A stretch of DNA of 64,000 nt from Barnesiella sp. An55 (GTDB taxonomy: Bacteria > Bacteroidota > Bacteroidia > Bacteroidales > Barnesiellaceae). The stretch spans positions 1 to 64,000 of the forward strand of contig NZ_NFHZ01000017.1 of the NCBI RefSeq assembly GCF_002161555.1. The letters run 5' to 3'. The position numbers and the translations under genes were made by a program. Shown here piece by piece: positions 1-64,000 of the stretch. Within the stretch, counting starts at the first letter, position 1, and each line of letters opens with the position of its first letter. The notes under the pieces were generated by a model. It had not been told where the DNA came from. It was given only the letters and a program-made list of their open reading frames with translations, and made no database searches.

Positions 1-63
1 GAGATGATCGAGGAATATATCGAAATGTTTCACCTAACGAAGGAAGGAGAGAATCATGAATAA
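1..63 (+). CDS. C-terminal end of an upstream phage gene (partial)
   Basis: The first 63 bases read open in frame 1 and end at TAA (61-63), giving a short charged tail rich in Glu. The stop overlaps the ATG of the next gene at 56-58 by a few bases, the usual packing of phage morphogenesis genes. Nothing in this fragment identifies a family. From its place upstream of a tape measure gene, a tail-assembly chaperone-type role is possible, but this is inference only. Confidence 0.45.
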   Translation, partial: EMIEEYIEMFHLTKEGENHE

Positions 64-310
64 GCAAGAGAAGGAGGTTTCGTTGCAGAACCTCGTAGAA
101 CAGTATTTACAGGAGTGGGCACCGGCCGCCTCTCTCACCGACGAGGGGGCCGTCGTTCGTACCACCGACGATATTTTGCGCGACCTGGACGATATGGCCG
201 ATTTAGTGCCCAACGATGTCGCGATGACCATGCTCTCGCTCGGTTTCCGCTCGGCCTATTATCCTGATGGGCGACATGGTTGGCTCATGAAGCCGCGACA
301 ATTTGTGTGA
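56..310 (+). CDS. Small hypothetical phage protein (84 aa)
   Basis: An acidic, soluble 84-residue protein with no membrane segment and no motif I recognise. The N-terminus (residues 1-20) is predicted helical and charged. It starts at an ATG overlapping the stop of the upstream gene, with an A/G-rich stretch (agaaggaggtt) just inside the gene rather than before it. It sits two genes upstream of the tape measure gene, where tailed phages carry tail-assembly chaperones. I see no slippery run that would make it a frameshift product of the upstream gene. Function unknown. Confidence 0.6.
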   Translation: MNKQEKEVSLQNLVEQYLQEWAPAASLTDEGAVVRTTDDILRDLDDMADLVPNDVAMTMLSLGFRSAYYPDGRHGWLMKPRQFV

Positions 311-362
311 TAGACTTGCGAATGCCTAAAATTTTCACTATCTTCGGAGAAAAGGAGGGAAT

Positions 363-554
363 ATGTTTCTGATTGAATTCTTTGGATATGCGGTTATGTT
401 TGTGGTGGTTCTAGCTATTGCAGGCTGTTTAATTGCCGCTTTTGTCGTATTCGGGCTTTCCTCCGTAGCTTTCCTCGGAGGTGCGATAGGAGCCCTCGGG
501 TATTGGATTGGCCGATTTTTCAAATGGGTGTCACGTCCATTTGTAAGGAGTTGA
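363..554 (+). CDS. Small two-helix membrane protein of the prophage (63 aa)
   Basis: A 63-residue hydrophobic protein with two predicted membrane helices (about residues 8-30 and 33-50) and a basic C-terminus, so the tail probably faces the cytoplasm. The purine-rich stretch aaaaggaggg lies just before the ATG. It sits between the small hypothetical gene and the terminator ahead of the tape measure gene. A holin-like or superinfection role can be imagined from size and topology, but nothing in the sequence proves it. Family not recognised. Confidence 0.6.
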   Translation: MFLIEFFGYAVMFVVVLAIAGCLIAAFVVFGLSSVAFLGGAIGALGYWIGRFFKWVSRPFVRS

Positions 555-578
555 TGTGAAATATAGGATACTTTCGGA

Positions 579-612
579 GCCTCGGGAAATCTCTCCCCGA
601 GGCTTTTTTGTG
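579..612 (+). terminator. Rho-independent terminator upstream of the tape measure gene
   Basis: An 8-bp stem (579-586 with 596-603, GC-rich, 9-nt loop) is followed by a run of six T. It lies after the small membrane protein and about 50 bases before the tape measure ATG, so the tail gene either has its own promoter or depends on antitermination. Confidence 0.8.
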
Positions 613-663
613 TCTTTTATGGTGTCGCCAGGAGTACCCATATTCGTGAAAAATTGAACGAAT

Positions 664-3600
664 ATGAGCAACTACGAAACATCGGCCTCCATTGTCTTGG
701 AGGTGAATGGCAAGAATGCGGAGGCGCGGTTGAAGGCTCTCCGGCAGCGGGCCGAAGATCTTGAAAATGCTTTGGCCCGGGCCCGCAGTAGCGGCGATAA
801 AATCGAGATGAACAAACTCCAAAAGGAGTTGAGAAAGGCGAACAAGGAGATTAAGGAGATGTCGTCGTCGGCCCAGCAGGCCGAGAACGTCATGCGCCGG
901 CTCGATAGGGCCACCCCGAAAGAGCTTTCCAAAACATTGTCCACGCTTCGCCGGCAGCTCGACAATATCGAGCGAGGATCAGCCGCCTGGAATGCCCAGG
1001 TCGAAAAAATAAAACTGGTACAGCGGGAACTGAACTCGGTGAAAAATTCCATGAGAGAACATGAGTCTCTATGGACTCGATTCTCTAAAAAAATGTTTGA
1101 CTGGGGAAATGCCATTACCATGTCGGTGGCAGCCATCTCCGGCTTGACTATGTCGGGAAGAAAAGCGGTTCAGAGTTATGCCGATATGGAGGGCGAGATG
1201 GCAAGCGTTCGTAAATTTACGGGTATGACCATGGACGAGGTTGAGAAGTTGAACGAATCGTTCAAGACGATGGACACCCGCTCTTCTCGCGAACAGCTCA
1301 ACAAACTGGCCCAGGAGGCCGGTATGTTGGGCTTGGCATCGCAGGACGCCGTTCTTGAATATGTCAAGGCGGCCGATGTGATAAACGTCGCCCTCGATGA
1401 GCTGGGAGAGGGGGCAACCCGGGATATCGGTAAGCTCTCGTCGATCTATGGCGATGCGGACCGAATGGGCCTTGGCAAAGCCATGCTGGCCGTAGGAGCT
1501 GCCATCAATGAGGTTTCGCAGAATTCTACCGCGTCGGCCTCCTATCTGGTCGATTTCGAGAACCGCATGGCAGGTGTAGGAAAGCAAGCCGATATGACTG
1601 TCGCCCAAATCATGGGATATGCTTCGGTACTCGACCAAAATGCCCAGCAAGTTGAGATGTCGGCAACGGCATTACAGGGCGTAATCATGAAGATGTACAA
1701 GGAGCCGGAGAAATTAGCCCGAATAGCGGGGATCAATGTCAAGCAGTTTGCTCAGATGGTGAAAGAAGATGCGAACGAGGCTCTGCTCTATTTCCTCGAC
1801 ACCCTGGGCCGGGCCGGTGGTATGCAGGAGCTTGCCCCGATGTTCGACGCGATGAAGCTCGATGGGGCTCGCGCCGCCAGTGTGTTGTCGGTGCTGGCGG
1901 GTAATATCGAATCGGTTCGGAGAGAGCAAAAACTGGCTCAAGAAGCATTTGATGAAGGCACTTCGGCCATTACAGAGTTCAATGTCCAAAACAATACGGT
2001 GCAGGCGCAACTCGACAAAGCGAAAAAATCATTCAATGAGATTTCAATTGCGCTTGGTAAGGATCTTCTCCCCGTTATGCGATATTCTATTACGAGCGCG
2101 TCGGCTATGTTACGGGTTTTGAAATTTGTAGTCGATTTCCTGAAAGAGAATCGAACTTTGATAATTTCTTTGACAGCTGGTGTCGCCGGGTACACAGTGG
2201 CAGTCAAGGCTGGAATAATTGCCCAAAAATTGTGGAATGCTACTCAGAAAACGGGGAATGCTATCGCTTTGGTGAGTAGGGGAACTATTCAGTTGCTTAG
2301 GCTTTCATACTATCGGCTTACTGGACAAATTCGCAAGGCTGATGTAGTATCGAAGGCATTCAATAGAACCACCAAGATGTCTCCTGTGGGGATATTAGTA
2401 GGGGCTTTGGCGGCCGGAGTTGGGGCTCTTTTATCTTACATGGATCGAATGAAATCGGCTCGGGAAGAAGCTGCCGAAGCTGCCAAGGCGGAGCGAGAAT
2501 TTGAACGCAGTATTACCGATGTGTCGGAGGCAACTGCTTCGGCATCGAAGGCGGAGCTGGCCCAACTGAGAGCTCTTTACCAGGCTGCGGTTAATGAGGC
2601 TAATTCCAAAGAGGAGAGAATCAAGGCAGCGAAGCGATTGCAGGCTATGTACCCGGACTATTTTGCCAAGATGTCCACCGAGCAAATTCTACTGGGAGAG
2701 GCTAAGTCTAAATACGATGATCTCACCGAATCGATACTCAAGAATGCCAAAGCGAAGGCTGCTGCCGACTTGATAAAAAAGAATTCTGAGCAGATAATCG
2801 AAATAGAACAATCCATACCGGAGTTGAAGAAAAATATTTCTGATGCAAATGCTGCATACAATCAGGCAAAACAGCGGAGAAAAGAATACATCGAAAAATA
2901 TACGATTCATCCTACGGAAATGGTTGGAGGACCAGTTCAGGACCAGTCGGCTATCTTGTCTAATTTTGTGAACAAAGCGACAGCTCCCGGCACTGATAGC
3001 GAAAAGGCTGCTGTCGAAGACGCAAAGAAAGTATATGCAGATGCAAATAAAAAGCTGGAGAAACTCCAGGCAGCCAACAAAAAACTGGCTGAAGAGTATG
3101 GAGTTTCTTCTATCGATGTATTTGCGGGTCAAGGACCTGGCGGTGTCACTATCGGGGCTCCTGGAGGCTCTATCGGTGACACTGGAAGCGGAACGAAGAA
3201 CAAGTTTCAGGCAGAGGACGACTGGCTGGCGCTCGAGCAGTCGAAGACTCTCGCCAGCTATGCTACGGGTCTCATCGATTACACCCAGTACAATGAGAAG
3301 AAGGCCGAACTCGACAAGCAGTATCTTCTTAAAAAATTGCAGAATACCGAAGCCACCGAGCAGGAGATTGCCGAAATCACCGGTGAATTGAACAAGCTTA
3401 CCGAGAAGGAGGTGACCCAGCGCAACAAGGAGCAGCTTGATGCTGCCAAGGAGGAGATAGAAGCTGAACGCTGGGAACGAGATGCAGCCATCACCGACAG
3501 TTATATGCGGAGCCAGATCTCTGAGAAGACCTACCAGCAAATGAAATTCGAGTCGGAGGTAGTATATCTCAACCGTCTCAAAGAGCTGTATGCCGAGGGT

Positions 3601-4800
3601 AGCCAGGAGCGCGCCGAGATTGAAAAGCAAATTACCGACAAATTGCAGGCCGATAAACTGGCAAAATTTAAAGAGACGCAGGACCTTCAGAAATCTCTCT
3701 ATGAGGAATATTTCAAAGGAATATCGCTCATGTCGGACGAAGAGAGGGAACAGCAGTACCGCATGCAAATCGATGCTCTGGATACCCTGACGAAGAAGAT
3801 GCTCGAGACAGCCGGCTCCGACGAGGCCAAGAGGCAAAAAATCGTCGAGGCATCGGCTATCGCTGAGAAGGCTCTGAAAAAGCAGTATCTCGAAGAGACT
3901 ACGGAAGAGAGTTTCAATGCTATGGAGAAGGCCAACGCCGAACTGGCCGAATGGTTGCAAAGCGATGGCGGAAGGGCTGTGACCGACTCTTTCGGTACGA
4001 TCATGTCTGGAATGTCGGCCATCTTCTCGCAAATCTCCTCAATCGTTCAGTCGAATTTGGAGATGGAGACGGCTGCCATCGAGAACCGCTATGACAAGGA
4101 AATCTCGCTGGCCGAAGGAAATACCTACAAGGTCAAGAAGATTGAGCAAGACAAAGAGAAAGCGATTGCCAAGGCCAAGAACGAAGCCAACCGCAAGATG
4201 TTTGCCATGCAGGTAATTCAGGCCATCGCGCAAACGGCACAGAACGCCATCGCAGCCTATGGTTCGGCGGCCGCGATACCGCTCGTCGGGTATATCATGG
4301 CCCCTATTGCTGCCGGTTTGGCCGTAGCTGCCGGTGCCGTGCAGATAGCCGCCATCAAGAAGCAACAGCAAGCCTCTGAGGCGCAAGGATATGCTGTCGG
4401 CGGTTTTACTCGCCCAGGTCCTGTGAACGAGCCGGCCGGTATCGTCCATGCCGGCGAGTGGGTCGCCAGCCAGAAGTTGGTAACGTCGCCGGTAACCCGG
4501 CCCATCATCGATGCCCTCGAGTATGCACAGCGTACCAACACGATAGGTTCTATCAGTCGAGTATCTACTCCTCCCGGGACGATTAGCTTGCCAACCACTT
4601 CGCCTGATGGCGGAGGGAACTCCCCGGACACAGGCGTATTACTCGCCACATATTTTGCGGTTCTCAAGAAACTGAACGACCGCCTCGACGAGCCATTCAT
4701 CACGGTCAACACTGTTACCGGCGATCGTGGAATCAAGAAGGCTCAGGACGAATACGATCGTCTCATACGAAACAAAACCCCTAAATCACGTAGGAAATGA
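664..4800 (+). CDS. Phage tail tape measure protein (TP901-type core)
   Basis: A 1378-residue protein that sets tail length in siphovirus-like phages and is packed inside the tail tube. Residues 1-140 are a charged coiled coil. Residues about 165-380 carry the TP901/PhageMin_Tail core, recognisable by the run around AVQSYADMEGEMASVRKFTG and the following Lys/Glu helices. Hydrophobic stretches occur near 500-525 and 575-595. A long coiled-coil region spans about 620-1180. A Gly/Ala-rich hydrophobic segment follows at about 1180-1235, as in tape measure proteins that contact the membrane on injection. The stop overlaps the next ATG (ATGA), so the two are probably translationally coupled. Length and layout fit the family well. 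Confidence 0.93.
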   Translation: MSNYETSASIVLEVNGKNAEARLKALRQRAEDLENALARARSSGDKIEMNKLQKELRKANKEIKEMSSSAQQAENVMRRLDRATPKELSKTLSTLRRQLDNIERGSAAWNAQVEKIKLVQRELNSVKNSMREHESLWTRFSKKMFDWGNAITMSVAAISGLTMSGRKAVQSYADMEGEMASVRKFTGMTMDEVEKLNESFKTMDTRSSREQLNKLAQEAGMLGLASQDAVLEYVKAADVINVALDELGEGATRDIGKLSSIYGDADRMGLGKAMLAVGAAINEVSQNSTASASYLVDFENRMAGVGKQADMTVAQIMGYASVLDQNAQQVEMSATALQGVIMKMYKEPEKLARIAGINVKQFAQMVKEDANEALLYFLDTLGRAGGMQELAPMFDAMKLDGARAASVLSVLAGNIESVRREQKLAQEAFDEGTSAITEFNVQNNTVQAQLDKAKKSFNEISIALGKDLLPVMRYSITSASAMLRVLKFVVDFLKENRTLIISLTAGVAGYTVAVKAGIIAQKLWNATQKTGNAIALVSRGTIQLLRLSYYRLTGQIRKADVVSKAFNRTTKMSPVGILVGALAAGVGALLSYMDRMKSAREEAAEAAKAEREFERSITDVSEATASASKAELAQLRALYQAAVNEANSKEERIKAAKRLQAMYPDYFAKMSTEQILLGEAKSKYDDLTESILKNAKAKAAADLIKKNSEQIIEIEQSIPELKKNISDANAAYNQAKQRRKEYIEKYTIHPTEMVGGPVQDQSAILSNFVNKATAPGTDSEKAAVEDAKKVYADANKKLEKLQAANKKLAEEYGVSSIDVFAGQGPGGVTIGAPGGSIGDTGSGTKNKFQAEDDWLALEQSKTLASYATGLIDYTQYNEKKAELDKQYLLKKLQNTEATEQEIAEITGELNKLTEKEVTQRNKEQLDAAKEEIEAERWERDAAITDSYMRSQISEKTYQQMKFESEVVYLNRLKELYAEGSQERAEIEKQITDKLQADKLAKFKETQDLQKSLYEEYFKGISLMSDEEREQQYRMQIDALDTLTKKMLETAGSDEAKRQKIVEASAIAEKALKKQYLEETTEESFNAMEKANAELAEWLQSDGGRAVTDSFGTIMSGMSAIFSQISSIVQSNLEMETAAIENRYDKEISLAEGNTYKVKKIEQDKEKAIAKAKNEANRKMFAMQVIQAIAQTAQNAIAAYGSAAAIPLVGYIMAPIAAGLAVAAGAVQIAAIKKQQQASEAQGYAVGGFTRPGPVNEPAGIVHAGEWVASQKLVTSPVTRPIIDALEYAQRTNTIGSISRVSTPPGTISLPTTSPDGGGNSPDTGVLLATYFAVLKKLNDRLDEPFITVNTVTGDRGIKKAQDEYDRLIRNKTPKSRRK

Positions 4801-6554
4801 AAATATTTGTAGAAGGGAAAGAGGCGGTCTTGAAGAAAGGCTCCTCCTTCGAGTTTATTGCTGAAAACAGGCTTTTCTCTGGCGCCGATGAGTACACTTT
4901 GTCTATTACCTTTCCGATAGTCGATTGCCCTCAGAACCGGGCGATATTCGGTCATTTGTATCGGAAAGATGTCGATATCGAAAAAGTGAACTTTGCCTGT
5001 GAACTGCGGGATACCAATTTCTATAAAATGGGGGTTCTCGCTATCGTCGAGGTGTCGCAGTCTGAAATCAAGGGACAATTCCTCGAAGGCATGAGCGCTC
5101 AGAACTTCATCGGTGATTTCGACGAAATATACATCAATGAACTCGAATTGGGCGATTATGAGTATGTGATTATGAGTAATACACCTCCAGAATGGCTTTG
5201 GCGAAGCATCGACCGCATGACAAAGTATATAGCTTTGCCCTGGGTCAACAACTATTCGGGGAATATACAAAATGAGGTCGTATATGAGAATGGCACCTAT
5301 AAATGGCACTCGGACACCAAAGGGGTATCGTTTCAGCCGTATTTGCTATTCATTACCAAGCAAATCTGCGAGGTACTAGGGTATAGCTATGATTTCGGGG
5401 AATGGGAAAGATCGAAATATCGCCATCTCATTGTCTGCAATTCGCTTCCGTATGCCTGGGATATGCCCCAAATAGCCAAAGCTCTTCCTCATTGGACGGT
5501 AACGGAGTTTTTTGAACAGTTGGAAAATTTCTTGTCGGCCTTTATCGACATCGACCATAAAAAGAAGAGTATATCTTTCCGATTTCTTAATAAAGACCCG
5601 GAGATCAATACTTATATAACGATGAATGACATCGTTGATGATTTCAACGTAGAAGTGACTTCGGATCCTCAATCGTCTTATAAAAACGACTCTACATTAC
5701 GATATGCCGATTGTGACCATGAGTTGTGGAAGTTCTACTCGTGTGATTGGTTGGTAAAGAACCATGAAAAGATGATTGTTAGTTACGGGAAATTGGAAGA
5801 TCTGATTGAAGCAAATAAAAATTTGAAGGAGACAGTCGTCGGGGTTGAGTATCCGAATTCAAATCTGGACAAAATTTTATATGTCGAGAGTTTGAATACC
5901 TATTTCGTATTTAGACCTGTAAAGATTATACCTCAGGGGCGTTATGATTCAGTATCTGATACTTATTACGACTTGTATGTGAATATCCTTCAACCGATAA
6001 ACCAGTTTGGAGAACGCATCGGCTCAAATGAGGATAGTAATAGCATAGAAATAGGGATTGTACCCGCCTGGATAGATGATACTGAAACCAGTAAAGGGCA
6101 ATGTCTGTTTTTAGAGCTAAACTTTGGCGATGGGGAAGCAACGTCCGACAACTCAAAGTATTTGCCATTAAGTCTTCTCGACTCGGGAGAGAGTGAGAAC
6201 AGTGGTGCATACTTTTCTCAACTTTTTGTCGCTTTTTGGGATGGGACGAATTATTTCAAAGGTTTTCAACCTCGGCCTATTATCGATAAAATATCGATGA
6301 ATGAGGATTGGAGTTTTGCCGAGACTGATTACAGCATGCGTCTGAATGACTTTAGTAGTAATTTTGTCCAGTTCGGTATGGATATCGACAACAGTAAAAA
6401 ATACAATTTCCAGTTCTTGGCTCATGAAATTCCACCCGTGAGAGCTCATTTCTTCATACAAGGAAAGGAGTATGTATGTGAGAAGATTACGGCTACCTTT
6501 ACAGAGAATGGTATGTCACAACTCTTAAAGGGGACGTTCTATCGTGTAGGTTAA
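4797..6554 (+). CDS. Phage distal tail / baseplate-type protein (585 aa)
   Basis: The gene directly follows the tape measure gene with an ATGA overlap, the position normally held by the distal tail or tail-associated (hub) protein. The protein is soluble, rich in Asp, Tyr and Trp, and predicted mostly beta. It has no signal peptide and no coiled coil. I do not recognise a catalytic motif. The N-terminal 120 residues read like a beta-sandwich domain of distal tail type, but that is an impression rather than a match. Its last four bases overlap the end of the convergent integrase gene, so no tail fibre, lysis or further tail gene follows at this end. Confidence 0.7.
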   Translation: MKIFVEGKEAVLKKGSSFEFIAENRLFSGADEYTLSITFPIVDCPQNRAIFGHLYRKDVDIEKVNFACELRDTNFYKMGVLAIVEVSQSEIKGQFLEGMSAQNFIGDFDEIYINELELGDYEYVIMSNTPPEWLWRSIDRMTKYIALPWVNNYSGNIQNEVVYENGTYKWHSDTKGVSFQPYLLFITKQICEVLGYSYDFGEWERSKYRHLIVCNSLPYAWDMPQIAKALPHWTVTEFFEQLENFLSAFIDIDHKKKSISFRFLNKDPEINTYITMNDIVDDFNVEVTSDPQSSYKNDSTLRYADCDHELWKFYSCDWLVKNHEKMIVSYGKLEDLIEANKNLKETVVGVEYPNSNLDKILYVESLNTYFVFRPVKIIPQGRYDSVSDTYYDLYVNILQPINQFGERIGSNEDSNSIEIGIVPAWIDDTETSKGQCLFLELNFGDGEATSDNSKYLPLSLLDSGESENSGAYFSQLFVAFWDGTNYFKGFQPRPIIDKISMNEDWSFAETDYSMRLNDFSSNFVQFGMDIDNSKKYNFQFLAHEIPPVRAHFFIQGKEYVCEKITATFTENGMSQLLKGTFYRVG

Positions 6555-7774
6555 AGGGCTCCGTCTAAGTCGAGAATAGCTTTGTCTGCCTTGGTCCGGT
6601 GGCGGGTATATACGTCGGTAATAGCCAGTGAGCTGTGCCTCGCCTGGTCTCTCACCGAGATGTTGCTCAGTTTTTTGTCCAACATCTCGGTGATTCCTGT
6701 ATCTTTCAACGAATAGAATGTGTAATCTTTATCGAGGTTCAGTTCCTTTTTTAGTCGAGACCACCTTATGGAAATAAGGCGTCGATCGATCTGTACCTCG
6801 CCTGGTAAGATGTCATTTGAAAATAGATAGTAGTGGGGAGGATAGTTGAACACACCTAAATCGAGCATGAACATCATTACTTTCCTCGGAATGGTGATTG
6901 TTTGCGTCGTTCTATTCTTGCTGTCTTGGGCTGGAATCGTCAGGGTACACTCTTTTACACTGAAATATTGGAGCTTCAACCGGGTTTGCTCGATGGGCCG
7001 GATATAGCAGTAGTACAAGAGATAACACGATAAAAGAAAGTGTTTATCGTGTATCTTCAAATATTCGCCAATTTGTTGAATCACGGGCGCAGGAATGACT
7101 TTTCTCCTTTTTTGGAATAGCTTCCGGTTAAAGGGTTTGATGCCGCTGGCCGGGTTGTCATTCATAAACCCTTTTTCTACGCAGAAGGAGCAAAAAGACT
7201 TGATAAAAGTGAGGCAGTTGTTTCGATATAAAGGGGAGTTTTTGAGTTCCAAGTGTATGTAATCGAGGAAGTCATTGCAGAATCGTTTGTCCAACTGGTA
7301 TAGGTAGGTGATGGGGGCGCTCCTTTGTTGATTGTAGGCAACCAACTTTTTGATCTTCGATTCGTGGCTGATGTATGTCTCCTTTCGGAAAATCCCATCG
7401 GAGTACATCTTCTTGTTATTCTCCACATATCGTTTGATGGCATCATCAAACAAAATCGCAACCTCGAATTCCTTCTCGATCCAGGGATTCCACCCCCGGA
7501 TTAGTTGCTGATAAAGGCGGTTAATCAAGCCGGCGGCATACTCTCTCCTTTGACTTTTTGTCGCGAGCCGGTTGATTTTTATGCGCTTTCGCCGCATCAC
7601 TTTTCTCAACGGGTCGAAGGCATAGAATTCGATATACCAGGCTGGTTTGTTCTCTCGAAGTCTGGGGTAAGTGAAACGAATGATTTCGTCGATAGTCGCT
7701 TTTTGGGGAGAATCGCTATTGTTAAAATCAATACGCGCGGGAGGTGTGTTTTTTAGCATTTTTTTATTTAGCAA
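6551..7774 (-). CDS. int: Tyrosine recombinase, prophage integrase (Bacteroidota type)
   Basis: A 407-residue integrase that would insert and excise the phage. It has a basic N-terminal arm domain (about 30-90), a SAM-like core-binding domain (about 105-210) and a catalytic domain (about 225-400). The visible catalytic residues are Arg259 in YIRP, His380 in ARHSS and the nucleophile Tyr389 in DVYTRH. Box II reads YSLKDTG, with Tyr354 and Lys357 where most family members have His and Arg; this KDTG form is, to my knowledge, common among Bacteroidota integrases. The gene points away from tRNA-Glu and its 5' end lies 115 bases from the tRNA 3' end, so that tRNA is the likely attachment site. It is convergent with the tail gene. 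Confidence 0.93.
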   Translation of the reverse strand: MLNKKMLKNTPPARIDFNNSDSPQKATIDEIIRFTYPRLRENKPAWYIEFYAFDPLRKVMRRKRIKINRLATKSQRREYAAGLINRLYQQLIRGWNPWIEKEFEVAILFDDAIKRYVENNKKMYSDGIFRKETYISHESKIKKLVAYNQQRSAPITYLYQLDKRFCNDFLDYIHLELKNSPLYRNNCLTFIKSFCSFCVEKGFMNDNPASGIKPFNRKLFQKRRKVIPAPVIQQIGEYLKIHDKHFLLSCYLLYYCYIRPIEQTRLKLQYFSVKECTLTIPAQDSKNRTTQTITIPRKVMMFMLDLGVFNYPPHYYLFSNDILPGEVQIDRRLISIRWSRLKKELNLDKDYTFYSLKDTGITEMLDKKLSNISVRDQARHSSLAITDVYTRHRTKADKAILDLDGAL

Positions 7775-7836
7775 ATCCGTGGAGATTCGCCAAACACGAA
7801 CGCATTTTGTCTCGTTTTTGTCCCGTTTTGGGATAG

Positions 7837-7875
7837 AAAAAAACTCAAAAGTCTAATTGATAGGCTTTTGAGTTT
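7837..7875 (-). terminator. Terminator of tRNA-Glu
   Basis: An 11-bp perfect inverted repeat (7841-7851 and 7865-7875) with a 13-nt loop. Read on the minus strand it follows the tRNA and ends in a run of T (A run at 7837-7843), as expected for a Rho-independent terminator. Confidence 0.8.
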
Positions 7876-7888
7876 CCAATTCTTGTTG

Positions 7889-7961
7889 TAGCGATTCCGG
7901 GAATCGAACCCGAGTCTCAACCGTGAGAGGGTTGCGTGCTAGGCCACTACACTAAACCGCC
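7889..7961 (-). tRNA. tRNA-Glu (anticodon CUC)
   Basis: A complete cloverleaf on the minus strand. The acceptor stem has 7 pairs (two G-U), the T loop reads TTCGATT, and the 5-bp anticodon stem CAACC/GGTTG closes a loop with anticodon CTC. CCA is not encoded. A promoter lies upstream (7989-8020) and a terminator downstream. The integrase gene next to its 3' end makes this the probable prophage attachment gene. Confidence 0.95.
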
Positions 7962-7988
7962 AGCTTGTTTCCTTTCGGAAAGGTGATG

Positions 7989-8020
7989 CAAATATAGGCG
8001 GTATTTTTGAACTGGCCAAA
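7989..8020 (-). promoter_or_regulatory. Promoter of tRNA-Glu
   Basis: On the minus strand, TTTG (8017-8020), a 20-nt spacer and TATATTTG (7989-7996) match the Bacteroidota -33/-7 promoter exactly. The tRNA starts 28 bases downstream. Confidence 0.85.
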
Positions 8021-8081
8021 TTTTTGAGATTAAAAAATCAAATATTTTTGTTTGGGCTCTCCTCCTGCGTGTCGGTCGCTA

Positions 8082-9443
8082 TTAAATGATTTTATCCAAC
8101 TCGCTGATATTCTTTGCAATCTCGGTATCGGATAGAGTGTAGTTCACAAGGTCTCCGGCCAGATATTGGTCGTAGGCCGTCATGTCGATGAGTCCGTGAC
8201 CCGATAGGTTGAAAAGGATGCAGCGTTTCGTTCCCTCTTCCTTGGCCTTGAGTGCTTCCCGGATGGTTGCCGCGATAGCGTGAGCCGACTCGGGCGCCGG
8301 GATGATACCTTCGCTTTGGGCAAAGAGTGTGGCGGCCTTGAAGGTATCGAGTTGGTCGATATCGGTGGCCTCGAGGTAACCGTCTTTCTTGAGTTGGCTG
8401 ACGATGGTGCCTGCCCCGTGGTAGCGCAGACCTCCGGCATGTATGTTGGCCGGGGCGAAGTTGTGTCCCAGCGTGTACATGGGGAGCAGGGGGGTATAGC
8501 CGGCTTCGTCGCCAAAGTCGTATTGGAATACGCCTTTGGTGAGTTTGGGGCACGAAGCGGGTTCGGCAGCCACGAGGCGTATGTCTTTTCCTTCGCGCAA
8601 TTTGTGCCGCAGGAAGGGGTAGGCGATTCCCGAGAAGTTGGAACCTCCGCCAAAGCAGGCGATGATTACGTCGGGGTATTCGCCGGCCATCTCCATCTGT
8701 TTCTCGGCTTCGAGTCCGATGACGGTCTGGTGTAGCGACACATGGTTGAGCACACTGCCCAGGGTGTATTTGCAGTTGGGGGTGCTCATGGCCAGCTCTA
8801 TTGCTTCGGAAATGGCGGTACCCAAACTGCCCTGGTAGTTGGGATGCTCGGTGAGTATCTTGCGCCCGGCTTTGGTTGACATGCTGGGCGATGCGATTAC
8901 CTGTGCACCGAAGGTTTGCATGATGGAGCGTCGGTAGGGTTTCTGGTGGTAGCTCACCTTGACCATATAGACGGCGAGCTCGAGCCCGAATACTTTGGCA
9001 GCCAACGAGAGAGCTGCACCCCATTGCCCGGCACCGGTTTCGGTGGTGATGTTGGTCACGCCTTGTTTTTTACAATAGTAGGCTTGGGGTATGGCCGAGT
9101 TCAGCTTGTGTGAACCCACGGGGCTTACACTCTCGTTTTTGAAATAGATATGGGCAGGGGTGTCGAGTGCTTTTTCAAGCCCAAAAGCTCTCACCAGCGG
9201 AGTAGGGCGCCATATTTTGTACATATCGCGTACTTCGTCGGGTATCTCGATCCAAGAATCGGTGCTGTTGAGTTCTTGTTTGCAGAGTTCTTCGGCGAAG
9301 ATGGGATAGAGGTCTTCTTCGGTGAGCGGCTTTTTGGTTGCCGGGTTGAGCGGACTCATGGGCTTGTGGGGCATGTCGGCGACAATGTTGTACCAAGCCT
9401 GTGGAATCTCCTTCTCGGGGAGAATGAATTTCTTGGTTGCCAT
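8082..9443 (-). CDS. trpB: Tryptophan synthase beta chain, TrpB2 type
   Basis: A 453-residue PLP enzyme that joins indole and serine to make tryptophan. The motif SPVGSHKLNSA gives the Schiff-base lysine as Lys113, and GGGSNFSG is the phosphate-binding loop for PLP. The length and the long N-terminal extension are those of the TrpB2 branch rather than the ~395-residue TrpB1 that pairs tightly with TrpA. No trpA or other trp gene adjoins it, which fits TrpB2 acting alone as an indole salvage enzyme (known for the family, inferred here). A TATATTTG box at 9519-9526 on the minus strand would give a leader of about 70 bases. Confidence 0.93.
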   Translation of the reverse strand: MATKKFILPEKEIPQAWYNIVADMPHKPMSPLNPATKKPLTEEDLYPIFAEELCKQELNSTDSWIEIPDEVRDMYKIWRPTPLVRAFGLEKALDTPAHIYFKNESVSPVGSHKLNSAIPQAYYCKKQGVTNITTETGAGQWGAALSLAAKVFGLELAVYMVKVSYHQKPYRRSIMQTFGAQVIASPSMSTKAGRKILTEHPNYQGSLGTAISEAIELAMSTPNCKYTLGSVLNHVSLHQTVIGLEAEKQMEMAGEYPDVIIACFGGGSNFSGIAYPFLRHKLREGKDIRLVAAEPASCPKLTKGVFQYDFGDEAGYTPLLPMYTLGHNFAPANIHAGGLRYHGAGTIVSQLKKDGYLEATDIDQLDTFKAATLFAQSEGIIPAPESAHAIAATIREALKAKEEGTKRCILFNLSGHGLIDMTAYDQYLAGDLVNYTLSDTEIAKNISELDKII

Positions 9444-9518
9444 GTGATTTTTTTAGTTCATAAGATTGTTTGTATTACGGTTTGTCAATAAAAATGCATT
9501 TTTATGTCTATCTGTAAA

Positions 9519-9526
9519 CAAATATA
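9519..9526 (-). promoter_or_regulatory. Probable -7 box of trpB
   Basis: TATATTTG on the minus strand, 76 bases upstream of the trpB ATG. No clear TTTG lies at the expected -33 distance. The leader between holds a 14-bp palindrome (9490-9503) of unknown meaning. Confidence 0.45.
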
Positions 9527-9600
9527 GATAAAAAATTATTGTATCGTTATTAATATGCAATAAAAAGTTTCAATTTGAATAAATATTAATTCTTTAAAGC

Positions 9601-9636
9601 AAAAAGAGACGCTGCTCACGCAGCATCTCTTTTTTA
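9601..9636 (-). terminator. Terminator of the superoxide dismutase gene
   Basis: A 10-bp stem with one mismatch (9606-9615 with 9620-9629, loop TCAC), flanked by A and T runs so that both strands read as hairpin plus U-tract. It follows the superoxide dismutase gene on the minus strand and precedes the trpB promoter. Confidence 0.8.
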
Positions 9637-9702
9637 GAATTCATCACATTATGCTTATTTTAAAGTGCTAGATAGAGTTACGCTCACGCGCGACTATGCG
9701 AA

Positions 9703-10284
9703 TTATATCGTGTATCTCGACTCGACAACCGACCAGTCTATAATCTCCCACAGGCGGTGCAGATGTTCGGCTCGTCTGTTGCGATAGTCGATATAGTAGG
9801 CATGTTCCCACACGTCGAATGTCAGCAACGGTGTGTGCCCCTTTTTCAGCGGGGAACCTGCATTGTTCTCTTTGCTGATTACCAAGTTGCCTTGCGGGTC
9901 CTTGGATAACCATACCCAGCCCGACCCAAAGAGGGTCACACCGGCTTGTTCAAACTCTTTCTGGAAGTTTTCCAGTTTTCCCCACTGGCGATCTATGGCT
10001 TCGGCCAACCTCCCTTGTGGCGCTCTGCGACCGTTGGGCGAGAAGGTGAAGAAATAGAATATGTGGTTCCACGCCTGCGAGGCGTTGTTGAACAAGGTGC
10101 CTTCGGTCTCTTTTACAATCTGCTCGAGCGGCATCTCGGCATAGGGGGTGCCTTCGATCAGTTTGTTGAGATTGTCGATATAGGTTTGTTCGTGCTTGCC
10201 ATAGTGGAATTCGATGGTCTCGGCGCTGATAACCGGGGCTAAATCGCTTTTCCCATAGGGCAATGGCTGCAATTGGTAACTCAT
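9703..10284 (-). CDS. sodB: Superoxide dismutase, Fe or cambialistic type
   Basis: A 193-residue cytoplasmic enzyme converting superoxide to peroxide and oxygen. The metal ligands are visible: His27 (FHYGKH), His74 (WNH), Asp157 and His161 (DVWEHAYY). Gln70 in ASQAWNH and the NAGSPL segment are the pattern of Fe-type enzymes, which in anaerobic Bacteroidales often work with either Fe or Mn (family knowledge). No signal peptide. It is a single-gene unit with a terminator behind it and a TATATTTG box upstream. Confidence 0.96.
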   Translation of the reverse strand: MSYQLQPLPYGKSDLAPVISAETIEFHYGKHEQTYIDNLNKLIEGTPYAEMPLEQIVKETEGTLFNNASQAWNHIFYFFTFSPNGRRAPQGRLAEAIDRQWGKLENFQKEFEQAGVTLFGSGWVWLSKDPQGNLVISKENNAGSPLKKGHTPLLTFDVWEHAYYIDYRNRRAEHLHRLWEIIDWSVVESRYTI

Positions 10285-10336
10285 GACTTTCGTTCGTTTC
10301 GTTTCCTATATAACAATTGTCGAACCGAAAAGGTTT

Positions 10337-10344
10337 CAAATATA
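10337..10344 (-). promoter_or_regulatory. -7 promoter box of sodB
   Basis: TATATTTG on the minus strand, 53 bases upstream of the sodB start. The -33 element is not clear. Confidence 0.5.
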
Positions 10345-10420
10345 AGCATATTTTTTCGTTCTGTGCGACTTTTTTCGGTAATCTTTTTTTGACAATAGAT
10401 TATATAAGGTTTATTGCGAC

Positions 10421-11395
10421 CTATTTCTCGGGCTTTGCACTCGGTTTGGCTATCGATTCGCGCATGGCGGTGTCGGCTTCGACGTTTTTCATGCGGTAGT
10501 AGTCCATGATGCCCAAGTTGCCCGAACGGAAGGCTTCTGCCATGGCTTTGGGCACTTCGGCTTCGGCTTCGATAACCTTGGCGCGAGCCTCTTGAGCTTT
10601 GGCTTTCATCTCTTGTTCGAGGGCGATAGCCATCGCGCGGCGTTCCTCGGCTTTGGCTTGAGCTATGTTTTTGTCGGCCTGAGCCTGGTCCATTTGCAGG
10701 GTAGCTCCGATGTTCTTGCCTATGTCGATGTCGGCGATATCGATCGAGAGTATTTCAAAAGCTGTACCCGAGTCGAGACCTTTTTTCAATACCAGTTTCG
10801 ATATGGAGTCGGGGTTTTCGAGTACCTGTTTGTGCGATTCGGACGAACCGATCGACGACACGATTCCTTCGCCTACACGGGCCAGCACCGTGTCTTCACC
10901 GGCGCCACCCACCAGTTGACGGATGTTGGCGCGCACCGTTACCCGGGCTTTGGCTATCAACTGGATACCGTCTTTGGCTACGGCGGTTACCGGCGGGGTG
11001 TCGATGACTTTGGGGTTGACCGACATCTGCACGGCTTCGAACACGTCGCGGCCGGCCAGATCGATAGCGGTAGCCATCTGGAATCCCAGCTCGATATTGG
11101 CTTTCGATGCCGATACGAGGGCGTGAACCACTCGTTCCACGTGGCCGCCGGCCAGATAGTGAGCTTCCAGTTCGTCGCGGGTGATGTTTTTGAGCCCGGC
11201 TTTGTGGGCTTCGATCATACCCCGCACGATGATTTGGGGCGGAACCTTACGGATGCGCATGAGGAATAGTTGGATCAGGGAGATTCTCACTCCCGATACT
11301 TGTGCCGAAATCCATAGCAGGAAGGGCACGAAATAGAAGAATATGGCCAGAATGATAATGATACCAAACGCCAGTAATAGACCTACAGCTATCAT
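10421..11395 (-). CDS. floA: Flotillin-like membrane scaffold protein FloA
   Basis: A 324-residue protein of the UPF0365/FloA family, bacterial flotillin relatives that organise membrane microdomains. Residues about 3-30 form a membrane anchor, followed by an SPFH-like domain (about 35-200) and an Ala/Glu/Lys-rich coiled coil (about 225-290). The family sequence is highly conserved and recognisable from the [16 protein letters not shown] and AVDLAGRD-like stretches. It is the last gene of an operon with the NfeD-like gene 22 bases upstream, the standard FloA/NfeD pairing. Confidence 0.95.
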
Positions 11396-11417
11396 GGTTG
11401 TATAGTTTGTTTTGTAA

Positions 11418-11924
11418 TTATTTTTGTTCCTTTAATTCGTTCGATTCTTTATCTCTGTCGAGTCGGCTCACGATTACCACGTTGGGTTCTATGCGGATGA
11501 TGCGCACCGGAGTCTCTTCGTCGATGAGTTCGTTTTCGGCCTGGGCTTCGAGGGTGTGAGGTCCTACGAGTATTTTTCCCATGGGGTTCAGTCGGCTCAA
11601 GGTGATGCCTGTGTCACCTACTTTAATATCGGGGGTAATCGGTGAGGGCACAACCGAGTCTATCTCGGTGTGCAGTGCGATTTTGTCAAGGTTGCGCGAT
11701 CGCATGAACCCGATGATGACGACAATGGTTACCAAGGCTGCGATGAGTAGCGTGATGACGGCTCCGTTTGTCCCGAATACCGAGTGGGCATAATAGATAC
11801 CTCCTCCATAAAACACCAGCGAGCAGATGCCTGCAATGGTGATACCGGGTAAGAAAAAAATCTCCAGTATCGCCAGTGTAAGGGCTATTGCAATCAGTAA
11901 TGTAATGGCCAGTATCTCAAACAT
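11418..11924 (-). CDS. NfeD-like membrane protein, partner of FloA
   Basis: A 168-residue protein with three predicted membrane helices (about 3-25, 28-48 and 54-75) and a C-terminal soluble OB-fold of the NfeD type (about 95-155, around [16 protein letters not shown]). Proteins of this family are encoded beside flotillin-like genes and are thought to work with them at membrane microdomains. It sits 24 bases after the TPR/PD40 gene and 22 bases before floA, so all three are probably co-transcribed. This is the short NfeD form, without the ClpP-like protease domain. Confidence 0.9.
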
Positions 11925-11948
11925 GGCTATCTGTTTTTACAGTTCTTT

Positions 11949-13400
11949 TTAATGTCTTTTTTGCAAGGCATCGAGCTCGGCTTTGCGGGCCTGGTTCTCA
12001 TATTCGGCGGGTTGCGGATAGAGCGAGAGCAGTTGCGACTCGAGCGTCCCTATCTCGGCGGCCAGCCGTTGCCGGGTAGTACCTTGGGCTTTTGTATATT
12101 GAGTGCGCAATTGGGCAGCCTTCGCCTCCAGTTGATCAATGTTTTTGCGCGTTTCGTTGGCTTTGACAAACAGGTTGCGGGCCTCGGCATTGGTGAACTG
12201 GTCGAGCGAAGTATAGTGTATTCCGTTGCAAATGGCAAAGACAAAATCGGGTCGGGTTTGGGCCTTTGCCTCTTTAATCTCTTTCACCTGTTGCAGCAGT
12301 TCGGTATAGTCGGCGCCCTCGGGCCACGAGTCGCGAATGGAGCGAATGAGGGCCAGCGATTTGATGTCGGTGTCGATTTCGTCGAGATTATAGGTCTGTT
12401 TACTATCGTTGGGGATAAACAGATAGATGGTTACTTTGCCCGGTATTCGCTGACGGTCGGAGACAAACCACCCGATGTTGAGCATTTCGTCGATGGCCAT
12501 CATATAGTCGTTGAACGTCGAGTTGAAGGGCATGCCCACATTCTCGGGTTTCAGATAGGTGTTGTTCTCGAGATTCAACCGGGTGATGAAGATGTCGTAT
12601 CCGCCAATAGAGCCCTCGCCGTTCGAGGCGAAATAGAGGGTTACCCCGTCGTTCAGGAAGAAGGGGTAGGCTTCGTCGCGGTCGGTGTTGACCCCCTCGG
12701 GCAGCGGGTTGATGCGACTCCAACGGCCGTCGGTGAGCTTGTTCATCGTGCACAATTCATAGCCTTTGTCTTCGCTCTTCATCCCGAAGAATACCTTGTC
12801 GCCCCGTTGTGGCATATAGCCAATGGTCTGTTCGGGGATATCGACTCCCAAAGTTTCGCTCGTGCCTATGCGCCCCGACTCGGGAGTCATCTTGAAATAT
12901 TCAAAAAACGAGTCGGCATCGACAATGAGGCTGTCGATAATCTGTACCTGCTCTACATGACCAAGTATCAGTTTGGCTTTTTTAGCTCTTTCGATAGCCT
13001 CGGTTGCCGAATCGGGAACCTGTTTTTTCGCCTTTTTAAGTCCCGCGATATAGTCTTCATAACTTTCGACGGCATCGTCGAAACGATATTGAGCCATATA
13101 GACATCGCCCAGGAAATGGGGCGACTCGAGTACTTTGCGTTTGACTCCTATTTTCAAGTACTTCTCAGCCTCGTCATATTTTCCTTCGTGGAGGAGGCAC
13201 ACGCCATACCAGTGGTTCAGCGACCCGTCGTTGGGTTTCCGTTTCAGCTGAGCCTTGAATACGGGAGCTGCCTCGGCATATTTCCCCGCCTTGTACAATT
13301 CGCGGGCTTCGTCGAGGGTTATGGCCCTCGCCGGGAGTAGAACAGAAAAGGCGACAGTAACCGCCAATGAATATTTAAGGAATAGTTTGATTGCTTTCAT
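11949..13400 (-). CDS. Exported TPR and PD40 repeat protein
   Basis: A protein of about 483 residues starting MKAIKLFLKYS with a signal peptide cleaved near residue 26; I chose this ATG because the seven residues before it break the signal-peptide pattern. TPR repeats occupy about 30-145, and PD40/WD40-like beta-propeller strands follow (about 190-330, e.g. YPFFLNDGVTLYFASNGEGS and YDIFITRLN). The end is a coiled coil (about 410-480). Bacteroidota proteins of this layout usually sit in the periplasm or at the outer membrane, often with an OmpA domain or T9SS link; here no OmpA domain is seen. It leads the operon with NfeD and FloA. A TATATTTG box lies at 13503-13510. Confidence 0.82.
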   Translation of the reverse strand: MKAIKLFLKYSLAVTVAFSVLLPARAITLDEARELYKAGKYAEAAPVFKAQLKRKPNDGSLNHWYGVCLLHEGKYDEAEKYLKIGVKRKVLESPHFLGDVYMAQYRFDDAVESYEDYIAGLKKAKKQVPDSATEAIERAKKAKLILGHVEQVQIIDSLIVDADSFFEYFKMTPESGRIGTSETLGVDIPEQTIGYMPQRGDKVFFGMKSEDKGYELCTMNKLTDGRWSRINPLPEGVNTDRDEAYPFFLNDGVTLYFASNGEGSIGGYDIFITRLNLENNTYLKPENVGMPFNSTFNDYMMAIDEMLNIGWFVSDRQRIPGKVTIYLFIPNDSKQTYNLDEIDTDIKSLALIRSIRDSWPEGADYTELLQQVKEIKEAKAQTRPDFVFAICNGIHYTSLDQFTNAEARNLFVKANETRKNIDQLEAKAAQLRTQYTKAQGTTRQRLAAEIGTLESQLLSLYPQPAEYENQARKAELDALQKRH

Positions 13401-13502
13401 GTGTAACAAAATTGTACTCACATATAGCGAATGACCCTTGTAGAACCAACCGAAATCTTTGTTCTCACAGAATGGTTATGTTAAGCCATATACTATATTT
13501 TA

Positions 13503-13510
13503 CAAATATA
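13503..13510 (-). promoter_or_regulatory. -7 box of the TPR-NfeD-FloA operon
   Basis: TATATTTG on the minus strand, about 100 bases upstream of the chosen start; the -33 element is weak. It almost abuts the end of the upstream YcxB-like gene. Confidence 0.45.
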
Positions 13511-13513
13511 CAA

Positions 13514-14002
13514 TTAATTTTGATACTTCATGGACGGTGCGAGAATTTTTTTAAGAAAATAGTCCAAATCGTCGGGCGATTGAAATGAGTCACAGGGTAG
13601 AACGAAGAAGAGATATCGCGAGAGGTAGAAGACCAGGTCGCTCGAGGTGATTTTAACATCGATAATTTGGTTCCACCCGATGGTCTCGGTGCGATTGTCG
13701 TCGAAGTGGCAGGTAATGCCTTGCTCGCTCAATTCAACCTCTTTCGACAGAATGGATGCCCGGCAGTCGGGGTGCAGGGCATAGGCAAACCACAAGTGAT
13801 ACAGAATCATGGGGAAGACCAGAAATACCAGCATGAGCCCTACATAGATGAATAGTGGATTGTGTATCGACAACATCACGAGCAGGGCCACAATCAGCAC
13901 AATCCATACCCCGTTTCGATATAGCCATGTGCGCAACAATCGCCCGAAATAGTGCATGGGTGACACCTGGCAGGGTTTGGTAACGATGCGTTTGCTCTCC
14001 AT
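13514..14002 (-). CDS. YcxB-like membrane protein (162 aa)
   Basis: Start taken at the ATG for MESKRIV. Two predicted membrane helices (about 33-50 and 54-75) are followed by a C-terminal beta domain with the pattern of YcxB-like proteins: a segment ELSEQGITCHFDDNRTETI, then a Trp-containing strand and a YLFFVLP strand. The function of this family is not known; the topology suggests a cytoplasmic C-terminal domain. It stands upstream of the TPR gene on the same strand, with only 13-100 bases between them. Confidence 0.72.
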   Translation of the reverse strand: MESKRIVTKPCQVSPMHYFGRLLRTWLYRNGVWIVLIVALLVMLSIHNPLFIYVGLMLVFLVFPMILYHLWFAYALHPDCRASILSKEVELSEQGITCHFDDNRTETIGWNQIIDVKITSSDLVFYLSRYLFFVLPCDSFQSPDDLDYFLKKILAPSMKYQN

Positions 14003-14150
14003 ATAAGATACTCTCGACTGCAAAGATGGGGCATTTTTACCACTTGGCGGGAGTATTAACTTTTTTTATAAATGGTTTTTCCTTGGACCGTTTTGCTTTA
14101 TGGGAGTGTTGTGTGTATTAATCTTGCTGTGAGCTTCTTGTGCGATTTGC

Positions 14151-14180
14151 TTTGTTTCTTGTTTTTAATGCGTATCTTTG
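14151..14180 (+). promoter_or_regulatory. Promoter of the DUF486 gene
   Basis: TTTG (14151-14154), an 18-nt spacer and TATCTTTG (14173-14180). Transcription would begin after the in-frame ATG at 14178, which decides in favour of the start at 14211. Confidence 0.75.
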
Positions 14181-14210
14181 CACCCGATTTTTGAAAAAGG
14201 AGAAAAAGTT

Positions 14211-14579
14211 ATGCAGGGATTGTATGCGATAGGGTTACTTATCATATCCAATATTTTTATGACAATGGCCTGGTATGGCCACCTCAAGTTGCAGGAGATG
14301 AAGGTTATCAGTAACTGGCCTCTTTATGGGGTGATTCTGCTTAGCTGGGGTATTGCTTTGTTTGAGTATTGTTGTCAGGTGCCGGCCAACCGGTTGGGGT
14401 TCCGTGAGAACGGAGGGCCTTTCAGCCTCATGCAGTTGAAGGTGATTCAGGAGGTGATTACGCTCATTATCTTTACCGTCTTTTCAGTGGTGTTCTTCAA
14501 GGGCGAATCGTTGCACTGGAATCATATTGCCGCTTTCGGTTGCTTGGTGCTGGCCGTTTATTTTGTATTTATGAAATGA
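14211..14579 (+). CDS. DUF486 / DMT-type small membrane protein
   Basis: A 122-residue protein with four predicted membrane helices (about 2-20, 32-52, 76-98 and 102-121), matching the DUF486 family of small drug/metabolite-transporter-like proteins. The middle segment CQVPANRLGFRENGGPFS, between helices 2 and 3, is the family hallmark. Substrate unknown. It is a single-gene unit, with its own promoter just upstream and a strong hairpin just before the convergent AsmA gene. Confidence 0.88.
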   Translation: MQGLYAIGLLIISNIFMTMAWYGHLKLQEMKVISNWPLYGVILLSWGIALFEYCCQVPANRLGFRENGGPFSLMQLKVIQEVITLIIFTVFSVVFFKGESLHWNHIAAFGCLVLAVYFVFMK

Positions 14580-14656
14580 TTCTTGCCCCGTGTTCCTGAC
14601 GGTCGATGTGCAGGTGACGGGGCTTTCCCTCCCTTGAGAGGCAAATAGTGGTGGTA

Positions 14657-14697
14657 CGACACGCCCCCGAACTGTCAAATCAGTCGGGGGCGTGTCG
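14657..14697. terminator. Terminator hairpin between convergent genes
   Basis: A long GC-rich stem with one bulge (14657-14674 with 14681-14697, short loop) lies between the ends of the DUF486 gene and the AsmA gene. No strong T-run on either side; it probably serves both strands. Confidence 0.65.
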
Positions 14698-14733
14698 TTG
14701 TATATTGACGGGGTATTCTCTTGTGAAGAAGGT

Positions 14734-17712
14734 TTATCTTGTAGAGGGCGTACTTTGCCGTCGCATGACTCGCCTGAAGTCGCGCACAATCTGCTCACCC
14801 ATATTCACGATGGTGCTATCGACCTTGTGTATCTCGACGGGGGTGACGGCGTCTTTGTATTTGGCCTTGCCCATGCCGAATTTCATCTTGTCGAGGTTAC
14901 CCGAGATGTTCAAACCCAGCTTGAAGGGGATGGGCGACTTGAGTATGGATATGTGGTAGTTGAAGTTCATGTCGAGGTCTTGTGTACCACCCACCGCCGC
15001 TCGATAACGGTCCATCTCGACGACGAAGGGATAGACGGTCACATTGCCGTCGGCCACGCTGATGTTGACGGCAATGCTGTCGATGAGGTTGCGCTCTTTA
15101 TTCTTGAAGAGGAATTTCTTCGAGATCTCGGCGAAGGTTTCACCGTCGAGCAACACGAGGCTGTCGCCTTCGACATGTATGGCCGATCGCAGGGAGGGTA
15201 TCTTGATGTTGAGGCAGGAGTCGAGTGCCGACTCGGCCGACACGTTGAACTCGACCGTCCCCTGGAACGACCGCAGCATGGGTACGATGGTGTCGAGCGA
15301 GGGGATGAAATCGACCAGTTTGCCTATGTTGATGTTGTGCAGCTTGAAGTCAAACCCGGCATATCCGGCTTTGGCATTGCGGGCCTGGTAGATGAGGGTG
15401 GTGTTCATGGTGGCTCCCAGTCCCTCCATGCTCAGCTCCTTGAGGTGTATGGCTTGGTTGCGCACATCGACGGCTCCGTGTACGTTGCGGAATGTCATTT
15501 TTCCGTAGCGGACTCGCCTCAGGTTGGTTTGTAACTCAAAATCGATGTTCTTGGGTATGACAAAGAGTTGCAGGGGTGTCGAGGTGGTGTCGGTCTCTAT
15601 TTGAACGGTATCTTCGGGGAATGTAATCGACCGGAGCAGCTGGTTGCAGTTGAGGTTTCTCGATGAGAGGTTTAGGGTCGCCTTGAGCATCTTGTTGCGT
15701 TTTAAGGCGCCGTAGAGGTTGTGTATGGAACCCGATGCGGTGAGGTCCGAGCGGCCTATCCGCATGGTGGCGTTGTGCAGGGTGATGGTGCGGTTGCCCA
15801 CCGATACGGCCGTTTTTTGGAAGCGTATGGGTAGCGACGACATGGGGGTGCGCACAAACAGGCGATTAAACCCTACGGTGCCTTGGGGTATCCATATCGA
15901 GTCTTTTATTTGTCGGGCTCTTAATTTTATACCAGCCTTGTCCATGCCCAAGCGGTTTTCGCCGAGTTTACAGAAGAGGGTGTCGGCCTTCAGGTTGAAC
16001 CGGACTTGGGGTTTGGTGGGTTTGTTTTCCATCGGTTGCAGATTGACGGTAGCGTCGGCTTTGCCGCAGAAGAGCAGCAGCGAGTCGGCGGGCATCGAGG
16101 CTTTCAGTTTCTGGACATTCACCTTGCATTGCACGTCGGCTATGCGTGTAGTGTCTTGCGGATTGGTCGTCTTGATGGATGCCGAGAGGTTTTCGATGGT
16201 TGAGTTTACCTGGCGTGAGTGAAGCACGATATTCTGGATTTGGGCTTGTGCCCCCAGTACATCGTTGCCAAAGAAACGAAGCGAGGCGTCGCTCGTGAAT
16301 TCAAAGTTTTTGTTTGTGTCGCGCAAGGCCAGTTGGGCCATCTTTATCTTGCCCAGTGCCTTGATGCGTCCCAGATCTTTCTTCTTGATTGACGACAGGC
16401 GGCAGCGCACCCGCAGGTCGGCATCGACGTTTCCCTCGATAGAGACGCCGTCTTGCAAGGGGAATGTCTTGGCCAGGGCGGTCAGGTCGATTACCGATTT
16501 GGTGTTCAGCGTGATGTCGGGGTCGCCCAGCAGGTCGGTCACTTTGGCATCGGCCAGGATGTTGGTGTGGGCTCCCTTGAAGTGGAAAATCTTCAGGTCG
16601 AGGTACGAGGGTTGCTGTTTGGTCATGTCGATCTGTCCGAAAAAGTCGGCCTTGAATTCATCGATGCCATAGGGCAGGTGGGCATACTTGGCCGAGGCTT
16701 TGTCGATTACGACCTTGAGGGTGACCATGGGCAACTTGTCTTTGCCATAGAGCCCTTTGACAATACCGTTCAGCGTCACGTCGCCTTGGGCCGATACCTC
16801 CTCCTTCTTGACCACGCTTTCGGGAATCATGCGCATGACAGTCTCCAGCGACGGGGCATGCAGCCCGTATTGCAGGTCTATGCCCAGGGCTTTGGCTACG
16901 GTGTCGCCGCGCAAGGTCCCCTTGATATCGAGCTCCACTCCGTTGACATCGAGCAAGGCGTTGCGCAGGTCGATGGTCCGGGTGGCCCGGTCGAGTTCGA
17001 CATCGGTTTTCAACTGAGTGGCTATGTGGTGGGCCAGCAGTTCGCCGTCTTGCCAGAAGAGTACGTTTTTATTCTTGAAGTCGAGAGCCAGCATGGAGTG
17101 TCCCCGTTGCCAGTGCGCTTTCAGTTTGAGGTTCGAGTCCCACAGGTTGGCGAAGACTCGGGTCTCGCGGTCGTCGTAGGTGACGGTGGCATGGCGCACA
17201 ACGATGCGCCGTATGTCTATTTCGCTGGCAATTGGGCCGGTCGATGTCGTGTCGGTCTCGGCTACGGTATCGGGTTTCACGATATCCCAGTTGGCCACGC
17301 CCTCTTTGTTTTTGAAAGCATAGACATTTATACTGTCGAGTCGCAGCCGGTTGAGACTGATTTTCTTGTTTTGCAGGTAATCGACTACATTCACTACTAC
17401 GATGGCTCGTTTGAACGAGAGTAGCGAATCGGTACGTTGCCAAAGCGAGTCGCGTATCGATTTCGATACAAGGGTACCGTCGGTCAGTTTCACCCCGAAT
17501 CGCGGGAAGGTCGAGAAGAAGGTCAGCTCCACACTCTTCATGTCGAGCTTGGCATTCAGGTTTTGATTGGCTACCTTAAGTACGACCGGTGTGAGCTTTT
17601 CGGGGGTAAATACAAAATTGATGGCAATGGCAATTGCCGCAATCAAAAGTACGATGATCGACCCCAAAGAGATACCCGTGATGGCAAGTATTTTTTTAGT
17701 TCGGTTTTTCAT
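14734..17712 (-). CDS. AsmA family protein
   Basis: A 992-residue AsmA-type protein, a family of long repeating beta-groove proteins in the envelope with proposed roles in lipid transport and outer-membrane assembly. Residues 1-35 are a basic start followed by one membrane helix. The rest is periplasmic, with the N-terminal AsmA domain (about 36-300, from VVLKVANQNLNAKLD) and a C-terminal AsmA_2-like region (about 600-970). It is a lone gene, with a TATTTTTG box at 17734-17741. It is convergent with the DUF486 gene. Confidence 0.9.
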   Translation of the reverse strand: MKNRTKKILAITGISLGSIIVLLIAAIAIAINFVFTPEKLTPVVLKVANQNLNAKLDMKSVELTFFSTFPRFGVKLTDGTLVSKSIRDSLWQRTDSLLSFKRAIVVVNVVDYLQNKKISLNRLRLDSINVYAFKNKEGVANWDIVKPDTVAETDTTSTGPIASEIDIRRIVVRHATVTYDDRETRVFANLWDSNLKLKAHWQRGHSMLALDFKNKNVLFWQDGELLAHHIATQLKTDVELDRATRTIDLRNALLDVNGVELDIKGTLRGDTVAKALGIDLQYGLHAPSLETVMRMIPESVVKKEEVSAQGDVTLNGIVKGLYGKDKLPMVTLKVVIDKASAKYAHLPYGIDEFKADFFGQIDMTKQQPSYLDLKIFHFKGAHTNILADAKVTDLLGDPDITLNTKSVIDLTALAKTFPLQDGVSIEGNVDADLRVRCRLSSIKKKDLGRIKALGKIKMAQLALRDTNKNFEFTSDASLRFFGNDVLGAQAQIQNIVLHSRQVNSTIENLSASIKTTNPQDTTRIADVQCKVNVQKLKASMPADSLLLFCGKADATVNLQPMENKPTKPQVRFNLKADTLFCKLGENRLGMDKAGIKLRARQIKDSIWIPQGTVGFNRLFVRTPMSSLPIRFQKTAVSVGNRTITLHNATMRIGRSDLTASGSIHNLYGALKRNKMLKATLNLSSRNLNCNQLLRSITFPEDTVQIETDTTSTPLQLFVIPKNIDFELQTNLRRVRYGKMTFRNVHGAVDVRNQAIHLKELSMEGLGATMNTTLIYQARNAKAGYAGFDFKLHNINIGKLVDFIPSLDTIVPMLRSFQGTVEFNVSAESALDSCLNIKIPSLRSAIHVEGDSLVLLDGETFAEISKKFLFKNKERNLIDSIAVNISVADGNVTVYPFVVEMDRYRAAVGGTQDLDMNFNYHISILKSPIPFKLGLNISGNLDKMKFGMGKAKYKDAVTPVEIHKVDSTIVNMGEQIVRDFRRVMRRQSTPSTR

Positions 17713-17733
17713 ATCGATTCCTGTTTGGTCTTA

Positions 17734-17741
17734 CAAAAATA
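17734..17741 (-). promoter_or_regulatory. -7 box of the AsmA gene
   Basis: TATTTTTG on the minus strand, 22 bases upstream of the ATG. Confidence 0.5.
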
Positions 17742-17881
17742 ATAAGAAAAGTCGCTGAAAAGTTCTGTTTTTGTAAAAAAGCGTCTCTTTTTCTGAAAAT
17801 TAGTGGTCTTGTGCGTGTGTGTGCTATGGGGTATGGAGAGGGATATATGAAAAAAGGGCCGCTGTTTGCGACCCTTTGTCT

Positions 17882-17956
<75 letters not shown>

Positions 17957-17969
17957 GTGTTTGTGAGTG

Positions 17970-18000
17970 CAAAGGTACGGAGAATAATCGAAAATGCAAA
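17970..18000 (-). promoter_or_regulatory. Promoter of tRNA-fMet
   Basis: On the minus strand TTTG (17997-18000), a 19-nt spacer and TACCTTTG (17970-17977) lie 13 bases before the tRNA. Confidence 0.85.
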
Positions 18001-18121
18001 TATTTGGATGTAATTTTTCAGGTAACCTTTTGATTTAAGAATTAAGCTATTGATTATCAATTGATTTTAACAATGTTAAAGTTTCTGCCGTGGAGAGTGG
18101 CAAGAAAAACGAAGTGTTTGC

Positions 18122-18154
18122 TTTGGTTTTTAATGATAAAAATATGTAATTTCG
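18122..18154 (+). promoter_or_regulatory. Probable promoter of the TetR gene
   Basis: TTTG (18122-18125), a 21-nt spacer and TAATTTCG (18147-18154), one mismatch from TAnnTTTG. The predicted start of transcription falls next to the palindrome at 18163-18178. Confidence 0.5.
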
Positions 18155-18162
18155 CACAAGTT

Positions 18163-18178
18163 TTGCACCGATGTGCAA
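18163..18178. promoter_or_regulatory. Palindromic operator candidate for the TetR regulator
   Basis: A perfect 6-bp inverted repeat, TTGCAC-CGAT-GTGCAA, placed between the -7 box and the start codon of the TetR gene. Position and symmetry fit an autoregulatory operator; binding is inferred. Confidence 0.55.
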
Positions 18179-18196
18179 CTGAAAAAGAGACAGGTT

Positions 18197-18775
18197 ATGG
18201 TTCGTACACGAGAATTGCTTATCGATGTGGCCCGCCAGCTGTTTGCCCGCAAAGGGGTGGCGGCTACGACGATGAACGATATTGCCGAGGCGTCGGGGAA
18301 AGGACGCCGCACGATCTATACCTATTTCAAGAACAAGAATGAGATCTATTGGGCTGTAGTCGAGGCCGAGTCGGAGCACTTGTATGCCCGGCTCGAGGGA
18401 TTGGCCAATCGCGATTTACCCCCCGAGGAGAAGCTGCTCAACTACATTAACACTCGTTTGGAGGCTGTCAAAGAGGCGGTTGTGCGTAACGGTACATTGC
18501 GGGCCGAGTTTTTTCGCGACATCTGGAAGGTCGAGAAGGCCCGGCGCAGTATCGATATCCGGGAAGAGGCACTCTTGCGGAGTATTCTCACCGAGGGGGT
18601 AGAGCAGGGCGCTTTTCACATCCCCAACGTGACGGCAACCGCTTCGGTGTTGCACTATGCTTTGCGGGGACTCGATGTGCCCTATATCCGCGACAACTTT
18701 GCCGAGTCGGGTATCGAGCGGTCGAGGCTGAAGGACTACATCTTGGATTTCATCTTGTATGGAATAAAACGATAG
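18197..18775 (+). CDS. TetR-family transcriptional regulator
   Basis: A 192-residue one-component regulator. The N-terminal helix-turn-helix is clear (about 8-50: ARQLFARKGVAATTMNDIA then GKGRRTIYTYFKNKNEIYW), followed by an all-helical ligand domain with no recognised ligand motif. I used the ATG at 18197; an in-frame GTG at 18173 would place the palindromic operator partly inside the gene. The next gene, fabG, starts 64 bases downstream on the same strand, so a link to fatty acid metabolism is likely (inference). Confidence 0.9.
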   Translation: MVRTRELLIDVARQLFARKGVAATTMNDIAEASGKGRRTIYTYFKNKNEIYWAVVEAESEHLYARLEGLANRDLPPEEKLLNYINTRLEAVKEAVVRNGTLRAEFFRDIWKVEKARRSIDIREEALLRSILTEGVEQGAFHIPNVTATASVLHYALRGLDVPYIRDNFAESGIERSRLKDYILDFILYGIKR

Positions 18776-18839
18776 GAAATAATTATATTAACCGGGGGCG
18801 GTGAGGCAACTCGCCACCCTGCATATAAACAAGAAAATT

Positions 18840-19586
18840 ATGAAATTACTGGAAGGAAAAGTTGCTGTCATTACTGGTGCAGCACGGGGTATAGGAAAAG
18901 CTATCGCCCTGAAATTCGCTTCGGAAGGAGCTGATATCGCATTTACCGACCTCGCCATCGACGAGAACGGAAAAGCTACCGAGCAAGAGATTGCCGCTTT
19001 GGGTGTACGTGCCAAAGGGTATGCTTCGAACGCTGCCAACTTTGAAGAGGCTCACAACGTGGTTGCCGAGATCGTGAAGGACTTCGGTCGCATCGATATC
19101 CTGGTAAACAATGCTGGTATCACTCGCGACGGTCTGATGATGCGTATGACCGAGCAACAGTGGGATATGGTCATCAACGTGAACCTCAAGTCGGCCTTCA
19201 ACTTCATCCACGCCGTTACGCCCATCATGATGCGCCAGAAAGGCGGCAGCATCATCAACATGGCTTCGGTGGTAGGTGTATCGGGTAACGCCGGTCAATG
19301 CAATTACTCGGCCTCGAAAGCCGGTATGATCGGTTTGGCCAAGTCGATTGCCAAAGAGCTGGGTTCGCGTGGTGTACGTGCCAACGCTATCGCTCCGGGC
19401 TTCATCATCACCGACATGACGGCTGCTCTCTCCGACGAGGTGAAAGCCGAATGGGCCAAACAGATTCCTCTGCGTCGTGGTGGAACGCCCGAAGATGTGG
19501 CCAATGTGGCTACGTTCCTCGCTTCCGACCTGTCGTCGTATGTAACGGGCCAGGTTATCCACTGCTGCGGTGGTATGAACATGTAA
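18840..19586 (+). CDS. fabG: 3-oxoacyl-[acyl-carrier-protein] reductase
   Basis: A 248-residue short-chain dehydrogenase that reduces beta-ketoacyl-ACP with NADPH in fatty acid elongation. The Rossmann glycine motif TGAARGIGKA (about 12-21), NNAG, and the catalytic Ser, Tyr and Lys in MASVVGVSGNAGQCNYSASKAG are present. The C-terminal PGFIITDMT and VTGQVIHCCGGMNM segments are typical of FabG. It starts at ATG 18840, 64 bases after the TetR gene. A strong terminator follows (19608-19646). Confidence 0.94.
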   Translation: MKLLEGKVAVITGAARGIGKAIALKFASEGADIAFTDLAIDENGKATEQEIAALGVRAKGYASNAANFEEAHNVVAEIVKDFGRIDILVNNAGITRDGLMMRMTEQQWDMVINVNLKSAFNFIHAVTPIMMRQKGGSIINMASVVGVSGNAGQCNYSASKAGMIGLAKSIAKELGSRGVRANAIAPGFIITDMTAALSDEVKAEWAKQIPLRRGGTPEDVANVATFLASDLSSYVTGQVIHCCGGMNM

Positions 19587-19607
19587 TCCAGAGATCTGCA
19601 TAAAGAG

Positions 19608-19646
19608 CGGGGCTGTATCGCACAAACGATACAGCCCCGTTTTGTT
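19608..19646 (+). terminator. Terminator after fabG
   Basis: A 13-bp perfect stem (19608-19620 with 19627-19639) with a 6-nt loop is followed by a T-rich run. Confidence 0.9.
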
Positions 19647-19711
19647 TCTGTTGGGTGCCTGGCCGGAACCCCGTTGGGTTGCCGGGTTGGTAGAGGGCCG
19701 GGGAATCGGGC

Positions 19712-21901
19712 TTATTTGCCTACGGCATTGACACCGCCGCTGCCTATTGCGTTGTTGATGCGTTGTTTGCCGGCTTCGTATCGGCGGCCCCAGTTGAGAT
19801 TCCAGCTCACGCTGACGGCTACCATCTGTTTGATCATGTTCGAGGTCATCACCTGTTGGTATCCGGCGTAGCGGTTCCAGTTCTCGCTTTTCACTTTGTA
19901 GTCGTTGATGAAGGGGTCTAACACCATCACCCCGAAGTTCCAGTCCTTGTAGTTGTAGGAGAGTTTGAGGGTGTGCACATTCTCCCCGCCATTGAGCGTC
20001 TCGCCCCAGAACCGGTTGAAGTTGGTCTGGAGCATCCCCTCGAGCGAGAATCCCCAGTGCGACAGTTCGAAGGCGCCATAACAGTAGAAGTTGTTATAGA
20101 CGTGGGTGTAGTTGTTGCTCCGCATCCAGTAGCGGTGCCAGGCGGGTCCAACACTGAGGGTGAGCCAGTCGGGGATGGCCGTCACCCGGGTATCGAGGTA
20201 GAAACGCAGCTCTTCGGCATTTCGCTGGTTGTTGTAGCGGGTGAGAATTTTGTCGTCCACCCATACCTTTTCGGGCATGATGGCACCCGGAGCATGGGTA
20301 TAGAAGGCCCCCAGTTTGCCATAGAAGATATCGTTGTTGTATTGGTATTGCAGGTCGTATTTGTAGGTGGCATAGGGCTTGACATCGGGGTTGCCGGTCG
20401 ATTGCTGTATGCCATCGACGTCCTGCACCACGGGGCTGAGCATATCGAGGCTGATGACGCTGCCCATGCGCACGAAGTTGAACCGCAGCGACGACTGTTC
20501 GTTGATGGTGTATCGGGCCGTAAATCGGGGTCGCCAGATGGAGTAGAGGTGCGATTCCCGGTCACGCGGCACATAGGAGTAGAGGCTGTAGCCGATTCCG
20601 GCCGAGAAGTCGAAATGTTTTCCCACCCGCATCCAGTATTCGCCAAAGATGTAGCTGTTGCCCTGGTTCATGTGGTCGTCGATGCCCTGCTCCACGTAGT
20701 CGTTGGTAATCCACGACTGTGTGTGGCGGATACCGGCCGTCAGGCGGCTGTTTTTCCACCTCTTTTCATAATCGGCCTCGCCCAGTATCGAGTAGGTGCG
20801 GCTCTTGATGAGGTTGTCGATATCGACCAGCGACGAGCCGGTGGTGAAGCCGTTGTCGGTATAGATGAGTTCGTCCTCGGTATAGATGCGGTGGCTGTTG
20901 GGCCGCTCGTAGCTGGCCACGACGTTGGCCATGAGCAGTTGGTCTTCGTCGAAGTTGTATTGATAGTAGAGGTTCAGCGAGGGTCTGATGCGGTGCGTTT
21001 TCGAGTCGTCGAGCATGAGGCTGGTCGTACCGCCGGGCGAATGGTCGGTGAGGATGCCTCGGTAAAGATTCTCCTGGTGACCATAATAGAATTTGAGCGA
21101 GGCGTTGAACATCTGCTTTTGTGGGTCGAGGTAGTTGTAGTTGAGCGAATGGCCGTTGGTCCACTGCTCGAATTTGTTCCCGTCGAGACTCTCTTCGGTG
21201 CGGGTGTAGCGGGTGCCGTCAGGCAGTTCGTAGTGTTCGGTATTGTCGCGCAGCATCTCCATATTCCAACGGGGCGAGCACCAACCCGAGTAGGAGAACT
21301 CAGACTTGCCGCTGTTCACCTTGGCAGCGAGCCAGTATTCGCCGAATCCCCGGTTGACGCTTTGGCTGATGTCTCCCATGAAGCTGCCGCCTGAGGTGGG
21401 GTTCTTGACGATGAAATCGATTACGGCACCCACCTCGCCGTAGCGCACGCCCGGGTTGTCGATGTACTCGACGCGTATAATCTGTTCGGGAGAGAGGGCC
21501 TGAATCTCCTTGTTGTCGGCGGGCCGACCGTTGATGCGCAGGCTCACCTCGCTCTGGTCGGCCAGGGCAATGCTTTGGTCCGAGGGGTTTATGATGACGC
21601 CGGGAATCTGCAACTTCTGAAGCAACTGCAACCCGTTGCGTGATTGCTTTATCTGCTGGGTGTTGGGATATAGCAGGTTGCGGTCGGCCTTCTGCACCCA
21701 CGACGACGCCTCGATGGTGACCTCGTCGAGATCGACTTGCTTGAGCGAACTCTCGATGGAATCGACATTGAGACCGGTCGTGTCGGCATAGACTACGGCG
21801 ATGGAATCGCCAGCATGGGCCGGTGTGTTGGGTGTGGCACCGTGTGCGCACAAGGGAGAGAGGACCACCACAAACAGGGCGGCCGGGAGCGTCAGTTTCA
21901 T
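19712..21901 (-). CDS. TonB-dependent receptor-like outer-membrane beta-barrel protein
   Basis: A 729-residue outer-membrane protein with a signal peptide (cleavage after about residue 21, AHG-ATP). A short disordered linker is followed by a TonB-type plug domain (about 55-165, around SLRINGRPADNKEIQALSPEQI) and a long run of alternating Tyr/Trp/Asn beta strands forming the barrel (about 175-715). It lacks the carboxypeptidase-like N-terminal repeat and the SusC signature, so it belongs to the outer membrane beta-barrel family often found alone in Bacteroidota. Ligand unknown. A TACCTTTG box lies at 21961-21968. Divergent from the pseudouridine synthase. Confidence 0.88.
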   Translation of the reverse strand: MKLTLPAALFVVVLSPLCAHGATPNTPAHAGDSIAVVYADTTGLNVDSIESSLKQVDLDEVTIEASSWVQKADRNLLYPNTQQIKQSRNGLQLLQKLQIPGVIINPSDQSIALADQSEVSLRINGRPADNKEIQALSPEQIIRVEYIDNPGVRYGEVGAVIDFIVKNPTSGGSFMGDISQSVNRGFGEYWLAAKVNSGKSEFSYSGWCSPRWNMEMLRDNTEHYELPDGTRYTRTEESLDGNKFEQWTNGHSLNYNYLDPQKQMFNASLKFYYGHQENLYRGILTDHSPGGTTSLMLDDSKTHRIRPSLNLYYQYNFDEDQLLMANVVASYERPNSHRIYTEDELIYTDNGFTTGSSLVDIDNLIKSRTYSILGEADYEKRWKNSRLTAGIRHTQSWITNDYVEQGIDDHMNQGNSYIFGEYWMRVGKHFDFSAGIGYSLYSYVPRDRESHLYSIWRPRFTARYTINEQSSLRFNFVRMGSVISLDMLSPVVQDVDGIQQSTGNPDVKPYATYKYDLQYQYNNDIFYGKLGAFYTHAPGAIMPEKVWVDDKILTRYNNQRNAEELRFYLDTRVTAIPDWLTLSVGPAWHRYWMRSNNYTHVYNNFYCYGAFELSHWGFSLEGMLQTNFNRFWGETLNGGENVHTLKLSYNYKDWNFGVMVLDPFINDYKVKSENWNRYAGYQQVMTSNMIKQMVAVSVSWNLNWGRRYEAGKQRINNAIGSGGVNAVGK

Positions 21902-21960
21902 TGTGTGTCGTTTTTCTCTTTAGACGTAAAAACGCCGGGTTTCGTTACAAAAAAACGACT

Positions 21961-21968
21961 CAAAGGTA
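21961..21968 (-). promoter_or_regulatory. -7 box of the TonB-type receptor gene
   Basis: TACCTTTG on the minus strand, 60 bases upstream of the ATG. Confidence 0.5.
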
Positions 21969-22065
21969 AAATTTTTTATGCGGAATATTGTGAAGGTGGT
22001 GTAAATCTTCATATTATTATAGTTCCACCTCGTCCTCTTCGGACAGGCTTCTCGAGTGCAATCTC

Positions 22066-22096
22066 TTGTCGGTCCGCCGGGTTTGCACTATCTTTG
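22066..22096 (+). promoter_or_regulatory. Promoter of the pseudouridine synthase gene
   Basis: TTG (22066-22068), a 20-nt spacer and TATCTTTG (22089-22096), 25 bases before the ATG at 22121. It excludes the longer in-frame reading upstream. Confidence 0.75.
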
Positions 22097-22120
22097 TGCC
22101 GAAAACAAAACGAGATAACT

Positions 22121-22807
22121 ATGGAGGTACTCTACGAAGACAATCATGTGATTATCGTCAACAAGACCTGCTCTGAGATCGTGCAGGGCGACAAGACGGG
22201 CGACACGCCGTTGAGCGAGACGCTGAAGGCTTGGCTCAAGGAGAAGTACAACAAGCCGGGCAATGTCTTCGTGGGGGTGACTCATCGCCTCGACCGCCCG
22301 GTGAGTGGGCTGGTGGTCTTTGCCAAAACGAGTAAGGCGCTCTCGCGGCTTAACGAGATGTTCCGCAACGGCGAGGTGAAAAAACAGTATTGGGCCATCG
22401 TGAAGCAGGCTCCCGAGCAGGAGAGCGGCGAACTGGTGCACTACCTGGTGCGCAACGAGAAGAGTAACAAGTCGATGGCCTATGACCGGGAGCGACCGGG
22501 GGCGAAGCGGGCGGTGCTCGACTATCGGGTGCTGGCTCATAGCGACCGCTATACGTTGCTCGAGGTGAATCTGAAGACGGGGCGTCACCACCAGATACGC
22601 TGCCAGTTGGCCAAGATGGGGTCGCCCATCAAGGGCGATTTGAAGTATGGAGCCGAGCGCTCCAACCCCGACGGCGGTATCTCGCTTCATGCCCGCCATG
22701 TGGAGTTTATTCACCCCGTGTCGAAACAGCTTGTCAGCGTGACGGCTCCTGTGCCCGACGATAAACTGTGGAAAGCTTTCGAGCAGATGGTCGAGGCCGA
22801 TAAATAA
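22121..22807 (+). CDS. RluA-family RNA pseudouridine synthase
   Basis: A 228-residue enzyme that turns uridine into pseudouridine in rRNA or tRNA. The catalytic motif HRLDRPVSGLVVFAKT gives the active-site Asp at about residue 52. The later motifs LEVNLKTGRHHQIRCQLA and GSPIKGDLKYG are the RluA signature. There is no S4 domain, so this is the short form, and its exact RNA target cannot be read from sequence. The ATG at 22121 follows a good promoter; longer in-frame sequence upstream lies before the transcription start. Confidence 0.93.
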   Translation: MEVLYEDNHVIIVNKTCSEIVQGDKTGDTPLSETLKAWLKEKYNKPGNVFVGVTHRLDRPVSGLVVFAKTSKALSRLNEMFRNGEVKKQYWAIVKQAPEQESGELVHYLVRNEKSNKSMAYDRERPGAKRAVLDYRVLAHSDRYTLLEVNLKTGRHHQIRCQLAKMGSPIKGDLKYGAERSNPDGGISLHARHVEFIHPVSKQLVSVTAPVPDDKLWKAFEQMVEADK

Positions 22808-22850
22808 AGGAGGATAGAAAATACCTGCAAGACTTATCGCTAAAGATTGT

Positions 22851-23003
22851 CACTGGACCCCGCATCGGGGTGCGGGGTGACACACACACGTCATACCGAG
22901 CTACGACGCGGTATCCAGGAATACTGGCTTGGGTAAATATCTGCAAAATACATTTCTTTTGCTTGCACTCGACTAGACCCCGCATCGAGTGCGGGTGACA
23001 GAG
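22851..23003. repeat. Cluster of three intergenic hairpin repeats
   Basis: Three related palindromes: 22857-22878 (stem ACCCCGCA/TGCGGGGT), 22893-22914 (ATACCG/CGGTAT) and 22976-22997 (ACCCCGCA with a TGCGGGT arm). The first and third share the loop TCGRG and a trailing TGACA. The middle copy is flanked by TCAT and ATCCAG, the reverse orientation of the same unit. Related copies occur at 30116-30285. The stems differ while staying paired. Confidence 0.8.
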
Positions 23004-23017
23004 AGTCACGGAGCCAA

Positions 23018-24352
23018 TCAGTAGCTGAACGAAATCTTCACCTTTTTGCCTTTTATCTTTTCGTCGCGAAGGTGGCGCAGCGTCTCGTGAGCCTTGTTGC
23101 GCGCCACGGCGGCGTAGCTGTAATGGTCTTTTACCTCGATGAGTCCTATTTCGTCGGCTGCCAATCCCCCTTTTTGGGTGAGGAACCCCACGATATCGCC
23201 CTTGCTTATCTTCTCCTTTTTGCCGGCTGCGAAATGTAGAGTAGCCATCGGTGGCGTTTGCAGCCAATTGGCTCGGGGGTCGAGTCGGAAGTCGGTCGCC
23301 TGGGCGGCATACTCGGGCAACTGTTCGGTGGGTCCTACAAGCAGAAAGGCTTCGCCCTCGGCGTGCATGCGGGCCGTGCGACCGTTGCGGTGGGTGAAGC
23401 TTTCGAGATCGACAGGCAGGTGGTAGTGGATGATGTATTTTACCTCGGGGATGTCGAGGCCGCGGGCCGCCAGGTCGGTCGAGATGCAGATGTAGCTGCT
23501 GTGGTTGCGGAATTTGCAGAGTGCCCGTTCGCGGTCGGCCTGCTCCATGCCGCCGTGAAAGGCCTCGGCGATGATGCCTTGGTTGGTGAGAAATTGCTGA
23601 ACCCGTTCCACGCTCTCGCGTTGGTTGCAGAAGACAAGCGTAAGCCCCGGCTTGAGGTTGCGTAGCAAGAGCAGCAACGTATCGAGCTTGTCCTTTTGGG
23701 GCGATGCGATGCGGTAGAGCGAGAGCCGTTTGGGAGCATCCTCCTCGTTTCGCTTCGAACCCAGGAAATCGAGTTTTACCGGTCGTCGCAGGGCGGTGAA
23801 TCCCGGTAGCGATTCGCTGTCGGTGGCCGAGGTGAGAATCTTTTTCTTTACCCCCTCGAGCGGGGCGATAATCTCTTTCATCTCGTCGTGGAAGCCCAGG
23901 GCGAGGCATTTGTCAAACTCGTCGAGTACCAGCGTGTCGAGTGTGTCGAGCGACAGACGTCCCCGGCGTAGGTGATCGGCAATGCGCCCCGGAGTACCCA
24001 CAACGAGGGCCGGAGCCACCTCGAGCGACTTGCTCTCTTCGCGCACCGAGTGGCCTCCGTAGCAGCACACGATTTTAATGCCTGCGGCAATCTTGCGCAA
24101 CACACTCTCGATTTGCAGAGCCAGTTCGCGCGACGGCACCAGTACCAGCGCCTGCACACCGGCCATCCGGGGGTCGATGCGTTGCAGCACCGGCAGCAGG
24201 AAGGCCAACGTCTTGCCCGAGCCGGTAGGCGAGAGCAAAATGATATCGTTGGGGCGTTGTGCCGTTTCGAGCATTTGTTTCTGCATGCCGTTCAGCGACT
24301 CGATGTTCAAGTTGCGGCACGCCTTTTCGATGAGTGACGATATTTCTTTCAT
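23018..24352 (-). CDS. DEAD-box RNA helicase, DbpA-like
   Basis: A 444-residue ATP-dependent RNA helicase. The motifs are clear: SPTGSGKT (41-48, ATP), PSREL, GTPGR, DEFD (144-147, in place of DEAD), SAT (175-177) and HRNGRTAR for motif VI. The C-terminal 75 residues (KISKGDIVGFLTQKGG to the end) match the DbpA RNA-binding domain, which in E. coli targets a 23S rRNA hairpin. The start at 24352 lies only five bases after a full promoter, which suggests a leaderless message. Divergent from the candidate sRNA. Confidence 0.92.
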   Translation of the reverse strand: MKEISSLIEKACRNLNIESLNGMQKQMLETAQRPNDIILLSPTGSGKTLAFLLPVLQRIDPRMAGVQALVLVPSRELALQIESVLRKIAAGIKIVCCYGGHSVREESKSLEVAPALVVGTPGRIADHLRRGRLSLDTLDTLVLDEFDKCLALGFHDEMKEIIAPLEGVKKKILTSATDSESLPGFTALRRPVKLDFLGSKRNEEDAPKRLSLYRIASPQKDKLDTLLLLLRNLKPGLTLVFCNQRESVERVQQFLTNQGIIAEAFHGGMEQADRERALCKFRNHSSYICISTDLAARGLDIPEVKYIIHYHLPVDLESFTHRNGRTARMHAEGEAFLLVGPTEQLPEYAAQATDFRLDPRANWLQTPPMATLHFAAGKKEKISKGDIVGFLTQKGGLAADEIGLIEVKDHYSYAAVARNKAHETLRHLRDEKIKGKKVKISFSY

Positions 24353-24357
24353 GGCTG

Positions 24358-24389
24358 CAAAGATACGACATCTTGCCAGATCGTGCAAA
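24358..24389 (-). promoter_or_regulatory. Promoter of the helicase gene, almost touching its ATG
   Basis: On the minus strand TTTG (24386-24389), a 20-nt spacer and TATCTTTG (24358-24365). The ATG (24352) begins five bases after the -7 box, so the transcript would have little or no leader. Confidence 0.8.
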
Positions 24390-24503
24390 CCCCCTTTGCA
24401 TCGGCTCTCGGGTTGCGTTGGGGTACCTGCTCGTGGCCGTATGGGTTACCCTTTCGATGTTTAAATAATATTAAAATCGCATGAAATATGTTTGAAAATT
24501 ATG

Positions 24504-24531
24504 TTGTATAACAGAAAATGCCGTATATTTG
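24504..24531 (+). promoter_or_regulatory. Promoter of the candidate small RNA
   Basis: TTG (24504-24506), a 17-nt spacer and TATATTTG (24524-24531). The -7 box is perfect; the spacing is slightly short. Confidence 0.6.
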
Positions 24532-24536
24532 CACTG

Positions 24537-24608
24537 TGTTTTTCATAGTATTAGATTAAGATTAAGGTTAACAAAGATTGGTTGTCGTGAGACAATCAAT
24601 TTTTTTTG
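24537..24608 (+). ncRNA. Candidate small RNA, about 72 nt
   Basis: A TATATTTG promoter box ends at 24531. About 40 bases downstream stands a near-perfect Rho-independent terminator: a 10-bp stem (24577-24586 with 24591-24600, one G-U, loop GTGA) followed by eight T. No + strand gene lies downstream before 26.3 kb, so this is not the leader of a coding gene. The unit is wholly contained between the helicase gene and the end of the ATP-grasp gene. It has no open reading frame of note. Function unknown; the neighbouring DbpA-like helicase is a possible partner only by position. Confidence 0.6.
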
Positions 24609-24745
24609 TACCTGTACGAACTCTCTTGTTGATATATAATCTGTTTATATACAATTATTTAGCTTTTGTTTGACCTGTTTGCGAACCGTGATACGACGTG
24701 GCCGCGATAGTCCCTTGCGGACGGTTTTGCGGGTGTTCTCTGGAT

Positions 24746-25930
24746 TTATCGGGCATCGATTTCGATGCAGGCTCGGTATTGGCTGTCGGGAAGGACGGGG
24801 GTAAGGGCGAAGTATCCGCCAGCGAATCGTCCGTTGACAATCTGGGCAGGGTTCTCGTGGAGGCGCTCCTGATGGTCGCGGTAGAGCGTGCCGGGCCGGG
24901 GAAAGTAGTCGATGCGATAGTGCCCTTCGACACCCGGGGCCAGGAAGCAGTCGGCGATGCGGCGGGCCACTACACCCATGTTCATGCGCAGGTTTATCTC
25001 GACGAAGGGGTGCAGCCGGGTCGTGCCGTCGGGGGCGAGATAGGTCATCATATCGACCCCGAGGTAGCCGGTATAGACCGGGGCTATACGCTCGGTGAGG
25101 AACCGGGCGAGCTGTTCGCGCACGGCCGTGACGATGTGGGGCTCGACGGTTGCACAAAGCTCTTCGTAAAGTTGTCGATCGGTGGTGAGCCGATTCTCTT
25201 TATAAGCCCCGTGGCTATCGGTAAGAAACGACGAGAATCCGGCAAAGGTCACCCGGGTGCCGTCGCTGTAAAACTCCATGGCCCAGTCGCGCTGTTTCTC
25301 GTAAAAAGGTTCACCCATCAATACTCCCTGCTTTTGCAGCACGCCGTTGCTCCATTGAGCCAGCGAGGTGTCGTAGCCGTAGAGATTCCAGTAGAGTCCG
25401 CGTCCGCTACCCGACCAGGGAGCCTTGAGTACTTTGCGGTCACTTTGTTCGGTAAAGGCGCGCACTTCGTCGGGGGTGTGCAACTCGACAGGCAGCGGTG
25501 GCATGAGGTAGTCGATGTGTTGGGCGAGATATTGTCCCGCCTCGGTGGCCAGACGACGGTGGGCAAGTTGGCGCAAGAGGTCGCATTGCCGGGGCGAGGG
25601 GAGCAGCCGTTCATCGATGCCGGCCTGCCGCAGACGGTGAGCCAGAGCGAGGTTCCACCCCCACACCTCGATGTGGTCGATGGGCAGTTCGCCAATCTGT
25701 TTGAACGCGACGGTCGAGAACGAGAGTCCCAACGGCTCGAGGCTGCGACGGAAATCGTCGGGCACAGGGTCGGGGGTACATATCGTCGTCTCCTCTCCCT
25801 CGCGGGCATACCACAGCGGCAGCAGAGCCAGCTCACGGGCAATATGCTGGGCGGCGGGAGGCGGCGTGTAGTTGATGCCTCCAAAGGCCAGGGCCAGGTC
25901 GTTTTCGGGATTGAAGAGGTAGAGAGTCAC
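24746..25930 (-). CDS. ATP-grasp-like protein of unknown substrate
   Basis: A protein of about 394 residues beginning with GTG (25928-25930) and the sequence TLYLFNPENDLALA. A perfect TACCTTTG box ends 22 bases upstream, which rules out longer in-frame starts. The middle holds KAPWSGSGRGLYW, a glycine-rich ATP-binding loop. The segment YTGYLGVDMM then HPFVEINLRMNMG resembles the metal-binding end of ATP-grasp ligases. I believe this is a Bacteroidales-conserved family without assigned reaction. No partner gene adjoins it; it is transcribed away from the T9SS protein at 26.3 kb. Confidence 0.72.
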   Translation of the reverse strand: MTLYLFNPENDLALAFGGINYTPPPAAQHIARELALLPLWYAREGEETTICTPDPVPDDFRRSLEPLGLSFSTVAFKQIGELPIDHIEVWGWNLALAHRLRQAGIDERLLPSPRQCDLLRQLAHRRLATEAGQYLAQHIDYLMPPLPVELHTPDEVRAFTEQSDRKVLKAPWSGSGRGLYWNLYGYDTSLAQWSNGVLQKQGVLMGEPFYEKQRDWAMEFYSDGTRVTFAGFSSFLTDSHGAYKENRLTTDRQLYEELCATVEPHIVTAVREQLARFLTERIAPVYTGYLGVDMMTYLAPDGTTRLHPFVEINLRMNMGVVARRIADCFLAPGVEGHYRIDYFPRPGTLYRDHQERLHENPAQIVNGRFAGGYFALTPVLPDSQYRACIEIDAR

Positions 25931-25951
25931 GGCTGTTATGTTTTCGTGTGG

Positions 25952-25959
25952 CAAAGGTA
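25952..25959 (-). promoter_or_regulatory. -7 box of the ATP-grasp-like gene
   Basis: TACCTTTG on the minus strand. Transcription would start about 10-15 bases before the GTG codon and fixes that codon as the start. Confidence 0.7.
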
Positions 25960-26124
25960 GTGAAAGTGTGAGCTCGATGCAAGCCAGAGGGGGGGGGAGG
26001 TGTGACTCTATGTCAAAGGTCGTCGGGGAATCGGGCAAAATGTAATTAAAGATGCAATTTCTCTTATATTTTTCAGAAATATTACTGATTATATGGATTA
26101 ATTTAAAATTATCCCTGTAAAATG

Positions 26125-26154
26125 TTTGCAGATTGTAAATATTTACTACCTTTG
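26125..26154 (+). promoter_or_regulatory. Promoter of the T9SS PKD-protein gene
   Basis: TTTG (26125-26128), an 18-nt spacer and TACCTTTG (26147-26154). It implies a leader of about 170 bases before the ATG at 26329, which contains the short peptide frame at 26224-26277. Confidence 0.75.
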
Positions 26155-26223
26155 TAAAAGGCAGTATGCGACTCGTCATGGAGTGGCGTGAGATAGTTAA
26201 TCGCAACTATATATAGAATAGCT

Positions 26224-26277
26224 ATGAAAAAATTTCATCTACATCTATGCTGTATGGTGGGCAGAACTGCTGCATGA
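26224..26277 (+). CDS. Possible 17-residue leader peptide
   Basis: ATG-AAA-AAA start, encoding MKKFHLHLCCMVGRTAA and then TGA, inside the leader of the next gene. It is rich in His (HLHL) and has adjacent Cys codons. No attenuator hairpin was identified behind it. Short frames like this can arise by chance, so the call rests on position and composition only. Confidence 0.3.
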   Translation: MKKFHLHLCCMVGRTAA

Positions 26278-26328
26278 GAGACTTTGCCATGAAATCCAAT
26301 TCATCAAATATTTTAATCGTGTAAGTGT

Positions 26329-28674
26329 ATGAAAAGAACAATTACAAACCTAATCCTGACTACTGCGCTCTGGGCTGTTCTGCCGGTGGGCGCACAGCAA
26401 TGGGTTAACGAGCGCGTGCACGATCGGGTAGCCCCGACCGAAGAGGCACCGCGCATTTCGTTTGCCGGCAAGCAATCGATGCCGAATCTGTTCCGTTCGA
26501 CAGCGGCCAGTGTAACGGCCGACTTCAGCTGCCAGAGTGCGGGCAGTGCCGTGACGGTGTGGGAAGAAGATTTTGACGACGGTTCGGACGGTTGGACACT
26601 GACCAATACCGAAGATATTGTTTGGGAATTGAAAAACACTACCGGCGACGAGGCCTTTGCAGCTATCGACCCCGACGACGTGCAATCGTTCTTTGTCGGG
26701 GGGCCTTTACAAATGTATAGGCGTGGCATTGCTTCGGCTACCAGTCCGCAAATCGACGTGCCGGCCAATGCCATGCTGAAGGGCTATGTGGGTTTCAGCC
26801 AAAATATGGATAACTATTGCCGCTTGCATATCTCGGTATCGACCGACGCCTTTGCCACGTCGGAACTGCTGTGGAACAGCGGCGACGAGAACGGCGAGAA
26901 ACCCTGGCGCTGGCACGAATTTGCCGTGTCGCTCGAGAAGTATGCCGGGCAGCAGGTGCAGATACGTTTTACCTATACCGCCGGTTCGGACGACGACATG
27001 AACGTGGGTGGCTATATGGGCGACTTCTTCATCGACGGTTTGCAGATAACGGGTGTAGAAGCTGTTGAGCAGGTAGAGGTGACCACTGGCGAAGAGATAG
27101 CCTTTGCCGATATGTCGGCCGGGAATCCCACGGCCTGGCAGTGGTCGTTCCCCGGTGGAACACCGGCGACCTCGACCGAGCAGAATCCCCGGGTTTACTA
27201 CACCCGCGACGGAGTCTATGACGTGACCCTGACGGTGAGCAATGCCGACGGCAGCGATACCAAGACCCGCACCGCCTTTGTCAAGGTGACCGGTGTTGCC
27301 CCCGTGGCCCACATCCTGCCGCCTGCCACTTTCCGTTACAGCGAGACCCGTTTGCCCATGGTGGCTCCGCTGGTGGGTGTGCAGTATCACGACAACTCGA
27401 CGGGCTATCCCACCTCGTGGCAGTGGACCTTCGGTGGGGTGAGTCCCGAGTCGTATGCCCAGGTAACCTCGACCGAACAGAATCCTGTGGTGGCCTATAA
27501 CTTCCTGCACCAGCAGTCGGTAGCCCTCCAGGTGGCCAACGAGCACGGTGAGTCGGACGATGCCACCGATGTGTCGGTCGAATACAGCGGATTCATTACC
27601 AACTTCGAGCCGGGCGACCAACCGACCACCTTCGACATGGAAGATTGGGGTACCTTCCCCGGAACCAACACGATAGGTATTACGGCCTATGCCGAGAAGT
27701 TCTCCAAACCCTCGCGCCCCATTCTGGTATTTGGCGCCTATGTCTATTTCGTCACCGCTTCGGCCACAAGTCTCACCGACCAGATTGCCGATGTGGGCGT
27801 GCATCTCTATACCAGCGAAAACGGTTTGCCGGGCAAGAAGCTCGACTCGACCTGGTGGCGGGTGTTCGAGTTGGATACTCCCTCGGGTGGTACGATGGTA
27901 GGCACCGCCTTTGAGTTCAATCCCAAGGTGGTCGATGACGAGTTCTTTATCGTGGTCGATGGTATCCCCGAGAAGAACGACAGCGTGGATGTGTCGTTTG
28001 CGATGGCCGAGTTCCGCGACCATGGCAACACGGCCTATATGTACAAAGAGGGCGAGTGGGTCGATGTGAGCACCTATTTCCCTGCCGGGGCCAATCATAC
28101 TTCCTATCTGATTATGCCCTCGATCGTGCACTCGGTCATGTCGCCCATCCCGACCGATCGTGAGCCGCTGGTAGTAGGCAAAGAGGCTGGTACGAGCAAA
28201 TATCCTTTCTTCTCGATATATGGCTACGAGACCCCAATCCAGAGCGATGCCGAATGGTGCCGCGTGGTGGGAAAACCCAATGGCCTCACCCTCGATACGC
28301 TGCTTATCTCGTATGATCGTCTGCCCGACGGTATCGACGAGCGGGTAGCTACCCTCACGATTAACGACAGTATATCGACCTACGACATTAAGGTGACGCA
28401 AAGTGTGAATGGCGTGAGTGCCGTCAAGACGGTAACCGAGGCTCCCATAACCCTCTGTCCATCGATTTTCGACCAGGAGGTAACGGTGCAGTTGCCTGAA
28501 AATTCCCGTCGATTGATGGTGGCCGATGAGAACGGGCGTGAGCTCTATCGGCGCGAACTGAATCCTCTCGAACGACAAGTAACCATCGATGCCTCGGGCT
28601 GGACGCCGGGAGCCTACTTCTTCAGGGTACTGGGCGAGCGTGAGGTGACCGTCGTCAAGGGATTGAAACGATAA
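26329..28674 (+). CDS. Secreted PKD-domain protein with T9SS sorting tail
   Basis: A 781-residue surface or secreted protein. The signal peptide ends near residue 22 (VGA-QQ). A jelly-roll domain of the cleaved-adhesin type follows (about 75-245, from WEEDFDDGSDGWTLTN). Two PKD domains are next (about 250-330 and 345-430, each with a Trp-Gln-Trp strand and a STEQNP turn). A second beta-sandwich (about 440-640) precedes the end. Residues about 700-781 form a type A T9SS sorting domain, ending in GAYFFRVLGEREVTVVKGLKR-like strands. No protease or hydrolase motif is visible, so binding or adhesion is the likely role. A promoter with a 170-base leader precedes it. Confidence 0.85.
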   Translation: MKRTITNLILTTALWAVLPVGAQQWVNERVHDRVAPTEEAPRISFAGKQSMPNLFRSTAASVTADFSCQSAGSAVTVWEEDFDDGSDGWTLTNTEDIVWELKNTTGDEAFAAIDPDDVQSFFVGGPLQMYRRGIASATSPQIDVPANAMLKGYVGFSQNMDNYCRLHISVSTDAFATSELLWNSGDENGEKPWRWHEFAVSLEKYAGQQVQIRFTYTAGSDDDMNVGGYMGDFFIDGLQITGVEAVEQVEVTTGEEIAFADMSAGNPTAWQWSFPGGTPATSTEQNPRVYYTRDGVYDVTLTVSNADGSDTKTRTAFVKVTGVAPVAHILPPATFRYSETRLPMVAPLVGVQYHDNSTGYPTSWQWTFGGVSPESYAQVTSTEQNPVVAYNFLHQQSVALQVANEHGESDDATDVSVEYSGFITNFEPGDQPTTFDMEDWGTFPGTNTIGITAYAEKFSKPSRPILVFGAYVYFVTASATSLTDQIADVGVHLYTSENGLPGKKLDSTWWRVFELDTPSGGTMVGTAFEFNPKVVDDEFFIVVDGIPEKNDSVDVSFAMAEFRDHGNTAYMYKEGEWVDVSTYFPAGANHTSYLIMPSIVHSVMSPIPTDREPLVVGKEAGTSKYPFFSIYGYETPIQSDAEWCRVVGKPNGLTLDTLLISYDRLPDGIDERVATLTINDSISTYDIKVTQSVNGVSAVKTVTEAPITLCPSIFDQEVTVQLPENSRRLMVADENGRELYRRELNPLERQVTIDASGWTPGAYFFRVLGEREVTVVKGLKR

Positions 28675-28698
28675 CGACCAGGCAAACGCAAAAGAGAT

Positions 28699-28745
28699 AA
28701 AGAGGTGTGTCGTGAGGAGAGACCCGTGGCGCACCTCTCTTTTGT
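28699..28745 (+). terminator. Terminator after the PKD protein
   Basis: The arms GAGGTGTG (28702-28709) and CGCACCTC (28730-28737), with extra pairs outside, enclose a 20-nt loop and are followed by TCTTTT. Confidence 0.65.
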
Positions 28746-28908
28746 TGTGATGTTACCCTGTATCGTGGGAATGATACAGAGTGTTACCCCCCCGATGCGG
28801 AGACCAGGAGGGTAAACCAATATTTTTTCTAAAAAAACGGGAGACGGTTGTAACAAATACGGATATATTTACGTCTCATCCATATACGAAACATTAATAC
28901 ACGAGACT

Positions 28909-30105
28909 ATGAGAAGATTTTTATGGCTGTTGCTTTTGCCCCTCTGTTTCGGGAGCTGGGCCGCCGAGAGTGACTGGAATGCCGATAGCGTGGTGGGTTA
29001 TTACCAGAACCAAGTAGTGCCGGTGATACAGAAGAGTTGGAAGAATCATGCGTTGGTCGAGAAGACCTACCGGCAGTTTTTCGACCGTTGCAAGTCGTTG
29101 CCCGACTCGGTGGTCGATCAGTGTTCGTGGTGTTTATCCGACTCCTATTACAACCTGGCCTGCTGCCAGTCGCTCAGAGGGCGCAAGCGGGCGGCGGTCG
29201 ATGCCTTCGAGCAGGCTATCCGGCACGGTTACTACGATTATGCCCATGTTCAGGAGGATACCGACCTGGACAATATTCGCAGCGACAAGCGTTTTCAGCG
29301 GCTTTTGGCCCAGTTGCGCGAGGTGGGCGATTTCAACTACATACTCCGCAAGTCGCCCGGCTATGACAACACTGCCTCTACCGACTCACTGCCGGCCTTT
29401 ACCTATATGGCTCCCAACGACAGCAACCTGGTGCGGGTGCGCCGCTACTTCAACCTCGACAGCATTGCGGGGGCAGGCGACGAAATCTCGAAAATCAAGA
29501 ATCTGCTGTTGTGGGTGCACAACACCATCCGTCACGACGGGTCGTCATACAATCCCGACGTGAAGAATGCCATTGCCATCTACGAAATCTGCAAGCGTGA
29601 AGACCGGGGCGTCAACTGCCGCATGATGGCGCAGATGCTCAACGAGTGCTACCTGGCCATGGGCTTCAAGTCGCGCTATGTCACCTGTCTGCCCAAGAGT
29701 TTTATCAACGATTGTCATGTGATCAACGCTGTCTATTCCTGCACCCTCGACAAGTGGTTGTGGATGGATCCCACCTGGGGCGCTTATGTGATGGACGAGA
29801 AGGGTAATCTGCTCGGCCTCTCGGAGGTGCGCGAACGGTTGAAAACGGGGCAGTTTGTCACGGTAAACGACGATGCCAACTGGAATCATCAAATGGCTTG
29901 CACGACCGATTACTACCTGAACTACTACATGAGCAAGAACCTCTATTATCTGCAATGCTCCGATATTAGCGGTTTCGACAACGAGACCTATGTCAAGGGG
30001 AAGCGGATGCCGCGATACGTCACCCTCGTGCCTGTGGGTGAACCTTATGGCAATTCGCTCAGCACCTCGAACGAGGCGTGGTTCTGGGCCTCGCCCTATA
30101 AATGA
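28909..30105 (+). CDS. Exported transglutaminase-like protein
   Basis: A 398-residue protein with a signal peptide (cleaved near residue 19, SWA-AES). The region about 70-140 resembles end-of-group TPR repeats. A transglutaminase-like cysteine fold follows: Cys in GVNCRMMAQM (about 243), His in DCHVINAVYS (about 271) and Asp in WMDPTWG (about 286) form the expected triad. Proteins of this kind are proteases, amidases or cross-linkers acting outside the cytoplasm; the reaction cannot be fixed here. It is a single gene with its own terminator at 30160-30189. Confidence 0.8.
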   Translation: MRRFLWLLLLPLCFGSWAAESDWNADSVVGYYQNQVVPVIQKSWKNHALVEKTYRQFFDRCKSLPDSVVDQCSWCLSDSYYNLACCQSLRGRKRAAVDAFEQAIRHGYYDYAHVQEDTDLDNIRSDKRFQRLLAQLREVGDFNYILRKSPGYDNTASTDSLPAFTYMAPNDSNLVRVRRYFNLDSIAGAGDEISKIKNLLLWVHNTIRHDGSSYNPDVKNAIAIYEICKREDRGVNCRMMAQMLNECYLAMGFKSRYVTCLPKSFINDCHVINAVYSCTLDKWLWMDPTWGAYVMDEKGNLLGLSEVRERLKTGQFVTVNDDANWNHQMACTTDYYLNYYMSKNLYYLQCSDISGFDNETYVKGKRMPRYVTLVPVGEPYGNSLSTSNEAWFWASPYK

Positions 30106-30115
30106 CGAGGGGAGT

Positions 30116-30285
30116 CACCCCACACTTCGATGCGGGGTCCAGCTTGGGGAATATGAACAGGGTGCACGAACCGTGCACCCTTTCTTTTTAGATGAGGAGA
30201 GTATCTCTTACCGGTATTCCTGCCCGAGTATTTTGGGATTCCGCGTCGGGGCGCGGAATGACAGAAGCGCCGCATCGGGTGCGGC
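30116..30285. repeat. Second cluster of intergenic hairpin repeats
   Basis: Palindromes at 30117-30138 (ACCCCACA with TGCGGGGT, inverted copy followed by CCAG), 30238-30259 (ATTCCGCG/CGCGGAAT, loop TCGGGG, then GACA) and 30269-30285 (GCCGCA/TGCGGC, loop TCGGG). They share loop and flank with the 22.85-23.0 kb cluster while the stems differ by paired changes. They lie on both sides of the terminator between convergent genes. Confidence 0.78.
30160..30189 (+). terminator. Terminator after the transglutaminase-like gene
   Basis: A 9-bp perfect stem (30160-30168 with 30172-30180, loop AAC) followed by TTTCTTTTT. Confidence 0.88.
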
Positions 30286-30291
30286 AGGACT

Positions 30292-30879
30292 TTAGAATTT
30301 TTTCAATTCGGTGTAGAGCCGCTGGATAGGCAACCCCATCACATTGTAGTAGCTGCCGTGCAGCCCGGTTACCCCGATGTAGCCAATCCACTCCTGCACG
30401 CCGTAGGCGCCGGCTTTGTCGAGCGGGCGGTAGCGATTGACATAGTAGTCTATTTCGTCGTCGGAGAGGAGCGCGAAATCGACCTCGGTCGATACGGCGA
30501 AGGAGACTTGTTTCTGCATCGAGGTGAGTGTCACCCCGGTGATGACTGTGTGCGTTTTGCCCGAGAGAGCCCGCAGCATGGCTTTGGCATCGGCCAGGTC
30601 GTGAGGCTTGCCATAGACTCGGCCGTCGAGCCACACGATGGTGTCGGCCGTGATGAGCAGGGTGTTGTCCTTCATTTGGTTGTGATAGGCGGCCGCCTTC
30701 TCTTGCGAGATGTAGAGGGGAATCTCTTCTCCCGACAGGGTGGCGGGATACGACTCGTCCACCTCGGGCAGAGCCGTCACGCGGTATTCGATGTCGAGTC
30801 CGGCCAGGAGCTCGCGGCGGCGGGGCGAATTGCTCGCCAGCAGTATTTCATATTTTTGCAGATTCGATAACATAGTCAA
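30292..30879 (-). CDS. maf: Maf-family nucleotide pyrophosphatase
   Basis: A 195-residue house-cleaning enzyme that hydrolyses dTTP, UTP or modified nucleoside triphosphates. The family motifs SNSPRRRELL (16-25), ITADTIVWLDG with catalytic Asp79, GKPHDLADAKAML and the C-terminal GVQEWIG are present. An alternative ATG two codons in (30873) is equally good. It is the last gene of the operon nitroreductase, DUF2520 protein, KdsC, Maf, with 17 bases separating it from kdsC. Confidence 0.94.
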   Translation of the reverse strand: MTMLSNLQKYEILLASNSPRRRELLAGLDIEYRVTALPEVDESYPATLSGEEIPLYISQEKAAAYHNQMKDNTLLITADTIVWLDGRVYGKPHDLADAKAMLRALSGKTHTVITGVTLTSMQKQVSFAVSTEVDFALLSDDEIDYYVNRYRPLDKAGAYGVQEWIGYIGVTGLHGSYYNVMGLPIQRLYTELKKF

Positions 30880-30896
30880 TCATTTTTGTCAGTTGG

Positions 30897-31421
30897 TTAC
30901 CAGCCGAACGCCTTCTTGTCGGCCATCCATTTGCCTTGAGCGCGCAACACCTGTTCGATGATGTCGCGGCCGCAACCCATGCCACCGCAAATGGGCGAGA
31001 TGTAGCGGGCTATCTGTTTGATTTCGGGAGCCGCATCGGCCGGACAGGCGGGCAATCCGGCCACTCGCATCACCTCGTAGTCGGGGATATCGTCGCCCAT
31101 GTACATCACCTCGTCGGCTTGCAGGCCACACTCGGCGAGCCACTGCTCGAATATCTTGATTTTCACGGCTGCGCCCATATAGACATGCGAGAGTCCCAGG
31201 CTCTCGAAGCGCTTGCGTACGGCCTCGGTGCGGCCACCAGTGATGATGGCCACGGGGTAGCCCAGCTTGGCGGCCAGCTGCAAGGCATATCCGTCTTTGA
31301 TATTGATTACCCGCATGGGCTCGCCCGAGGGGTGCAGAGGAATGGAGTCGGACGACAGCACGCCGTCCACGTCGAAAGCAAAGGCTTTTATTCGGGTAAG
31401 GTCGAAATCGGTTCGGCTCAT
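30897..31421 (-). CDS. kdsC: KdsC-type HAD phosphatase (KDO 8-phosphate phosphatase)
   Basis: A 174-residue HAD phosphatase that removes the phosphate from KDO 8-phosphate in lipopolysaccharide core synthesis. The nucleophile Asp17 and the acid Asp19 are in FDVDGVL, motif II is in AIITGG, and motif III/IV is [11 protein letters not shown]. The small size and absence of a cap domain fit the tetrameric KdsC class. Its ATG overlaps the stop of the DUF2520 gene by four bases, so translation is probably coupled. Confidence 0.92.
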
Positions 31422-32218
31422 GATTCTTGTTTTTTTTCGGGGTTATGAGTTTCGTGAATACTGCGGCTCATGAGGCTGTAAATCTCGCGCAGCGTAGGGT
31501 CGGCGAGCAGCGCCTCCTGTTTGGCAATGATGTTTTGGTCGTATCGGATGGCCGGGCCCGTCTGGGCATCGAAGGGCGACATGTCGGCTACCTTGGCGGC
31601 TGTTTCGCGGATGAGGGGCAGCATTGCTTCGAAGGGGAGTCCGTGCTCTTGGAGGATGCGGTCGCACAATACATAGAGGTGGTTGGTGAAGTTGCAGGCA
31701 AAGACGGCGGCCAGGTGCAGATATTTGCGCTGCTCCGAGTTGGCCCGATAGACCTTGCCCGAAAGCCGGGAGGCCAGGTGGTGCAGCAGCTCGGTGTCGG
31801 CTTCGCTGTTGGCCTCGATGAAGAAGGGGATATCGTCGAAATCGACCTCGCGCTCCTTGCTGAAAGTCTGCATGGGATAGAACACGCCGTAACGTGTCGA
31901 GTAAGGGCGGAACACTTCGCAATCGACGCTACCGGCCGTGTGGACCCACAGTCCCGTGTTGGCCGGCATACGGGCCAGCAGGTCGGGCAGAACCGAGTCT
32001 TTCACGGCAAAGATATAGAGGTCGCCGTCGGCAGGGAGTTGGGCCAGGTCGGTCGTGTAACGGCTGTGAGGAAGCCGGTCGCTCAACTGCCGGGCCGACT
32101 CTTCGGTGCGGCTATACACCCAGGCGGGAGTGAGCCCCTTTTTCTGCAAGGCCAGCGCCAGTTGGGTGGCCAGATTTCCGGCTCCGATGAGAATGATTTT
32201 CATATCGTTGTTGCTCAT
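31418..32218 (-). CDS. Rossmann-fold DUF2520 oxidoreductase-like protein
   Basis: A protein of about 266 residues. The N-terminal NAD(P)-binding motif reads [16 protein letters not shown], and a C-terminal helical DUF2520 domain follows (about 130-255, from [20 protein letters not shown]). Members resemble ketopantoate or pyrroline-5-carboxylate reductases, but the substrate is not known. The start is taken at the ATG that overlaps the nitroreductase stop (32218); another candidate start is at 32203. It ends with an ATGA overlap into kdsC. Confidence 0.85.
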
Positions 32219-32748
32219 CATTCCCATTTGCCTATGTGTACCTTTTCCCACATCATCTTCTCCTCGTCAAAGGGTTTGCGCTCCTCGTCCTTGTGGCCGA
32301 TGGAGAGGATGCAGAGCACGCCCATTGTCTCGGGGATGCCCAGGATGGAGCGCACGATATCTTCGGCCGGTTCGTCGTCGGCCCCGAATCGGTTGCGCAC
32401 CTGAATCCAGCAGTTACCCAGACCCAGATCGGCCGCTTGCAGTTGCATGAGTATGGCGGCAATCGAAGCATCTTCGACCCAGGTATCGGTGAGGGTCATG
32501 TCGGCCGTCACGACGATAGCCAGTGCCGCGCCCTCGATAGGCTTGGCTCCGGCAGTCTTGCAGGCTGCCAGACGGGCGAGAACCTCTTTATCTTCGACGG
32601 CGATGAACTCCCAAGGGGTACAGCGTTTCGACGAAGGGGCGAGCAGCCCCGCTTCGAGAATCAGCTTCACCGAGTCGGGCGACAGCGGCTGGTCGGTATA
32701 TTTGCGAATACTTCGGCGATGAATCAACAGGTCGTGCAGATTATTCAT
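32218..32748 (-). CDS. Nitroreductase-family flavoprotein
   Basis: A 176-residue FMN-dependent NAD(P)H oxidoreductase of the nitroreductase fold. The N-terminal HRRSIRKYTDQPL is the FMN-phosphate-binding motif. APSSKRCTPWEF and the later AADLGLGNCWIQVR are typical of the family. Physiological substrate unknown. It leads the four-gene operon with DUF2520, kdsC and maf, and has a TATCTTTG box at 32856-32863. Confidence 0.92.
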   Translation of the reverse strand: MNNLHDLLIHRRSIRKYTDQPLSPDSVKLILEAGLLAPSSKRCTPWEFIAVEDKEVLARLAACKTAGAKPIEGAALAIVVTADMTLTDTWVEDASIAAILMQLQAADLGLGNCWIQVRNRFGADDEPAEDIVRSILGIPETMGVLCILSIGHKDEERKPFDEEKMMWEKVHIGKWE

Positions 32749-32855
32749 AAGGGTAATGGTTTTAAGTGTTTGTATCTCTGAATAGACGGATGGTACCTCT
32801 CACCGGCTTTGGCCGTGTCATTATCGGTCACGAGGTGTGAGTCTCTTCCAGTAGC

Positions 32856-32863
32856 AAAGATAC
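32856..32863 (-). promoter_or_regulatory. -7 box of the nitroreductase-kdsC-maf operon
   Basis: TATCTTTG on the minus strand, 108 bases upstream of the ATG. The -33 element is unclear. Confidence 0.5.
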
Positions 32864-32998
32864 AAAACCTAATTTGTCCAGGGGGAATCTGAGAAAACTT
32901 TTTTCGATACTTTTCGGCGGGCGATATACTGAACGGCGCTTTTTTGCGTTTATTAAATGTGCCTTTGACAAACAGGGCACGGTGTGTATAGAACCTCG

Positions 32999-35413
32999 AT
33001 GAAATACAAGATATTACTCCTTTTTATCGCGATAGGTGCGGTACTCGAGCTGGCAGCGCAGGGCCGGGTGAAACTCACGGGCCGGGTGTATGACAGCGAC
33101 AATCAGCCCATCGAGCTGGCTACGGTGCGCGTGGCGGGTACGACCATGGGCACGATGACCGACCTGAAGGGCGAGTACCAGTTGTCGGTCCCTGCGAGTG
33201 ACTCGATTGTGGTTATCTATTCGTGTCTGGGTTACCGCGAGGAGCAACGTCAGTTGCTTAATCTCACGAAAGATGTATCGCTGTCGGTGCGGCTGAATAA
33301 AAATTCGAAGATGCTGAGCGAGGTGGTGGTGGCCACTCACCGCCGGCAGACCAGCACGTTGCAGACTATCGACACGAAAGACCTCAGACTGATGCCCGAT
33401 GCTTCGGGCGGCAGTATCGAGGCGATGCTTACCACCTTTGCCGGGGTGAACTCGAGCAACGAGTTGAGCTCGCAATACTCGGTGCGGGGCGGTAACTTCG
33501 ACGAGAATATTGTCTATATCAACGGTATAGAGGTCTATCGACCGCTCACGGTGCGGTCGGGGCAGCAGGAGGGGTTGAGTATCATCAACCCCGATATGGT
33601 GGGAGCCGTAGGCTTTTCGTCGGGCGGTTTCTCGGCCGAGTATGGCGACAAGATGTCGTCGGTGCTCGATATTATCTACAAGCATCCCGAAGCCTTCGAG
33701 GGGTCGGTGTCGGCCAGTTTCCTGGGGGCTACCGCCTCGATAGGGCAGAGCACCAAGAAGTTCTCGCAGCTGCACGGCATCCGCTACAAGACCAACTCCA
33801 CCCTGTTGAGTTCGCTCGATACCAAGGGCGAGTATGAGCCCTCGTTCTTCGATTACCAAACCTACCTCACCTATAAATTTGCTCCCAAGTGGGAGGCTTC
33901 GTTCCTGGGCAACATTGCCATCAACGACTACAAGTTCACTCCTCACGAGCGCAACACTTCGTTTGGTACGGCGACCAACGCCAAGCAGTTCAAGGTCTAT
34001 TTCGACGGTGGGGAACGCGACAAGTTCGAGACCTATTTCGGGGCTCTGTCGCTGAATTTCTTTCCCGACAAATATACCCAGTGGGCCCTGATGACCTCGG
34101 CTTTTGTCACCAACGAGCTGGTGACCTACGACATCTCGGGGCAGTATTGGCTCGACGAGCTGGCCGACACGGGCGATGGCGAGGGTACCGAGAACACGGG
34201 GGCGCTGGGTGTGGGCACCTACCACGAGCACGCTCGCAACCGCCTCAAGGCCTCGGTGATTGCCACCTCGATCAAGGGTGCTACCAAGCTGGGACAGAAT
34301 GAGCTGAAGTGGGGATTGACCCACCAGTATGAGCAGATTTACGACCGGGTGCGCGAGTGGGAGATGCGCGACTCGGCAGGCTATTCGCTGCCGCATACCG
34401 GCCAGTCGGTCGAGATGATCTACAACCTCTTTTCTCATCAGGACATGGAGAGCCATCGCCTCTCGGCCTATCTGCAAGATACCTATCGCCTGCGTACCTT
34501 GTGGGGACGCTTCATCTTCACGGGTGGTTTGCGGGCCTCGTATTGGGGATTCAACAAGGAGACCCTGGTGAGCCCCCGGGCCTCGATTACCTTTATCCCG
34601 GCCGCCAACGAGCAGATAACTACCCGTCTGGCCGGCGGACTCTATTACCAGGCTCCGTTTTACAAGGAGTTGCGCGACACGGTGTGCGATGCGGCCAACA
34701 ATTATGTGGTGCAGCTCAACCGCAATATCAAGTCGCAACGCTCGATTCACATCGTGCTTGGGGGCGACTACTCGTTCCGGGCGTTGGATAGGCCGTTCAA
34801 ATTCACGGCCGAACTCTATTACAAGAAGCTCGACAACCTCATTCCCTACGAGATTGACAACCTGCGGGTGTGGTATAGCGGGCAGAACGAGGCCAAGGGC
34901 TATGCGGCCGGTATCGACCTGAAACTCTTCGGACAGTTTGTGCCGGGAGTCGATTCGTGGCTCACCTTCTCGCTCATGAAAACGCAGGAGGAGATTGGGG
35001 GTGTGAAACTGCCCCGACCTACCGACCAGCGGTACAGCGTGGGCCTCTACTTCCAGGATTATGTACCCCGGTTCCCCAAATACAAATTCAGTCTGCGGGC
35101 CATCCTGGCCGACGGACTACCGGTAGGGTCGCCCCGCAAGGGACGGCAGGCGGGCTACTTCAGAGCTCCGGCTTACAAGCGTATCGATATCGGGGCCTCG
35201 CGTCTCCTGGTGGGAGGTGAGGACAAACTCCTGCAAAAGGGAATCTTCCGCAATCTCAAAAGCGTGTGGATAGGCATCGACGTCTTCAACCTCTTCGACA
35301 TCAGCAACGTGAACTCCTACTATTGGGTGACCGACATTACCAATGCCCAGTATGCCGTGCCCAACTATCTCACTCGTCGCCAGATAAATCTGCGGCTTTC
35401 GATCGATTTCTGA
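32999..35413 (+). CDS. TonB-dependent receptor with carboxypeptidase-like N-terminal domain
   Basis: A protein of about 804 residues, starting at MKYKILL (an in-frame GTG 15 bases earlier spoils the signal peptide). The signal peptide ends near residue 21 (LAA-QGR). A carboxypeptidase-regulatory-like beta domain follows (about 24-105), then a TonB plug (about 110-230, with YSVRGGNFDENIVYINGIEV) and a 22-stranded barrel to the C-terminus. It is shorter than SusC proteins and has no SusD partner, so it probably imports something other than a Sus-type glycan (inference). Confidence 0.9.
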   Translation: MKYKILLLFIAIGAVLELAAQGRVKLTGRVYDSDNQPIELATVRVAGTTMGTMTDLKGEYQLSVPASDSIVVIYSCLGYREEQRQLLNLTKDVSLSVRLNKNSKMLSEVVVATHRRQTSTLQTIDTKDLRLMPDASGGSIEAMLTTFAGVNSSNELSSQYSVRGGNFDENIVYINGIEVYRPLTVRSGQQEGLSIINPDMVGAVGFSSGGFSAEYGDKMSSVLDIIYKHPEAFEGSVSASFLGATASIGQSTKKFSQLHGIRYKTNSTLLSSLDTKGEYEPSFFDYQTYLTYKFAPKWEASFLGNIAINDYKFTPHERNTSFGTATNAKQFKVYFDGGERDKFETYFGALSLNFFPDKYTQWALMTSAFVTNELVTYDISGQYWLDELADTGDGEGTENTGALGVGTYHEHARNRLKASVIATSIKGATKLGQNELKWGLTHQYEQIYDRVREWEMRDSAGYSLPHTGQSVEMIYNLFSHQDMESHRLSAYLQDTYRLRTLWGRFIFTGGLRASYWGFNKETLVSPRASITFIPAANEQITTRLAGGLYYQAPFYKELRDTVCDAANNYVVQLNRNIKSQRSIHIVLGGDYSFRALDRPFKFTAELYYKKLDNLIPYEIDNLRVWYSGQNEAKGYAAGIDLKLFGQFVPGVDSWLTFSLMKTQEEIGGVKLPRPTDQRYSVGLYFQDYVPRFPKYKFSLRAILADGLPVGSPRKGRQAGYFRAPAYKRIDIGASRLLVGGEDKLLQKGIFRNLKSVWIGIDVFNLFDISNVNSYYWVTDITNAQYAVPNYLTRRQINLRLSIDF

Positions 35414-35423
35414 CGTCTCTCGG

Positions 35424-35939
35424 TTATTTCAGACGAATGTAGAACAACAGGTCGGTGATGCCATAGAGCAGTGTGGCCGCACCGAATGTGGCTACGATAA
35501 TGCGCTCGGTAGCCGAAAAAGGATTGAGCAAAATTTCTATACCGATGAGCAGGATAATGACAGGCAGCAGATAGGATACCCATCCCGCTTTTTGTTTGAT
35601 GGCCTTTTTGAGCGTGAGCAGATAGAGTAACTGATAGATTCCTATCAGAATGAGTGCACCCCCCAGTACATAGATCGTTACCCCGATATACCAGCTCGGC
35701 ACCAGAATGAGGGAGCATCCAAACAGTAGCAAGACCCCCGACATGACAGGAAACGGGGTTGTATCTTTTTGTTCGCCACTCAACAGATAGTACAAGATGG
35801 TATATAAACTGGGCACGCCTATGAGGATACCTGTGATCAGGAGTACCGTGGGCAGGGCGGCGTTGGGATAGAGCAGGAGCAACAGGCCTATTACGATGGA
35901 GGCGATGATGCGAATCAATGGTTTTTGAAAAGTAATCAT
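35424..35939 (-). CDS. DUF308 (HdeD-like) membrane protein
   Basis: A 171-residue protein with six predicted membrane helices arranged as three hairpins, the layout of the DUF308/HdeD family. The internal repeats G-x-L-L-x-L-x-P-x near residues 18-28 and 68-80 are typical. HdeD is linked to acid resistance in enterobacteria; no role is established here. It is convergent with the TonB receptor, 10 bases apart, and has an upstream duplicated promoter region. Confidence 0.85.
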   Translation of the reverse strand: MITFQKPLIRIIASIVIGLLLLLYPNAALPTVLLITGILIGVPSLYTILYYLLSGEQKDTTPFPVMSGVLLLFGCSLILVPSWYIGVTIYVLGGALILIGIYQLLYLLTLKKAIKQKAGWVSYLLPVIILLIGIEILLNPFSATERIIVATFGAATLLYGITDLLFYIRLK

Positions 35940-36069
35940 ATCACTCGTTACGGATTAATCGGTTTTCTTTATGTAAACAAAAAAGATAGCGAAAGGTGAG
36001 AGCCGGGGAAAACCGAAAACACAGTTTTCGAAGTTTGACTATGCTGAACCGCATCCTATCTTCGTGAAA

Positions 36070-36101
36070 CAAAGATAGCGAAAGGTTAGCGTTGGGGCAA
36101 A
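36070..36101 (-). promoter_or_regulatory. Promoter toward the DUF308 gene
   Basis: On the minus strand TTTG (36098-36101), a 20-nt spacer and TATCTTTG (36070-36077). The transcript would have a 130-base leader. A degenerate second copy of the promoter sits at about 35978-36010. Confidence 0.75.
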
Positions 36102-36146
36102 AGAAAAATGAGGTTTCCTCTTTTTGTCTGAACTTGGCCATTGCCT

Positions 36147-36187
36147 CCTCTTTTACAAAAGAGTGTCTCGGCCGTTTGTAAAAGAGG
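36147..36187. repeat. Perfect 13-bp inverted repeat
   Basis: CCTCTTTTACAAA (36147-36159) and its exact complement (36175-36187) flank 15 bases. No U-tract follows on either strand. It lies upstream of both divergent transcription units, so it may be a protein-binding site or an RNA hairpin. Confidence 0.6.
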
Positions 36188-36262
36188 TTCTCGATGAAAC
36201 GCTATTTAACGGCTTGTAATGCAGAAGCTGTTGCCGTTGTGTGTGAAATTGGGAATATTTAT

Positions 36263-36270
36263 TACCTTTG
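36263..36270 (+). promoter_or_regulatory. -7 box of the lipid kinase gene
   Basis: TACCTTTG on the + strand, 118 bases before the ATG at 36389. Confidence 0.5.
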
Positions 36271-36388
36271 TCCTCGTTGCTGTAAATGCGTGTCGAGCCG
36301 ATCTGGTTGATACATGCAGTATCGCCCTTTGTGCAAGATGCTATACACGAATGATTTACAGGTGATTTTTCGAAATTAAAAAGATGCT

Positions 36389-37357
36389 ATGCCTGCACCG
36401 AAAAAAATCTTAGCCATCATAAATCCCATCTCGGGAACCAAAGATAAAGAGGATATACCCGCCTTGATCGACGAGGTGATAGACCCCGCCAAATACAGCG
36501 TGGAGACGTGTTTTACACAGTATGCCGGTCATGCCGCCGAGATGACTCGCAAAGCCGTTGCCGACGGTGTTGATATTGTGCTCTCGGTCGGGGGCGACGG
36601 AACCTGCAACGAAATAGCCCGTGAACTCATCAACACCCACACCTCGCTGGCCATTGTACCGGTAGGTTCGGGTAACGGCCTGGCCCGCCATCTGGGCATC
36701 TCGATGGAGGTGCGCAAAGCCCTCGAGATTGTCAACGACGGGGTAATTGCCGACCTCGACTACTGCACGGCCAACGGCCGTCCCTTCTTCTGTACCTGCG
36801 GCGTGGGATTCGACGCCCTGGTAAGTCTCAAGTTTGCCCAGGGGAAACGTCGGGGCAAACTGGCCTATGTAGCCAAGGCACTCACCGAATACCTCAAATA
36901 CAAGTCGGAGACCTACCAGATTGAGATGCCCGACGGTACTGTCACCGAGAAAGCCTTCCTTATAGCCTGCGGCAACGCCTCGCAATATGGCAACAACGCC
37001 TACATTGCCCCCCATGCCAGCATGCAGGATGGCAAAATCGACGTCACGGTACTCATGCCCTTTACCCCCTTCGATACCGCCGGTTTGGCTCTGTTGCTCT
37101 TTACCAAGCATATCGACCAGGATGCCAATATCAAGAGCTTCACTACCGAGTCTCTTGTAATCAAACGCGAGAAACCCGGAGCCATCCACCTCGACGGTGA
37201 GCCCATTGAAATGGGAACCCGCATCGATATCCGCTGCTTCAAAGGCGGTTTGCGTGCACTCATTCCAGCCAGTGAACCCAAGCGCTCTATTATCGAACCC
37301 TTTGCCTCGGTATTCTGGGAGTTTATCGAGACCGTCCGGCAGGAGCTGAATATCTAA
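36389..37357 (+). CDS. Diacylglycerol/lipid kinase family protein (YegS-like)
   Basis: A 322-residue lipid kinase. The catalytic glycine motif VGGDGTCNE spans 67-75, with IINPISGT at the N-terminus and PVGSGNGLARHLG (about 91-103) as the second nucleotide-binding segment. The C-terminal beta-sandwich runs from about 125 to 300 and includes IHLDGEP. The substrate could be diacylglycerol, undecaprenol or a sphingolipid base; Bacteroidales make sphingolipids, so a ceramide or sphingosine substrate is possible (inference). Single gene with a 110-base leader. Confidence 0.9.
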   Translation: MPAPKKILAIINPISGTKDKEDIPALIDEVIDPAKYSVETCFTQYAGHAAEMTRKAVADGVDIVLSVGGDGTCNEIARELINTHTSLAIVPVGSGNGLARHLGISMEVRKALEIVNDGVIADLDYCTANGRPFFCTCGVGFDALVSLKFAQGKRRGKLAYVAKALTEYLKYKSETYQIEMPDGTVTEKAFLIACGNASQYGNNAYIAPHASMQDGKIDVTVLMPFTPFDTAGLALLLFTKHIDQDANIKSFTTESLVIKREKPGAIHLDGEPIEMGTRIDIRCFKGGLRALIPASEPKRSIIEPFASVFWEFIETVRQELNI

Positions 37358-37408
37358 CCGTCAATGCTATTTTGTTGTTGTGTGATAGTTGAACTGTCGT
37401 AGATAGCG

Positions 37409-37915
37409 TTAGCCGCCCTGTCGGCGGTCGGCCAGTTCGATTACTTCGAGGTCTTTGATTTCGCCCCTGTCGAGGACAAAGCGCACCAGTGTACGTTTTT
37501 TATGGAACCCATACAGCCCGGCAGCTCCCGGGTTGATATGCAGGCATTTCAAGGTCTTGTCGTAGAGTACCTTCAAGATATGCGAGTGGCCCGAGATAAA
37601 GAGTTTGGGCGGGTGGATATAGATCTGGGGCGTTACCTCGCGGGCATATTTGCCGGGATAGCCCCCTATGTGAGTCATCCACACATCCACCCCCTCGATG
37701 GTAAACCGTTGATGCTGTGGGTAGCGCAGGCGCAATTCGTGCCCGTCGATATTACCATATACGGCCCGAAAGGGTTTTAAGGCTTCGAATCGGTCGGCCA
37801 GCTCGACTGAGCCAATGTCGCCTGCATGCCAAATCTCGTCGCACTCGGCAAAATATTTCGCGTAACGGTCGTCCCACCAGGCATGGGTGTCGGACAGCAA
37901 ACCTATCTTTACCAT
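37409..37915 (-). CDS. YfcE/MJ0936-type metallophosphoesterase
   Basis: A 168-residue calcineurin-like phosphodiesterase. All metal-binding motifs are visible: SDTH (8-11), HAGDIGS (about 30-36), YGNIDG, MTHIGGYPGK and SGHSH (about 107-111). The short, capless form matches the YfcE/MJ0936 family, whose members cleave model phosphodiesters; the natural substrate is unknown. It is convergent with the lipid kinase and divergent from tRNA-Gly. Confidence 0.93.
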   Translation of the reverse strand: MVKIGLLSDTHAWWDDRYAKYFAECDEIWHAGDIGSVELADRFEALKPFRAVYGNIDGHELRLRYPQHQRFTIEGVDVWMTHIGGYPGKYAREVTPQIYIHPPKLFISGHSHILKVLYDKTLKCLHINPGAAGLYGFHKKRTLVRFVLDRGEIKDLEVIELADRRQGG

Positions 37916-37954
37916 TTCTCATTTTCCAATTTAAGGGTAAAAGTACGGCAATAA

Positions 37955-37986
37955 TTTGTAAAGTCGAAAAAAAACAGCTACATTTG
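37955..37986 (+). promoter_or_regulatory. Promoter of tRNA-Gly
   Basis: TTTG (37955-37958), a 20-nt spacer and TACATTTG (37979-37986), 18 bases before the tRNA. Confidence 0.88.
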
Positions 37987-38003
37987 TCCCCATAGAAACA
38001 GAT

Positions 38004-38076
38004 GCGGTAGTAGCTCAGTTGGTAGAGCATCAGCTTCCCAAGCTGAGGGTCGCGAGTTCGAGCCTCGTTTGCCGCT
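38004..38076 (+). tRNA. tRNA-Gly (anticodon CCC)
   Basis: A complete cloverleaf with a 7-bp acceptor stem, D loop AGTTGGTAGA, anticodon stem TCAGC/GCTGA with loop TTCCCAA (anticodon CCC) and T loop TTCGAGC. CCA is not encoded. Promoter before it and terminator after it. Confidence 0.95.
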
Positions 38077-38083
38077 CTTCGAG

Positions 38084-38117
38084 AAGCCGGTTTGCATGCA
38101 GTAAGCCGGCTTTTTTT
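38084..38117 (+). terminator. Terminator after tRNA-Gly
   Basis: A 7-bp stem (38084-38090 with 38106-38112) leads into a run of seven T (38111-38117). Confidence 0.8.
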
Positions 38118-38162
38118 GTGCTGGTTCATATTGGAGAAGAGGGCCTTCGAGCTTTGAAGAAG

Positions 38163-38230
38163 GGGTGTAGCACAACGGATAGAACAGATGCTATCTCTCT
38201 CGCATTTAATCCTCCGTGGAATTGATATGG
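38163..38230 (+). pseudogene. tRNA-like remnant (Arg-type 5' half)
   Basis: The segment GTAGCACAACGGATAGAACA (38167-38186) reads like the D arm of a tRNA of arginine type, preceded by GGGGT as an acceptor start. The remainder keeps a weak ATGC/GCAT pairing near 38189-38204 but has no T arm (no GGTTCGAATCC), so this is not a working tRNA. It sits just after tRNA-Gly and just before the AT-rich PUL. It may be a broken tRNA or the scar of an old integration. Confidence 0.35.
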
Positions 38231-38429
38231 GCTTGTGTAATAGTCTGCTACCTGTTATAAATCGGAGACATTACATTTTTATTATATTCTTTATTATACC
38301 TTGCAGAGGAAAGATTTTCTTGATAACTTGCACTACATTTTTTTTATTATAGGAATAAAAGACTATTTTAGCACGCTTGAAATATAGAGGCACAGCTTAT
38401 TTAAAGACATAAATAGTTTGGCGATATCG
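38231..38429. other. AT-rich leader region of the PUL
   Basis: About 200 bases, visibly richer in A and T than the sequence before it. They contain no gene, tRNA or clear TAnnTTTG promoter. The composition shift begins here and lasts to the end of the PUL. Confidence 0.5.
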
Positions 38430-39002
38430 ATGGAATATATAGATAAATCAGAAGCATTGGCATCCTTTAGCGAAGTTTATCAGAAGTATAGAGGACCGTT
38501 CACAAGAATGGCTATTTCTTATGTGGGAGATAAGAGTATAGCTGAGGATTTTGTGACCGATTCATTCGTTGCTTATTGGGAGAACAGAAGCCGATTGCCT
38601 CAAGGCACCAATATACCGGCCTATATATTGGTATCGCTTAAGAATAAATGTTTGACCTATTTGACCCACCTCCGTAAAGAGCAGGAGATAATCGATTCGA
38701 TGAAAAGTCAATACCAGTGGGAACTTGATTTTCAAATAGCCTCTTTGGAGGCATGTAATCCCCAGGAGATATTTTCAGAGGAGGTATGGCGGTTGGTAAA
38801 CGAGGCTATTCGGTCGCTTCCCGATAAGACGAAAGAAATATTTTTGTTGAGTCGTATGGAAAATCTTACCAATCGTGAAATTGCCGAGCAGTTGGATATT
38901 TCGATTAAAACCGTAGAGTTTCATATAGGTCGGGCTTTGAAGGTGATGAGAGTTGCCCTGAAAGATTATTTGCCTCTTTTTTTTCTTCTTTTTGTAAAAT
39001 AA
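38430..39002 (+). CDS. ECF-type RNA polymerase sigma factor of the PUL
   Basis: A 190-residue sigma-70 family factor with region 2 (about 20-85, with YVGDKSIAEDFVTDSFVAYWENR) and region 4 (about 120-180, with LPDKTKEIFLLSRMENLTNREIAEQL then the recognition helix ISIKTVEFHIGRAL). This is the Bacteroidota glycan-utilisation ECF class. The ATG at 38430 is preferred over an in-frame TTG at 38418. Next comes a FecR anti-sigma gene 61 bases downstream, then SusC with an STN domain, so it should be released when SusC binds its glycan and then transcribe the PUL. Confidence 0.92.
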   Translation: MEYIDKSEALASFSEVYQKYRGPFTRMAISYVGDKSIAEDFVTDSFVAYWENRSRLPQGTNIPAYILVSLKNKCLTYLTHLRKEQEIIDSMKSQYQWELDFQIASLEACNPQEIFSEEVWRLVNEAIRSLPDKTKEIFLLSRMENLTNREIAEQLDISIKTVEFHIGRALKVMRVALKDYLPLFFLLFVK

Positions 39003-39063
39003 TTGGATTTTTCGTTAGGGTACATTTATACTCGTTAGTTATATATGCGTAAAGGGTAAATTT

Positions 39064-39999
39064 ATGGATAGAGATTTGCTATATCGTTTTTTCAATGGGA
39101 CCGCTTCAGAATCGGAACGGAAGGATATTAGGCAGTGGGCCGATGCAGCTCCCGAGAATATGAAAGAACTGTTGAAAGAACGTAAATTATACACGGCTAT
39201 CTTATTGACTGGTGAGCGGGAGTCTTTTGCCCTGTCTAAGGAGAAAGAGCCGGTATGGTATAAGCGTTCTTATTTTGTTCGATGGGGGCAGTATGCTGCG
39301 GTTTTTCTCTGTGCCGTGTTATTGACCTGGTTGGTTTCGAATCGGGTAGATCGTGCTTCGTCGATGATGCAAGTGGATGTCCCCCTTGGACAATATATCA
39401 ATCTGACTCTGTCGGATGGAACAAACGTATATTTGAACTCTGGAACAACATTCAAATATCCAACAGCCTTTACCGGGAAAAATCGTGAGGTGGAAATTGA
39501 TGGAGAGGGATTCTTTCGGGTAACGCATCAAAAGAACGATGTCCCTTTTATAGTTAAGACTTCGAAAGGACAGGTGAAGGTATTGGGTACCCAGTTCAAT
39601 GTAGAGGCATACAACGATAAAGATCTGTTTGAGACTTCATTACTTGAAGGGAAAGTTGAGGTGACTACGGCATCTGATAAACTTGTATTGAACCCCAGTG
39701 AAAAAGCCGTTCTTGTTGGTGGAAAATTAAAGAGAGAGACTCTTGATGACGAGAGTAGCTATAGTTGGACAAGCGGGATAATTGACTTTAACAATATTCG
39801 CTTTGATGACCTTATGAAAGAGTTTGAGAAGATTTATGGAGTTCATATTATCATTCGTAATCCGCAAATCAAGGATAATCGCTGTTTAGGAAAATTCCGG
39901 CGTATAGATGGGCTGGACTATGCATTACAAGTATTGCAGGTAGATATAGATTTTGAGTATAGTCACGATTTTGAAACACAAACCTTTTATATTAACTAA
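39064..39999 (+). CDS. FecR-type anti-sigma factor
   Basis: A 311-residue inner-membrane anti-sigma protein. Residues 1-75 are cytoplasmic and should hold the sigma factor. A membrane helix spans about 78-98 (AAVFLCAVLLTWLV). The periplasmic FecR domain follows (about 110-205, with GQYINLTLSDGTNVYLNSGT) and a C-terminal DUF4974-like domain (about 240-310, from FNNIRFDDLMKEFEKIYGV). It stands between the ECF sigma gene and the STN-bearing SusC, the standard trans-envelope signalling order. Confidence 0.93.
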   Translation: MDRDLLYRFFNGTASESERKDIRQWADAAPENMKELLKERKLYTAILLTGERESFALSKEKEPVWYKRSYFVRWGQYAAVFLCAVLLTWLVSNRVDRASSMMQVDVPLGQYINLTLSDGTNVYLNSGTTFKYPTAFTGKNREVEIDGEGFFRVTHQKNDVPFIVKTSKGQVKVLGTQFNVEAYNDKDLFETSLLEGKVEVTTASDKLVLNPSEKAVLVGGKLKRETLDDESSYSWTSGIIDFNNIRFDDLMKEFEKIYGVHIIIRNPQIKDNRCLGKFRRIDGLDYALQVLQVDIDFEYSHDFETQTFYIN

Positions 40000-40046
40000 A
40001 AACACAACACAATACCATGAGAAAGACATAGCCCAGATAAAAAGTA

Positions 40047-40083
40047 GGGAATATCGAACCGTCGCCAAACAATCGATATTCCC
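40047..40083. repeat. Perfect 11-bp inverted repeat upstream of susC
   Basis: GGGAATATCGA (40047-40057) and its complement (40073-40083) flank 15 bases in the gap between fecR and susC. It may be an RNA hairpin that reduces read-through or a protein-binding site. No T-run follows, so a simple terminator is less likely. Confidence 0.65.
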
Positions 40084-40133
40084 CTTTGGAAAATTAACAC
40101 AAGAATTGTATTAATCTTAAAACACACAAATGT

Positions 40134-43100
40134 ATGAAAAAGAAATTGATGTTGAGGAATGAACATTCCTCTAATTCAATATTATTAAGAATTATGAAAA
40201 TCACATGTACCTTATTTTTTGTGGGCATATTGCAGATTTTTGCTTTCAACGCTTATTCTCAAAATGCTCGTGTTACTATGAATCATGTCAATACACCCCT
40301 TCGGGTTATTCTTAACGATATTGAGAAGCAGACCAATTATCTGTTTGTAATTATTAACTCACAAGTCGATACACAGAAGAAATATACGGTACAAGTTAAG
40401 TCGGAACCCGTTTCTACTGTATTGAACACCTTGTTTCAAGGTGAAAATGTGGTTTATCAATTGCAGGGAAATCACATTGTACTTTCGCGTGAGGATAAAA
40501 AGCGAGAGCAGAAATCCAAACGTACAGTGACAGGGTATATAAAGGATCATTCGGGCGAACCATTGGTGGGTGCCAGTATTCTGGTAAAAGGGACTCAACA
40601 AGGTACAGTGACCGACTTGAATGGCTATTTCAGTCTCGAAGGCGAATATGACGAAAGTACCGTATTGAGTATTCGCTATGTGGGTATGGAGAGTAAGGAT
40701 GTGGCAATTGCCGATAAAAACAGTCTCGATATCACTCTCGACGATGGTGCACAACAACTGGACGATGTGGTTGTCGTGGGATATGGAACCCAAAAGAAGA
40801 TAAATTTGAGTGGAGCCGTCGAGGCCGTATCGGGAGCTGTCCTTGAAAACCGCTCGGTCAATAACGTGGGAACCATGTTGCAAGGATTGGTGCCCAACCT
40901 GAATATTAGTGTGGATGGCGGTCAGATAAATCAGACTCCGAGTTTCAATATTCGAGGCGTCACAACTATAACCAATGGTGGAGCTCCATTGATTCTTGTC
41001 GATGGAATCCCTACCGAAGAGGCCGATTTCTCGCGTATGAACAGTGCCGATATTGAGAGTATATCGGTACTTAAGGATGCCTCTTCAGCTGCTATTTATG
41101 GAGCAAGGGCCGCATTCGGTGTAATTCTGGTTACGACGAAAAAAGGAGGAAAAGACGGTAAGGTAAGGTTTACGTTCAACAACACGGTCAACGTGCGTAC
41201 TCTGGGGCGTATGCCACAGGTTGTAAAAGACCCCTATATACAGGCTTCGTATAAAGATATTATGGGAGCTCCGTGGTACGACCTTTACAGCGAAGAGGAG
41301 TTGGAGTATGCCAAGCAACGTTCGCTCGATCCTTCGTTGTCGCCGGTAATGATCGACCCGACTGATCCAAACCGATATACCTATTTGGGCGCTACCGACT
41401 GGTTTCACGAACTCTATAATAATACCGGGCTATCTCATTCACACTCCATCGGTATGTCGGGAGCTACCGAGAAAACCTCGTATTATCTGGGTGGAGAGTA
41501 TTTTGGCGAAAGCGGTATGCTTAAGTATAATACCGATCAGTACAATCGTTATAACTTGAGGAGTAATGTCAGCTATCAGGTGACCGATTGGCTTTCGATT
41601 TCAAATAATACATCGATGACTTATTATACCTATAAAGCACCCTCTTCGCTCGATTGCGGTTGGTTGTACAAAGAGATACACAATGCCAATGCCTTGACTA
41701 TTCCCAAGAATCCCGACGGAAGTTGGACCGAGAGTGGAGCCAAGTATATTGCCGGTACCGAAATGGGCGGCGAAAGCGAATATGAAGAGCTATTGGCTCA
41801 GACTCAGATTTCGTTTGATATCCAGCTTATTAAAAACATTTGGTCGGTAAAAGGAGATCTTGCTGTTAAATTTTGGAACAAGCATAAGAACTATTGGGAG
41901 TCTGATAAAGATATCGTGTATAGAGATGGGCCCGAGAGTGCACCCAAGGAATTGGGATGGAGCGATTTCGCTCGTACCGAGCATGATAATTCCCGATTTA
42001 CCCTTTTTAATGTATATACCAACTTCAACAAGAAATTTGGTAAACACGAGTTAGGCGCAACTCTTGGCTTTGAGCAGCAACTCGAAACCGCACAATACTT
42101 TACCGGTGAGCGAGATGGCCTTATCAGTAACTCGGCTCCCAGTATTGGTGTGGCATCGGGCGATAATAAAACTTTGACCGATACCCGTTACAGCTGGGCT
42201 ACGCGGAGTGGCTTTTATCGGTTGAACTATATATTTGACGATAAATATATTTTTGAAGCAAACGGCCGTTACGATGGAACTTCGCGATTCCAAAAGGACC
42301 ATCGCTTTGGATTTTTCCCTTCATTCTCGGCCGCGTGGGTAATCTCAAACGAGAATTTCTATCAAGGAATAAAAGAGGTGATGAATATGACCAAACTCAG
42401 GGCCTCTTATGGTTGGCTGGGTAATCAAAATGTGGGCTATTATGAGTATATTTCAAATATGACCTTCTATGAGTGTAACTACTTGCTCAATGGGAAAAAG
42501 CCTATTGGAGTGGGGTCGCCCGATTTGATATCCGATGACTTGACGTGGGAGAAAGTAAATACGATTGATTTCGGTTTGGATCTGGCTTTCTTGAGAAACA
42601 GACTTACATTCAGTGGCGATGTATATCGTCGAAATACCAAGGATATGCTCACTCCAGGGAAAACGCTTCCCGGTGTATTGGGTGTTGCGTCGCCTCGTCA
42701 GAATGCGGCCGACCTGAAAACCGAGGGATGGGAAATCTCGATTGGTTGGCAAGACCATTTTATGTTGGCATCCAAACCGTTCAAATATTCGGTTAAATTC
42801 AATATCTCCGATTCGTATGCCGTGATAACCAAGTTTAACAATGAGACCGGAACGCTTGACGATTATTATCCCGGATGGCGTATCGGTGATATATGGGGAT
42901 TGACGACCGAAGGTTTCTTCCAAAGTGAGGAGGATATTAAGAATCATGCCGACCAATGGGAGGTTACGGCCTATCCGGGTGACCGGCCTCTTGCTCCCGG
43001 CGATTTGAAATACAAGGATTTGAATGGCGATGGATATGTCAATAAAGGCAAATGGACAATCGATGACCATGGCGATTTTTCGATTATCGGGAACACAAGC

Positions 43101-43580
43101 GATCGCTATTGCTATGGTGCCGATATAAACGCCGAATGGAATGGCTTTGACCTTAGAATCTTGTTGCAAGGTGTAGGGAAAAAGGACTGGTATCCCAATG
43201 TGTTTACGTTCTTTGGAATTTATCGAGCTCCGTGGTCAGATGTATATACCAACAATCTTGACCACTGGACTCCCGAGAATCCCGACGGATATTTCCCCCG
43301 GTTGAAATCCTATACGGCCGAGGTCGCAGGTGATATGAGTATTGCCCAAACCCGATATTTACAGGATGCCTCTTATATGAGAATCAAGAATATCACCTTT
43401 GGATATACTTTGCCACAGTCGCTTACCCGTAAGATTAAAATCGATCAGGTGCGGTTCTATTTTAGTGGAGATAATATAGCTGAGATTACCAAACTTTGCA
43501 AGAATGTCGATCCCGAGGGGCTTGGATTGGTACATCCCATGCAACGGGTATTCTCTTTTGGCCTCAATCTTAATTTCTAA
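40134..43580 (+). CDS. SusC/RagA-type TonB-dependent glycan importer with STN domain
   Basis: An 1148-residue outer-membrane transporter. The signal peptide ends near residue 43 (NAYSQ). An STN signalling domain follows (about 46-112, from RVTMNHVNTPLRVILNDIEKQ), then a carboxypeptidase-like domain (about 128-212, TGYIKDHSGEPLVGASILVKG). The SusC signature DDVVVVGYGTQKK lies near 213-225, then the plug and barrel to the C-terminus. The STN domain means it both imports glycan and signals to the FecR/sigma pair upstream. SusD lies 12 bases downstream. Class known; substrate not readable from sequence. Confidence 0.96.
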   Translation: MKKKLMLRNEHSSNSILLRIMKITCTLFFVGILQIFAFNAYSQNARVTMNHVNTPLRVILNDIEKQTNYLFVIINSQVDTQKKYTVQVKSEPVSTVLNTLFQGENVVYQLQGNHIVLSREDKKREQKSKRTVTGYIKDHSGEPLVGASILVKGTQQGTVTDLNGYFSLEGEYDESTVLSIRYVGMESKDVAIADKNSLDITLDDGAQQLDDVVVVGYGTQKKINLSGAVEAVSGAVLENRSVNNVGTMLQGLVPNLNISVDGGQINQTPSFNIRGVTTITNGGAPLILVDGIPTEEADFSRMNSADIESISVLKDASSAAIYGARAAFGVILVTTKKGGKDGKVRFTFNNTVNVRTLGRMPQVVKDPYIQASYKDIMGAPWYDLYSEEELEYAKQRSLDPSLSPVMIDPTDPNRYTYLGATDWFHELYNNTGLSHSHSIGMSGATEKTSYYLGGEYFGESGMLKYNTDQYNRYNLRSNVSYQVTDWLSISNNTSMTYYTYKAPSSLDCGWLYKEIHNANALTIPKNPDGSWTESGAKYIAGTEMGGESEYEELLAQTQISFDIQLIKNIWSVKGDLAVKFWNKHKNYWESDKDIVYRDGPESAPKELGWSDFARTEHDNSRFTLFNVYTNFNKKFGKHELGATLGFEQQLETAQYFTGERDGLISNSAPSIGVASGDNKTLTDTRYSWATRSGFYRLNYIFDDKYIFEANGRYDGTSRFQKDHRFGFFPSFSAAWVISNENFYQGIKEVMNMTKLRASYGWLGNQNVGYYEYISNMTFYECNYLLNGKKPIGVGSPDLISDDLTWEKVNTIDFGLDLAFLRNRLTFSGDVYRRNTKDMLTPGKTLPGVLGVASPRQNAADLKTEGWEISIGWQDHFMLASKPFKYSVKFNISDSYAVITKFNNETGTLDDYYPGWRIGDIWGLTTEGFFQSEEDIKNHADQWEVTAYPGDRPLAPGDLKYKDLNGDGYVNKGKWTIDDHGDFSIIGNTSDRYCYGADINAEWNGFDLRILLQGVGKKDWYPNVFTFFGIYRAPWSDVYTNNLDHWTPENPDGYFPRLKSYTAEVAGDMSIAQTRYLQDASYMRIKNITFGYTLPQSLTRKIKIDQVRFYFSGDNIAEITKLCKNVDPEGLGLVHPMQRVFSFGLNLNF

Positions 43581-43592
43581 AACGTATGAATT

Positions 43593-45368
43593 ATGAAAAC
43601 GAGAGTATTATATATTGTAATTATAATGATGGGGTTATGTGGTTGTAACGATTCTTTTTTGAATCGTTTGCCCGAAACGTCGTTGGTTACTGAAAATTTC
43701 TTCAACTCACCGTCCGATCTGGAGCTTTTTGTCAATAAATTGTACTTAAGTGAATCTCCTAAGTATTGGGATCCGGGAACCGACAATGTTGTTGCTTCGG
43801 AAAAGGATGAAATGTTGGATTTGATACATGGCAATATTACACCTGCTACGGTTGGTGGCTGGGATTGGGGCCAGATACGTGAGTTGAACTATTTCCTCGA
43901 TAATGCCGGTAAAGCGCAGGGTGACCAGGAATTGATAAACCATTATATTGGCATTGTGCGTATGTTGCGTGGTCGCGAATATTATGAAATGGTAAAGCGA
44001 TATAGTGATGTACCTTGGTATGACCGTGCTTTGAAAGATACCGAGGTCGATGAGCTATACAAGCCTCAAGATTCCCGCACCTTTGTCGTTGAGAAAATCA
44101 TGGAAGATTTGGATTTCGGGTGTAAAAATATTATGACCGACCTTGAGAATAGAACCGTTTACAACCGGTGGTATGCCTATGGCTTGCTGGCCCGTATAGC
44201 CTTGCATGAAGGTACGTTCAGAAAGTATCACACCGAACTGGGTTTGGAAAGTACTGCCGATGAGTTCCTTCGCAAAGCGGTTACGGCTTGTGAAGCTATC
44301 ATGGCAAATACTACCGACTTTGAGATTTATGATGCCGACGGTCCTGATAATTCGTATCGCAACCTGTTTATCAGCAATGATTTGAGCAAGTGTAAGGAGA
44401 TTATTCTGTTCAAAGATTATGATTATGATGCACAAATTAAGCATTATGCTTCGAATCATGTATTCTCCTATACTACCAATTTGAGTCGGGCTTTGATGGA
44501 GAGTTATCTGGTAAAGAAAGAGAATAAGGCTGTTCCGTTCTCTTCGGTAGAAAACTACCAGACTAAGACATTTATCGAAACCTTTGCCGATAGAGACCCC
44601 CGATATGCACAAACGTTTATGTATCCCGGTTACATACGACCGGGCGATGTACAACCGTTTGTCCCCAATATGAATTTGGGGGGGTATCCTCAAATCAAGT
44701 TCGTATCGAAAGATGCTCAGCAGATTATGCCGGGTACCTCATATAACGATCTTCCCTTGATGCGGCTGGGTGAGATATTGCTTATCTATGCCGAGGCCAA
44801 AGCCGAGTTGGGAACACTCAATCAAGAGGATCTCGATAAATCGATTAATAAGTTGAGAGATCGGGTAGGAATGCCTCACATGATCTTGTCGGAGTTGGTG
44901 ACCGATCCTATTTTGGAACAACAGTATCCCAATGTTTCGGGTGCCATGAAAAACGCAATTCTCGAAGTCCGTCGCGAACGTCGGGTCGAGTTGGCTTGTG
45001 AGGGATTTCGTAAAGATGATATTCTGCGGTGGCGTGTAGGGACCCTTCTCGAGATGCCACAAGGGGCCTATATTGCGGCTATTAACGAGGTATTCGATGT
45101 GACTGGTGACGGAGTTTCCGATGTGGGCATTTTCTTGAACAGTGCTTCGGTCAAGCCCATTTATAAAAAGAAGATATGCTACTATCTTGAGGATGAAAAT
45201 GGCGAAAAGACCGGTATTTCTCTCTCGGAAGGTGATCATGGTTATATTATTCTGACAAATGATTTGACCAGTCCCAAGAAATTTATCGAGCCTAAGTATT
45301 ATTATTTCCCGATACCTCAGGGCGAACGTGTTACCAATCCTAATTTACACGAAACAAATTTCTGGTAA
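43593..45368 (+). CDS. SusD/RagB-type glycan-binding lipoprotein
   Basis: A 591-residue outer-membrane lipoprotein that forms the lid of the SusC channel. The N-terminus ends in the lipobox LCGC, with lipidated Cys18. The SusD N-terminal half follows (about 20-200, NRLPETSLVTENFF), and the RagB/SusD C-terminal segment has LPLMRLGEILLIYAEAKAE (about 385-403) and VRRERRVELACEG (about 462-474). It partners the SusC gene 12 bases upstream. Confidence 0.96.
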   Translation: MKTRVLYIVIIMMGLCGCNDSFLNRLPETSLVTENFFNSPSDLELFVNKLYLSESPKYWDPGTDNVVASEKDEMLDLIHGNITPATVGGWDWGQIRELNYFLDNAGKAQGDQELINHYIGIVRMLRGREYYEMVKRYSDVPWYDRALKDTEVDELYKPQDSRTFVVEKIMEDLDFGCKNIMTDLENRTVYNRWYAYGLLARIALHEGTFRKYHTELGLESTADEFLRKAVTACEAIMANTTDFEIYDADGPDNSYRNLFISNDLSKCKEIILFKDYDYDAQIKHYASNHVFSYTTNLSRALMESYLVKKENKAVPFSSVENYQTKTFIETFADRDPRYAQTFMYPGYIRPGDVQPFVPNMNLGGYPQIKFVSKDAQQIMPGTSYNDLPLMRLGEILLIYAEAKAELGTLNQEDLDKSINKLRDRVGMPHMILSELVTDPILEQQYPNVSGAMKNAILEVRRERRVELACEGFRKDDILRWRVGTLLEMPQGAYIAAINEVFDVTGDGVSDVGIFLNSASVKPIYKKKICYYLEDENGEKTGISLSEGDHGYIILTNDLTSPKKFIEPKYYYFPIPQGERVTNPNLHETNFW

Positions 45369-45501
45369 TTATCTAATTTCCAATTAAATATAATCTCCTT
45401 TTCATCTTGTGCATGACATAAGATGGAGCCCAGGTTATACCCTGTGTTAGAATAACTTTCGGGTTGTTCAGAGGGAGATTATTGTCTAACAAAGAAAGAT
45501 T
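45369..45501. other. Structured spacer after susD
   Basis: The gap holds nested inverted repeats: TAATCTCC (45391-45398) with GGAGATTA (45474-45481), and CATCTT/AAGATG near 45403-45425. These could fold in the mRNA between susD and the enzyme genes and lower expression of the latter. No T-run and no promoter box were seen. Confidence 0.4.
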
Positions 45502-47010
45502 ATGAGATATTCTTATTCTATATTAATCCCGTTACTGGTGTTTGTAGCTTGGCCGCTTCAAGCCAAGGAGGTGGTTGTAACATTTGATAATCCGGCTGAG
45601 TTTTATGAGAAATATCGGTTTGTCGATGGAATCGAGGGTAAAGCCCTGGATTTGAGTTCCGATGCCTATCATCGCAATCCGGTTACGGTGGGGCAGATTG
45701 ATTCGCTCGATATGGCAGGCTCTTTTTCTTTGGGAATTTGGGTCAACACAACGAGTCGGGAAACAGGTCTGAAAGCATTGGTAAGTAATAAGCGTTCATA
45801 TGAGATGAAAGATGCCGGCATTATGTTGTCGGCTCAGGAAAATGGGTCGTGGTGCGTCTATTTTACCGATGGGACCAATTGGCAATGGGATTATCGTCCT
45901 ACTGTAGAACGGCAGCCCATTAATGATGGGAAGTGGCATTTCCTTGCTGTAACTCATAATGCCGATAAAGATGAGATGAAGATGTATTACGACGGGCTAA
46001 ATGTAGCTACTTATTGCACCAATGGGAATAAGTGCTTGGCGACGGGAAATCCTTTATATATAGGAAATCACATCGACGATCAATGGCACAGTTTCGAGGG
46101 CCTTTTAGACCGTTTCTCTTTTATCGATCGGGTGAAGAGTGAAGCTGAAATTGCCGATGAATATGAGCGGTTTACAGGAATCAGGCGAGAGGCTCGGCTA
46201 CCGTATTTTACTCCTGAGATAAATTTGATGGAGTTTAATATTTTCCATGGAGGTCATGAATTGGGTGAGCAGGTGGGCGTAAATCGCGTCGTAGAGGTGA
46301 TTAAAAAGTCTCATGCCGATATCATAGGTATGATTGAAACTTACGGAGCCGGGGCCGAAATAGCCGATGCCCTGGGGTATTATTTCTATTTGCGCAGTTC
46401 AAATCTTTCGATTATGAGCAAGTATCCCATAGAACAGACCTGGGATATGTTTCAGCCCTTCAACACGTGTGCTGCAACAATCCGTATCAGCGAGACTCAG
46501 GTCATCAATTATGTAAATCTGTGGCTCGATTACCGACCCATCACCGACGAGCAAGTGAGGGCACGATTGTCGGTCGAGGAGATAGAACAGCAAGAGTTGC
46601 CCACGCGTTATCGCGAGTTGACGGCCATATTGGGTGATATGCAACCCTTCTTTGACCAGAAAGGGGTGCCTCTCTTTGTCTCGGGAGACTTTAACAGTGG
46701 TTCTCATCTGGATTGGACCGAGGAGGCGAAACATCTGTTCGGTGGCTATGTATTGAAATGGCCTACCAGTGTACTGATGGAGAAGAGAGGTTTTAAGGAT
46801 TCGTATCGAGAACTCCATCCCGATCCTGTGAAGGATCCTTGCCTTACCTGGTCCACCATGTCGAAGCTCGACTTGCAATATCGCATCGACTTTATCTATT
46901 ATATGGGTGATAAAGTGAAAGCCGTTCGTTCTGAAATGCTTGACAAGCATCCGATACGTTTCCCGTCGGACCACGCGGCTATGATAACAACTTTCTCTTT
47001 TAAGAAATGA
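45502..47010 (+). CDS. LamG plus EEP (endonuclease/exonuclease/phosphatase) protein
   Basis: A 502-residue exported protein (signal peptide to about residue 21, LQA-KEV). Residues about 25-230 are a LamG/concanavalin-like fold, likely glycan binding (GSFSLGIWVNTTSRETG and WHFLAVTHNADKDEMKMYYDG). Residues about 240-502 form an EEP phosphodiesterase fold with all expected motifs: EFNIFHGG, GMIETYG, SGDFNSGSH, YRIDFIYY and PSDHAAM. An exported EEP enzyme in a PUL suggests cleavage of a phosphodiester or phosphomonoester in the target glycan or its lipid anchor. Its stop overlaps the GH20 start (ATGA). Confidence 0.85.
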   Translation: MRYSYSILIPLLVFVAWPLQAKEVVVTFDNPAEFYEKYRFVDGIEGKALDLSSDAYHRNPVTVGQIDSLDMAGSFSLGIWVNTTSRETGLKALVSNKRSYEMKDAGIMLSAQENGSWCVYFTDGTNWQWDYRPTVERQPINDGKWHFLAVTHNADKDEMKMYYDGLNVATYCTNGNKCLATGNPLYIGNHIDDQWHSFEGLLDRFSFIDRVKSEAEIADEYERFTGIRREARLPYFTPEINLMEFNIFHGGHELGEQVGVNRVVEVIKKSHADIIGMIETYGAGAEIADALGYYFYLRSSNLSIMSKYPIEQTWDMFQPFNTCAATIRISETQVINYVNLWLDYRPITDEQVRARLSVEEIEQQELPTRYRELTAILGDMQPFFDQKGVPLFVSGDFNSGSHLDWTEEAKHLFGGYVLKWPTSVLMEKRGFKDSYRELHPDPVKDPCLTWSTMSKLDLQYRIDFIYYMGDKVKAVRSEMLDKHPIRFPSDHAAMITTFSFKK

Positions 47011-48614
47011 ATATGATAGGTATGACAAAATATAAGATTTGGGTGATAATAGCTCTCATTGTTTTTCTGGGAAGATCCCATTCTTTTGCCGGTATATTGC
47101 CCTATCCCAATCATGTAGAGTGGAAGTCGGGCGAATATCGTATGGGGAGGAAAGCTCTTCTGTATTGCGATGTGTGTTTCAAGGAAGAGGTACGGCGAGC
47201 AATGGATGGCTTGGACAAGGCGGGTTTGTTGTCATACGACTTTTGTGACAAGTCGGGAGCTGATTTTCGTATCTGTTATACCAGTGAGATAAAGCCCGAA
47301 GGATATATGCTGGACATAAATTCTGATGGGATAACCATTTGTGCCTCAACTCAATCGGGCGTGTTTTATGCTATCCAGACCCTTAGGCAGGTAGCTCAGG
47401 AAGAGGGGGCTTCAATACTGTTCCCGTGCATGGTTGTCTGTGATTATCCGGCATTTGCCTGGCGTGGTTTCCTGTTGGATGAAGCACGTAACTTCCAGGG
47501 AAAGAGTGAGGTAAAGAAGCTTTTGGATGAAATGGCTGCATTGAAGATGAATGTGTTTCAATGGCACTTGACCGATGATCAGGGTTGGCGTATTGAAATC
47601 AAGAAATATCCCTTGCTGACCGCAGTGGGTGGGCATAGAGATTCTACTCAGCTCGACTGGTATGAGAGTACCGTATATGATGGCACGCCCGTGAGTGGAT
47701 TCTACACGCAAGACGATATTCGTGAGATTGTAGCTTATGCCGCCGATCGCCACATTACGGTGGTTCCCGAGATTGAATTTCCCGGGCACGCATCGGCTGC
47801 TATTGCGGCATATCCCTGGCTGGGATGTAGTCAAGACCCGATATCGGTACCTTGTAGTTATGGAGTATTTTCGGCTGTTTTCAATATAGCCGACAGTCGG
47901 GTGCAGACTTTCATCCGGGATGTGTTGGACGAAGTTTCGTCTCTTTTTCCTTCGGCGGTTATTCACATTGGAGGTGATGAGGTGAAATATGATGAGTGGC
48001 AAAACTCTCAAGCAATACAACAATTGATGGAGAAGGAACAGCTATCGACTCCGGCCGAGTTACAGATCTGGTTTGCCAATCGACTCTCAAGCTATTTGAG
48101 TCGAAAAGGAAAAATCATGATGGGGTGGAACGATATCACCGGCGACAAACTTCATGCGTTTCAACCCGATAGCGAGGTGCAAAGTAAACTCGACCCCGCT
48201 AATACGATTGTTCAGTTTTGGACAGGGGATCGCTCGATATTGAAGAAAGCCCTCGAGCGGCGTCTTAAAATTGTGAATACTCTGTGCGAATATACCTATT
48301 TGAATTATAACTACGATAAGATTGTTCCAGGGTTGGAGTATGGATACAAACCTATTTCGTTGGAGAAGGCCTATGACTTTAATCCGGTTCCCGAGTGGTT
48401 GGAGAGTGATCGGGATTTGATATTGGGCCTTTCGTGTGCCATGTGGGGCGAGTGGATTAACCGACCCGAAACAATGTATAAGATGGTCTATCCTCAGATT
48501 GCAGCCTATGCCGAAACGGGATGGACTCTACAAGAGAATAAAAATTTCGACAGATTCCAGCGCTCTTTGAGATTCTTCATCGATCGGTGGCAAGCTGCTC
48601 GGTATATACAATAA
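47007..48614 (+). CDS. GH20 beta-N-acetylhexosaminidase
   Basis: A 535-residue glycosidase releasing terminal beta-GlcNAc or beta-GalNAc by substrate-assisted catalysis. Signal peptide to about residue 28. The GH20b domain occupies about 30-130 and the TIM barrel about 135-490. The catalytic pair Asp324-Glu325 is in HIGGDEVKYDEW, and WHLTDDQGWRIEIKKYP is the conserved substrate-site segment. No lipobox is obvious, so it is probably periplasmic. The start overlaps the upstream EEP gene by ATGA. Confidence 0.95.
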   Translation: MNMIGMTKYKIWVIIALIVFLGRSHSFAGILPYPNHVEWKSGEYRMGRKALLYCDVCFKEEVRRAMDGLDKAGLLSYDFCDKSGADFRICYTSEIKPEGYMLDINSDGITICASTQSGVFYAIQTLRQVAQEEGASILFPCMVVCDYPAFAWRGFLLDEARNFQGKSEVKKLLDEMAALKMNVFQWHLTDDQGWRIEIKKYPLLTAVGGHRDSTQLDWYESTVYDGTPVSGFYTQDDIREIVAYAADRHITVVPEIEFPGHASAAIAAYPWLGCSQDPISVPCSYGVFSAVFNIADSRVQTFIRDVLDEVSSLFPSAVIHIGGDEVKYDEWQNSQAIQQLMEKEQLSTPAELQIWFANRLSSYLSRKGKIMMGWNDITGDKLHAFQPDSEVQSKLDPANTIVQFWTGDRSILKKALERRLKIVNTLCEYTYLNYNYDKIVPGLEYGYKPISLEKAYDFNPVPEWLESDRDLILGLSCAMWGEWINRPETMYKMVYPQIAAYAETGWTLQENKNFDRFQRSLRFFIDRWQAARYIQ

Positions 48615-48651
48615 TCTAAAATCTATGTTTCACTAAAAAAAATCAGTTATT

Positions 48652-49521
48652 ATGAAAAAGTTAACTTTACTTTTGGCGTGTGTGATTGCTTCGTTGGCAC
48701 AAGTGTGGTCACAGGTTACTATCTCTTTGGAAAATTTCCATATTCAAAGAGGCTCGGACATTGTAGTCAAATATAGCAATGGGGCTGGTAATCAGAAAGA
48801 TTATATCGGTATAGCGCCTCTTGGACAGGCAATTACCGGTATTCCAGGTGGATATACGACTACCTATGCCTATCTCGACAATCCAGGTTCGCAAGAGGGT
48901 ACATGCACCATTCCGGCCAACAACATGGGAGCTACAGGTGATGGCTATTATTGGGCCGTATATCTGTTGGACGACGGGTATAATGCCGCATCGGACTATA
49001 TACCTTTTTACTATGGCGATGAGGTTCCTCAGAATGAGAGTCCCGTTTTGTCGGTTGATGAGTGTACCCCCGATTATACGACGATTACCTTTACCGATAA
49101 TGAACTTTGGAGAATGCTTATTAAAGAGATAAGTGTCGATGGTGAGGTTTTAAGTCCCGATGATTATGCGGTTGAGGCGGGAGCACTCTATGTATTGAAA
49201 GATTTGACTTCGGCCGGCTCGCTCACGATTACGGCTTGGGATCATCCCGATGCAACGGTTCAATTGAATGCTTCGGCGGTTGAGACCGAACTTCTTGTTG
49301 ATAACATACGATTCCACAACAATCAACTGGTTATTGCCGGCGCACAGTCTTCGATTCAGTCGGTTGCAGTATATGCGTTGACCGGGGCATTGTTACAGAC
49401 TTATAAGGTGGCTTCGGAAGAGACTACAATTGATTTGAACTATCTGAATAGTGGGGTTTATGTAGTCCTGCTGAAAGGGAATACTACCCCCCAAGCGATT
49501 AAGATTATCATAAGACATTAA
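48652..49521 (+). CDS. Small secreted protein with T9SS-type tail, unknown function
   Basis: A 289-residue protein with a signal peptide to about residue 20 (VWS-QVT). An N-terminal beta domain (about 21-125) has the pattern YSNGAGNQKDYIGIAPLG, like small Fn3/Ig-type domains found at the start of some secreted phosphoesterases. A second beta domain follows (about 130-210). The end (about 215-289, with NSGVYVVLLKGNTTPQAIKIIIRH) looks like a type A T9SS sorting domain. No catalytic motif. Probably a surface glycan-binding protein of the PUL (inference). Confidence 0.7.
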   Translation: MKKLTLLLACVIASLAQVWSQVTISLENFHIQRGSDIVVKYSNGAGNQKDYIGIAPLGQAITGIPGGYTTTYAYLDNPGSQEGTCTIPANNMGATGDGYYWAVYLLDDGYNAASDYIPFYYGDEVPQNESPVLSVDECTPDYTTITFTDNELWRMLIKEISVDGEVLSPDDYAVEAGALYVLKDLTSAGSLTITAWDHPDATVQLNASAVETELLVDNIRFHNNQLVIAGAQSSIQSVAVYALTGALLQTYKVASEETTIDLNYLNSGVYVVLLKGNTTPQAIKIIIRH

Positions 49522-49528
49522 TGTTAAC

Positions 49529-49562
49529 TATATTCTGCCGATAGAAATATCGGCAGAATATA
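49529..49562. repeat. 15-bp hairpin with GAAA tetraloop inside the PUL
   Basis: A perfect 15-bp stem (49529-49543 with 49548-49562) capped by GAAA, a GNRA-type loop. It fills the spacer between the small secreted gene and the GH2 gene. No U-tract follows on the + strand, so it may protect or process the mRNA rather than end it. Confidence 0.8.
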
Positions 49563-49574
49563 ATAATCCCGATT

Positions 49575-52208
49575 ATGAGAAGAACGGTTGTTTCAATCCT
49601 GCTAAGTCTTTGTTTCTGCTATACGCTTTGGGGACATTCAGTTCAACCCGAGTTTTCGGTCGCCGGATTTTATCCCCTTGACGGTGTCGGGCGGGAAATC
49701 TATTCAATGAATCCATCATGGCTTTTTTACAGAGGTGATATGGTTGGTGCCGAGCAAAAGGAGTTTGATGACTCGAGGTGGACTCTGGTATCGTTTCCCC
49801 ATAGTATAGATACTTTGCCTACTGAGGCGAGTGGGTGCATCAATTATCAGGGTGTGTGCTGGTATAGAAAACATTTCTCTTCGTCCGACTCATTTGCTGG
49901 GAAAAAGCTGTTTCTCTATTTCGAGGCAATTATGGGTGAGGCTCGTGTATGGGTCAACGGCAAATTGTGTGCGACCCATTATGGAGGGTATTTACCTGTA
50001 ATAGTAGATATTACCGATAAACTGGAGCCCGAGAATGTGATCGCTGTCTATACCGACAACTCGAACTGTCCGCTCTATCCGCCAGGAAAACCTCAGGAGT
50101 TTCTCGATTTTACCTATTCGGGCGGGATTTATCGCGATTGTTGGTTGATTGCTCATAACCGGGTGTATATAACCGATGAGAATTATGCTGCAGAAGTAGG
50201 TGGGGGAGGACTATTCGTTTCATACAGTCGGGTTTCCGAGAAGTCGGCCGATGTGAATTTGAAGTTGCAGCTGAGAAATGAGACTTCTCGTATTTTTAGC
50301 GGGAAGGTGCTGTTTACGTTGCGAGCTCCGTCGGGTGAAACTGTAGCGCAAAAGAGCTGTCAGGTGCGGCTTTTGTCGGGGCGCTCGGGAAATTGTGAAA
50401 CATATATCAGGCTCAAGAAACCTTATTTGTGGTCTCCATCGTCTCCATCGTTATATCAATTGTATATCGAAGTCAAAGATGAGAACACGGGGGAAACAAT
50501 AGATGGCTATCGAAAAAAGATAGGCATACGCAGTATTGAGTTTAAAGGGTCGGATGGCTTGTGGGTAAACGGGAAACCTTATCCTCATCCGCTGATGGGC
50601 GTGAATCGGCATCAGGATTTTGCCGTAGTGGGCAATGCCATGACCAATAATCTGCATTGGAGAGATGCCATGAAGATAAAAGCTTTGGGACTGGAGGTCG
50701 TGCGTAATGCACATTATCCTCAAGATCCAGCATTTATGGATGCTTGTGACGCTTTGGGCCTTTTTGTCATTGAGAATACTCCAGGATGGCAATTTTGGAA
50801 CGATGAGCCAGTGTTTCAAGATCGTGTTTTCAGCGACATACGAAATATGATTCGTCGGGATCGAAACAGACCGTCGGTTTTCTTGTGGGAACCTATTTTA
50901 AATGAAACTTGGTATCCCGAGTCGTTTGTCGATAGTGCCGTGCAAATCGTTGGCGAGGAGTATCCCTATCACTATTCTCATGTAGTATGCGATTCTGAAG
51001 CTCGGGGAGCTTCGAAGTTTTCTGTTCGTTATGCTCATCCGGGGAATGGTGATACCGATATTGCGACAAAGGAGTTTGATAGCCGGGTCGCTTACTTTAC
51101 CCGAGAGTGGGGTGATAATGTTGATGACTGGAATTCTCATAATTCGACGAGTCGTGTGAGGCGGTCGTGGGGTGAAGTGCCTATGTTGGTACAGGCTATG
51201 CACTACGCCTTACCTCCCTATGTATGCACCAGTTATGATGCGTTATGGCGCACCTCCCGTCAGCATGTAGGTGGATGTTTGTGGCATTCGTTCGATCATC
51301 AGAGGGGATATCATCCCGATCCTTTTTATGGAGGATTGACCGATGTATTCAGACAACCCAAATATGCATATTACATGTTTATGGCACAACGTCCGATCGA
51401 TACTTTGGATATTCAGGCCGATAGTGGCCCAATGGTTTATATTGCGCATGAAATGACGCCTTTCTCACCTGCCGATGTGACAGTGTACAGCAATTGTGAT
51501 GAGGTAAGGCTGACTGTTTTCAAGGGAGGCAACACTTATAGTTATCACAAAAAGCTACAGAGTGAGGGGATGCCTTCACCAATTATCCGGTTTGAAAAGG
51601 TTTATCGGTTTATGGATGACAAGGCGCTTTCTCGCCAAAACCGGCACGATGAGGTATTCTTACTGGCCGAGGGCTTTCTGAATGGAGTAAAGGTGGCTGA
51701 GCATAAGCGTATGCCGGCCAGGCGTCCGGCTAAAATCGAACTTCGGTTGGATGATGAGCACATTGCTCCGATAGCCGACGGATCTGATTTAGTTACCGTG
51801 ATAGCTTCGGTGACCGACGAGCAGGGTACGGTTAAACGACTCAACAATTATCACATACGCTTTTCAATCGAAGGAGAGGGCCGGCTGGTTGCCAATGAGG
51901 CAACACATACCAATCCTCGAGCCGTTGAGTGGGGAACAGCACCTGTTTTGGTGCGTACAACCCTACGCCCCGGAAAGGTAAAGGTGCGTGCAGCTGTTGA
52001 TTTCCCTGGTTTACAGATGCCTCTACAGGGTGAGTTGGAGTTTGAGGTATTGCCGGCGCCCTATGGGGCTATCTATAATGAAGAAGATCGAGCAGGGGTG
52101 AGCGAATTGATCTCTACCGGAGATAGTGGTGAGGAGGTTGAGCAACGTAGCCGTCTTAACCAGGAGTTGAAAAGTGTAGAGCAACAGCAAACAGATTTTG
52201 GAGAGTAG
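49575..52208 (+). CDS. GH2-family glycoside hydrolase (beta-galactosidase-like)
   Basis: An 877-residue enzyme (signal peptide to about residue 20). It has the GH2 sugar-binding domain (about 40-200), Ig-like domain (about 205-315), TIM barrel (about 318-620) and C-terminal beta domains. The acid/base Glu444 follows Asn443 in LWEPILNETWYPE, and the nucleophile is Glu511 in FTREWGD. GH2 includes beta-galactosidases, beta-mannosidases and beta-glucuronidases; the overall pattern is nearest the beta-galactosidase-like group, but specificity is not proved. The last 40 residues are charged with no sorting tail. Confidence 0.92.
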   Translation: MRRTVVSILLSLCFCYTLWGHSVQPEFSVAGFYPLDGVGREIYSMNPSWLFYRGDMVGAEQKEFDDSRWTLVSFPHSIDTLPTEASGCINYQGVCWYRKHFSSSDSFAGKKLFLYFEAIMGEARVWVNGKLCATHYGGYLPVIVDITDKLEPENVIAVYTDNSNCPLYPPGKPQEFLDFTYSGGIYRDCWLIAHNRVYITDENYAAEVGGGGLFVSYSRVSEKSADVNLKLQLRNETSRIFSGKVLFTLRAPSGETVAQKSCQVRLLSGRSGNCETYIRLKKPYLWSPSSPSLYQLYIEVKDENTGETIDGYRKKIGIRSIEFKGSDGLWVNGKPYPHPLMGVNRHQDFAVVGNAMTNNLHWRDAMKIKALGLEVVRNAHYPQDPAFMDACDALGLFVIENTPGWQFWNDEPVFQDRVFSDIRNMIRRDRNRPSVFLWEPILNETWYPESFVDSAVQIVGEEYPYHYSHVVCDSEARGASKFSVRYAHPGNGDTDIATKEFDSRVAYFTREWGDNVDDWNSHNSTSRVRRSWGEVPMLVQAMHYALPPYVCTSYDALWRTSRQHVGGCLWHSFDHQRGYHPDPFYGGLTDVFRQPKYAYYMFMAQRPIDTLDIQADSGPMVYIAHEMTPFSPADVTVYSNCDEVRLTVFKGGNTYSYHKKLQSEGMPSPIIRFEKVYRFMDDKALSRQNRHDEVFLLAEGFLNGVKVAEHKRMPARRPAKIELRLDDEHIAPIADGSDLVTVIASVTDEQGTVKRLNNYHIRFSIEGEGRLVANEATHTNPRAVEWGTAPVLVRTTLRPGKVKVRAAVDFPGLQMPLQGELEFEVLPAPYGAIYNEEDRAGVSELISTGDSGEEVEQRSRLNQELKSVEQQQTDFGE

Positions 52209-52240
52209 ATATATAATTAGTAATCAATAAAATAAAATGT

Positions 52241-55200
52241 ATGAAAAAATATTTTTTCTCAATGATTGCCTTAATGGCTTGGATGTACCCCGGTACTGTT
52301 ATGGCCGATACAGGCGAGGTATGGGTGATGCCTTGTACAGAAATTCTGGATAATTATCAGGACTTCCCGGCCAAGGAATCTAATTTGGTCGTGTTGGGTA
52401 AAGGCGAGACCGAGCATGTACAACTTGTCTTATCGACTATACCGAAAGAGAACATCTCTTTTACGTCGTCGTCGGCTCCGGCCGGTATTGATATTAGCTA
52501 TAGAGTTGTTCGCGAAATCGATACCTTTGACGATGCATTGGTCCCTTTTGATTCTCAGGTAGAAGCGGCAGAGGGTACGACCGTAGTGTGGTTGACGTTT
52601 GAGACCGATCGGAATTGCTCGGTAGGGACGTATGACTATTCGGTACAAGTCAAGAGTCTGAAAAATAATGTAAAGGTAAATTTCAAGATTCGAGTGGCCG
52701 ATTATGAGATACCGCTTACCCCGTCAATACCTTCGGAGTTTAGTATCGATTTGGATAATATGCCCGACGGAGGTTCCGACAGGCAAAAGGAACTGTGGAC
52801 CGAGTTTCTGTTGTCGCGTCGCATAGATCCTTATTATAGTGTAATTGTCGATCGAGGTGCTTGGCGATGGGAGAATTGTTTCTCGCCTTGGTCCTGGGAT
52901 GACCCCAGAAGTCAAGCTTTGCTTCAAGACCCGCGTTTCTGTCGTTTTGCGCTCCCTTGTATGCTTGAGGATGAGGCGTTTTTACGCATGTGTAGCGATA
53001 TGAAGGAGAAAGGAGTTTTTGACCGGTGCTATTTTTATATCTGGGATGAGCCTAAGAAAGAGGCTCATTATGCACAAATTGCCGAAGAGTCGTCGCATCT
53101 GTTGTCGCTGGAGCCAGGGTCGAAGATGTTGGTTCCGGTGTCGAGCTATTTGATTGATGGTGATCACAAATGGAATTACGATTATACATTTGACTTTTTG
53201 ACACAGTACGTTAAAATTTTACCTGTTGCTGCCGAAGAATACAAAGGTGAAAATGCGAAGGCCGAGGAGTTTAGAAAGATGATTGAGCCTCAGTCGGAGT
53301 GGTGGACTTATGTGTGCTGTTATCCCAAAGGCGATCAGCCCAATTTCCTCTTGGAACTAACTCCGTTTCATCATCGAGCCATTATGTGGCGAGTGTGGAA
53401 AGAACAGGAGACCGGCTTCTTGTATTGGGGAGTTAATCGTTATCAGTTGAATCCGTTTGCTTTTGATCGTAGTCTCGATGCGGTAGGCGATGGCGCTTTG
53501 GTTTTCCCGGGAAGTCTTTTTGGAATAGAGGAGCAGCCTGTCGCTTCGGTACGCTTGGAGCAATGGAAAGAGGGACAGGAGGATTATGAGCTGTTGAAAA
53601 TCGTAGAGAAAAAGATTGGCCGAGAGAAAACCGAACGAATATTGAGTCAAGTATATCGTACTCCCACCGACTTTACCAAAAGTTCCGAAGAGATAGAGTC
53701 ATTTCGTAATAGCTTGATTCAGATTATAGAGAATTATGATCCTTCGACTCAAATCATGATACGGGGTGAGTTGCATGAGGTGGATACCTTGAATGCCTAT
53801 GTCCCGGGACCGGGTTGTGAATATGCATATATCCGCATCGACGATTTACCTGTTGAGGCCCATGTTTTGAAACTCGATTTGCAAAATCCCTATTCGCAAG
53901 TGAAGACATTTTTAGGCAATGATGTTATCGATGGTTTGGAGCGGGTTTCTTCGGCTTGTGATAGATATACCACGGCCGGCTCCGATGCGTATGCCGGTAT
54001 CAATGGCGATTTCTTTAACATCAGTGGCCACAACGAATATCCACTGGGCGCTCCTCGGGGTGGTTGTGCCTCCGAAGGGGTGATACAGCGAGAACCTCGC
54101 AGTATGGCATGGGCTTTTGCCGCGATTGATTATGACAACAAACCGATACTTAACAACATGGAGTTTGGGGGGTCGGTAGTCAGTTTGAAATCACCTATCG
54201 CATCATATAGTTTTAATGATGTGAATATCCCCCGTACCGATTGCTACTCATGCGATATGACTTTTTATAATGAGTTTGCCGGTGGCTATACTCGTATGGA
54301 TGAGAATGCCGATATTGGTGATAAACTAAAGACCGAGGTGTTCTTCAAATTGTCCGATGGCCAGAGTTGGGGGATAAATTCACCCAAGACTTGTATCGTG
54401 ACTCGAATTATTCGTGATACACAGGGGCATAATGCATTGGAACCGGGAGAGTCGGCTTTGTCGGGGATTGATGCCGCAAAGGCTTTTCTGGACAACTTGA
54501 CTGTGGGACAGAAATTGAAAATCAATATGTCTATTAAGACAGCCGATGGAGAGGCTCCCCTGATTAAGGAGATGGTGGGTGGTAACTCGTTGTTGATGAA
54601 GAATGGGGTAATTATGGATTGTAATTTCAATGACTCGTATAACAATGTGTTATATCCGCGAACTGGAATTGGTTGTTCATCCGACGGTCGTTGGTTATAC
54701 CTGATTGCTATTGACGGGCGACAGTCCCATTCGAGAGGCGTGTACTCCGATGAGATGTGTGATATTTTGCGGGCCTTGGGGGCCTCGGATGTAATAGGCT
54801 TGGACGGAGGCGGTTCTACCGGTATGGTGGTTAATCATGCGGTAGTCAACAAGCCGAGTGATGGACAAGAGCGTGCGGTTACCAATGGCTGGCTTTTGAG
54901 AACTACGGCGCCTGCCGATGACAAAATTGCCCGATTGTCCTTTAATTATTGGAATAAAGCGCAAATTGAGGCTCGGGAGATTCCTTTGTCGGTTTTGGGG
55001 TATAACCAGTACGATGTCCTTGTGGACTCCGAACTATCTCCGGTTTCTTTGAGTTGTACTCCCGGTCTGGGACATATCGAAGGTGAAACTTTGTTGCTTG
55101 ATGGTCCAGAGAAGAGTGGAACGGTAACTGCCAAGTATGAAAGGTTGACGGTCTCTCGTTACTTGAACTTCGGAGATCCATCGGGAATAGAGTCTATAGC

Positions 55201-55450
55201 AGAGGTTAACGTTCCATTCAAATTTTATCGTAATCCAGGAACGAATCTCTTCTATATTGAGGCAAGCGGCGATGGGGGTACCCGAATGAGTTACGGCCTG
55301 TACGCAACAAGTGGTGGTTGCATACGGCAGGGCGAAGCCGATATCATAGGCTCATATTGTTTCGATTTTTCCGATTTGACCCCTGGCGTCTATCTCTTGA
55401 GAATATGCATGGGGAATGACTGTCATACGATTAAATTGATTATCGGGTAA
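52241..55450 (+). CDS. GH123-like hydrolase fused to phosphodiester glycosidase (NAGPA) with T9SS tail
   Basis: A 1069-residue secreted multidomain enzyme (signal peptide to about residue 22). Residues about 40-500 resemble the DUF4091/GH123 group, beta-N-acetylgalactosaminidases acting by substrate-assisted catalysis; the expected Asp-Glu pair is Asp269-Glu270 in FYIWDEPKKE. Residues about 545-895 match the NAGPA phosphodiester glycosidase fold (NGDFF near 588, YPRTGIGCSSDGRWLYL, and GLDGGGSTGM near 853), the family of the mammalian enzyme that removes GlcNAc from phosphodiester-linked mannose. Residues about 990-1069 form a T9SS type A sorting domain. Neither activity is proven. The fusion is unusual to me. 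Confidence 0.82.
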   Translation: MKKYFFSMIALMAWMYPGTVMADTGEVWVMPCTEILDNYQDFPAKESNLVVLGKGETEHVQLVLSTIPKENISFTSSSAPAGIDISYRVVREIDTFDDALVPFDSQVEAAEGTTVVWLTFETDRNCSVGTYDYSVQVKSLKNNVKVNFKIRVADYEIPLTPSIPSEFSIDLDNMPDGGSDRQKELWTEFLLSRRIDPYYSVIVDRGAWRWENCFSPWSWDDPRSQALLQDPRFCRFALPCMLEDEAFLRMCSDMKEKGVFDRCYFYIWDEPKKEAHYAQIAEESSHLLSLEPGSKMLVPVSSYLIDGDHKWNYDYTFDFLTQYVKILPVAAEEYKGENAKAEEFRKMIEPQSEWWTYVCCYPKGDQPNFLLELTPFHHRAIMWRVWKEQETGFLYWGVNRYQLNPFAFDRSLDAVGDGALVFPGSLFGIEEQPVASVRLEQWKEGQEDYELLKIVEKKIGREKTERILSQVYRTPTDFTKSSEEIESFRNSLIQIIENYDPSTQIMIRGELHEVDTLNAYVPGPGCEYAYIRIDDLPVEAHVLKLDLQNPYSQVKTFLGNDVIDGLERVSSACDRYTTAGSDAYAGINGDFFNISGHNEYPLGAPRGGCASEGVIQREPRSMAWAFAAIDYDNKPILNNMEFGGSVVSLKSPIASYSFNDVNIPRTDCYSCDMTFYNEFAGGYTRMDENADIGDKLKTEVFFKLSDGQSWGINSPKTCIVTRIIRDTQGHNALEPGESALSGIDAAKAFLDNLTVGQKLKINMSIKTADGEAPLIKEMVGGNSLLMKNGVIMDCNFNDSYNNVLYPRTGIGCSSDGRWLYLIAIDGRQSHSRGVYSDEMCDILRALGASDVIGLDGGGSTGMVVNHAVVNKPSDGQERAVTNGWLLRTTAPADDKIARLSFNYWNKAQIEAREIPLSVLGYNQYDVLVDSELSPVSLSCTPGLGHIEGETLLLDGPEKSGTVTAKYERLTVSRYLNFGDPSGIESIAEVNVPFKFYRNPGTNLFYIEASGDGGTRMSYGLYATSGGCIRQGEADIIGSYCFDFSDLTPGVYLLRICMGNDCHTIKLIIG

Positions 55451-55557
55451 TTTGTGTAATGGAGTTTGAAAGCCTTTCGGTTCGGCCTATCGGGCAGAAT
55501 ACAAAGACTTTTGTAACTCCATACATTCATCTTCATTATGCAAATTCAATAATATAT

Positions 55558-57861
55558 ATGTTTCGTCAATTTGTTATCCTCATTATGGTTGGTCTATGGA
55601 CCGTTTGGGCGCAAGCTGATGTTCCTGCGGCTCATTGGATTACGGCCTTTGAGAACCAGAGTGCCACGAATACATGGCTTTGTTTTCGGCGGGATATTCG
55701 ACTGGATACTCTCCCTCGGGGAAGTGTGAACCTTAAGATTGCCGCCGACAGCAAATATTGGATGTGGATAAATGGGACATTGGCCGTTTTTGAGGGGGCA
55801 GTAAAGCGAGGCCCTACTCCCGAAGATACCTATTATGATACGGTTGATATCTCTTCTTTTCTGCAGGAGGGGAACAATACGATAGCGATTTTGCTGTGGT
55901 ACTTTGGGAAGGAGGGATTCTCATATCAGCCCAGCGGTAAGGCGGGCCTTTTTGTCGAGAGCCTTTCTCCGACATTCTCCTTATGTAGCGACAAACAGTG
56001 GTTGGCAACGGTCCATGCCGGTTATTATACACCGGCTGGTCCCCAGCCAAATTTTCGATTGCCCGAGTCCAATATCGGGTATGATGCTCGTCGTTTCTCC
56101 GAACGGTGGATTTCAATGCCGGTCGATTCCCTTTCTTCTTGGCCAGCGGCTGTGGAGGTTGGACTATTGGGATGCAAACCTTGGAATAAACTGTACCCTC
56201 GAGTGATACCCTTGTGGAAAGACTATGGGCTTCGAGCATATGACCGTCAGGAGTGGCATCGGGGCATCGACAGAGATACACTTGTGTGTTATTTACCCTA
56301 TAACATGCAGGTAACTCCTGCTTTTGAATTGGAGTCACAAGGCGGTGATACAATAGGTATGTGTACCGATAATTATCGAGGAGGAGGTGCGAATAATCTT
56401 CGGGCCGAGTATGTGACAAGGAGTGGTGTTCAGCAGTATGAGAGTTTGGGATGGATAAACGGACATGCGGTCTATTATATTTTGCCTAAAGGTGTTACTC
56501 TTACACGGGCTCTGTATCGAGAGAGTTCATATGATACCTCGTTTGCCGGTTCGTTCAGTTGTAACGACGATTTTTATAACCGACTTTGGACAAAGGCACA
56601 GCGTACACTTCTGGTGACCATGCGCGATACATACATGGATTGTCCCGATCGGGAGAGGGCACAATGGTGGGGCGACGAGGTCATCGAATCGGGTGAGTCG
56701 TTTTATGCCCTTTGTCCTCGGTCGCATTTACTCATCAAGAAAGGCATGTATGAACTGATGCGGTGGCAAAGGCCCGATGGTACGATTTTTTCGCCAGTAC
56801 CTGCATCGAATTACCAGACGGAGCTCCCGGGACAAATGTTGGCCAGTGTAGGATACTATGGTTTCTGGAACTATTTCCTTCATACGGGCGACACGGCAAC
56901 CATTGCCGATTTGTATGATGCGGTAAAACGGTATTTGGAGGTCTGGGAATACAATGCAGATGGTACTGTCAAATTCCGTAGTGGCGAATGGACTTGGGGC
57001 GATTGGGGAACTAATGTCGATATACAGGGACTATTCAATGCCTGGTATTACTTGGCGTTGGATGGAGTCTCGCGTATGGCCGACCTCCTTGATAAACGGG
57101 AGGATGCTATTGAGTTGCGTCGCCAAATGGTGTCGCTGAAGGAGTCGTTCAACCGAGTGTTCTGGTGTGGCGATGCATATCGGGCCAATCGGTTGCTACC
57201 CGATCCCGATGATCGGCTTCAGGCTTTGGCTGTTGTTTCGGGTTTGGCCGATGAATCGAAATATGATGCTATTCGGGAACTGCTCGGACGGTATGAATAT
57301 GCCAGCCCATATATGGAAAAATATGTCTTGGAGGCATTATTTGATATGGGTTGTCCGCACGAAGCCTTGGCCCGGATGAAGAAACGATTTGGCAAGATGG
57401 TCGATCATCCTCGTCTCACTACCCTTTTTGAAGGATGGGGTATAGGTCCTGAAGGATTTGGCGGCGGTACATATAATCATGCCTGGAGTGGTGGCGGTCT
57501 TACTCTTTTGTCTCAAAAGGTGTGTGGGATATCTCCGATAGAAGCGGGTTTTAAAGCCTTTCGGGTTACGCCTCAAATGGGACCGCTTGTCCATGCCGAG
57601 GCTTCATTATTGAGTGTCCGAGGTCGAATATCGGTTGACTTGACTCGTTCGGGCCATAAACTGGATATGCTCTTAACGGTTCCTGCAGATACTCGGGCCA
57701 TAATTCCGATAGCAGATAATGTCTGTCGGGTGAAGTTGAATGGACGATTGGTCTTCAAGGATAAGAAGCCATATCCTGGACAGGGGTGTGAATTTAATAC
57801 TTCGGAAGGAGTTTCTCTTGCCGTGTCGAGCGGCGTGTGGAGAATAGCATTTTCTTATTAA
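55558..57861 (+). CDS. GH78-like six-hairpin glycosidase
   Basis: A 767-residue exported enzyme; the start at 55558 gives a clean signal peptide (to about residue 21, AQA-DVP), while the in-frame ATG at 55459 would add 33 non-signal residues. An N-terminal beta-sandwich occupies about 30-170. The (alpha/alpha)6 barrel (about 310-680) contains DCPDRERAQWWGDE (361-374), the alpha-L-rhamnosidase (GH78) segment carrying the general acid region, and TYNHAWSGG near the end of the barrel. A C-terminal beta domain follows. Rhamnosidase activity is the default guess; GH78-like proteins with other specificities exist. Last gene of the PUL. Confidence 0.82.
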   Translation: MFRQFVILIMVGLWTVWAQADVPAAHWITAFENQSATNTWLCFRRDIRLDTLPRGSVNLKIAADSKYWMWINGTLAVFEGAVKRGPTPEDTYYDTVDISSFLQEGNNTIAILLWYFGKEGFSYQPSGKAGLFVESLSPTFSLCSDKQWLATVHAGYYTPAGPQPNFRLPESNIGYDARRFSERWISMPVDSLSSWPAAVEVGLLGCKPWNKLYPRVIPLWKDYGLRAYDRQEWHRGIDRDTLVCYLPYNMQVTPAFELESQGGDTIGMCTDNYRGGGANNLRAEYVTRSGVQQYESLGWINGHAVYYILPKGVTLTRALYRESSYDTSFAGSFSCNDDFYNRLWTKAQRTLLVTMRDTYMDCPDRERAQWWGDEVIESGESFYALCPRSHLLIKKGMYELMRWQRPDGTIFSPVPASNYQTELPGQMLASVGYYGFWNYFLHTGDTATIADLYDAVKRYLEVWEYNADGTVKFRSGEWTWGDWGTNVDIQGLFNAWYYLALDGVSRMADLLDKREDAIELRRQMVSLKESFNRVFWCGDAYRANRLLPDPDDRLQALAVVSGLADESKYDAIRELLGRYEYASPYMEKYVLEALFDMGCPHEALARMKKRFGKMVDHPRLTTLFEGWGIGPEGFGGGTYNHAWSGGGLTLLSQKVCGISPIEAGFKAFRVTPQMGPLVHAEASLLSVRGRISVDLTRSGHKLDMLLTVPADTRAIIPIADNVCRVKLNGRLVFKDKKPYPGQGCEFNTSEGVSLAVSSGVWRIAFSY

Positions 57862-57888
57862 GTCGTGTAGAGTAGGTTTTCAATAGGA

Positions 57889-57926
57889 GGCCCTATGATT
57901 CTTCATCCACAAAGAATCATAGGGCC
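57889..57926. terminator. Strong bidirectional terminator at the end of the PUL
   Basis: A perfect 15-bp stem (57889-57903 with 57912-57926) with an 8-nt loop, between the convergent GH78-like and GNAT-nitrilase genes. Confidence 0.8.
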
Positions 57927-57961
57927 GTTTGTGTATATAGGCTATATCGGAGATCTTGTGT

Positions 57962-59506
57962 TTACTCCTGGTTTACCTTTTTCATCTTCACCTCGTAGAG
58001 GTCGCTGCGGCGGTCTTTGAGGTTGCGCACGCTACCGTAGGTGTGGAGCTCGTTGAGCAGGTCGAGATCGACATCGGAGATGAGAATCATCTCGGTGTTG
58101 GGGGTAGCCTCGGCGCGGCGTCCATCGGTGGGGAAGGCGAAGTCGCAGGGGGTAAATACTCCCGATTGGGCATACTGTATGTCCATGTTGTGTACCTTGG
58201 GCAGGTTGCCTACACTACCGGCAATGACTACGAAGCACTCGTTTTCGATGGCTCGGGCCTGGGCACATACGCGCACACGCGAATAGGCATTCTGTGTGTC
58301 GGTGAGGAAGGGGACGAAGAGTATCTGCATGCCCTCGCCGGCCATGATGCGCGACAACTCGGGGAACTCGACATCGTAGCAGATGAGCACGCCTATTTTG
58401 GCGCAGTCGGTCTCGAAGGTGCGGATGGCTTTGCCTCCATTCAATCCCCAGCACTTCATTTCGTCGGGGGTGACGTGCAGTTTCTCGTACATCTCGTAGG
58501 TACCGTCGCGACGGCACAGGTAGCCGATGTTGTAGAGCAATCCGTCCTCCTTTATGAGGGGCATGCTGCCGGTGATGATATTGATGTTGTAGCGGATGGC
58601 CAGGTTGATGAACCGCTCGCGTATCTCATCGGTGTATTGGGCCAGACCACGGATGGCTTCCGATTCGCTCTCGTCGTTGAAGCGGGCCATGAGGGGGGCG
58701 TTGAAGTACTCGGGGAAGAGAACGAAGTCGCTTTGGTAGCTGCTCACCGAATCGACGAAAAACTCGACTTGCTCGAAGAGGTCGTCGAGCGTTTTGTAGC
58801 TACGCATCTGCCATTGCACGAGTCCTACCCGCACGGTTGTTTTGGGCGAGATATACTCTTCGGTAGGTTCCTGATAGTAGATGTTGTCCCACTGGAGCAG
58901 GCAGGCGAAGTGTTTCGACTCCTCGTCGTTGGGCAGGTAGTTGCGCATCACCTTGCGCACGTGGAAGTCGTTGGAGAGCTGGAAGAGCAGCACCGGGTCG
59001 AATATTTCGCGCTTGCGCACCTTGTCGATATACTCTTTGGGGCGCATGTGGTCGGCATATTTGTGGTAGTTGGGCAACCGGCCGCCAAACATGATGGCCT
59101 TGAGGTTGAGTTTCTCGCACAGCTCCTTGCGGTATTCATACATACGGCGGGCGAGCCGCAGACCGCGGTAGTCGGGGTGCACGAATACCTCGATGCCGTA
59201 GAGGATGTTACCCTTGCGGGTGTGGGTGTTGAAGGTTTCGTTGCCGGTCACCTGAGCATAGGTGTGGTCGTTTTTTACATCGTTGTAGTTGACGATGATC
59301 GAGAGGGCGCATCCCACGATTTTGCCATCGACCACGGTCACGATCTGCCCTTCGGGGAAGATGCGGATGAGTTTGTCTATCTGTTCGGGGGTCCAGAACA
59401 CGTCGCTGCCGTCGGCATAGACCCGGGTGAACGAGCTGGCCAACTGGTCGTAGTCTTCGCGTTGCAGATTACGAATCTCGACTTTATTGATCTCTTTGGG
59501 TTTCAT
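57962..59506 (-). CDS. GNAT acetyltransferase - carbon-nitrogen hydrolase fusion
   Basis: A 514-residue cytoplasmic protein. Residues about 8-200 are a GNAT N-acetyltransferase domain (VEIRNLQREDYDQLASSF and HPDYRGLRLARRMYEYR, the acetyl-CoA loop). Residues about 215-510 are a nitrilase-superfamily amidohydrolase with the Glu-Lys-Cys triad: Glu in LFPEYFN, Lys in YEKLHVTPDE, Cys in LICYDVEFPE. This fusion occurs in several bacterial groups, without a settled substrate. I used the ATG at 59506 rather than 59533. A TAATTTTG box lies at 59531-59538. Confidence 0.92.
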   Translation of the reverse strand: MKPKEINKVEIRNLQREDYDQLASSFTRVYADGSDVFWTPEQIDKLIRIFPEGQIVTVVDGKIVGCALSIIVNYNDVKNDHTYAQVTGNETFNTHTRKGNILYGIEVFVHPDYRGLRLARRMYEYRKELCEKLNLKAIMFGGRLPNYHKYADHMRPKEYIDKVRKREIFDPVLLFQLSNDFHVRKVMRNYLPNDEESKHFACLLQWDNIYYQEPTEEYISPKTTVRVGLVQWQMRSYKTLDDLFEQVEFFVDSVSSYQSDFVLFPEYFNAPLMARFNDESESEAIRGLAQYTDEIRERFINLAIRYNINIITGSMPLIKEDGLLYNIGYLCRRDGTYEMYEKLHVTPDEMKCWGLNGGKAIRTFETDCAKIGVLICYDVEFPELSRIMAGEGMQILFVPFLTDTQNAYSRVRVCAQARAIENECFVVIAGSVGNLPKVHNMDIQYAQSGVFTPCDFAFPTDGRRAEATPNTEMILISDVDLDLLNELHTYGSVRNLKDRRSDLYEVKMKKVNQE

Positions 59507-59530
59507 AGCTTCGTTGTTTGTTTCGCGGTG

Positions 59531-59538
59531 CAAAATTA
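59531..59538 (-). promoter_or_regulatory. -7 box of the GNAT-nitrilase gene
   Basis: TAATTTTG on the minus strand, 25 bases before the chosen ATG (59506). It excludes the alternative start at 59533. Confidence 0.5.
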
Positions 59539-59759
59539 CCGCTTTTTTGCGGGCATTGGTTGCTTGTGGCCCTATTTTCTTGGATTATGAGTAAATTTGT
59601 TGTGCCTCGGGCGGGGGGCTGATGCCCTGTCGAGAAATTTTTTTGAAAAAAATCGGGGGAGTCTGCAACCTGCGGGGTGTGTGTTTGCGTCTAATGGTTG
59701 AATTTCCGGAAAGAGAGATGAACAAAAAAACGATACATAAATTAAAAACAGATAGCAAG

Positions 59760-60428
59760 ATGAAACGATTTGTAATGACAGCGCTCCTTTCACTCGTGTT
59801 GTGGACGGGCGCAACTGTAATGGCACAGACCGGGAATGTGAACCCGACTTCAAAATCGACAGCAGCCGTGGCTGCGGCGACGACCGAAAGCGATACTCTT
59901 GGGGACATGAACGAGACCGAAGCCTACAAGGTGCGTATGGCCGAGATTGAGCTGGAAAAACAACGGGCTTTGGTGCACTATGAGGCCGATGCCGAGGATA
60001 TTCTCGATGCGATGGTCGAGCCTCTGGCTATAATTGTTCCCTTTCTGTTTGTCTTCCTGGTTATCTTCTTCTATATTTACTACCGCAACAAGAAGCAGAA
60101 GGCTTACTATGAGGTTATTGAGAAGTCTATCGAGGCCGGGCGTGAGTTGCCCGACGGATTTTTCGAGTCGCCCCGGTCGCGACAGGCTCGCCCCGACAAG
60201 CTGGTGACCCTCAACCAGGGCTTGGTATTCCTGGGTATCGGTTTGGGCTTTGCCATCTGGAGCATTGTGTTGTGGAGTATCAACGGTACCGAAGAGTTTG
60301 GCGATGGCGTGGGAATCTTCCTGTTGGGTCTGGCCGCTATCTTTATTCTGTTGGGTGCGGGCAAACTGATACTCTATCGGGTATCGTCGCGCCCCGATAA
60401 CGATCACACCGATAATCAACCCGAATAA
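59760..60428 (+). CDS. DUF6249-like membrane protein
   Basis: A 222-residue protein starting at MKRFVMTALLSLV, where a signal peptide to about residue 22 (VMAQT) begins; an earlier ATG at 59718 only adds a charged extension. A disordered Ala/Thr linker precedes three predicted membrane helices (about 87-108, 153-175 and 182-203). The pattern KAYYEVIEKSIEAGRELPDGFF followed by a helix pair resembles DUF6249 proteins. These often sit beside an ECF sigma gene, as here: the sigma factor starts 15 bases downstream. Role unknown, probably a sensor or accessory to the sigma switch. Confidence 0.75.
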   Translation: MKRFVMTALLSLVLWTGATVMAQTGNVNPTSKSTAAVAAATTESDTLGDMNETEAYKVRMAEIELEKQRALVHYEADAEDILDAMVEPLAIIVPFLFVFLVIFFYIYYRNKKQKAYYEVIEKSIEAGRELPDGFFESPRSRQARPDKLVTLNQGLVFLGIGLGFAIWSIVLWSINGTEEFGDGVGIFLLGLAAIFILLGAGKLILYRVSSRPDNDHTDNQPE

Positions 60429-60442
60429 CCGGCCTCGACACG

Positions 60443-60988
60443 ATGGAGAAGACCGAGGATATGATGTGGGTGGCACGTTGCGCCCTGCTGGACGACCGCA
60501 AGGCTTTTGCCTCGCTGGTCGATAAATACCAGGGGCGGGTGAAGCGCTTCTTTCTGAGCCTCACCGGTGGCGACGAATCGCTCAGCGATGACCTGGCGCA
60601 GGAGACCTTCATCAAGGTCTATTACCACCTGCGCAGCTACAAGGGTCTCTCCTCGTTCTCGACCTGGCTCTTCAGGGTGGCCTACAACCTCTACTACGAC
60701 GAGTTGCGCAAGCGGGGCGACCGCTACTTCGAGCCTCTGGACCGGGCGGCGGCGATACCTCAGTCGCCCGAGCCGGTCGATCGTCGGCTCGACATGACCC
60801 AGGCCCTGTCGGTCCTGCGTCCCGAGGAGCGCACGGTCGTTACCCTCTACTTCGTCGAGGATATGGCCATCGCCCGCATCGCCGCGGTGACGGGTATGCC
60901 CGAGGGGACCATCAAGTCGTACCTCTCGCGCGCCAAACAAAAATTAGGAGAATATTTAAAGAAAAACGGATATGAAAGAGTGGAATGA
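60443..60988 (+). CDS. ECF (RpoE-like) RNA polymerase sigma factor
   Basis: A 181-residue sigma factor with region 2 (about 20-90, LAQETFIKVYYHLRSYKG and FSTWLFRVAYNLYYDELRKR) and region 4 (about 115-175, LSVLRPEERTVVTLYFVEDMAIARIAAV and then TGMPEGTIKSYLSRAKQKL). It is not of the PUL class, since no FecR or SusC adjoins. Its gene overlaps the DUF5056 gene by 17 bases and follows the DUF6249 gene by 15, so the three form one unit. Confidence 0.94.
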   Translation: MEKTEDMMWVARCALLDDRKAFASLVDKYQGRVKRFFLSLTGGDESLSDDLAQETFIKVYYHLRSYKGLSSFSTWLFRVAYNLYYDELRKRGDRYFEPLDRAAAIPQSPEPVDRRLDMTQALSVLRPEERTVVTLYFVEDMAIARIAAVTGMPEGTIKSYLSRAKQKLGEYLKKNGYERVE

Positions 60989-61298
60989 CGACCAGTGGCG
61001 GGAGCTTTTCGACCGGCACACTCCCCAACCCCGGCACGACCGGTGGTTTACCCGCCGGGTGATGAACCGACTGCCGCGCAAGCGGTGGAGCCTCGAGGCG
61101 AAGATTTCGCTGGTGGTTCTGGTGCTGATATTGCTCATCTGCACGGCCTTGTGTGTAGCTTTTGCCCGCGAGCTGACAGCGAACCCCTGCTGGAACTGTG
61201 CCGGTACCTGGGTGATGTATGGAGCCTTGACCGTGGCCTGTATCCTGTTGGCTGCACAGACGAACTCTTTCTTCCGGTCGATTTACGACGCTTCCTGA
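60972..61298 (+). CDS. DUF5056-like small membrane protein, probable anti-sigma
   Basis: A 108-residue protein with a charged N-terminus (about 1-40, with WFTRRVMNRLPRKRWS) and two predicted membrane helices (about 45-66 and 80-98). It overlaps the end of the sigma gene by 17 bases, the usual arrangement of a sigma factor with its membrane anti-sigma. Anti-sigma function is inferred from order and topology. Confidence 0.75.
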   Translation: MKEWNDDQWRELFDRHTPQPRHDRWFTRRVMNRLPRKRWSLEAKISLVVLVLILLICTALCVAFARELTANPCWNCAGTWVMYGALTVACILLAAQTNSFFRSIYDAS

Positions 61299-61325
61299 GA
61301 CTGAAATAAATTTAAGTAAACAAGC

Positions 61326-61365
61326 CAAGGAGCAGACACCTCATTGTCGGGGAGCCTGCTCCTTG
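61326..61365. terminator. Hairpin between convergent genes
   Basis: A 10-bp perfect stem (61326-61335 with 61356-61365) and a 20-nt loop, between the DUF5056 gene and the response regulator. No U-tract; a weak bidirectional terminator. Confidence 0.5.
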
Positions 61366-61403
61366 TGTGGTTATAAGATATCTCTCCAGCCGGGCTTGCC
61401 TGT

Positions 61404-62156
61404 TCAACTCTGCGGCTTGCCGGCAATGGGCGAGTGGCGGGCGATGAACTCGGCAAACGACTCCTTGTAGGTGTCGGAGATGGGGATATACTCCTTGCCA
61501 AAGACGATGCGGTTGCGGTCGATCATCTTGATTTTGCTCCCTTGCACGATAAACGAGCGGTGCACCCGTATGAACTGACCCTCGGGCAGCATCTCTTCGA
61601 GCGACTTGAGACTCAGCAGCGAGAGGATGGGGTGTGGTTCGCCTTCGAGATAAATCTTCACATAGTCCTTCAGGCCCTCGATGTAGAGAATCTTGTCAAG
61701 GGGTATCTGCTTGAGTTTGTAGTCGCTCTTGACAAAGATATAGGGGCTTTGTGCCGGTGTGGGTACAGGGGTGCCGGCGGTACTGTTCCCCTCGGACAAC
61801 TCGAACCATTGCAGCGCCTTTTGGGAGGCCTTGAGAAAATCGGCATAGGAGATGGGCTTGAGCAGGTAGTCGATGGCATTGACCTTGTAGCTGTCCACGG
61901 CATATTGCCCGAAGGCGGTGGTAAAGACGATGCGACTGCGCCCCTCGATCATGCGCGAGAACTCCATGCCGTCGAGTTCGGGCATCTGTATGTCGAGGAA
62001 GATGAGGTCGATGTCGCCCTGCGCAACCCGTTCGACCGCCTGCACTGCCGAGTTGAACGAGGCTTCCAGTTGCAGGAAGGGGGTGCGCTTGACATAACTC
62101 TCCAACAGCTCTATGGCCAGGGGTTCGTCGTCGATAATGCAGCATTTCAGTATCAT
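61404..62156 (-). CDS. LytTR-family response regulator
   Basis: A 250-residue response regulator. The receiver domain (1-120) has the acidic pair Asp9-Asp10, phosphorylated Asp55 in LIFLDIQMPE, Thr in FTTAFGQYA and Lys in YLLKPIS. The LytTR DNA-binding domain follows (about 145-245: YIFVKSDYKLKQI and FIRVHRSFIV). It is translated 18 bases after its histidine kinase gene, on the same transcript as the MacB-type permease. Confidence 0.95.
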   Translation of the reverse strand: MILKCCIIDDEPLAIELLESYVKRTPFLQLEASFNSAVQAVERVAQGDIDLIFLDIQMPELDGMEFSRMIEGRSRIVFTTAFGQYAVDSYKVNAIDYLLKPISYADFLKASQKALQWFELSEGNSTAGTPVPTPAQSPYIFVKSDYKLKQIPLDKILYIEGLKDYVKIYLEGEPHPILSLLSLKSLEEMLPEGQFIRVHRSFIVQGSKIKMIDRNRIVFGKEYIPISDTYKESFAEFIARHSPIAGKPQS

Positions 62157-62174
62157 AGTCTTGTGAGTTTGGGG

Positions 62175-63239
62175 TTAGTTCAAATCGATGGTGAGCGACG
62201 AGCGATAGACTTGTGTGTCGCTCTCGGCATGAAGCGTGTATTTGCCGGGGTAGAGCAGTTCGAGCTGGCGCGAGAGATTTTTGAGTCCTATGCCCGAGCC
62301 ACTCTTGTCGCTCTCGTTTTTGGGGAAGCAGCTGTTCTCGATGTGGCACTCGATGACTCCCTGCGAGGGTTCGCTCATGACAATCTTTACAAACGAGGGC
62401 TCGGTGGCACTGGTGCCGTGCTTGAAGGCATTCTCGATGAGGGTGATGAAGAGCAGCGGAGCAATCTGGTATCCCCGGCACAACCCTTGGGGCATATCGA
62501 CCTCGACCTTCACGTGGCGGGCGAGCCGCAGTCGCATCAGTTCGATGTAGTTGTGGTTGAACTCCAGCTCTTTCTCCATGGGAACATAGGCCTGAGCATT
62601 TTCATAGAGTACATAGCGCAGCATCTTGCTCAACTCGAGTACGGCGCTTTGGGCACGGTCGGGGCTGATGGCGATGAGCGAGTAGATGTTGTTGAGGGTA
62701 TTGAAGAGGAAGTGCGGGTTGAGTTGGTTCTTCAGGTTTTTCAACTCGGCCTCGGTGCGCTCCTGCTCCAGTTGTTTGCGCTCTTTTTCGGTGACAATCC
62801 ACTTCTGGGTCATTTTGATGGCTACGCTCAACCCCACAATCAAGGCCAGTGTAATGGAGTCTTGCCACTGCATGAGCCCCGGCCGGGGTGGACGGGGAAT
62901 GGGCCTGCGTTGCAGGAACTCATCGGGGATAATCATGCGGTGTACCAGGTAGATGACCACATTGGCTACCACGATGAGCAGCAGGTTGTAGAGAATAAAC
63001 TGTACCGGTTTTTTGCGGAACAGCACCTGGTCGATGAGCCACAGGTAGTTGATATAGAAGATTATCGCAATACAGATGGGCTGGATATAGAACTTCATGA
63101 GGCTGAATTCGTGCAATCGTCGCATACTCTCGACTCGCTCGATGAAGAGGAGCGGTAAGAGAAAGACGATTGCCCACGCCAGTATGTGGATAAAGACGGG
63201 GTTCCATCTGAAGCGGATATGTTGTCGGTCGGGTGCCAT
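62175..63239 (-). CDS. LytS/YehU-type sensor histidine kinase
   Basis: A 354-residue membrane kinase with four predicted membrane helices (about 15-35, 48-68, 80-102 and 128-146), a short coiled coil, then the His_kinase domain with LNPHFLFNTLNNIYSLI (phosphorylated His) and a C-terminal ATPase domain (LLFITLIENAFKHG, GSGIGLKNL). I took the ATG at 63239. A TATCTTTG box (63244-63251) ends five bases before it, so if that promoter is used the message is nearly leaderless; without it the gene is read from the upstream permease. Partner of the LytTR regulator. Confidence 0.93.
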   Translation of the reverse strand: MAPDRQHIRFRWNPVFIHILAWAIVFLLPLLFIERVESMRRLHEFSLMKFYIQPICIAIIFYINYLWLIDQVLFRKKPVQFILYNLLLIVVANVVIYLVHRMIIPDEFLQRRPIPRPPRPGLMQWQDSITLALIVGLSVAIKMTQKWIVTEKERKQLEQERTEAELKNLKNQLNPHFLFNTLNNIYSLIAISPDRAQSAVLELSKMLRYVLYENAQAYVPMEKELEFNHNYIELMRLRLARHVKVEVDMPQGLCRGYQIAPLLFITLIENAFKHGTSATEPSFVKIVMSEPSQGVIECHIENSCFPKNESDKSGSGIGLKNLSRQLELLYPGKYTLHAESDTQVYRSSLTIDLN

Positions 63240-63243
63240 AGTA

Positions 63244-63251
63244 CAAAGATA
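63244..63251 (-). promoter_or_regulatory. Possible -7 box touching the histidine kinase start
   Basis: TATCTTTG on the minus strand, five bases before the ATG. No TTTG at the -33 position, so this is weaker than the similar helicase promoter. Confidence 0.35.
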
Positions 63252-63276
63252 AGGATTTGAAAATAAAAAACGATGA

Positions 63277-64000
63277 TTATTCATAACGAATGGCTTCGAT
63301 GGGATCGAGGTTGGCGGCTTTGCGGGCCGGGTACCAGCCGAAGAATATGCCGGTAATCGTGCAGACGAAGAACGAGAGTATCACCGAATAGGCCTGTATG
63401 TAAACCGGCCAGTTGAATACCAGGTTGACCACCATCGAGGCTCCTACGCCCAGCAGCACCCCGATGATACCACCCGTTACGCTGATGAGCACCGCCTCGA
63501 TGAGAAACTGGGCCAGAATGTCGATACCTCGGGCTCCGATCGACATGCGCAATCCTATCTCGCGGGTGCGCTCGGTCACCGATACATACATGATGTTCAT
63601 GATGCCGATACCGCCCACCAGCAGCGAGATGCCTGCGATACAGGCCAGCAGGATGGTCATCATGTCGGTGGTCGAGCTCATCATCGAGCTCATCTCCTCT
63701 TGCGACCGTATCTCGAAGTCATCTTCTTCGCCCTCCTTGATTTTGTGATTTTTGCGCAGAATCTGGGTTATCTCGTCGATAGCCTGAGGGGTGAGTTCTT
63801 CGGTAAGAGCCGAGCAGAAGATACCTTGCAGGTAGGTGATGGCCAGCACCCGTTTCTGCACCGTGGTGTAGGGGGCCAGCACCATGTCGTCCTGGTCCAT
63901 GCCCATGCTGTTGTAGCCCTTTGGCGTGAGTGTCCCTACAATTTTGAGCGGTATCTTGTTGAACCGAATCACCTTGCCGATGGGATTCTCGCCGTTGGGG
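63277..64000 (-). CDS. MacB/FtsX-type ABC transporter permease (partial)
   Basis: The C-terminal part of an ABC permease; the frame stays open to the window edge, so the start lies outside. It carries a periplasmic MacB_PCD segment (to about 63700) and the FtsX domain with three membrane helices. VTERTREIGLRMSIGARGIDILAQFLIEA is the family hallmark coupling helix, and the end reads WYPARKAANLDPIEAIRYE. MacB-type pumps export peptides, lipoproteins or macrolides. It is co-oriented with the two-component genes 37 bases downstream, which probably regulate it. Confidence 0.93.
   Translation of the reverse strand, partial: PNGENPIGKVIRFNKIPLKIVGTLTPKGYNSMGMDQDDMVLAPYTTVQKRVLAITYLQGIFCSALTEELTPQAIDEITQILRKNHKIKEGEEDDFEIRSQEEMSSMMSSTTDMMTILLACIAGISLLVGGIGIMNIMYVSVTERTREIGLRMSIGARGIDILAQFLIEAVLISVTGGIIGVLLGVGASMVVNLVFNWPVYIQAYSVILSFFVCTITGIFFGWYPARKAANLDPIEAIRYE

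Follow-up and report, generated by a model that had tools for sequence, protein, structure and literature searches.

A Sus-type island of Barnesiella that probably targets a phosphate-substituted, beta-HexNAc-containing glycan

Results

A mobile ten-gene locus

The window, a 64,000-nucleotide stretch of DNA from Barnesiella sp. An55, contains a Sus-type polysaccharide utilization island that was acquired by horizontal transfer and has spread between bacterial families; its substrate is probably a phosphate-substituted glycan containing beta-HexNAc. In all, the locus encodes four domains of exo-glycosidase type and two folds of phosphoester-cleaving enzymes, which have intact motifs and are inherited together (Table 1).

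Table 1. Features of the island and of its flanks in the window
Feature	Coordinates	Strand	Supporting observations
tRNA-Gly (CCC), left boundary and likely integration site	38004..38077	+	
ECF sigma factor, TIGR02985 family	38418..39002	+	Sigma70_r2/r4; alternative ATG start 38430
FecR-type anti-sigma factor	39064..39999	+	Pfam FecR + FecR_C
SusC-type TonB-dependent transporter, N-terminal STN	40134..43580	+	STN + CarbopepD_reg_2 + Plug; TIGR04056, 866 bits
SusD-type surface lipoprotein	43593..45368	+	Pfam SusD_RagB
LamG + EEP predicted metal-dependent phosphoesterase	45502..47010	+	Laminin_G_3 + Exo_endo_phos; catalytic motifs intact
GH20 exo-beta-N-acetylhexosaminidase	47007..48614	+	GH20 + GH20b
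T9SS-sorted protein, candidate surface glycan-binding	48652..49521	+	Shr-like_HID + Por_Secre_tail
GH2 enzyme, beta-galactosidase type	49575..52208	+	Pfam GH2; GalA/GalB nearest
Fusion protein, GH123-like catalytic part, residues 1-500	52241..53740	+	GH123_cat; nearest solved relative NgaAt (8k2h)
Fusion protein, NAGPA (DUF2233) part, residues 501-987, with weak T9SS-like tail	53741..55450	+	Pfam NAGPA
GH78-type 6-hairpin glycosidase	55459..57861	+	Bac_rhamnosid6H + C; D-E-D-E of 2okx conserved
Nitrilase/GNAT gene, conserved right flank of island site	57962..59533	-	

The ten genes (38418-57861) are co-directional, with intergenic gaps of -4 to 134 bp in the open reading frame read. Pfam matches above curated cut-offs, which were used for all domain calls, bore out the gene order and domains proposed in the initial annotation, and the catalytic motifs it had noted were all intact on reading. 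These include HIGGDE in the GH20 enzyme and NE and REWGD in the GH2 enzyme, where the glucuronidase N-x-K motif was not seen by eye. A SusC/SusD pair, linked CAZymes, and a dedicated regulator are conserved as a unit, as is characteristic of Sus-type polysaccharide utilization loci.

Low in GC, the island lies at a tRNA-Gly gene, which was the sole match when RNA families were searched in the window. The site is empty in five congeners, where the nitrilase region directly follows the tRNA. Two other Barnesiella genomes (G002 and G007) carry the identical ten genes in identical order, and a third (G005) carries part of them; the full set, together with one extra abhydrolase gene, is present in a member of another family (G173). 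Since the same gene order recurs in these genomes, the locus is no chance assembly. The EEP and NAGPA parts are both retained in every complete copy. The island would represent a capacity for phospho-glycan use that moves as one cassette between gut species.

Two phosphoester-directed folds

Plain phmmer searches of PDB with the EEP enzyme gave no matches, and a predicted model and structural search were therefore used. The predicted fold matched many EEP enzymes with Z of ~24, including the mannosyl-6-phosphatase BT3783 (4c1r). The fold and the metal/catalytic residues of the EEP superfamily (PF03372; N, E, D-x-N, D, and S-D-H) are all present, the residues being N246, E279, D396-N398, D463, and S489-D490-H491. 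TDP2, nocturnin, human neutral sphingomyelinase, BT3783, and others scored alike; EEP subfamilies could not be told apart by structural ranking, and a subfamily assignment was dropped. The enzyme may hydrolyze a sugar phosphate or phosphodiester.

In the fusion protein, residues 501-987 score 98 bits against the NAGPA profile (PF09992; cut-off 25). NAGPA-family structures were the only clear Foldseek matches, the region as a whole is modeled as a NAGPA fold, and the motifs NGDFF, PRT, DGR, and DGGGS are conserved. Cleavage of sugar-1-phosphodiesters is a candidate activity of this domain. Profile HMMs and predicted folds thus agree with the initial naming of the EEP and NAGPA regions, and domain searches placed neither in an unrelated family. 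Both families also include enzymes with other substrates; the EEP enzyme may be a monoester phosphatase, and the NAGPA domain may have another role. NAGPA paralogues of the same genus have GHL10 and Amidase_3 as neighbors in a peptidoglycan-like locus.

The N-terminal part of the fusion had been called GH123-like. The profile score (76 bits, cut-off 23) and a DE pair at residues 269-270 uphold that label, yet the best solved match to residues 141-490 was the Group 2 enzyme NgaAt (8k2h; E 3e-47), while GH123-type structures 5l7v/5l7r matched at 4e-5. This part is nearer to the Group-2 beta-hexosaminidase NgaAt than to classical GH123 enzymes (BvGH123, NgaP). When the GH123-NAGPA fusion was sought elsewhere, it was found only in Barnesiella and G173.

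A rhamnosidase-type enzyme

All four catalytic residues of 2okx (D567, E572, D579, and E841) are aligned identically in the GH78 enzyme. Because the complete rhamnosidase catalytic set is kept, a rhamnose-containing, maybe bacterial, target glycan is suggested; the suggestion draws on residue conservation in a family distant from solved GH78 enzymes. Mammals have no L-rhamnose. All five island-bearing genomes, and three of six that lack the island, have an L-rhamnose isomerase.

Gene neighborhoods of LamG-EEP and SusD relatives

LamG-EEP homologues adjoin related SusC/SusD genes in a survey of 79 named loci. A calcineurin-type phosphoesterase adjoins the homologue in 18 of these, compared to 0.6 expected by chance, and a phosphoesterase of any type lies within three genes in 19 of the 77 loci surveyed for all types. 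SusD relatives, picked independently of EEP, had phosphoesterase neighbors in four of the nine loci read. Six loci, distributed over Flavobacteriia, Cytophagia, and Bacteroidia, combine LamG-EEP with GH20 or GH123 and a phosphoesterase. This comparative gene context supports the general proposal, made at the outset, of a phosphodiester-bearing amino-sugar target. A calcineurin-type partner was not found in the window genome.

Genes for 2-aminoethylphosphonate (AEP) catabolism lie beside LamG-EEP in 7 of the 79 loci, with PhnA, PhnY, and PhnW above NCBIfam cut-offs. The EEPs of such loci (Kriegella, Arenibacter, Pedobacter) are 38-40% identical to the window EEP and form the sister group of its clade. 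The window locus contains no PhnW, PhnY, or PhnA, and its own genome no PhnW above cut-off; because PhnW is absent, an AEP reading of this locus was dropped.

Discussion

The way in which the island would work can be outlined as follows. ECF sigma and FecR, linked to SusC through its STN domain, would switch the locus on, and the glycan would be captured on the cell surface and taken up by SusC/SusD. The NAGPA domain would open hexosyl-1-phosphodiester links, leaving a sugar phosphate, and the EEP enzyme would next take off the remaining phosphate or a phosphoethanolamine-like group. Removal of the phospho-group would let the glycosidases trim the chain, with GH20 and the GH123-like domain (the latter perhaps with a disaccharide) acting on beta-HexNAc, GH2 on beta-Gal, and GH78 on alpha-L-Rha. 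The natural glycan that best suits these enzymes would be a bacterial surface polysaccharide that contains rhamnose and is phosphodiester-linked; this choice is tentative, and is the least certain step of the proposal.

An animal glycan with phosphoethanolamine or aminoethylphosphonate, as in GPI-anchor side chains, invertebrate glycans, or glycosphingolipids, is an unlikely substrate, but one that several relatives bring to mind. GH2 and GH20/GH123 would strip Gal-GalNAc branches and EEP would remove the phospho(no)ethanolamine, in keeping with the presence of LamG-EEP relatives in AEP catabolic loci and alongside fucosidases, sulfatases, GH20, and GH123. In one locus (L172), a neighboring EEP matches the PGAP2IP EEP model; another relative (L069/L137) adjoins a GH5 enzyme with a Glyco_hydro_5_C domain, a domain known from endoglycoceramidases. 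As the glycosphingolipid reading had this single locus as its basis, it was kept just as part of the animal-glycan alternative. However, none of the ten genes has a Pfam match to an alpha-mannosidase, fucosidase, sulfatase, or sialidase, it is not obvious what the intact GH78 would do on an animal glycan, and the sugar-1-phosphodiester specificity of NAGPA is ill-matched to ethanolamine phosphate. The GPI-anchor glycans named in the initial annotation would need alpha-mannosidases, and the GH92 genes of this genome lie outside the locus.

It is quite improbable that the phosphoester folds are incidental, with the EEP enzyme a nuclease or general scavenging phosphatase, NAGPA a cell-wall enzyme, and the target an ordinary unphosphorylated HexNAc glycan. 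DNases share the EEP fold, and the cell-wall setting of the NAGPA paralogues would agree with such roles; against them stand the retention of both parts in all complete island copies and the association of the LamG-EEP family with phosphoesterase and phosphonate genes rather than with DNA metabolism. A phosphorylated high-mannose N-glycan (GlcNAc-1-P-6-Man), another target suggested initially, is very hard to credit: a NAGPA/EEP pair mirrors uncovering followed by dephosphorylation by a mannose-6-phosphatase like BT3783, and 4c1r is among the fold matches, but the locus has no endo-glycosidase (GH18/GH85) and no GH92, GH38, or GH125, and GH2, GH78, and GH123 would be left without explanation. 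Both the GPI and the phospho-N-glycan readings are weakened by the lack of an alpha-mannosidase in the locus and by the rhamnose that GH78 suggests.

Beyond the phosphate-substituted HexNAc glycan proposed for the island, the LamG-EEP family could plausibly, if somewhat short of probably, mark an undescribed, Bacteroidota-wide class of SusCD systems whose substrates are amino-sugar glycans substituted with phosphate or phosphonate. The phospho or phosphono group would be freed by EEP, which often has a calcineurin-type esterase as its partner, and in Barnesiella a single fusion protein would cleave both a HexNAc bond and a sugar-1-phosphodiester. To our knowledge, the release of phosphate and phosphonate from complex glycans by gut and marine bacteria is poorly worked out. 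A search of mostly open-access journal papers on polysaccharide utilization loci with a phosphodiester glycosidase, on GPI or NAGPA in Bacteroides, and on AEP with SusC returned none that describes a locus of this kind. Recurring as it does with phosphoesterases, HexNAcases, and AEP catabolism, the SusCD-linked EEP family offers a concrete enzyme to assay, and might supply the missing step between polymers and the AEP pathways.

Sus-type loci with EEP and NAGPA had been described as unfamiliar. EEP in a Sus locus does have a precedent, BT3783, presumably part of the yeast-mannan locus of Bacteroides thetaiotaomicron; the combination with NAGPA was seen, outside this genus, in just one other family. 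In the yeast-mannan locus an EEP phosphatase of the same fold clears phosphate for exo-glycosidases, a role that the window EEP may share by analogy. The window EEP is, however, 18% identical to BT3783 over the structural match, and its locus combines HexNAc, Gal, and Rha-type enzymes with NAGPA, whereas the yeast-mannan locus is mannosidase-based. AEP catabolic loci (PhnW-PhnY-PhnA) resemble the island in their LamG-EEP relatives and differ from it in having PhnW. NgaAt is a plant Group 2 GH123-related beta-N-acetylgalactosaminidase (PMC11087588). The window domain likewise keeps the DE catalytic pair, but its specificity is putative, and it carries a NAGPA partner that NgaAt lacks. Finally, the NAGPA domain shares fold and motifs with the NAGPA/DUF2233 phosphodiester glycosidases (the human uncovering enzyme family; BACOVA_00430, 3ohg) and, unlike them, follows a GH123-like domain in one fusion protein encoded within a SusCD operon.

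Gene content of the locus

The ten open reading frames lie head to tail, with intergenic gaps of −4 to 134 bp. All domains named in the initial annotation were confirmed by Pfam and NCBIfam. Catalytic motifs are intact in the EEP phosphoesterase, GH20, GH2, the GH123-like part, NAGPA, and the GH78-type enzyme, in which the four catalytic acids of Bacillus RhaB are all conserved. The GH123-like part (residues 1–500 of a 1069-residue protein that also contains NAGPA) has as its nearest relative NgaAt, a Group 2 enzyme in a study of beta-NGA (PMC11087588). Pfam coverage of the NAGPA half is limited to residues 753–886; residues 501–987 are predicted to adopt the NAGPA/DUF2233 fold (mean pLDDT 87), and above-noise matches of the predicted structure were confined to that family.

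Positions of the locus and of other loci discussed
Feature	Position	Strand	Remarks
Island boundaries	window 38004-57962		left tRNA-Gly(CCC), right nitrilase
Ten ORFs	window 38418-57861	+	
GGGGTGTAGCACAACGGATAGAACAG	window 38162-38187		just 3' of tRNA-Gly; resembles 5' half of another tRNA
Second NAGPA-rich locus (own genome, contig C2)	L034:3437-19999 and L035:423-4829		also at L044, L046, L047, L048, L051, L052
Different GH123 PUL (congener G003)	L042:2-18872		
GH5/GH29 PUL	L069:317-18029		also at L137

The second NAGPA-rich locus, which recurs in the genus and beyond, encodes two or three NAGPA proteins in tandem, SusC, a PKD protein, a GHL10 glycosidase, Amidase_3, and a BadF-type ATPase. 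It resembles a PUL for scavenging peptidoglycan or cell-wall material, whose NAGPA might cut HexNAc-1-P-6-MurNAc links. The different GH123 PUL comprises sigma, FecR, SusC, DUF4832, GH27, two GH123-like proteins, LamG, and a GH2 that is split over three frames and 52–58% identical to that of the window; its alpha-Gal and beta-GalNAc enzymes would suit globo-type glycans.

Distribution of the island

The ten-gene set is complete in two congeners (G002 and G007) and partial, at a contig end, in a third (G005). In the window genome, G002, and G007, the island is flanked by the same tRNA-Gly(CCC) and nitrilase genes. The site is empty in five other congeners (G001, G003, G004, G006, and G008), since only a short stretch parts the two flanking genes there. 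G173, which belongs to another family, also has all ten genes plus one extra abhydrolase, at a different site; in that family, one of five genomes carries the island. The GC content is 44.8% for the island and 52.4% for the remaining window sequence, and between the window genome and G002 the island proteins (69–92% identical) are more diverged than the flanking nitrilase (97%). The patchy presence, empty sites, low GC, and excess divergence thus suggest a mobile cassette, which may have entered more than once. The tRNA-like fragment is possibly a remnant of an earlier integration at the tRNA-Gly site.

Genomic company of LamG-EEP relatives

The nearest named relative of the window EEP comes from an uncultured Barnesiella (L129, 82% identical). 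A genome-wide search for LamG-EEP relatives yielded 79 named loci. One kind of calcineurin-type phosphoesterase occurs in 18 of the 79, versus 0.6 expected from its rate in eleven such genomes; with all three reference kinds of phosphoesterase counted, 19/77 loci have one no more than three genes away from the EEP. EEP, phosphoesterase, and GH20 or GH123 co-occur in six loci of separate classes, two of which (L160 and L172) also encode SusC/SusD of the window's kind (SusD identity 43% and 32%). In seven loci, including those of Kriegella, Arenibacter, and Pedobacter, the neighbors are 2-aminoethylphosphonate (AEP) catabolism genes; PhnA, phosphonoacetaldehyde dehydrogenase, and PhnW each score above the NCBIfam cut-off in Kriegella. 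The AEP-linked EEPs form a sister group of the window EEP's clade.

As a control independent of EEP, the surroundings of nine SusD relatives from an order-wide search were read. Phosphoesterases were nearby in four, one of which had EEP and two metallophosphoesterases. To judge from this gene context outside the window, its SusCD/EEP lineage probably handles a phosphorus-bearing substrate. The 3.03 Mb window genome itself contains neither a PhnW above cut-off nor a calcineurin-type partner. The recurring association of SusCD, LamG-EEP, and phosphoesterase with HexNAcase (or AEP genes) seems new; a literature search turned up no account of it, which is weak evidence of novelty, since preprints and most subscription journals were outside its scope.

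A separate Marinilabiliaceae group (L158, L179–L184, L191–L192, L195, L197, L201, L204, and L207) has LamG-EEP immediately 5' of an ECF sigma/FecR pair and often 3' of the gene for a ~1430-residue protein (in L075, a hybrid two-component regulator); it lacks SusD and phosphoesterase, pointing to a different role. The GH5/GH29 PUL contains LamG-EEP, GH5 with Glyco_hydro_5_C, GH29, a PhoD-like phosphatase, sulfatase, and GH20, and may target sulfated or phosphorylated glycolipids.

Target glycan and comparison with known systems

GPI-anchor glycans and phosphorylated N-glycans, both proposed initially, are less likely targets, since the required mannosidases are missing from the locus. Surface polysaccharides of streptococci and lactococci commonly contain L-rhamnose and sugar-1-phosphodiesters, and a bacterial phosphopolysaccharide is therefore our leading, if tentative, guess. 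L-Rhamnose isomerase is present in five of five genomes with the island versus three of six without it, a distribution that is at most suggestive of a tie between the island and rhamnose.

Gene content, motifs, folds, and co-inheritance are observed; from them we infer the following steps. The glycan would be captured at the surface and imported via SusC/SusD. NAGPA would open a sugar-1-phosphodiester, leaving a sugar phosphate, and EEP would take off the phosphate or a substituted phosphate. Beta-HexNAc would be removed by GH20 and the GH123-like domain, beta-Gal by GH2, and alpha-L-Rha by GH78.

The initial annotation considered Sus-type loci with both EEP and NAGPA unfamiliar. The EEP fold matches include the mannosyl-6-phosphatase BT3783 (4c1r), whose gene belongs to a yeast-mannan PUL. 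A Sus locus that includes a phosphatase of the EEP type is therefore not new. Searches for further fusions of a GH123-like domain with NAGPA returned them from Barnesiella and G173 only, and this fusion does seem to be new.
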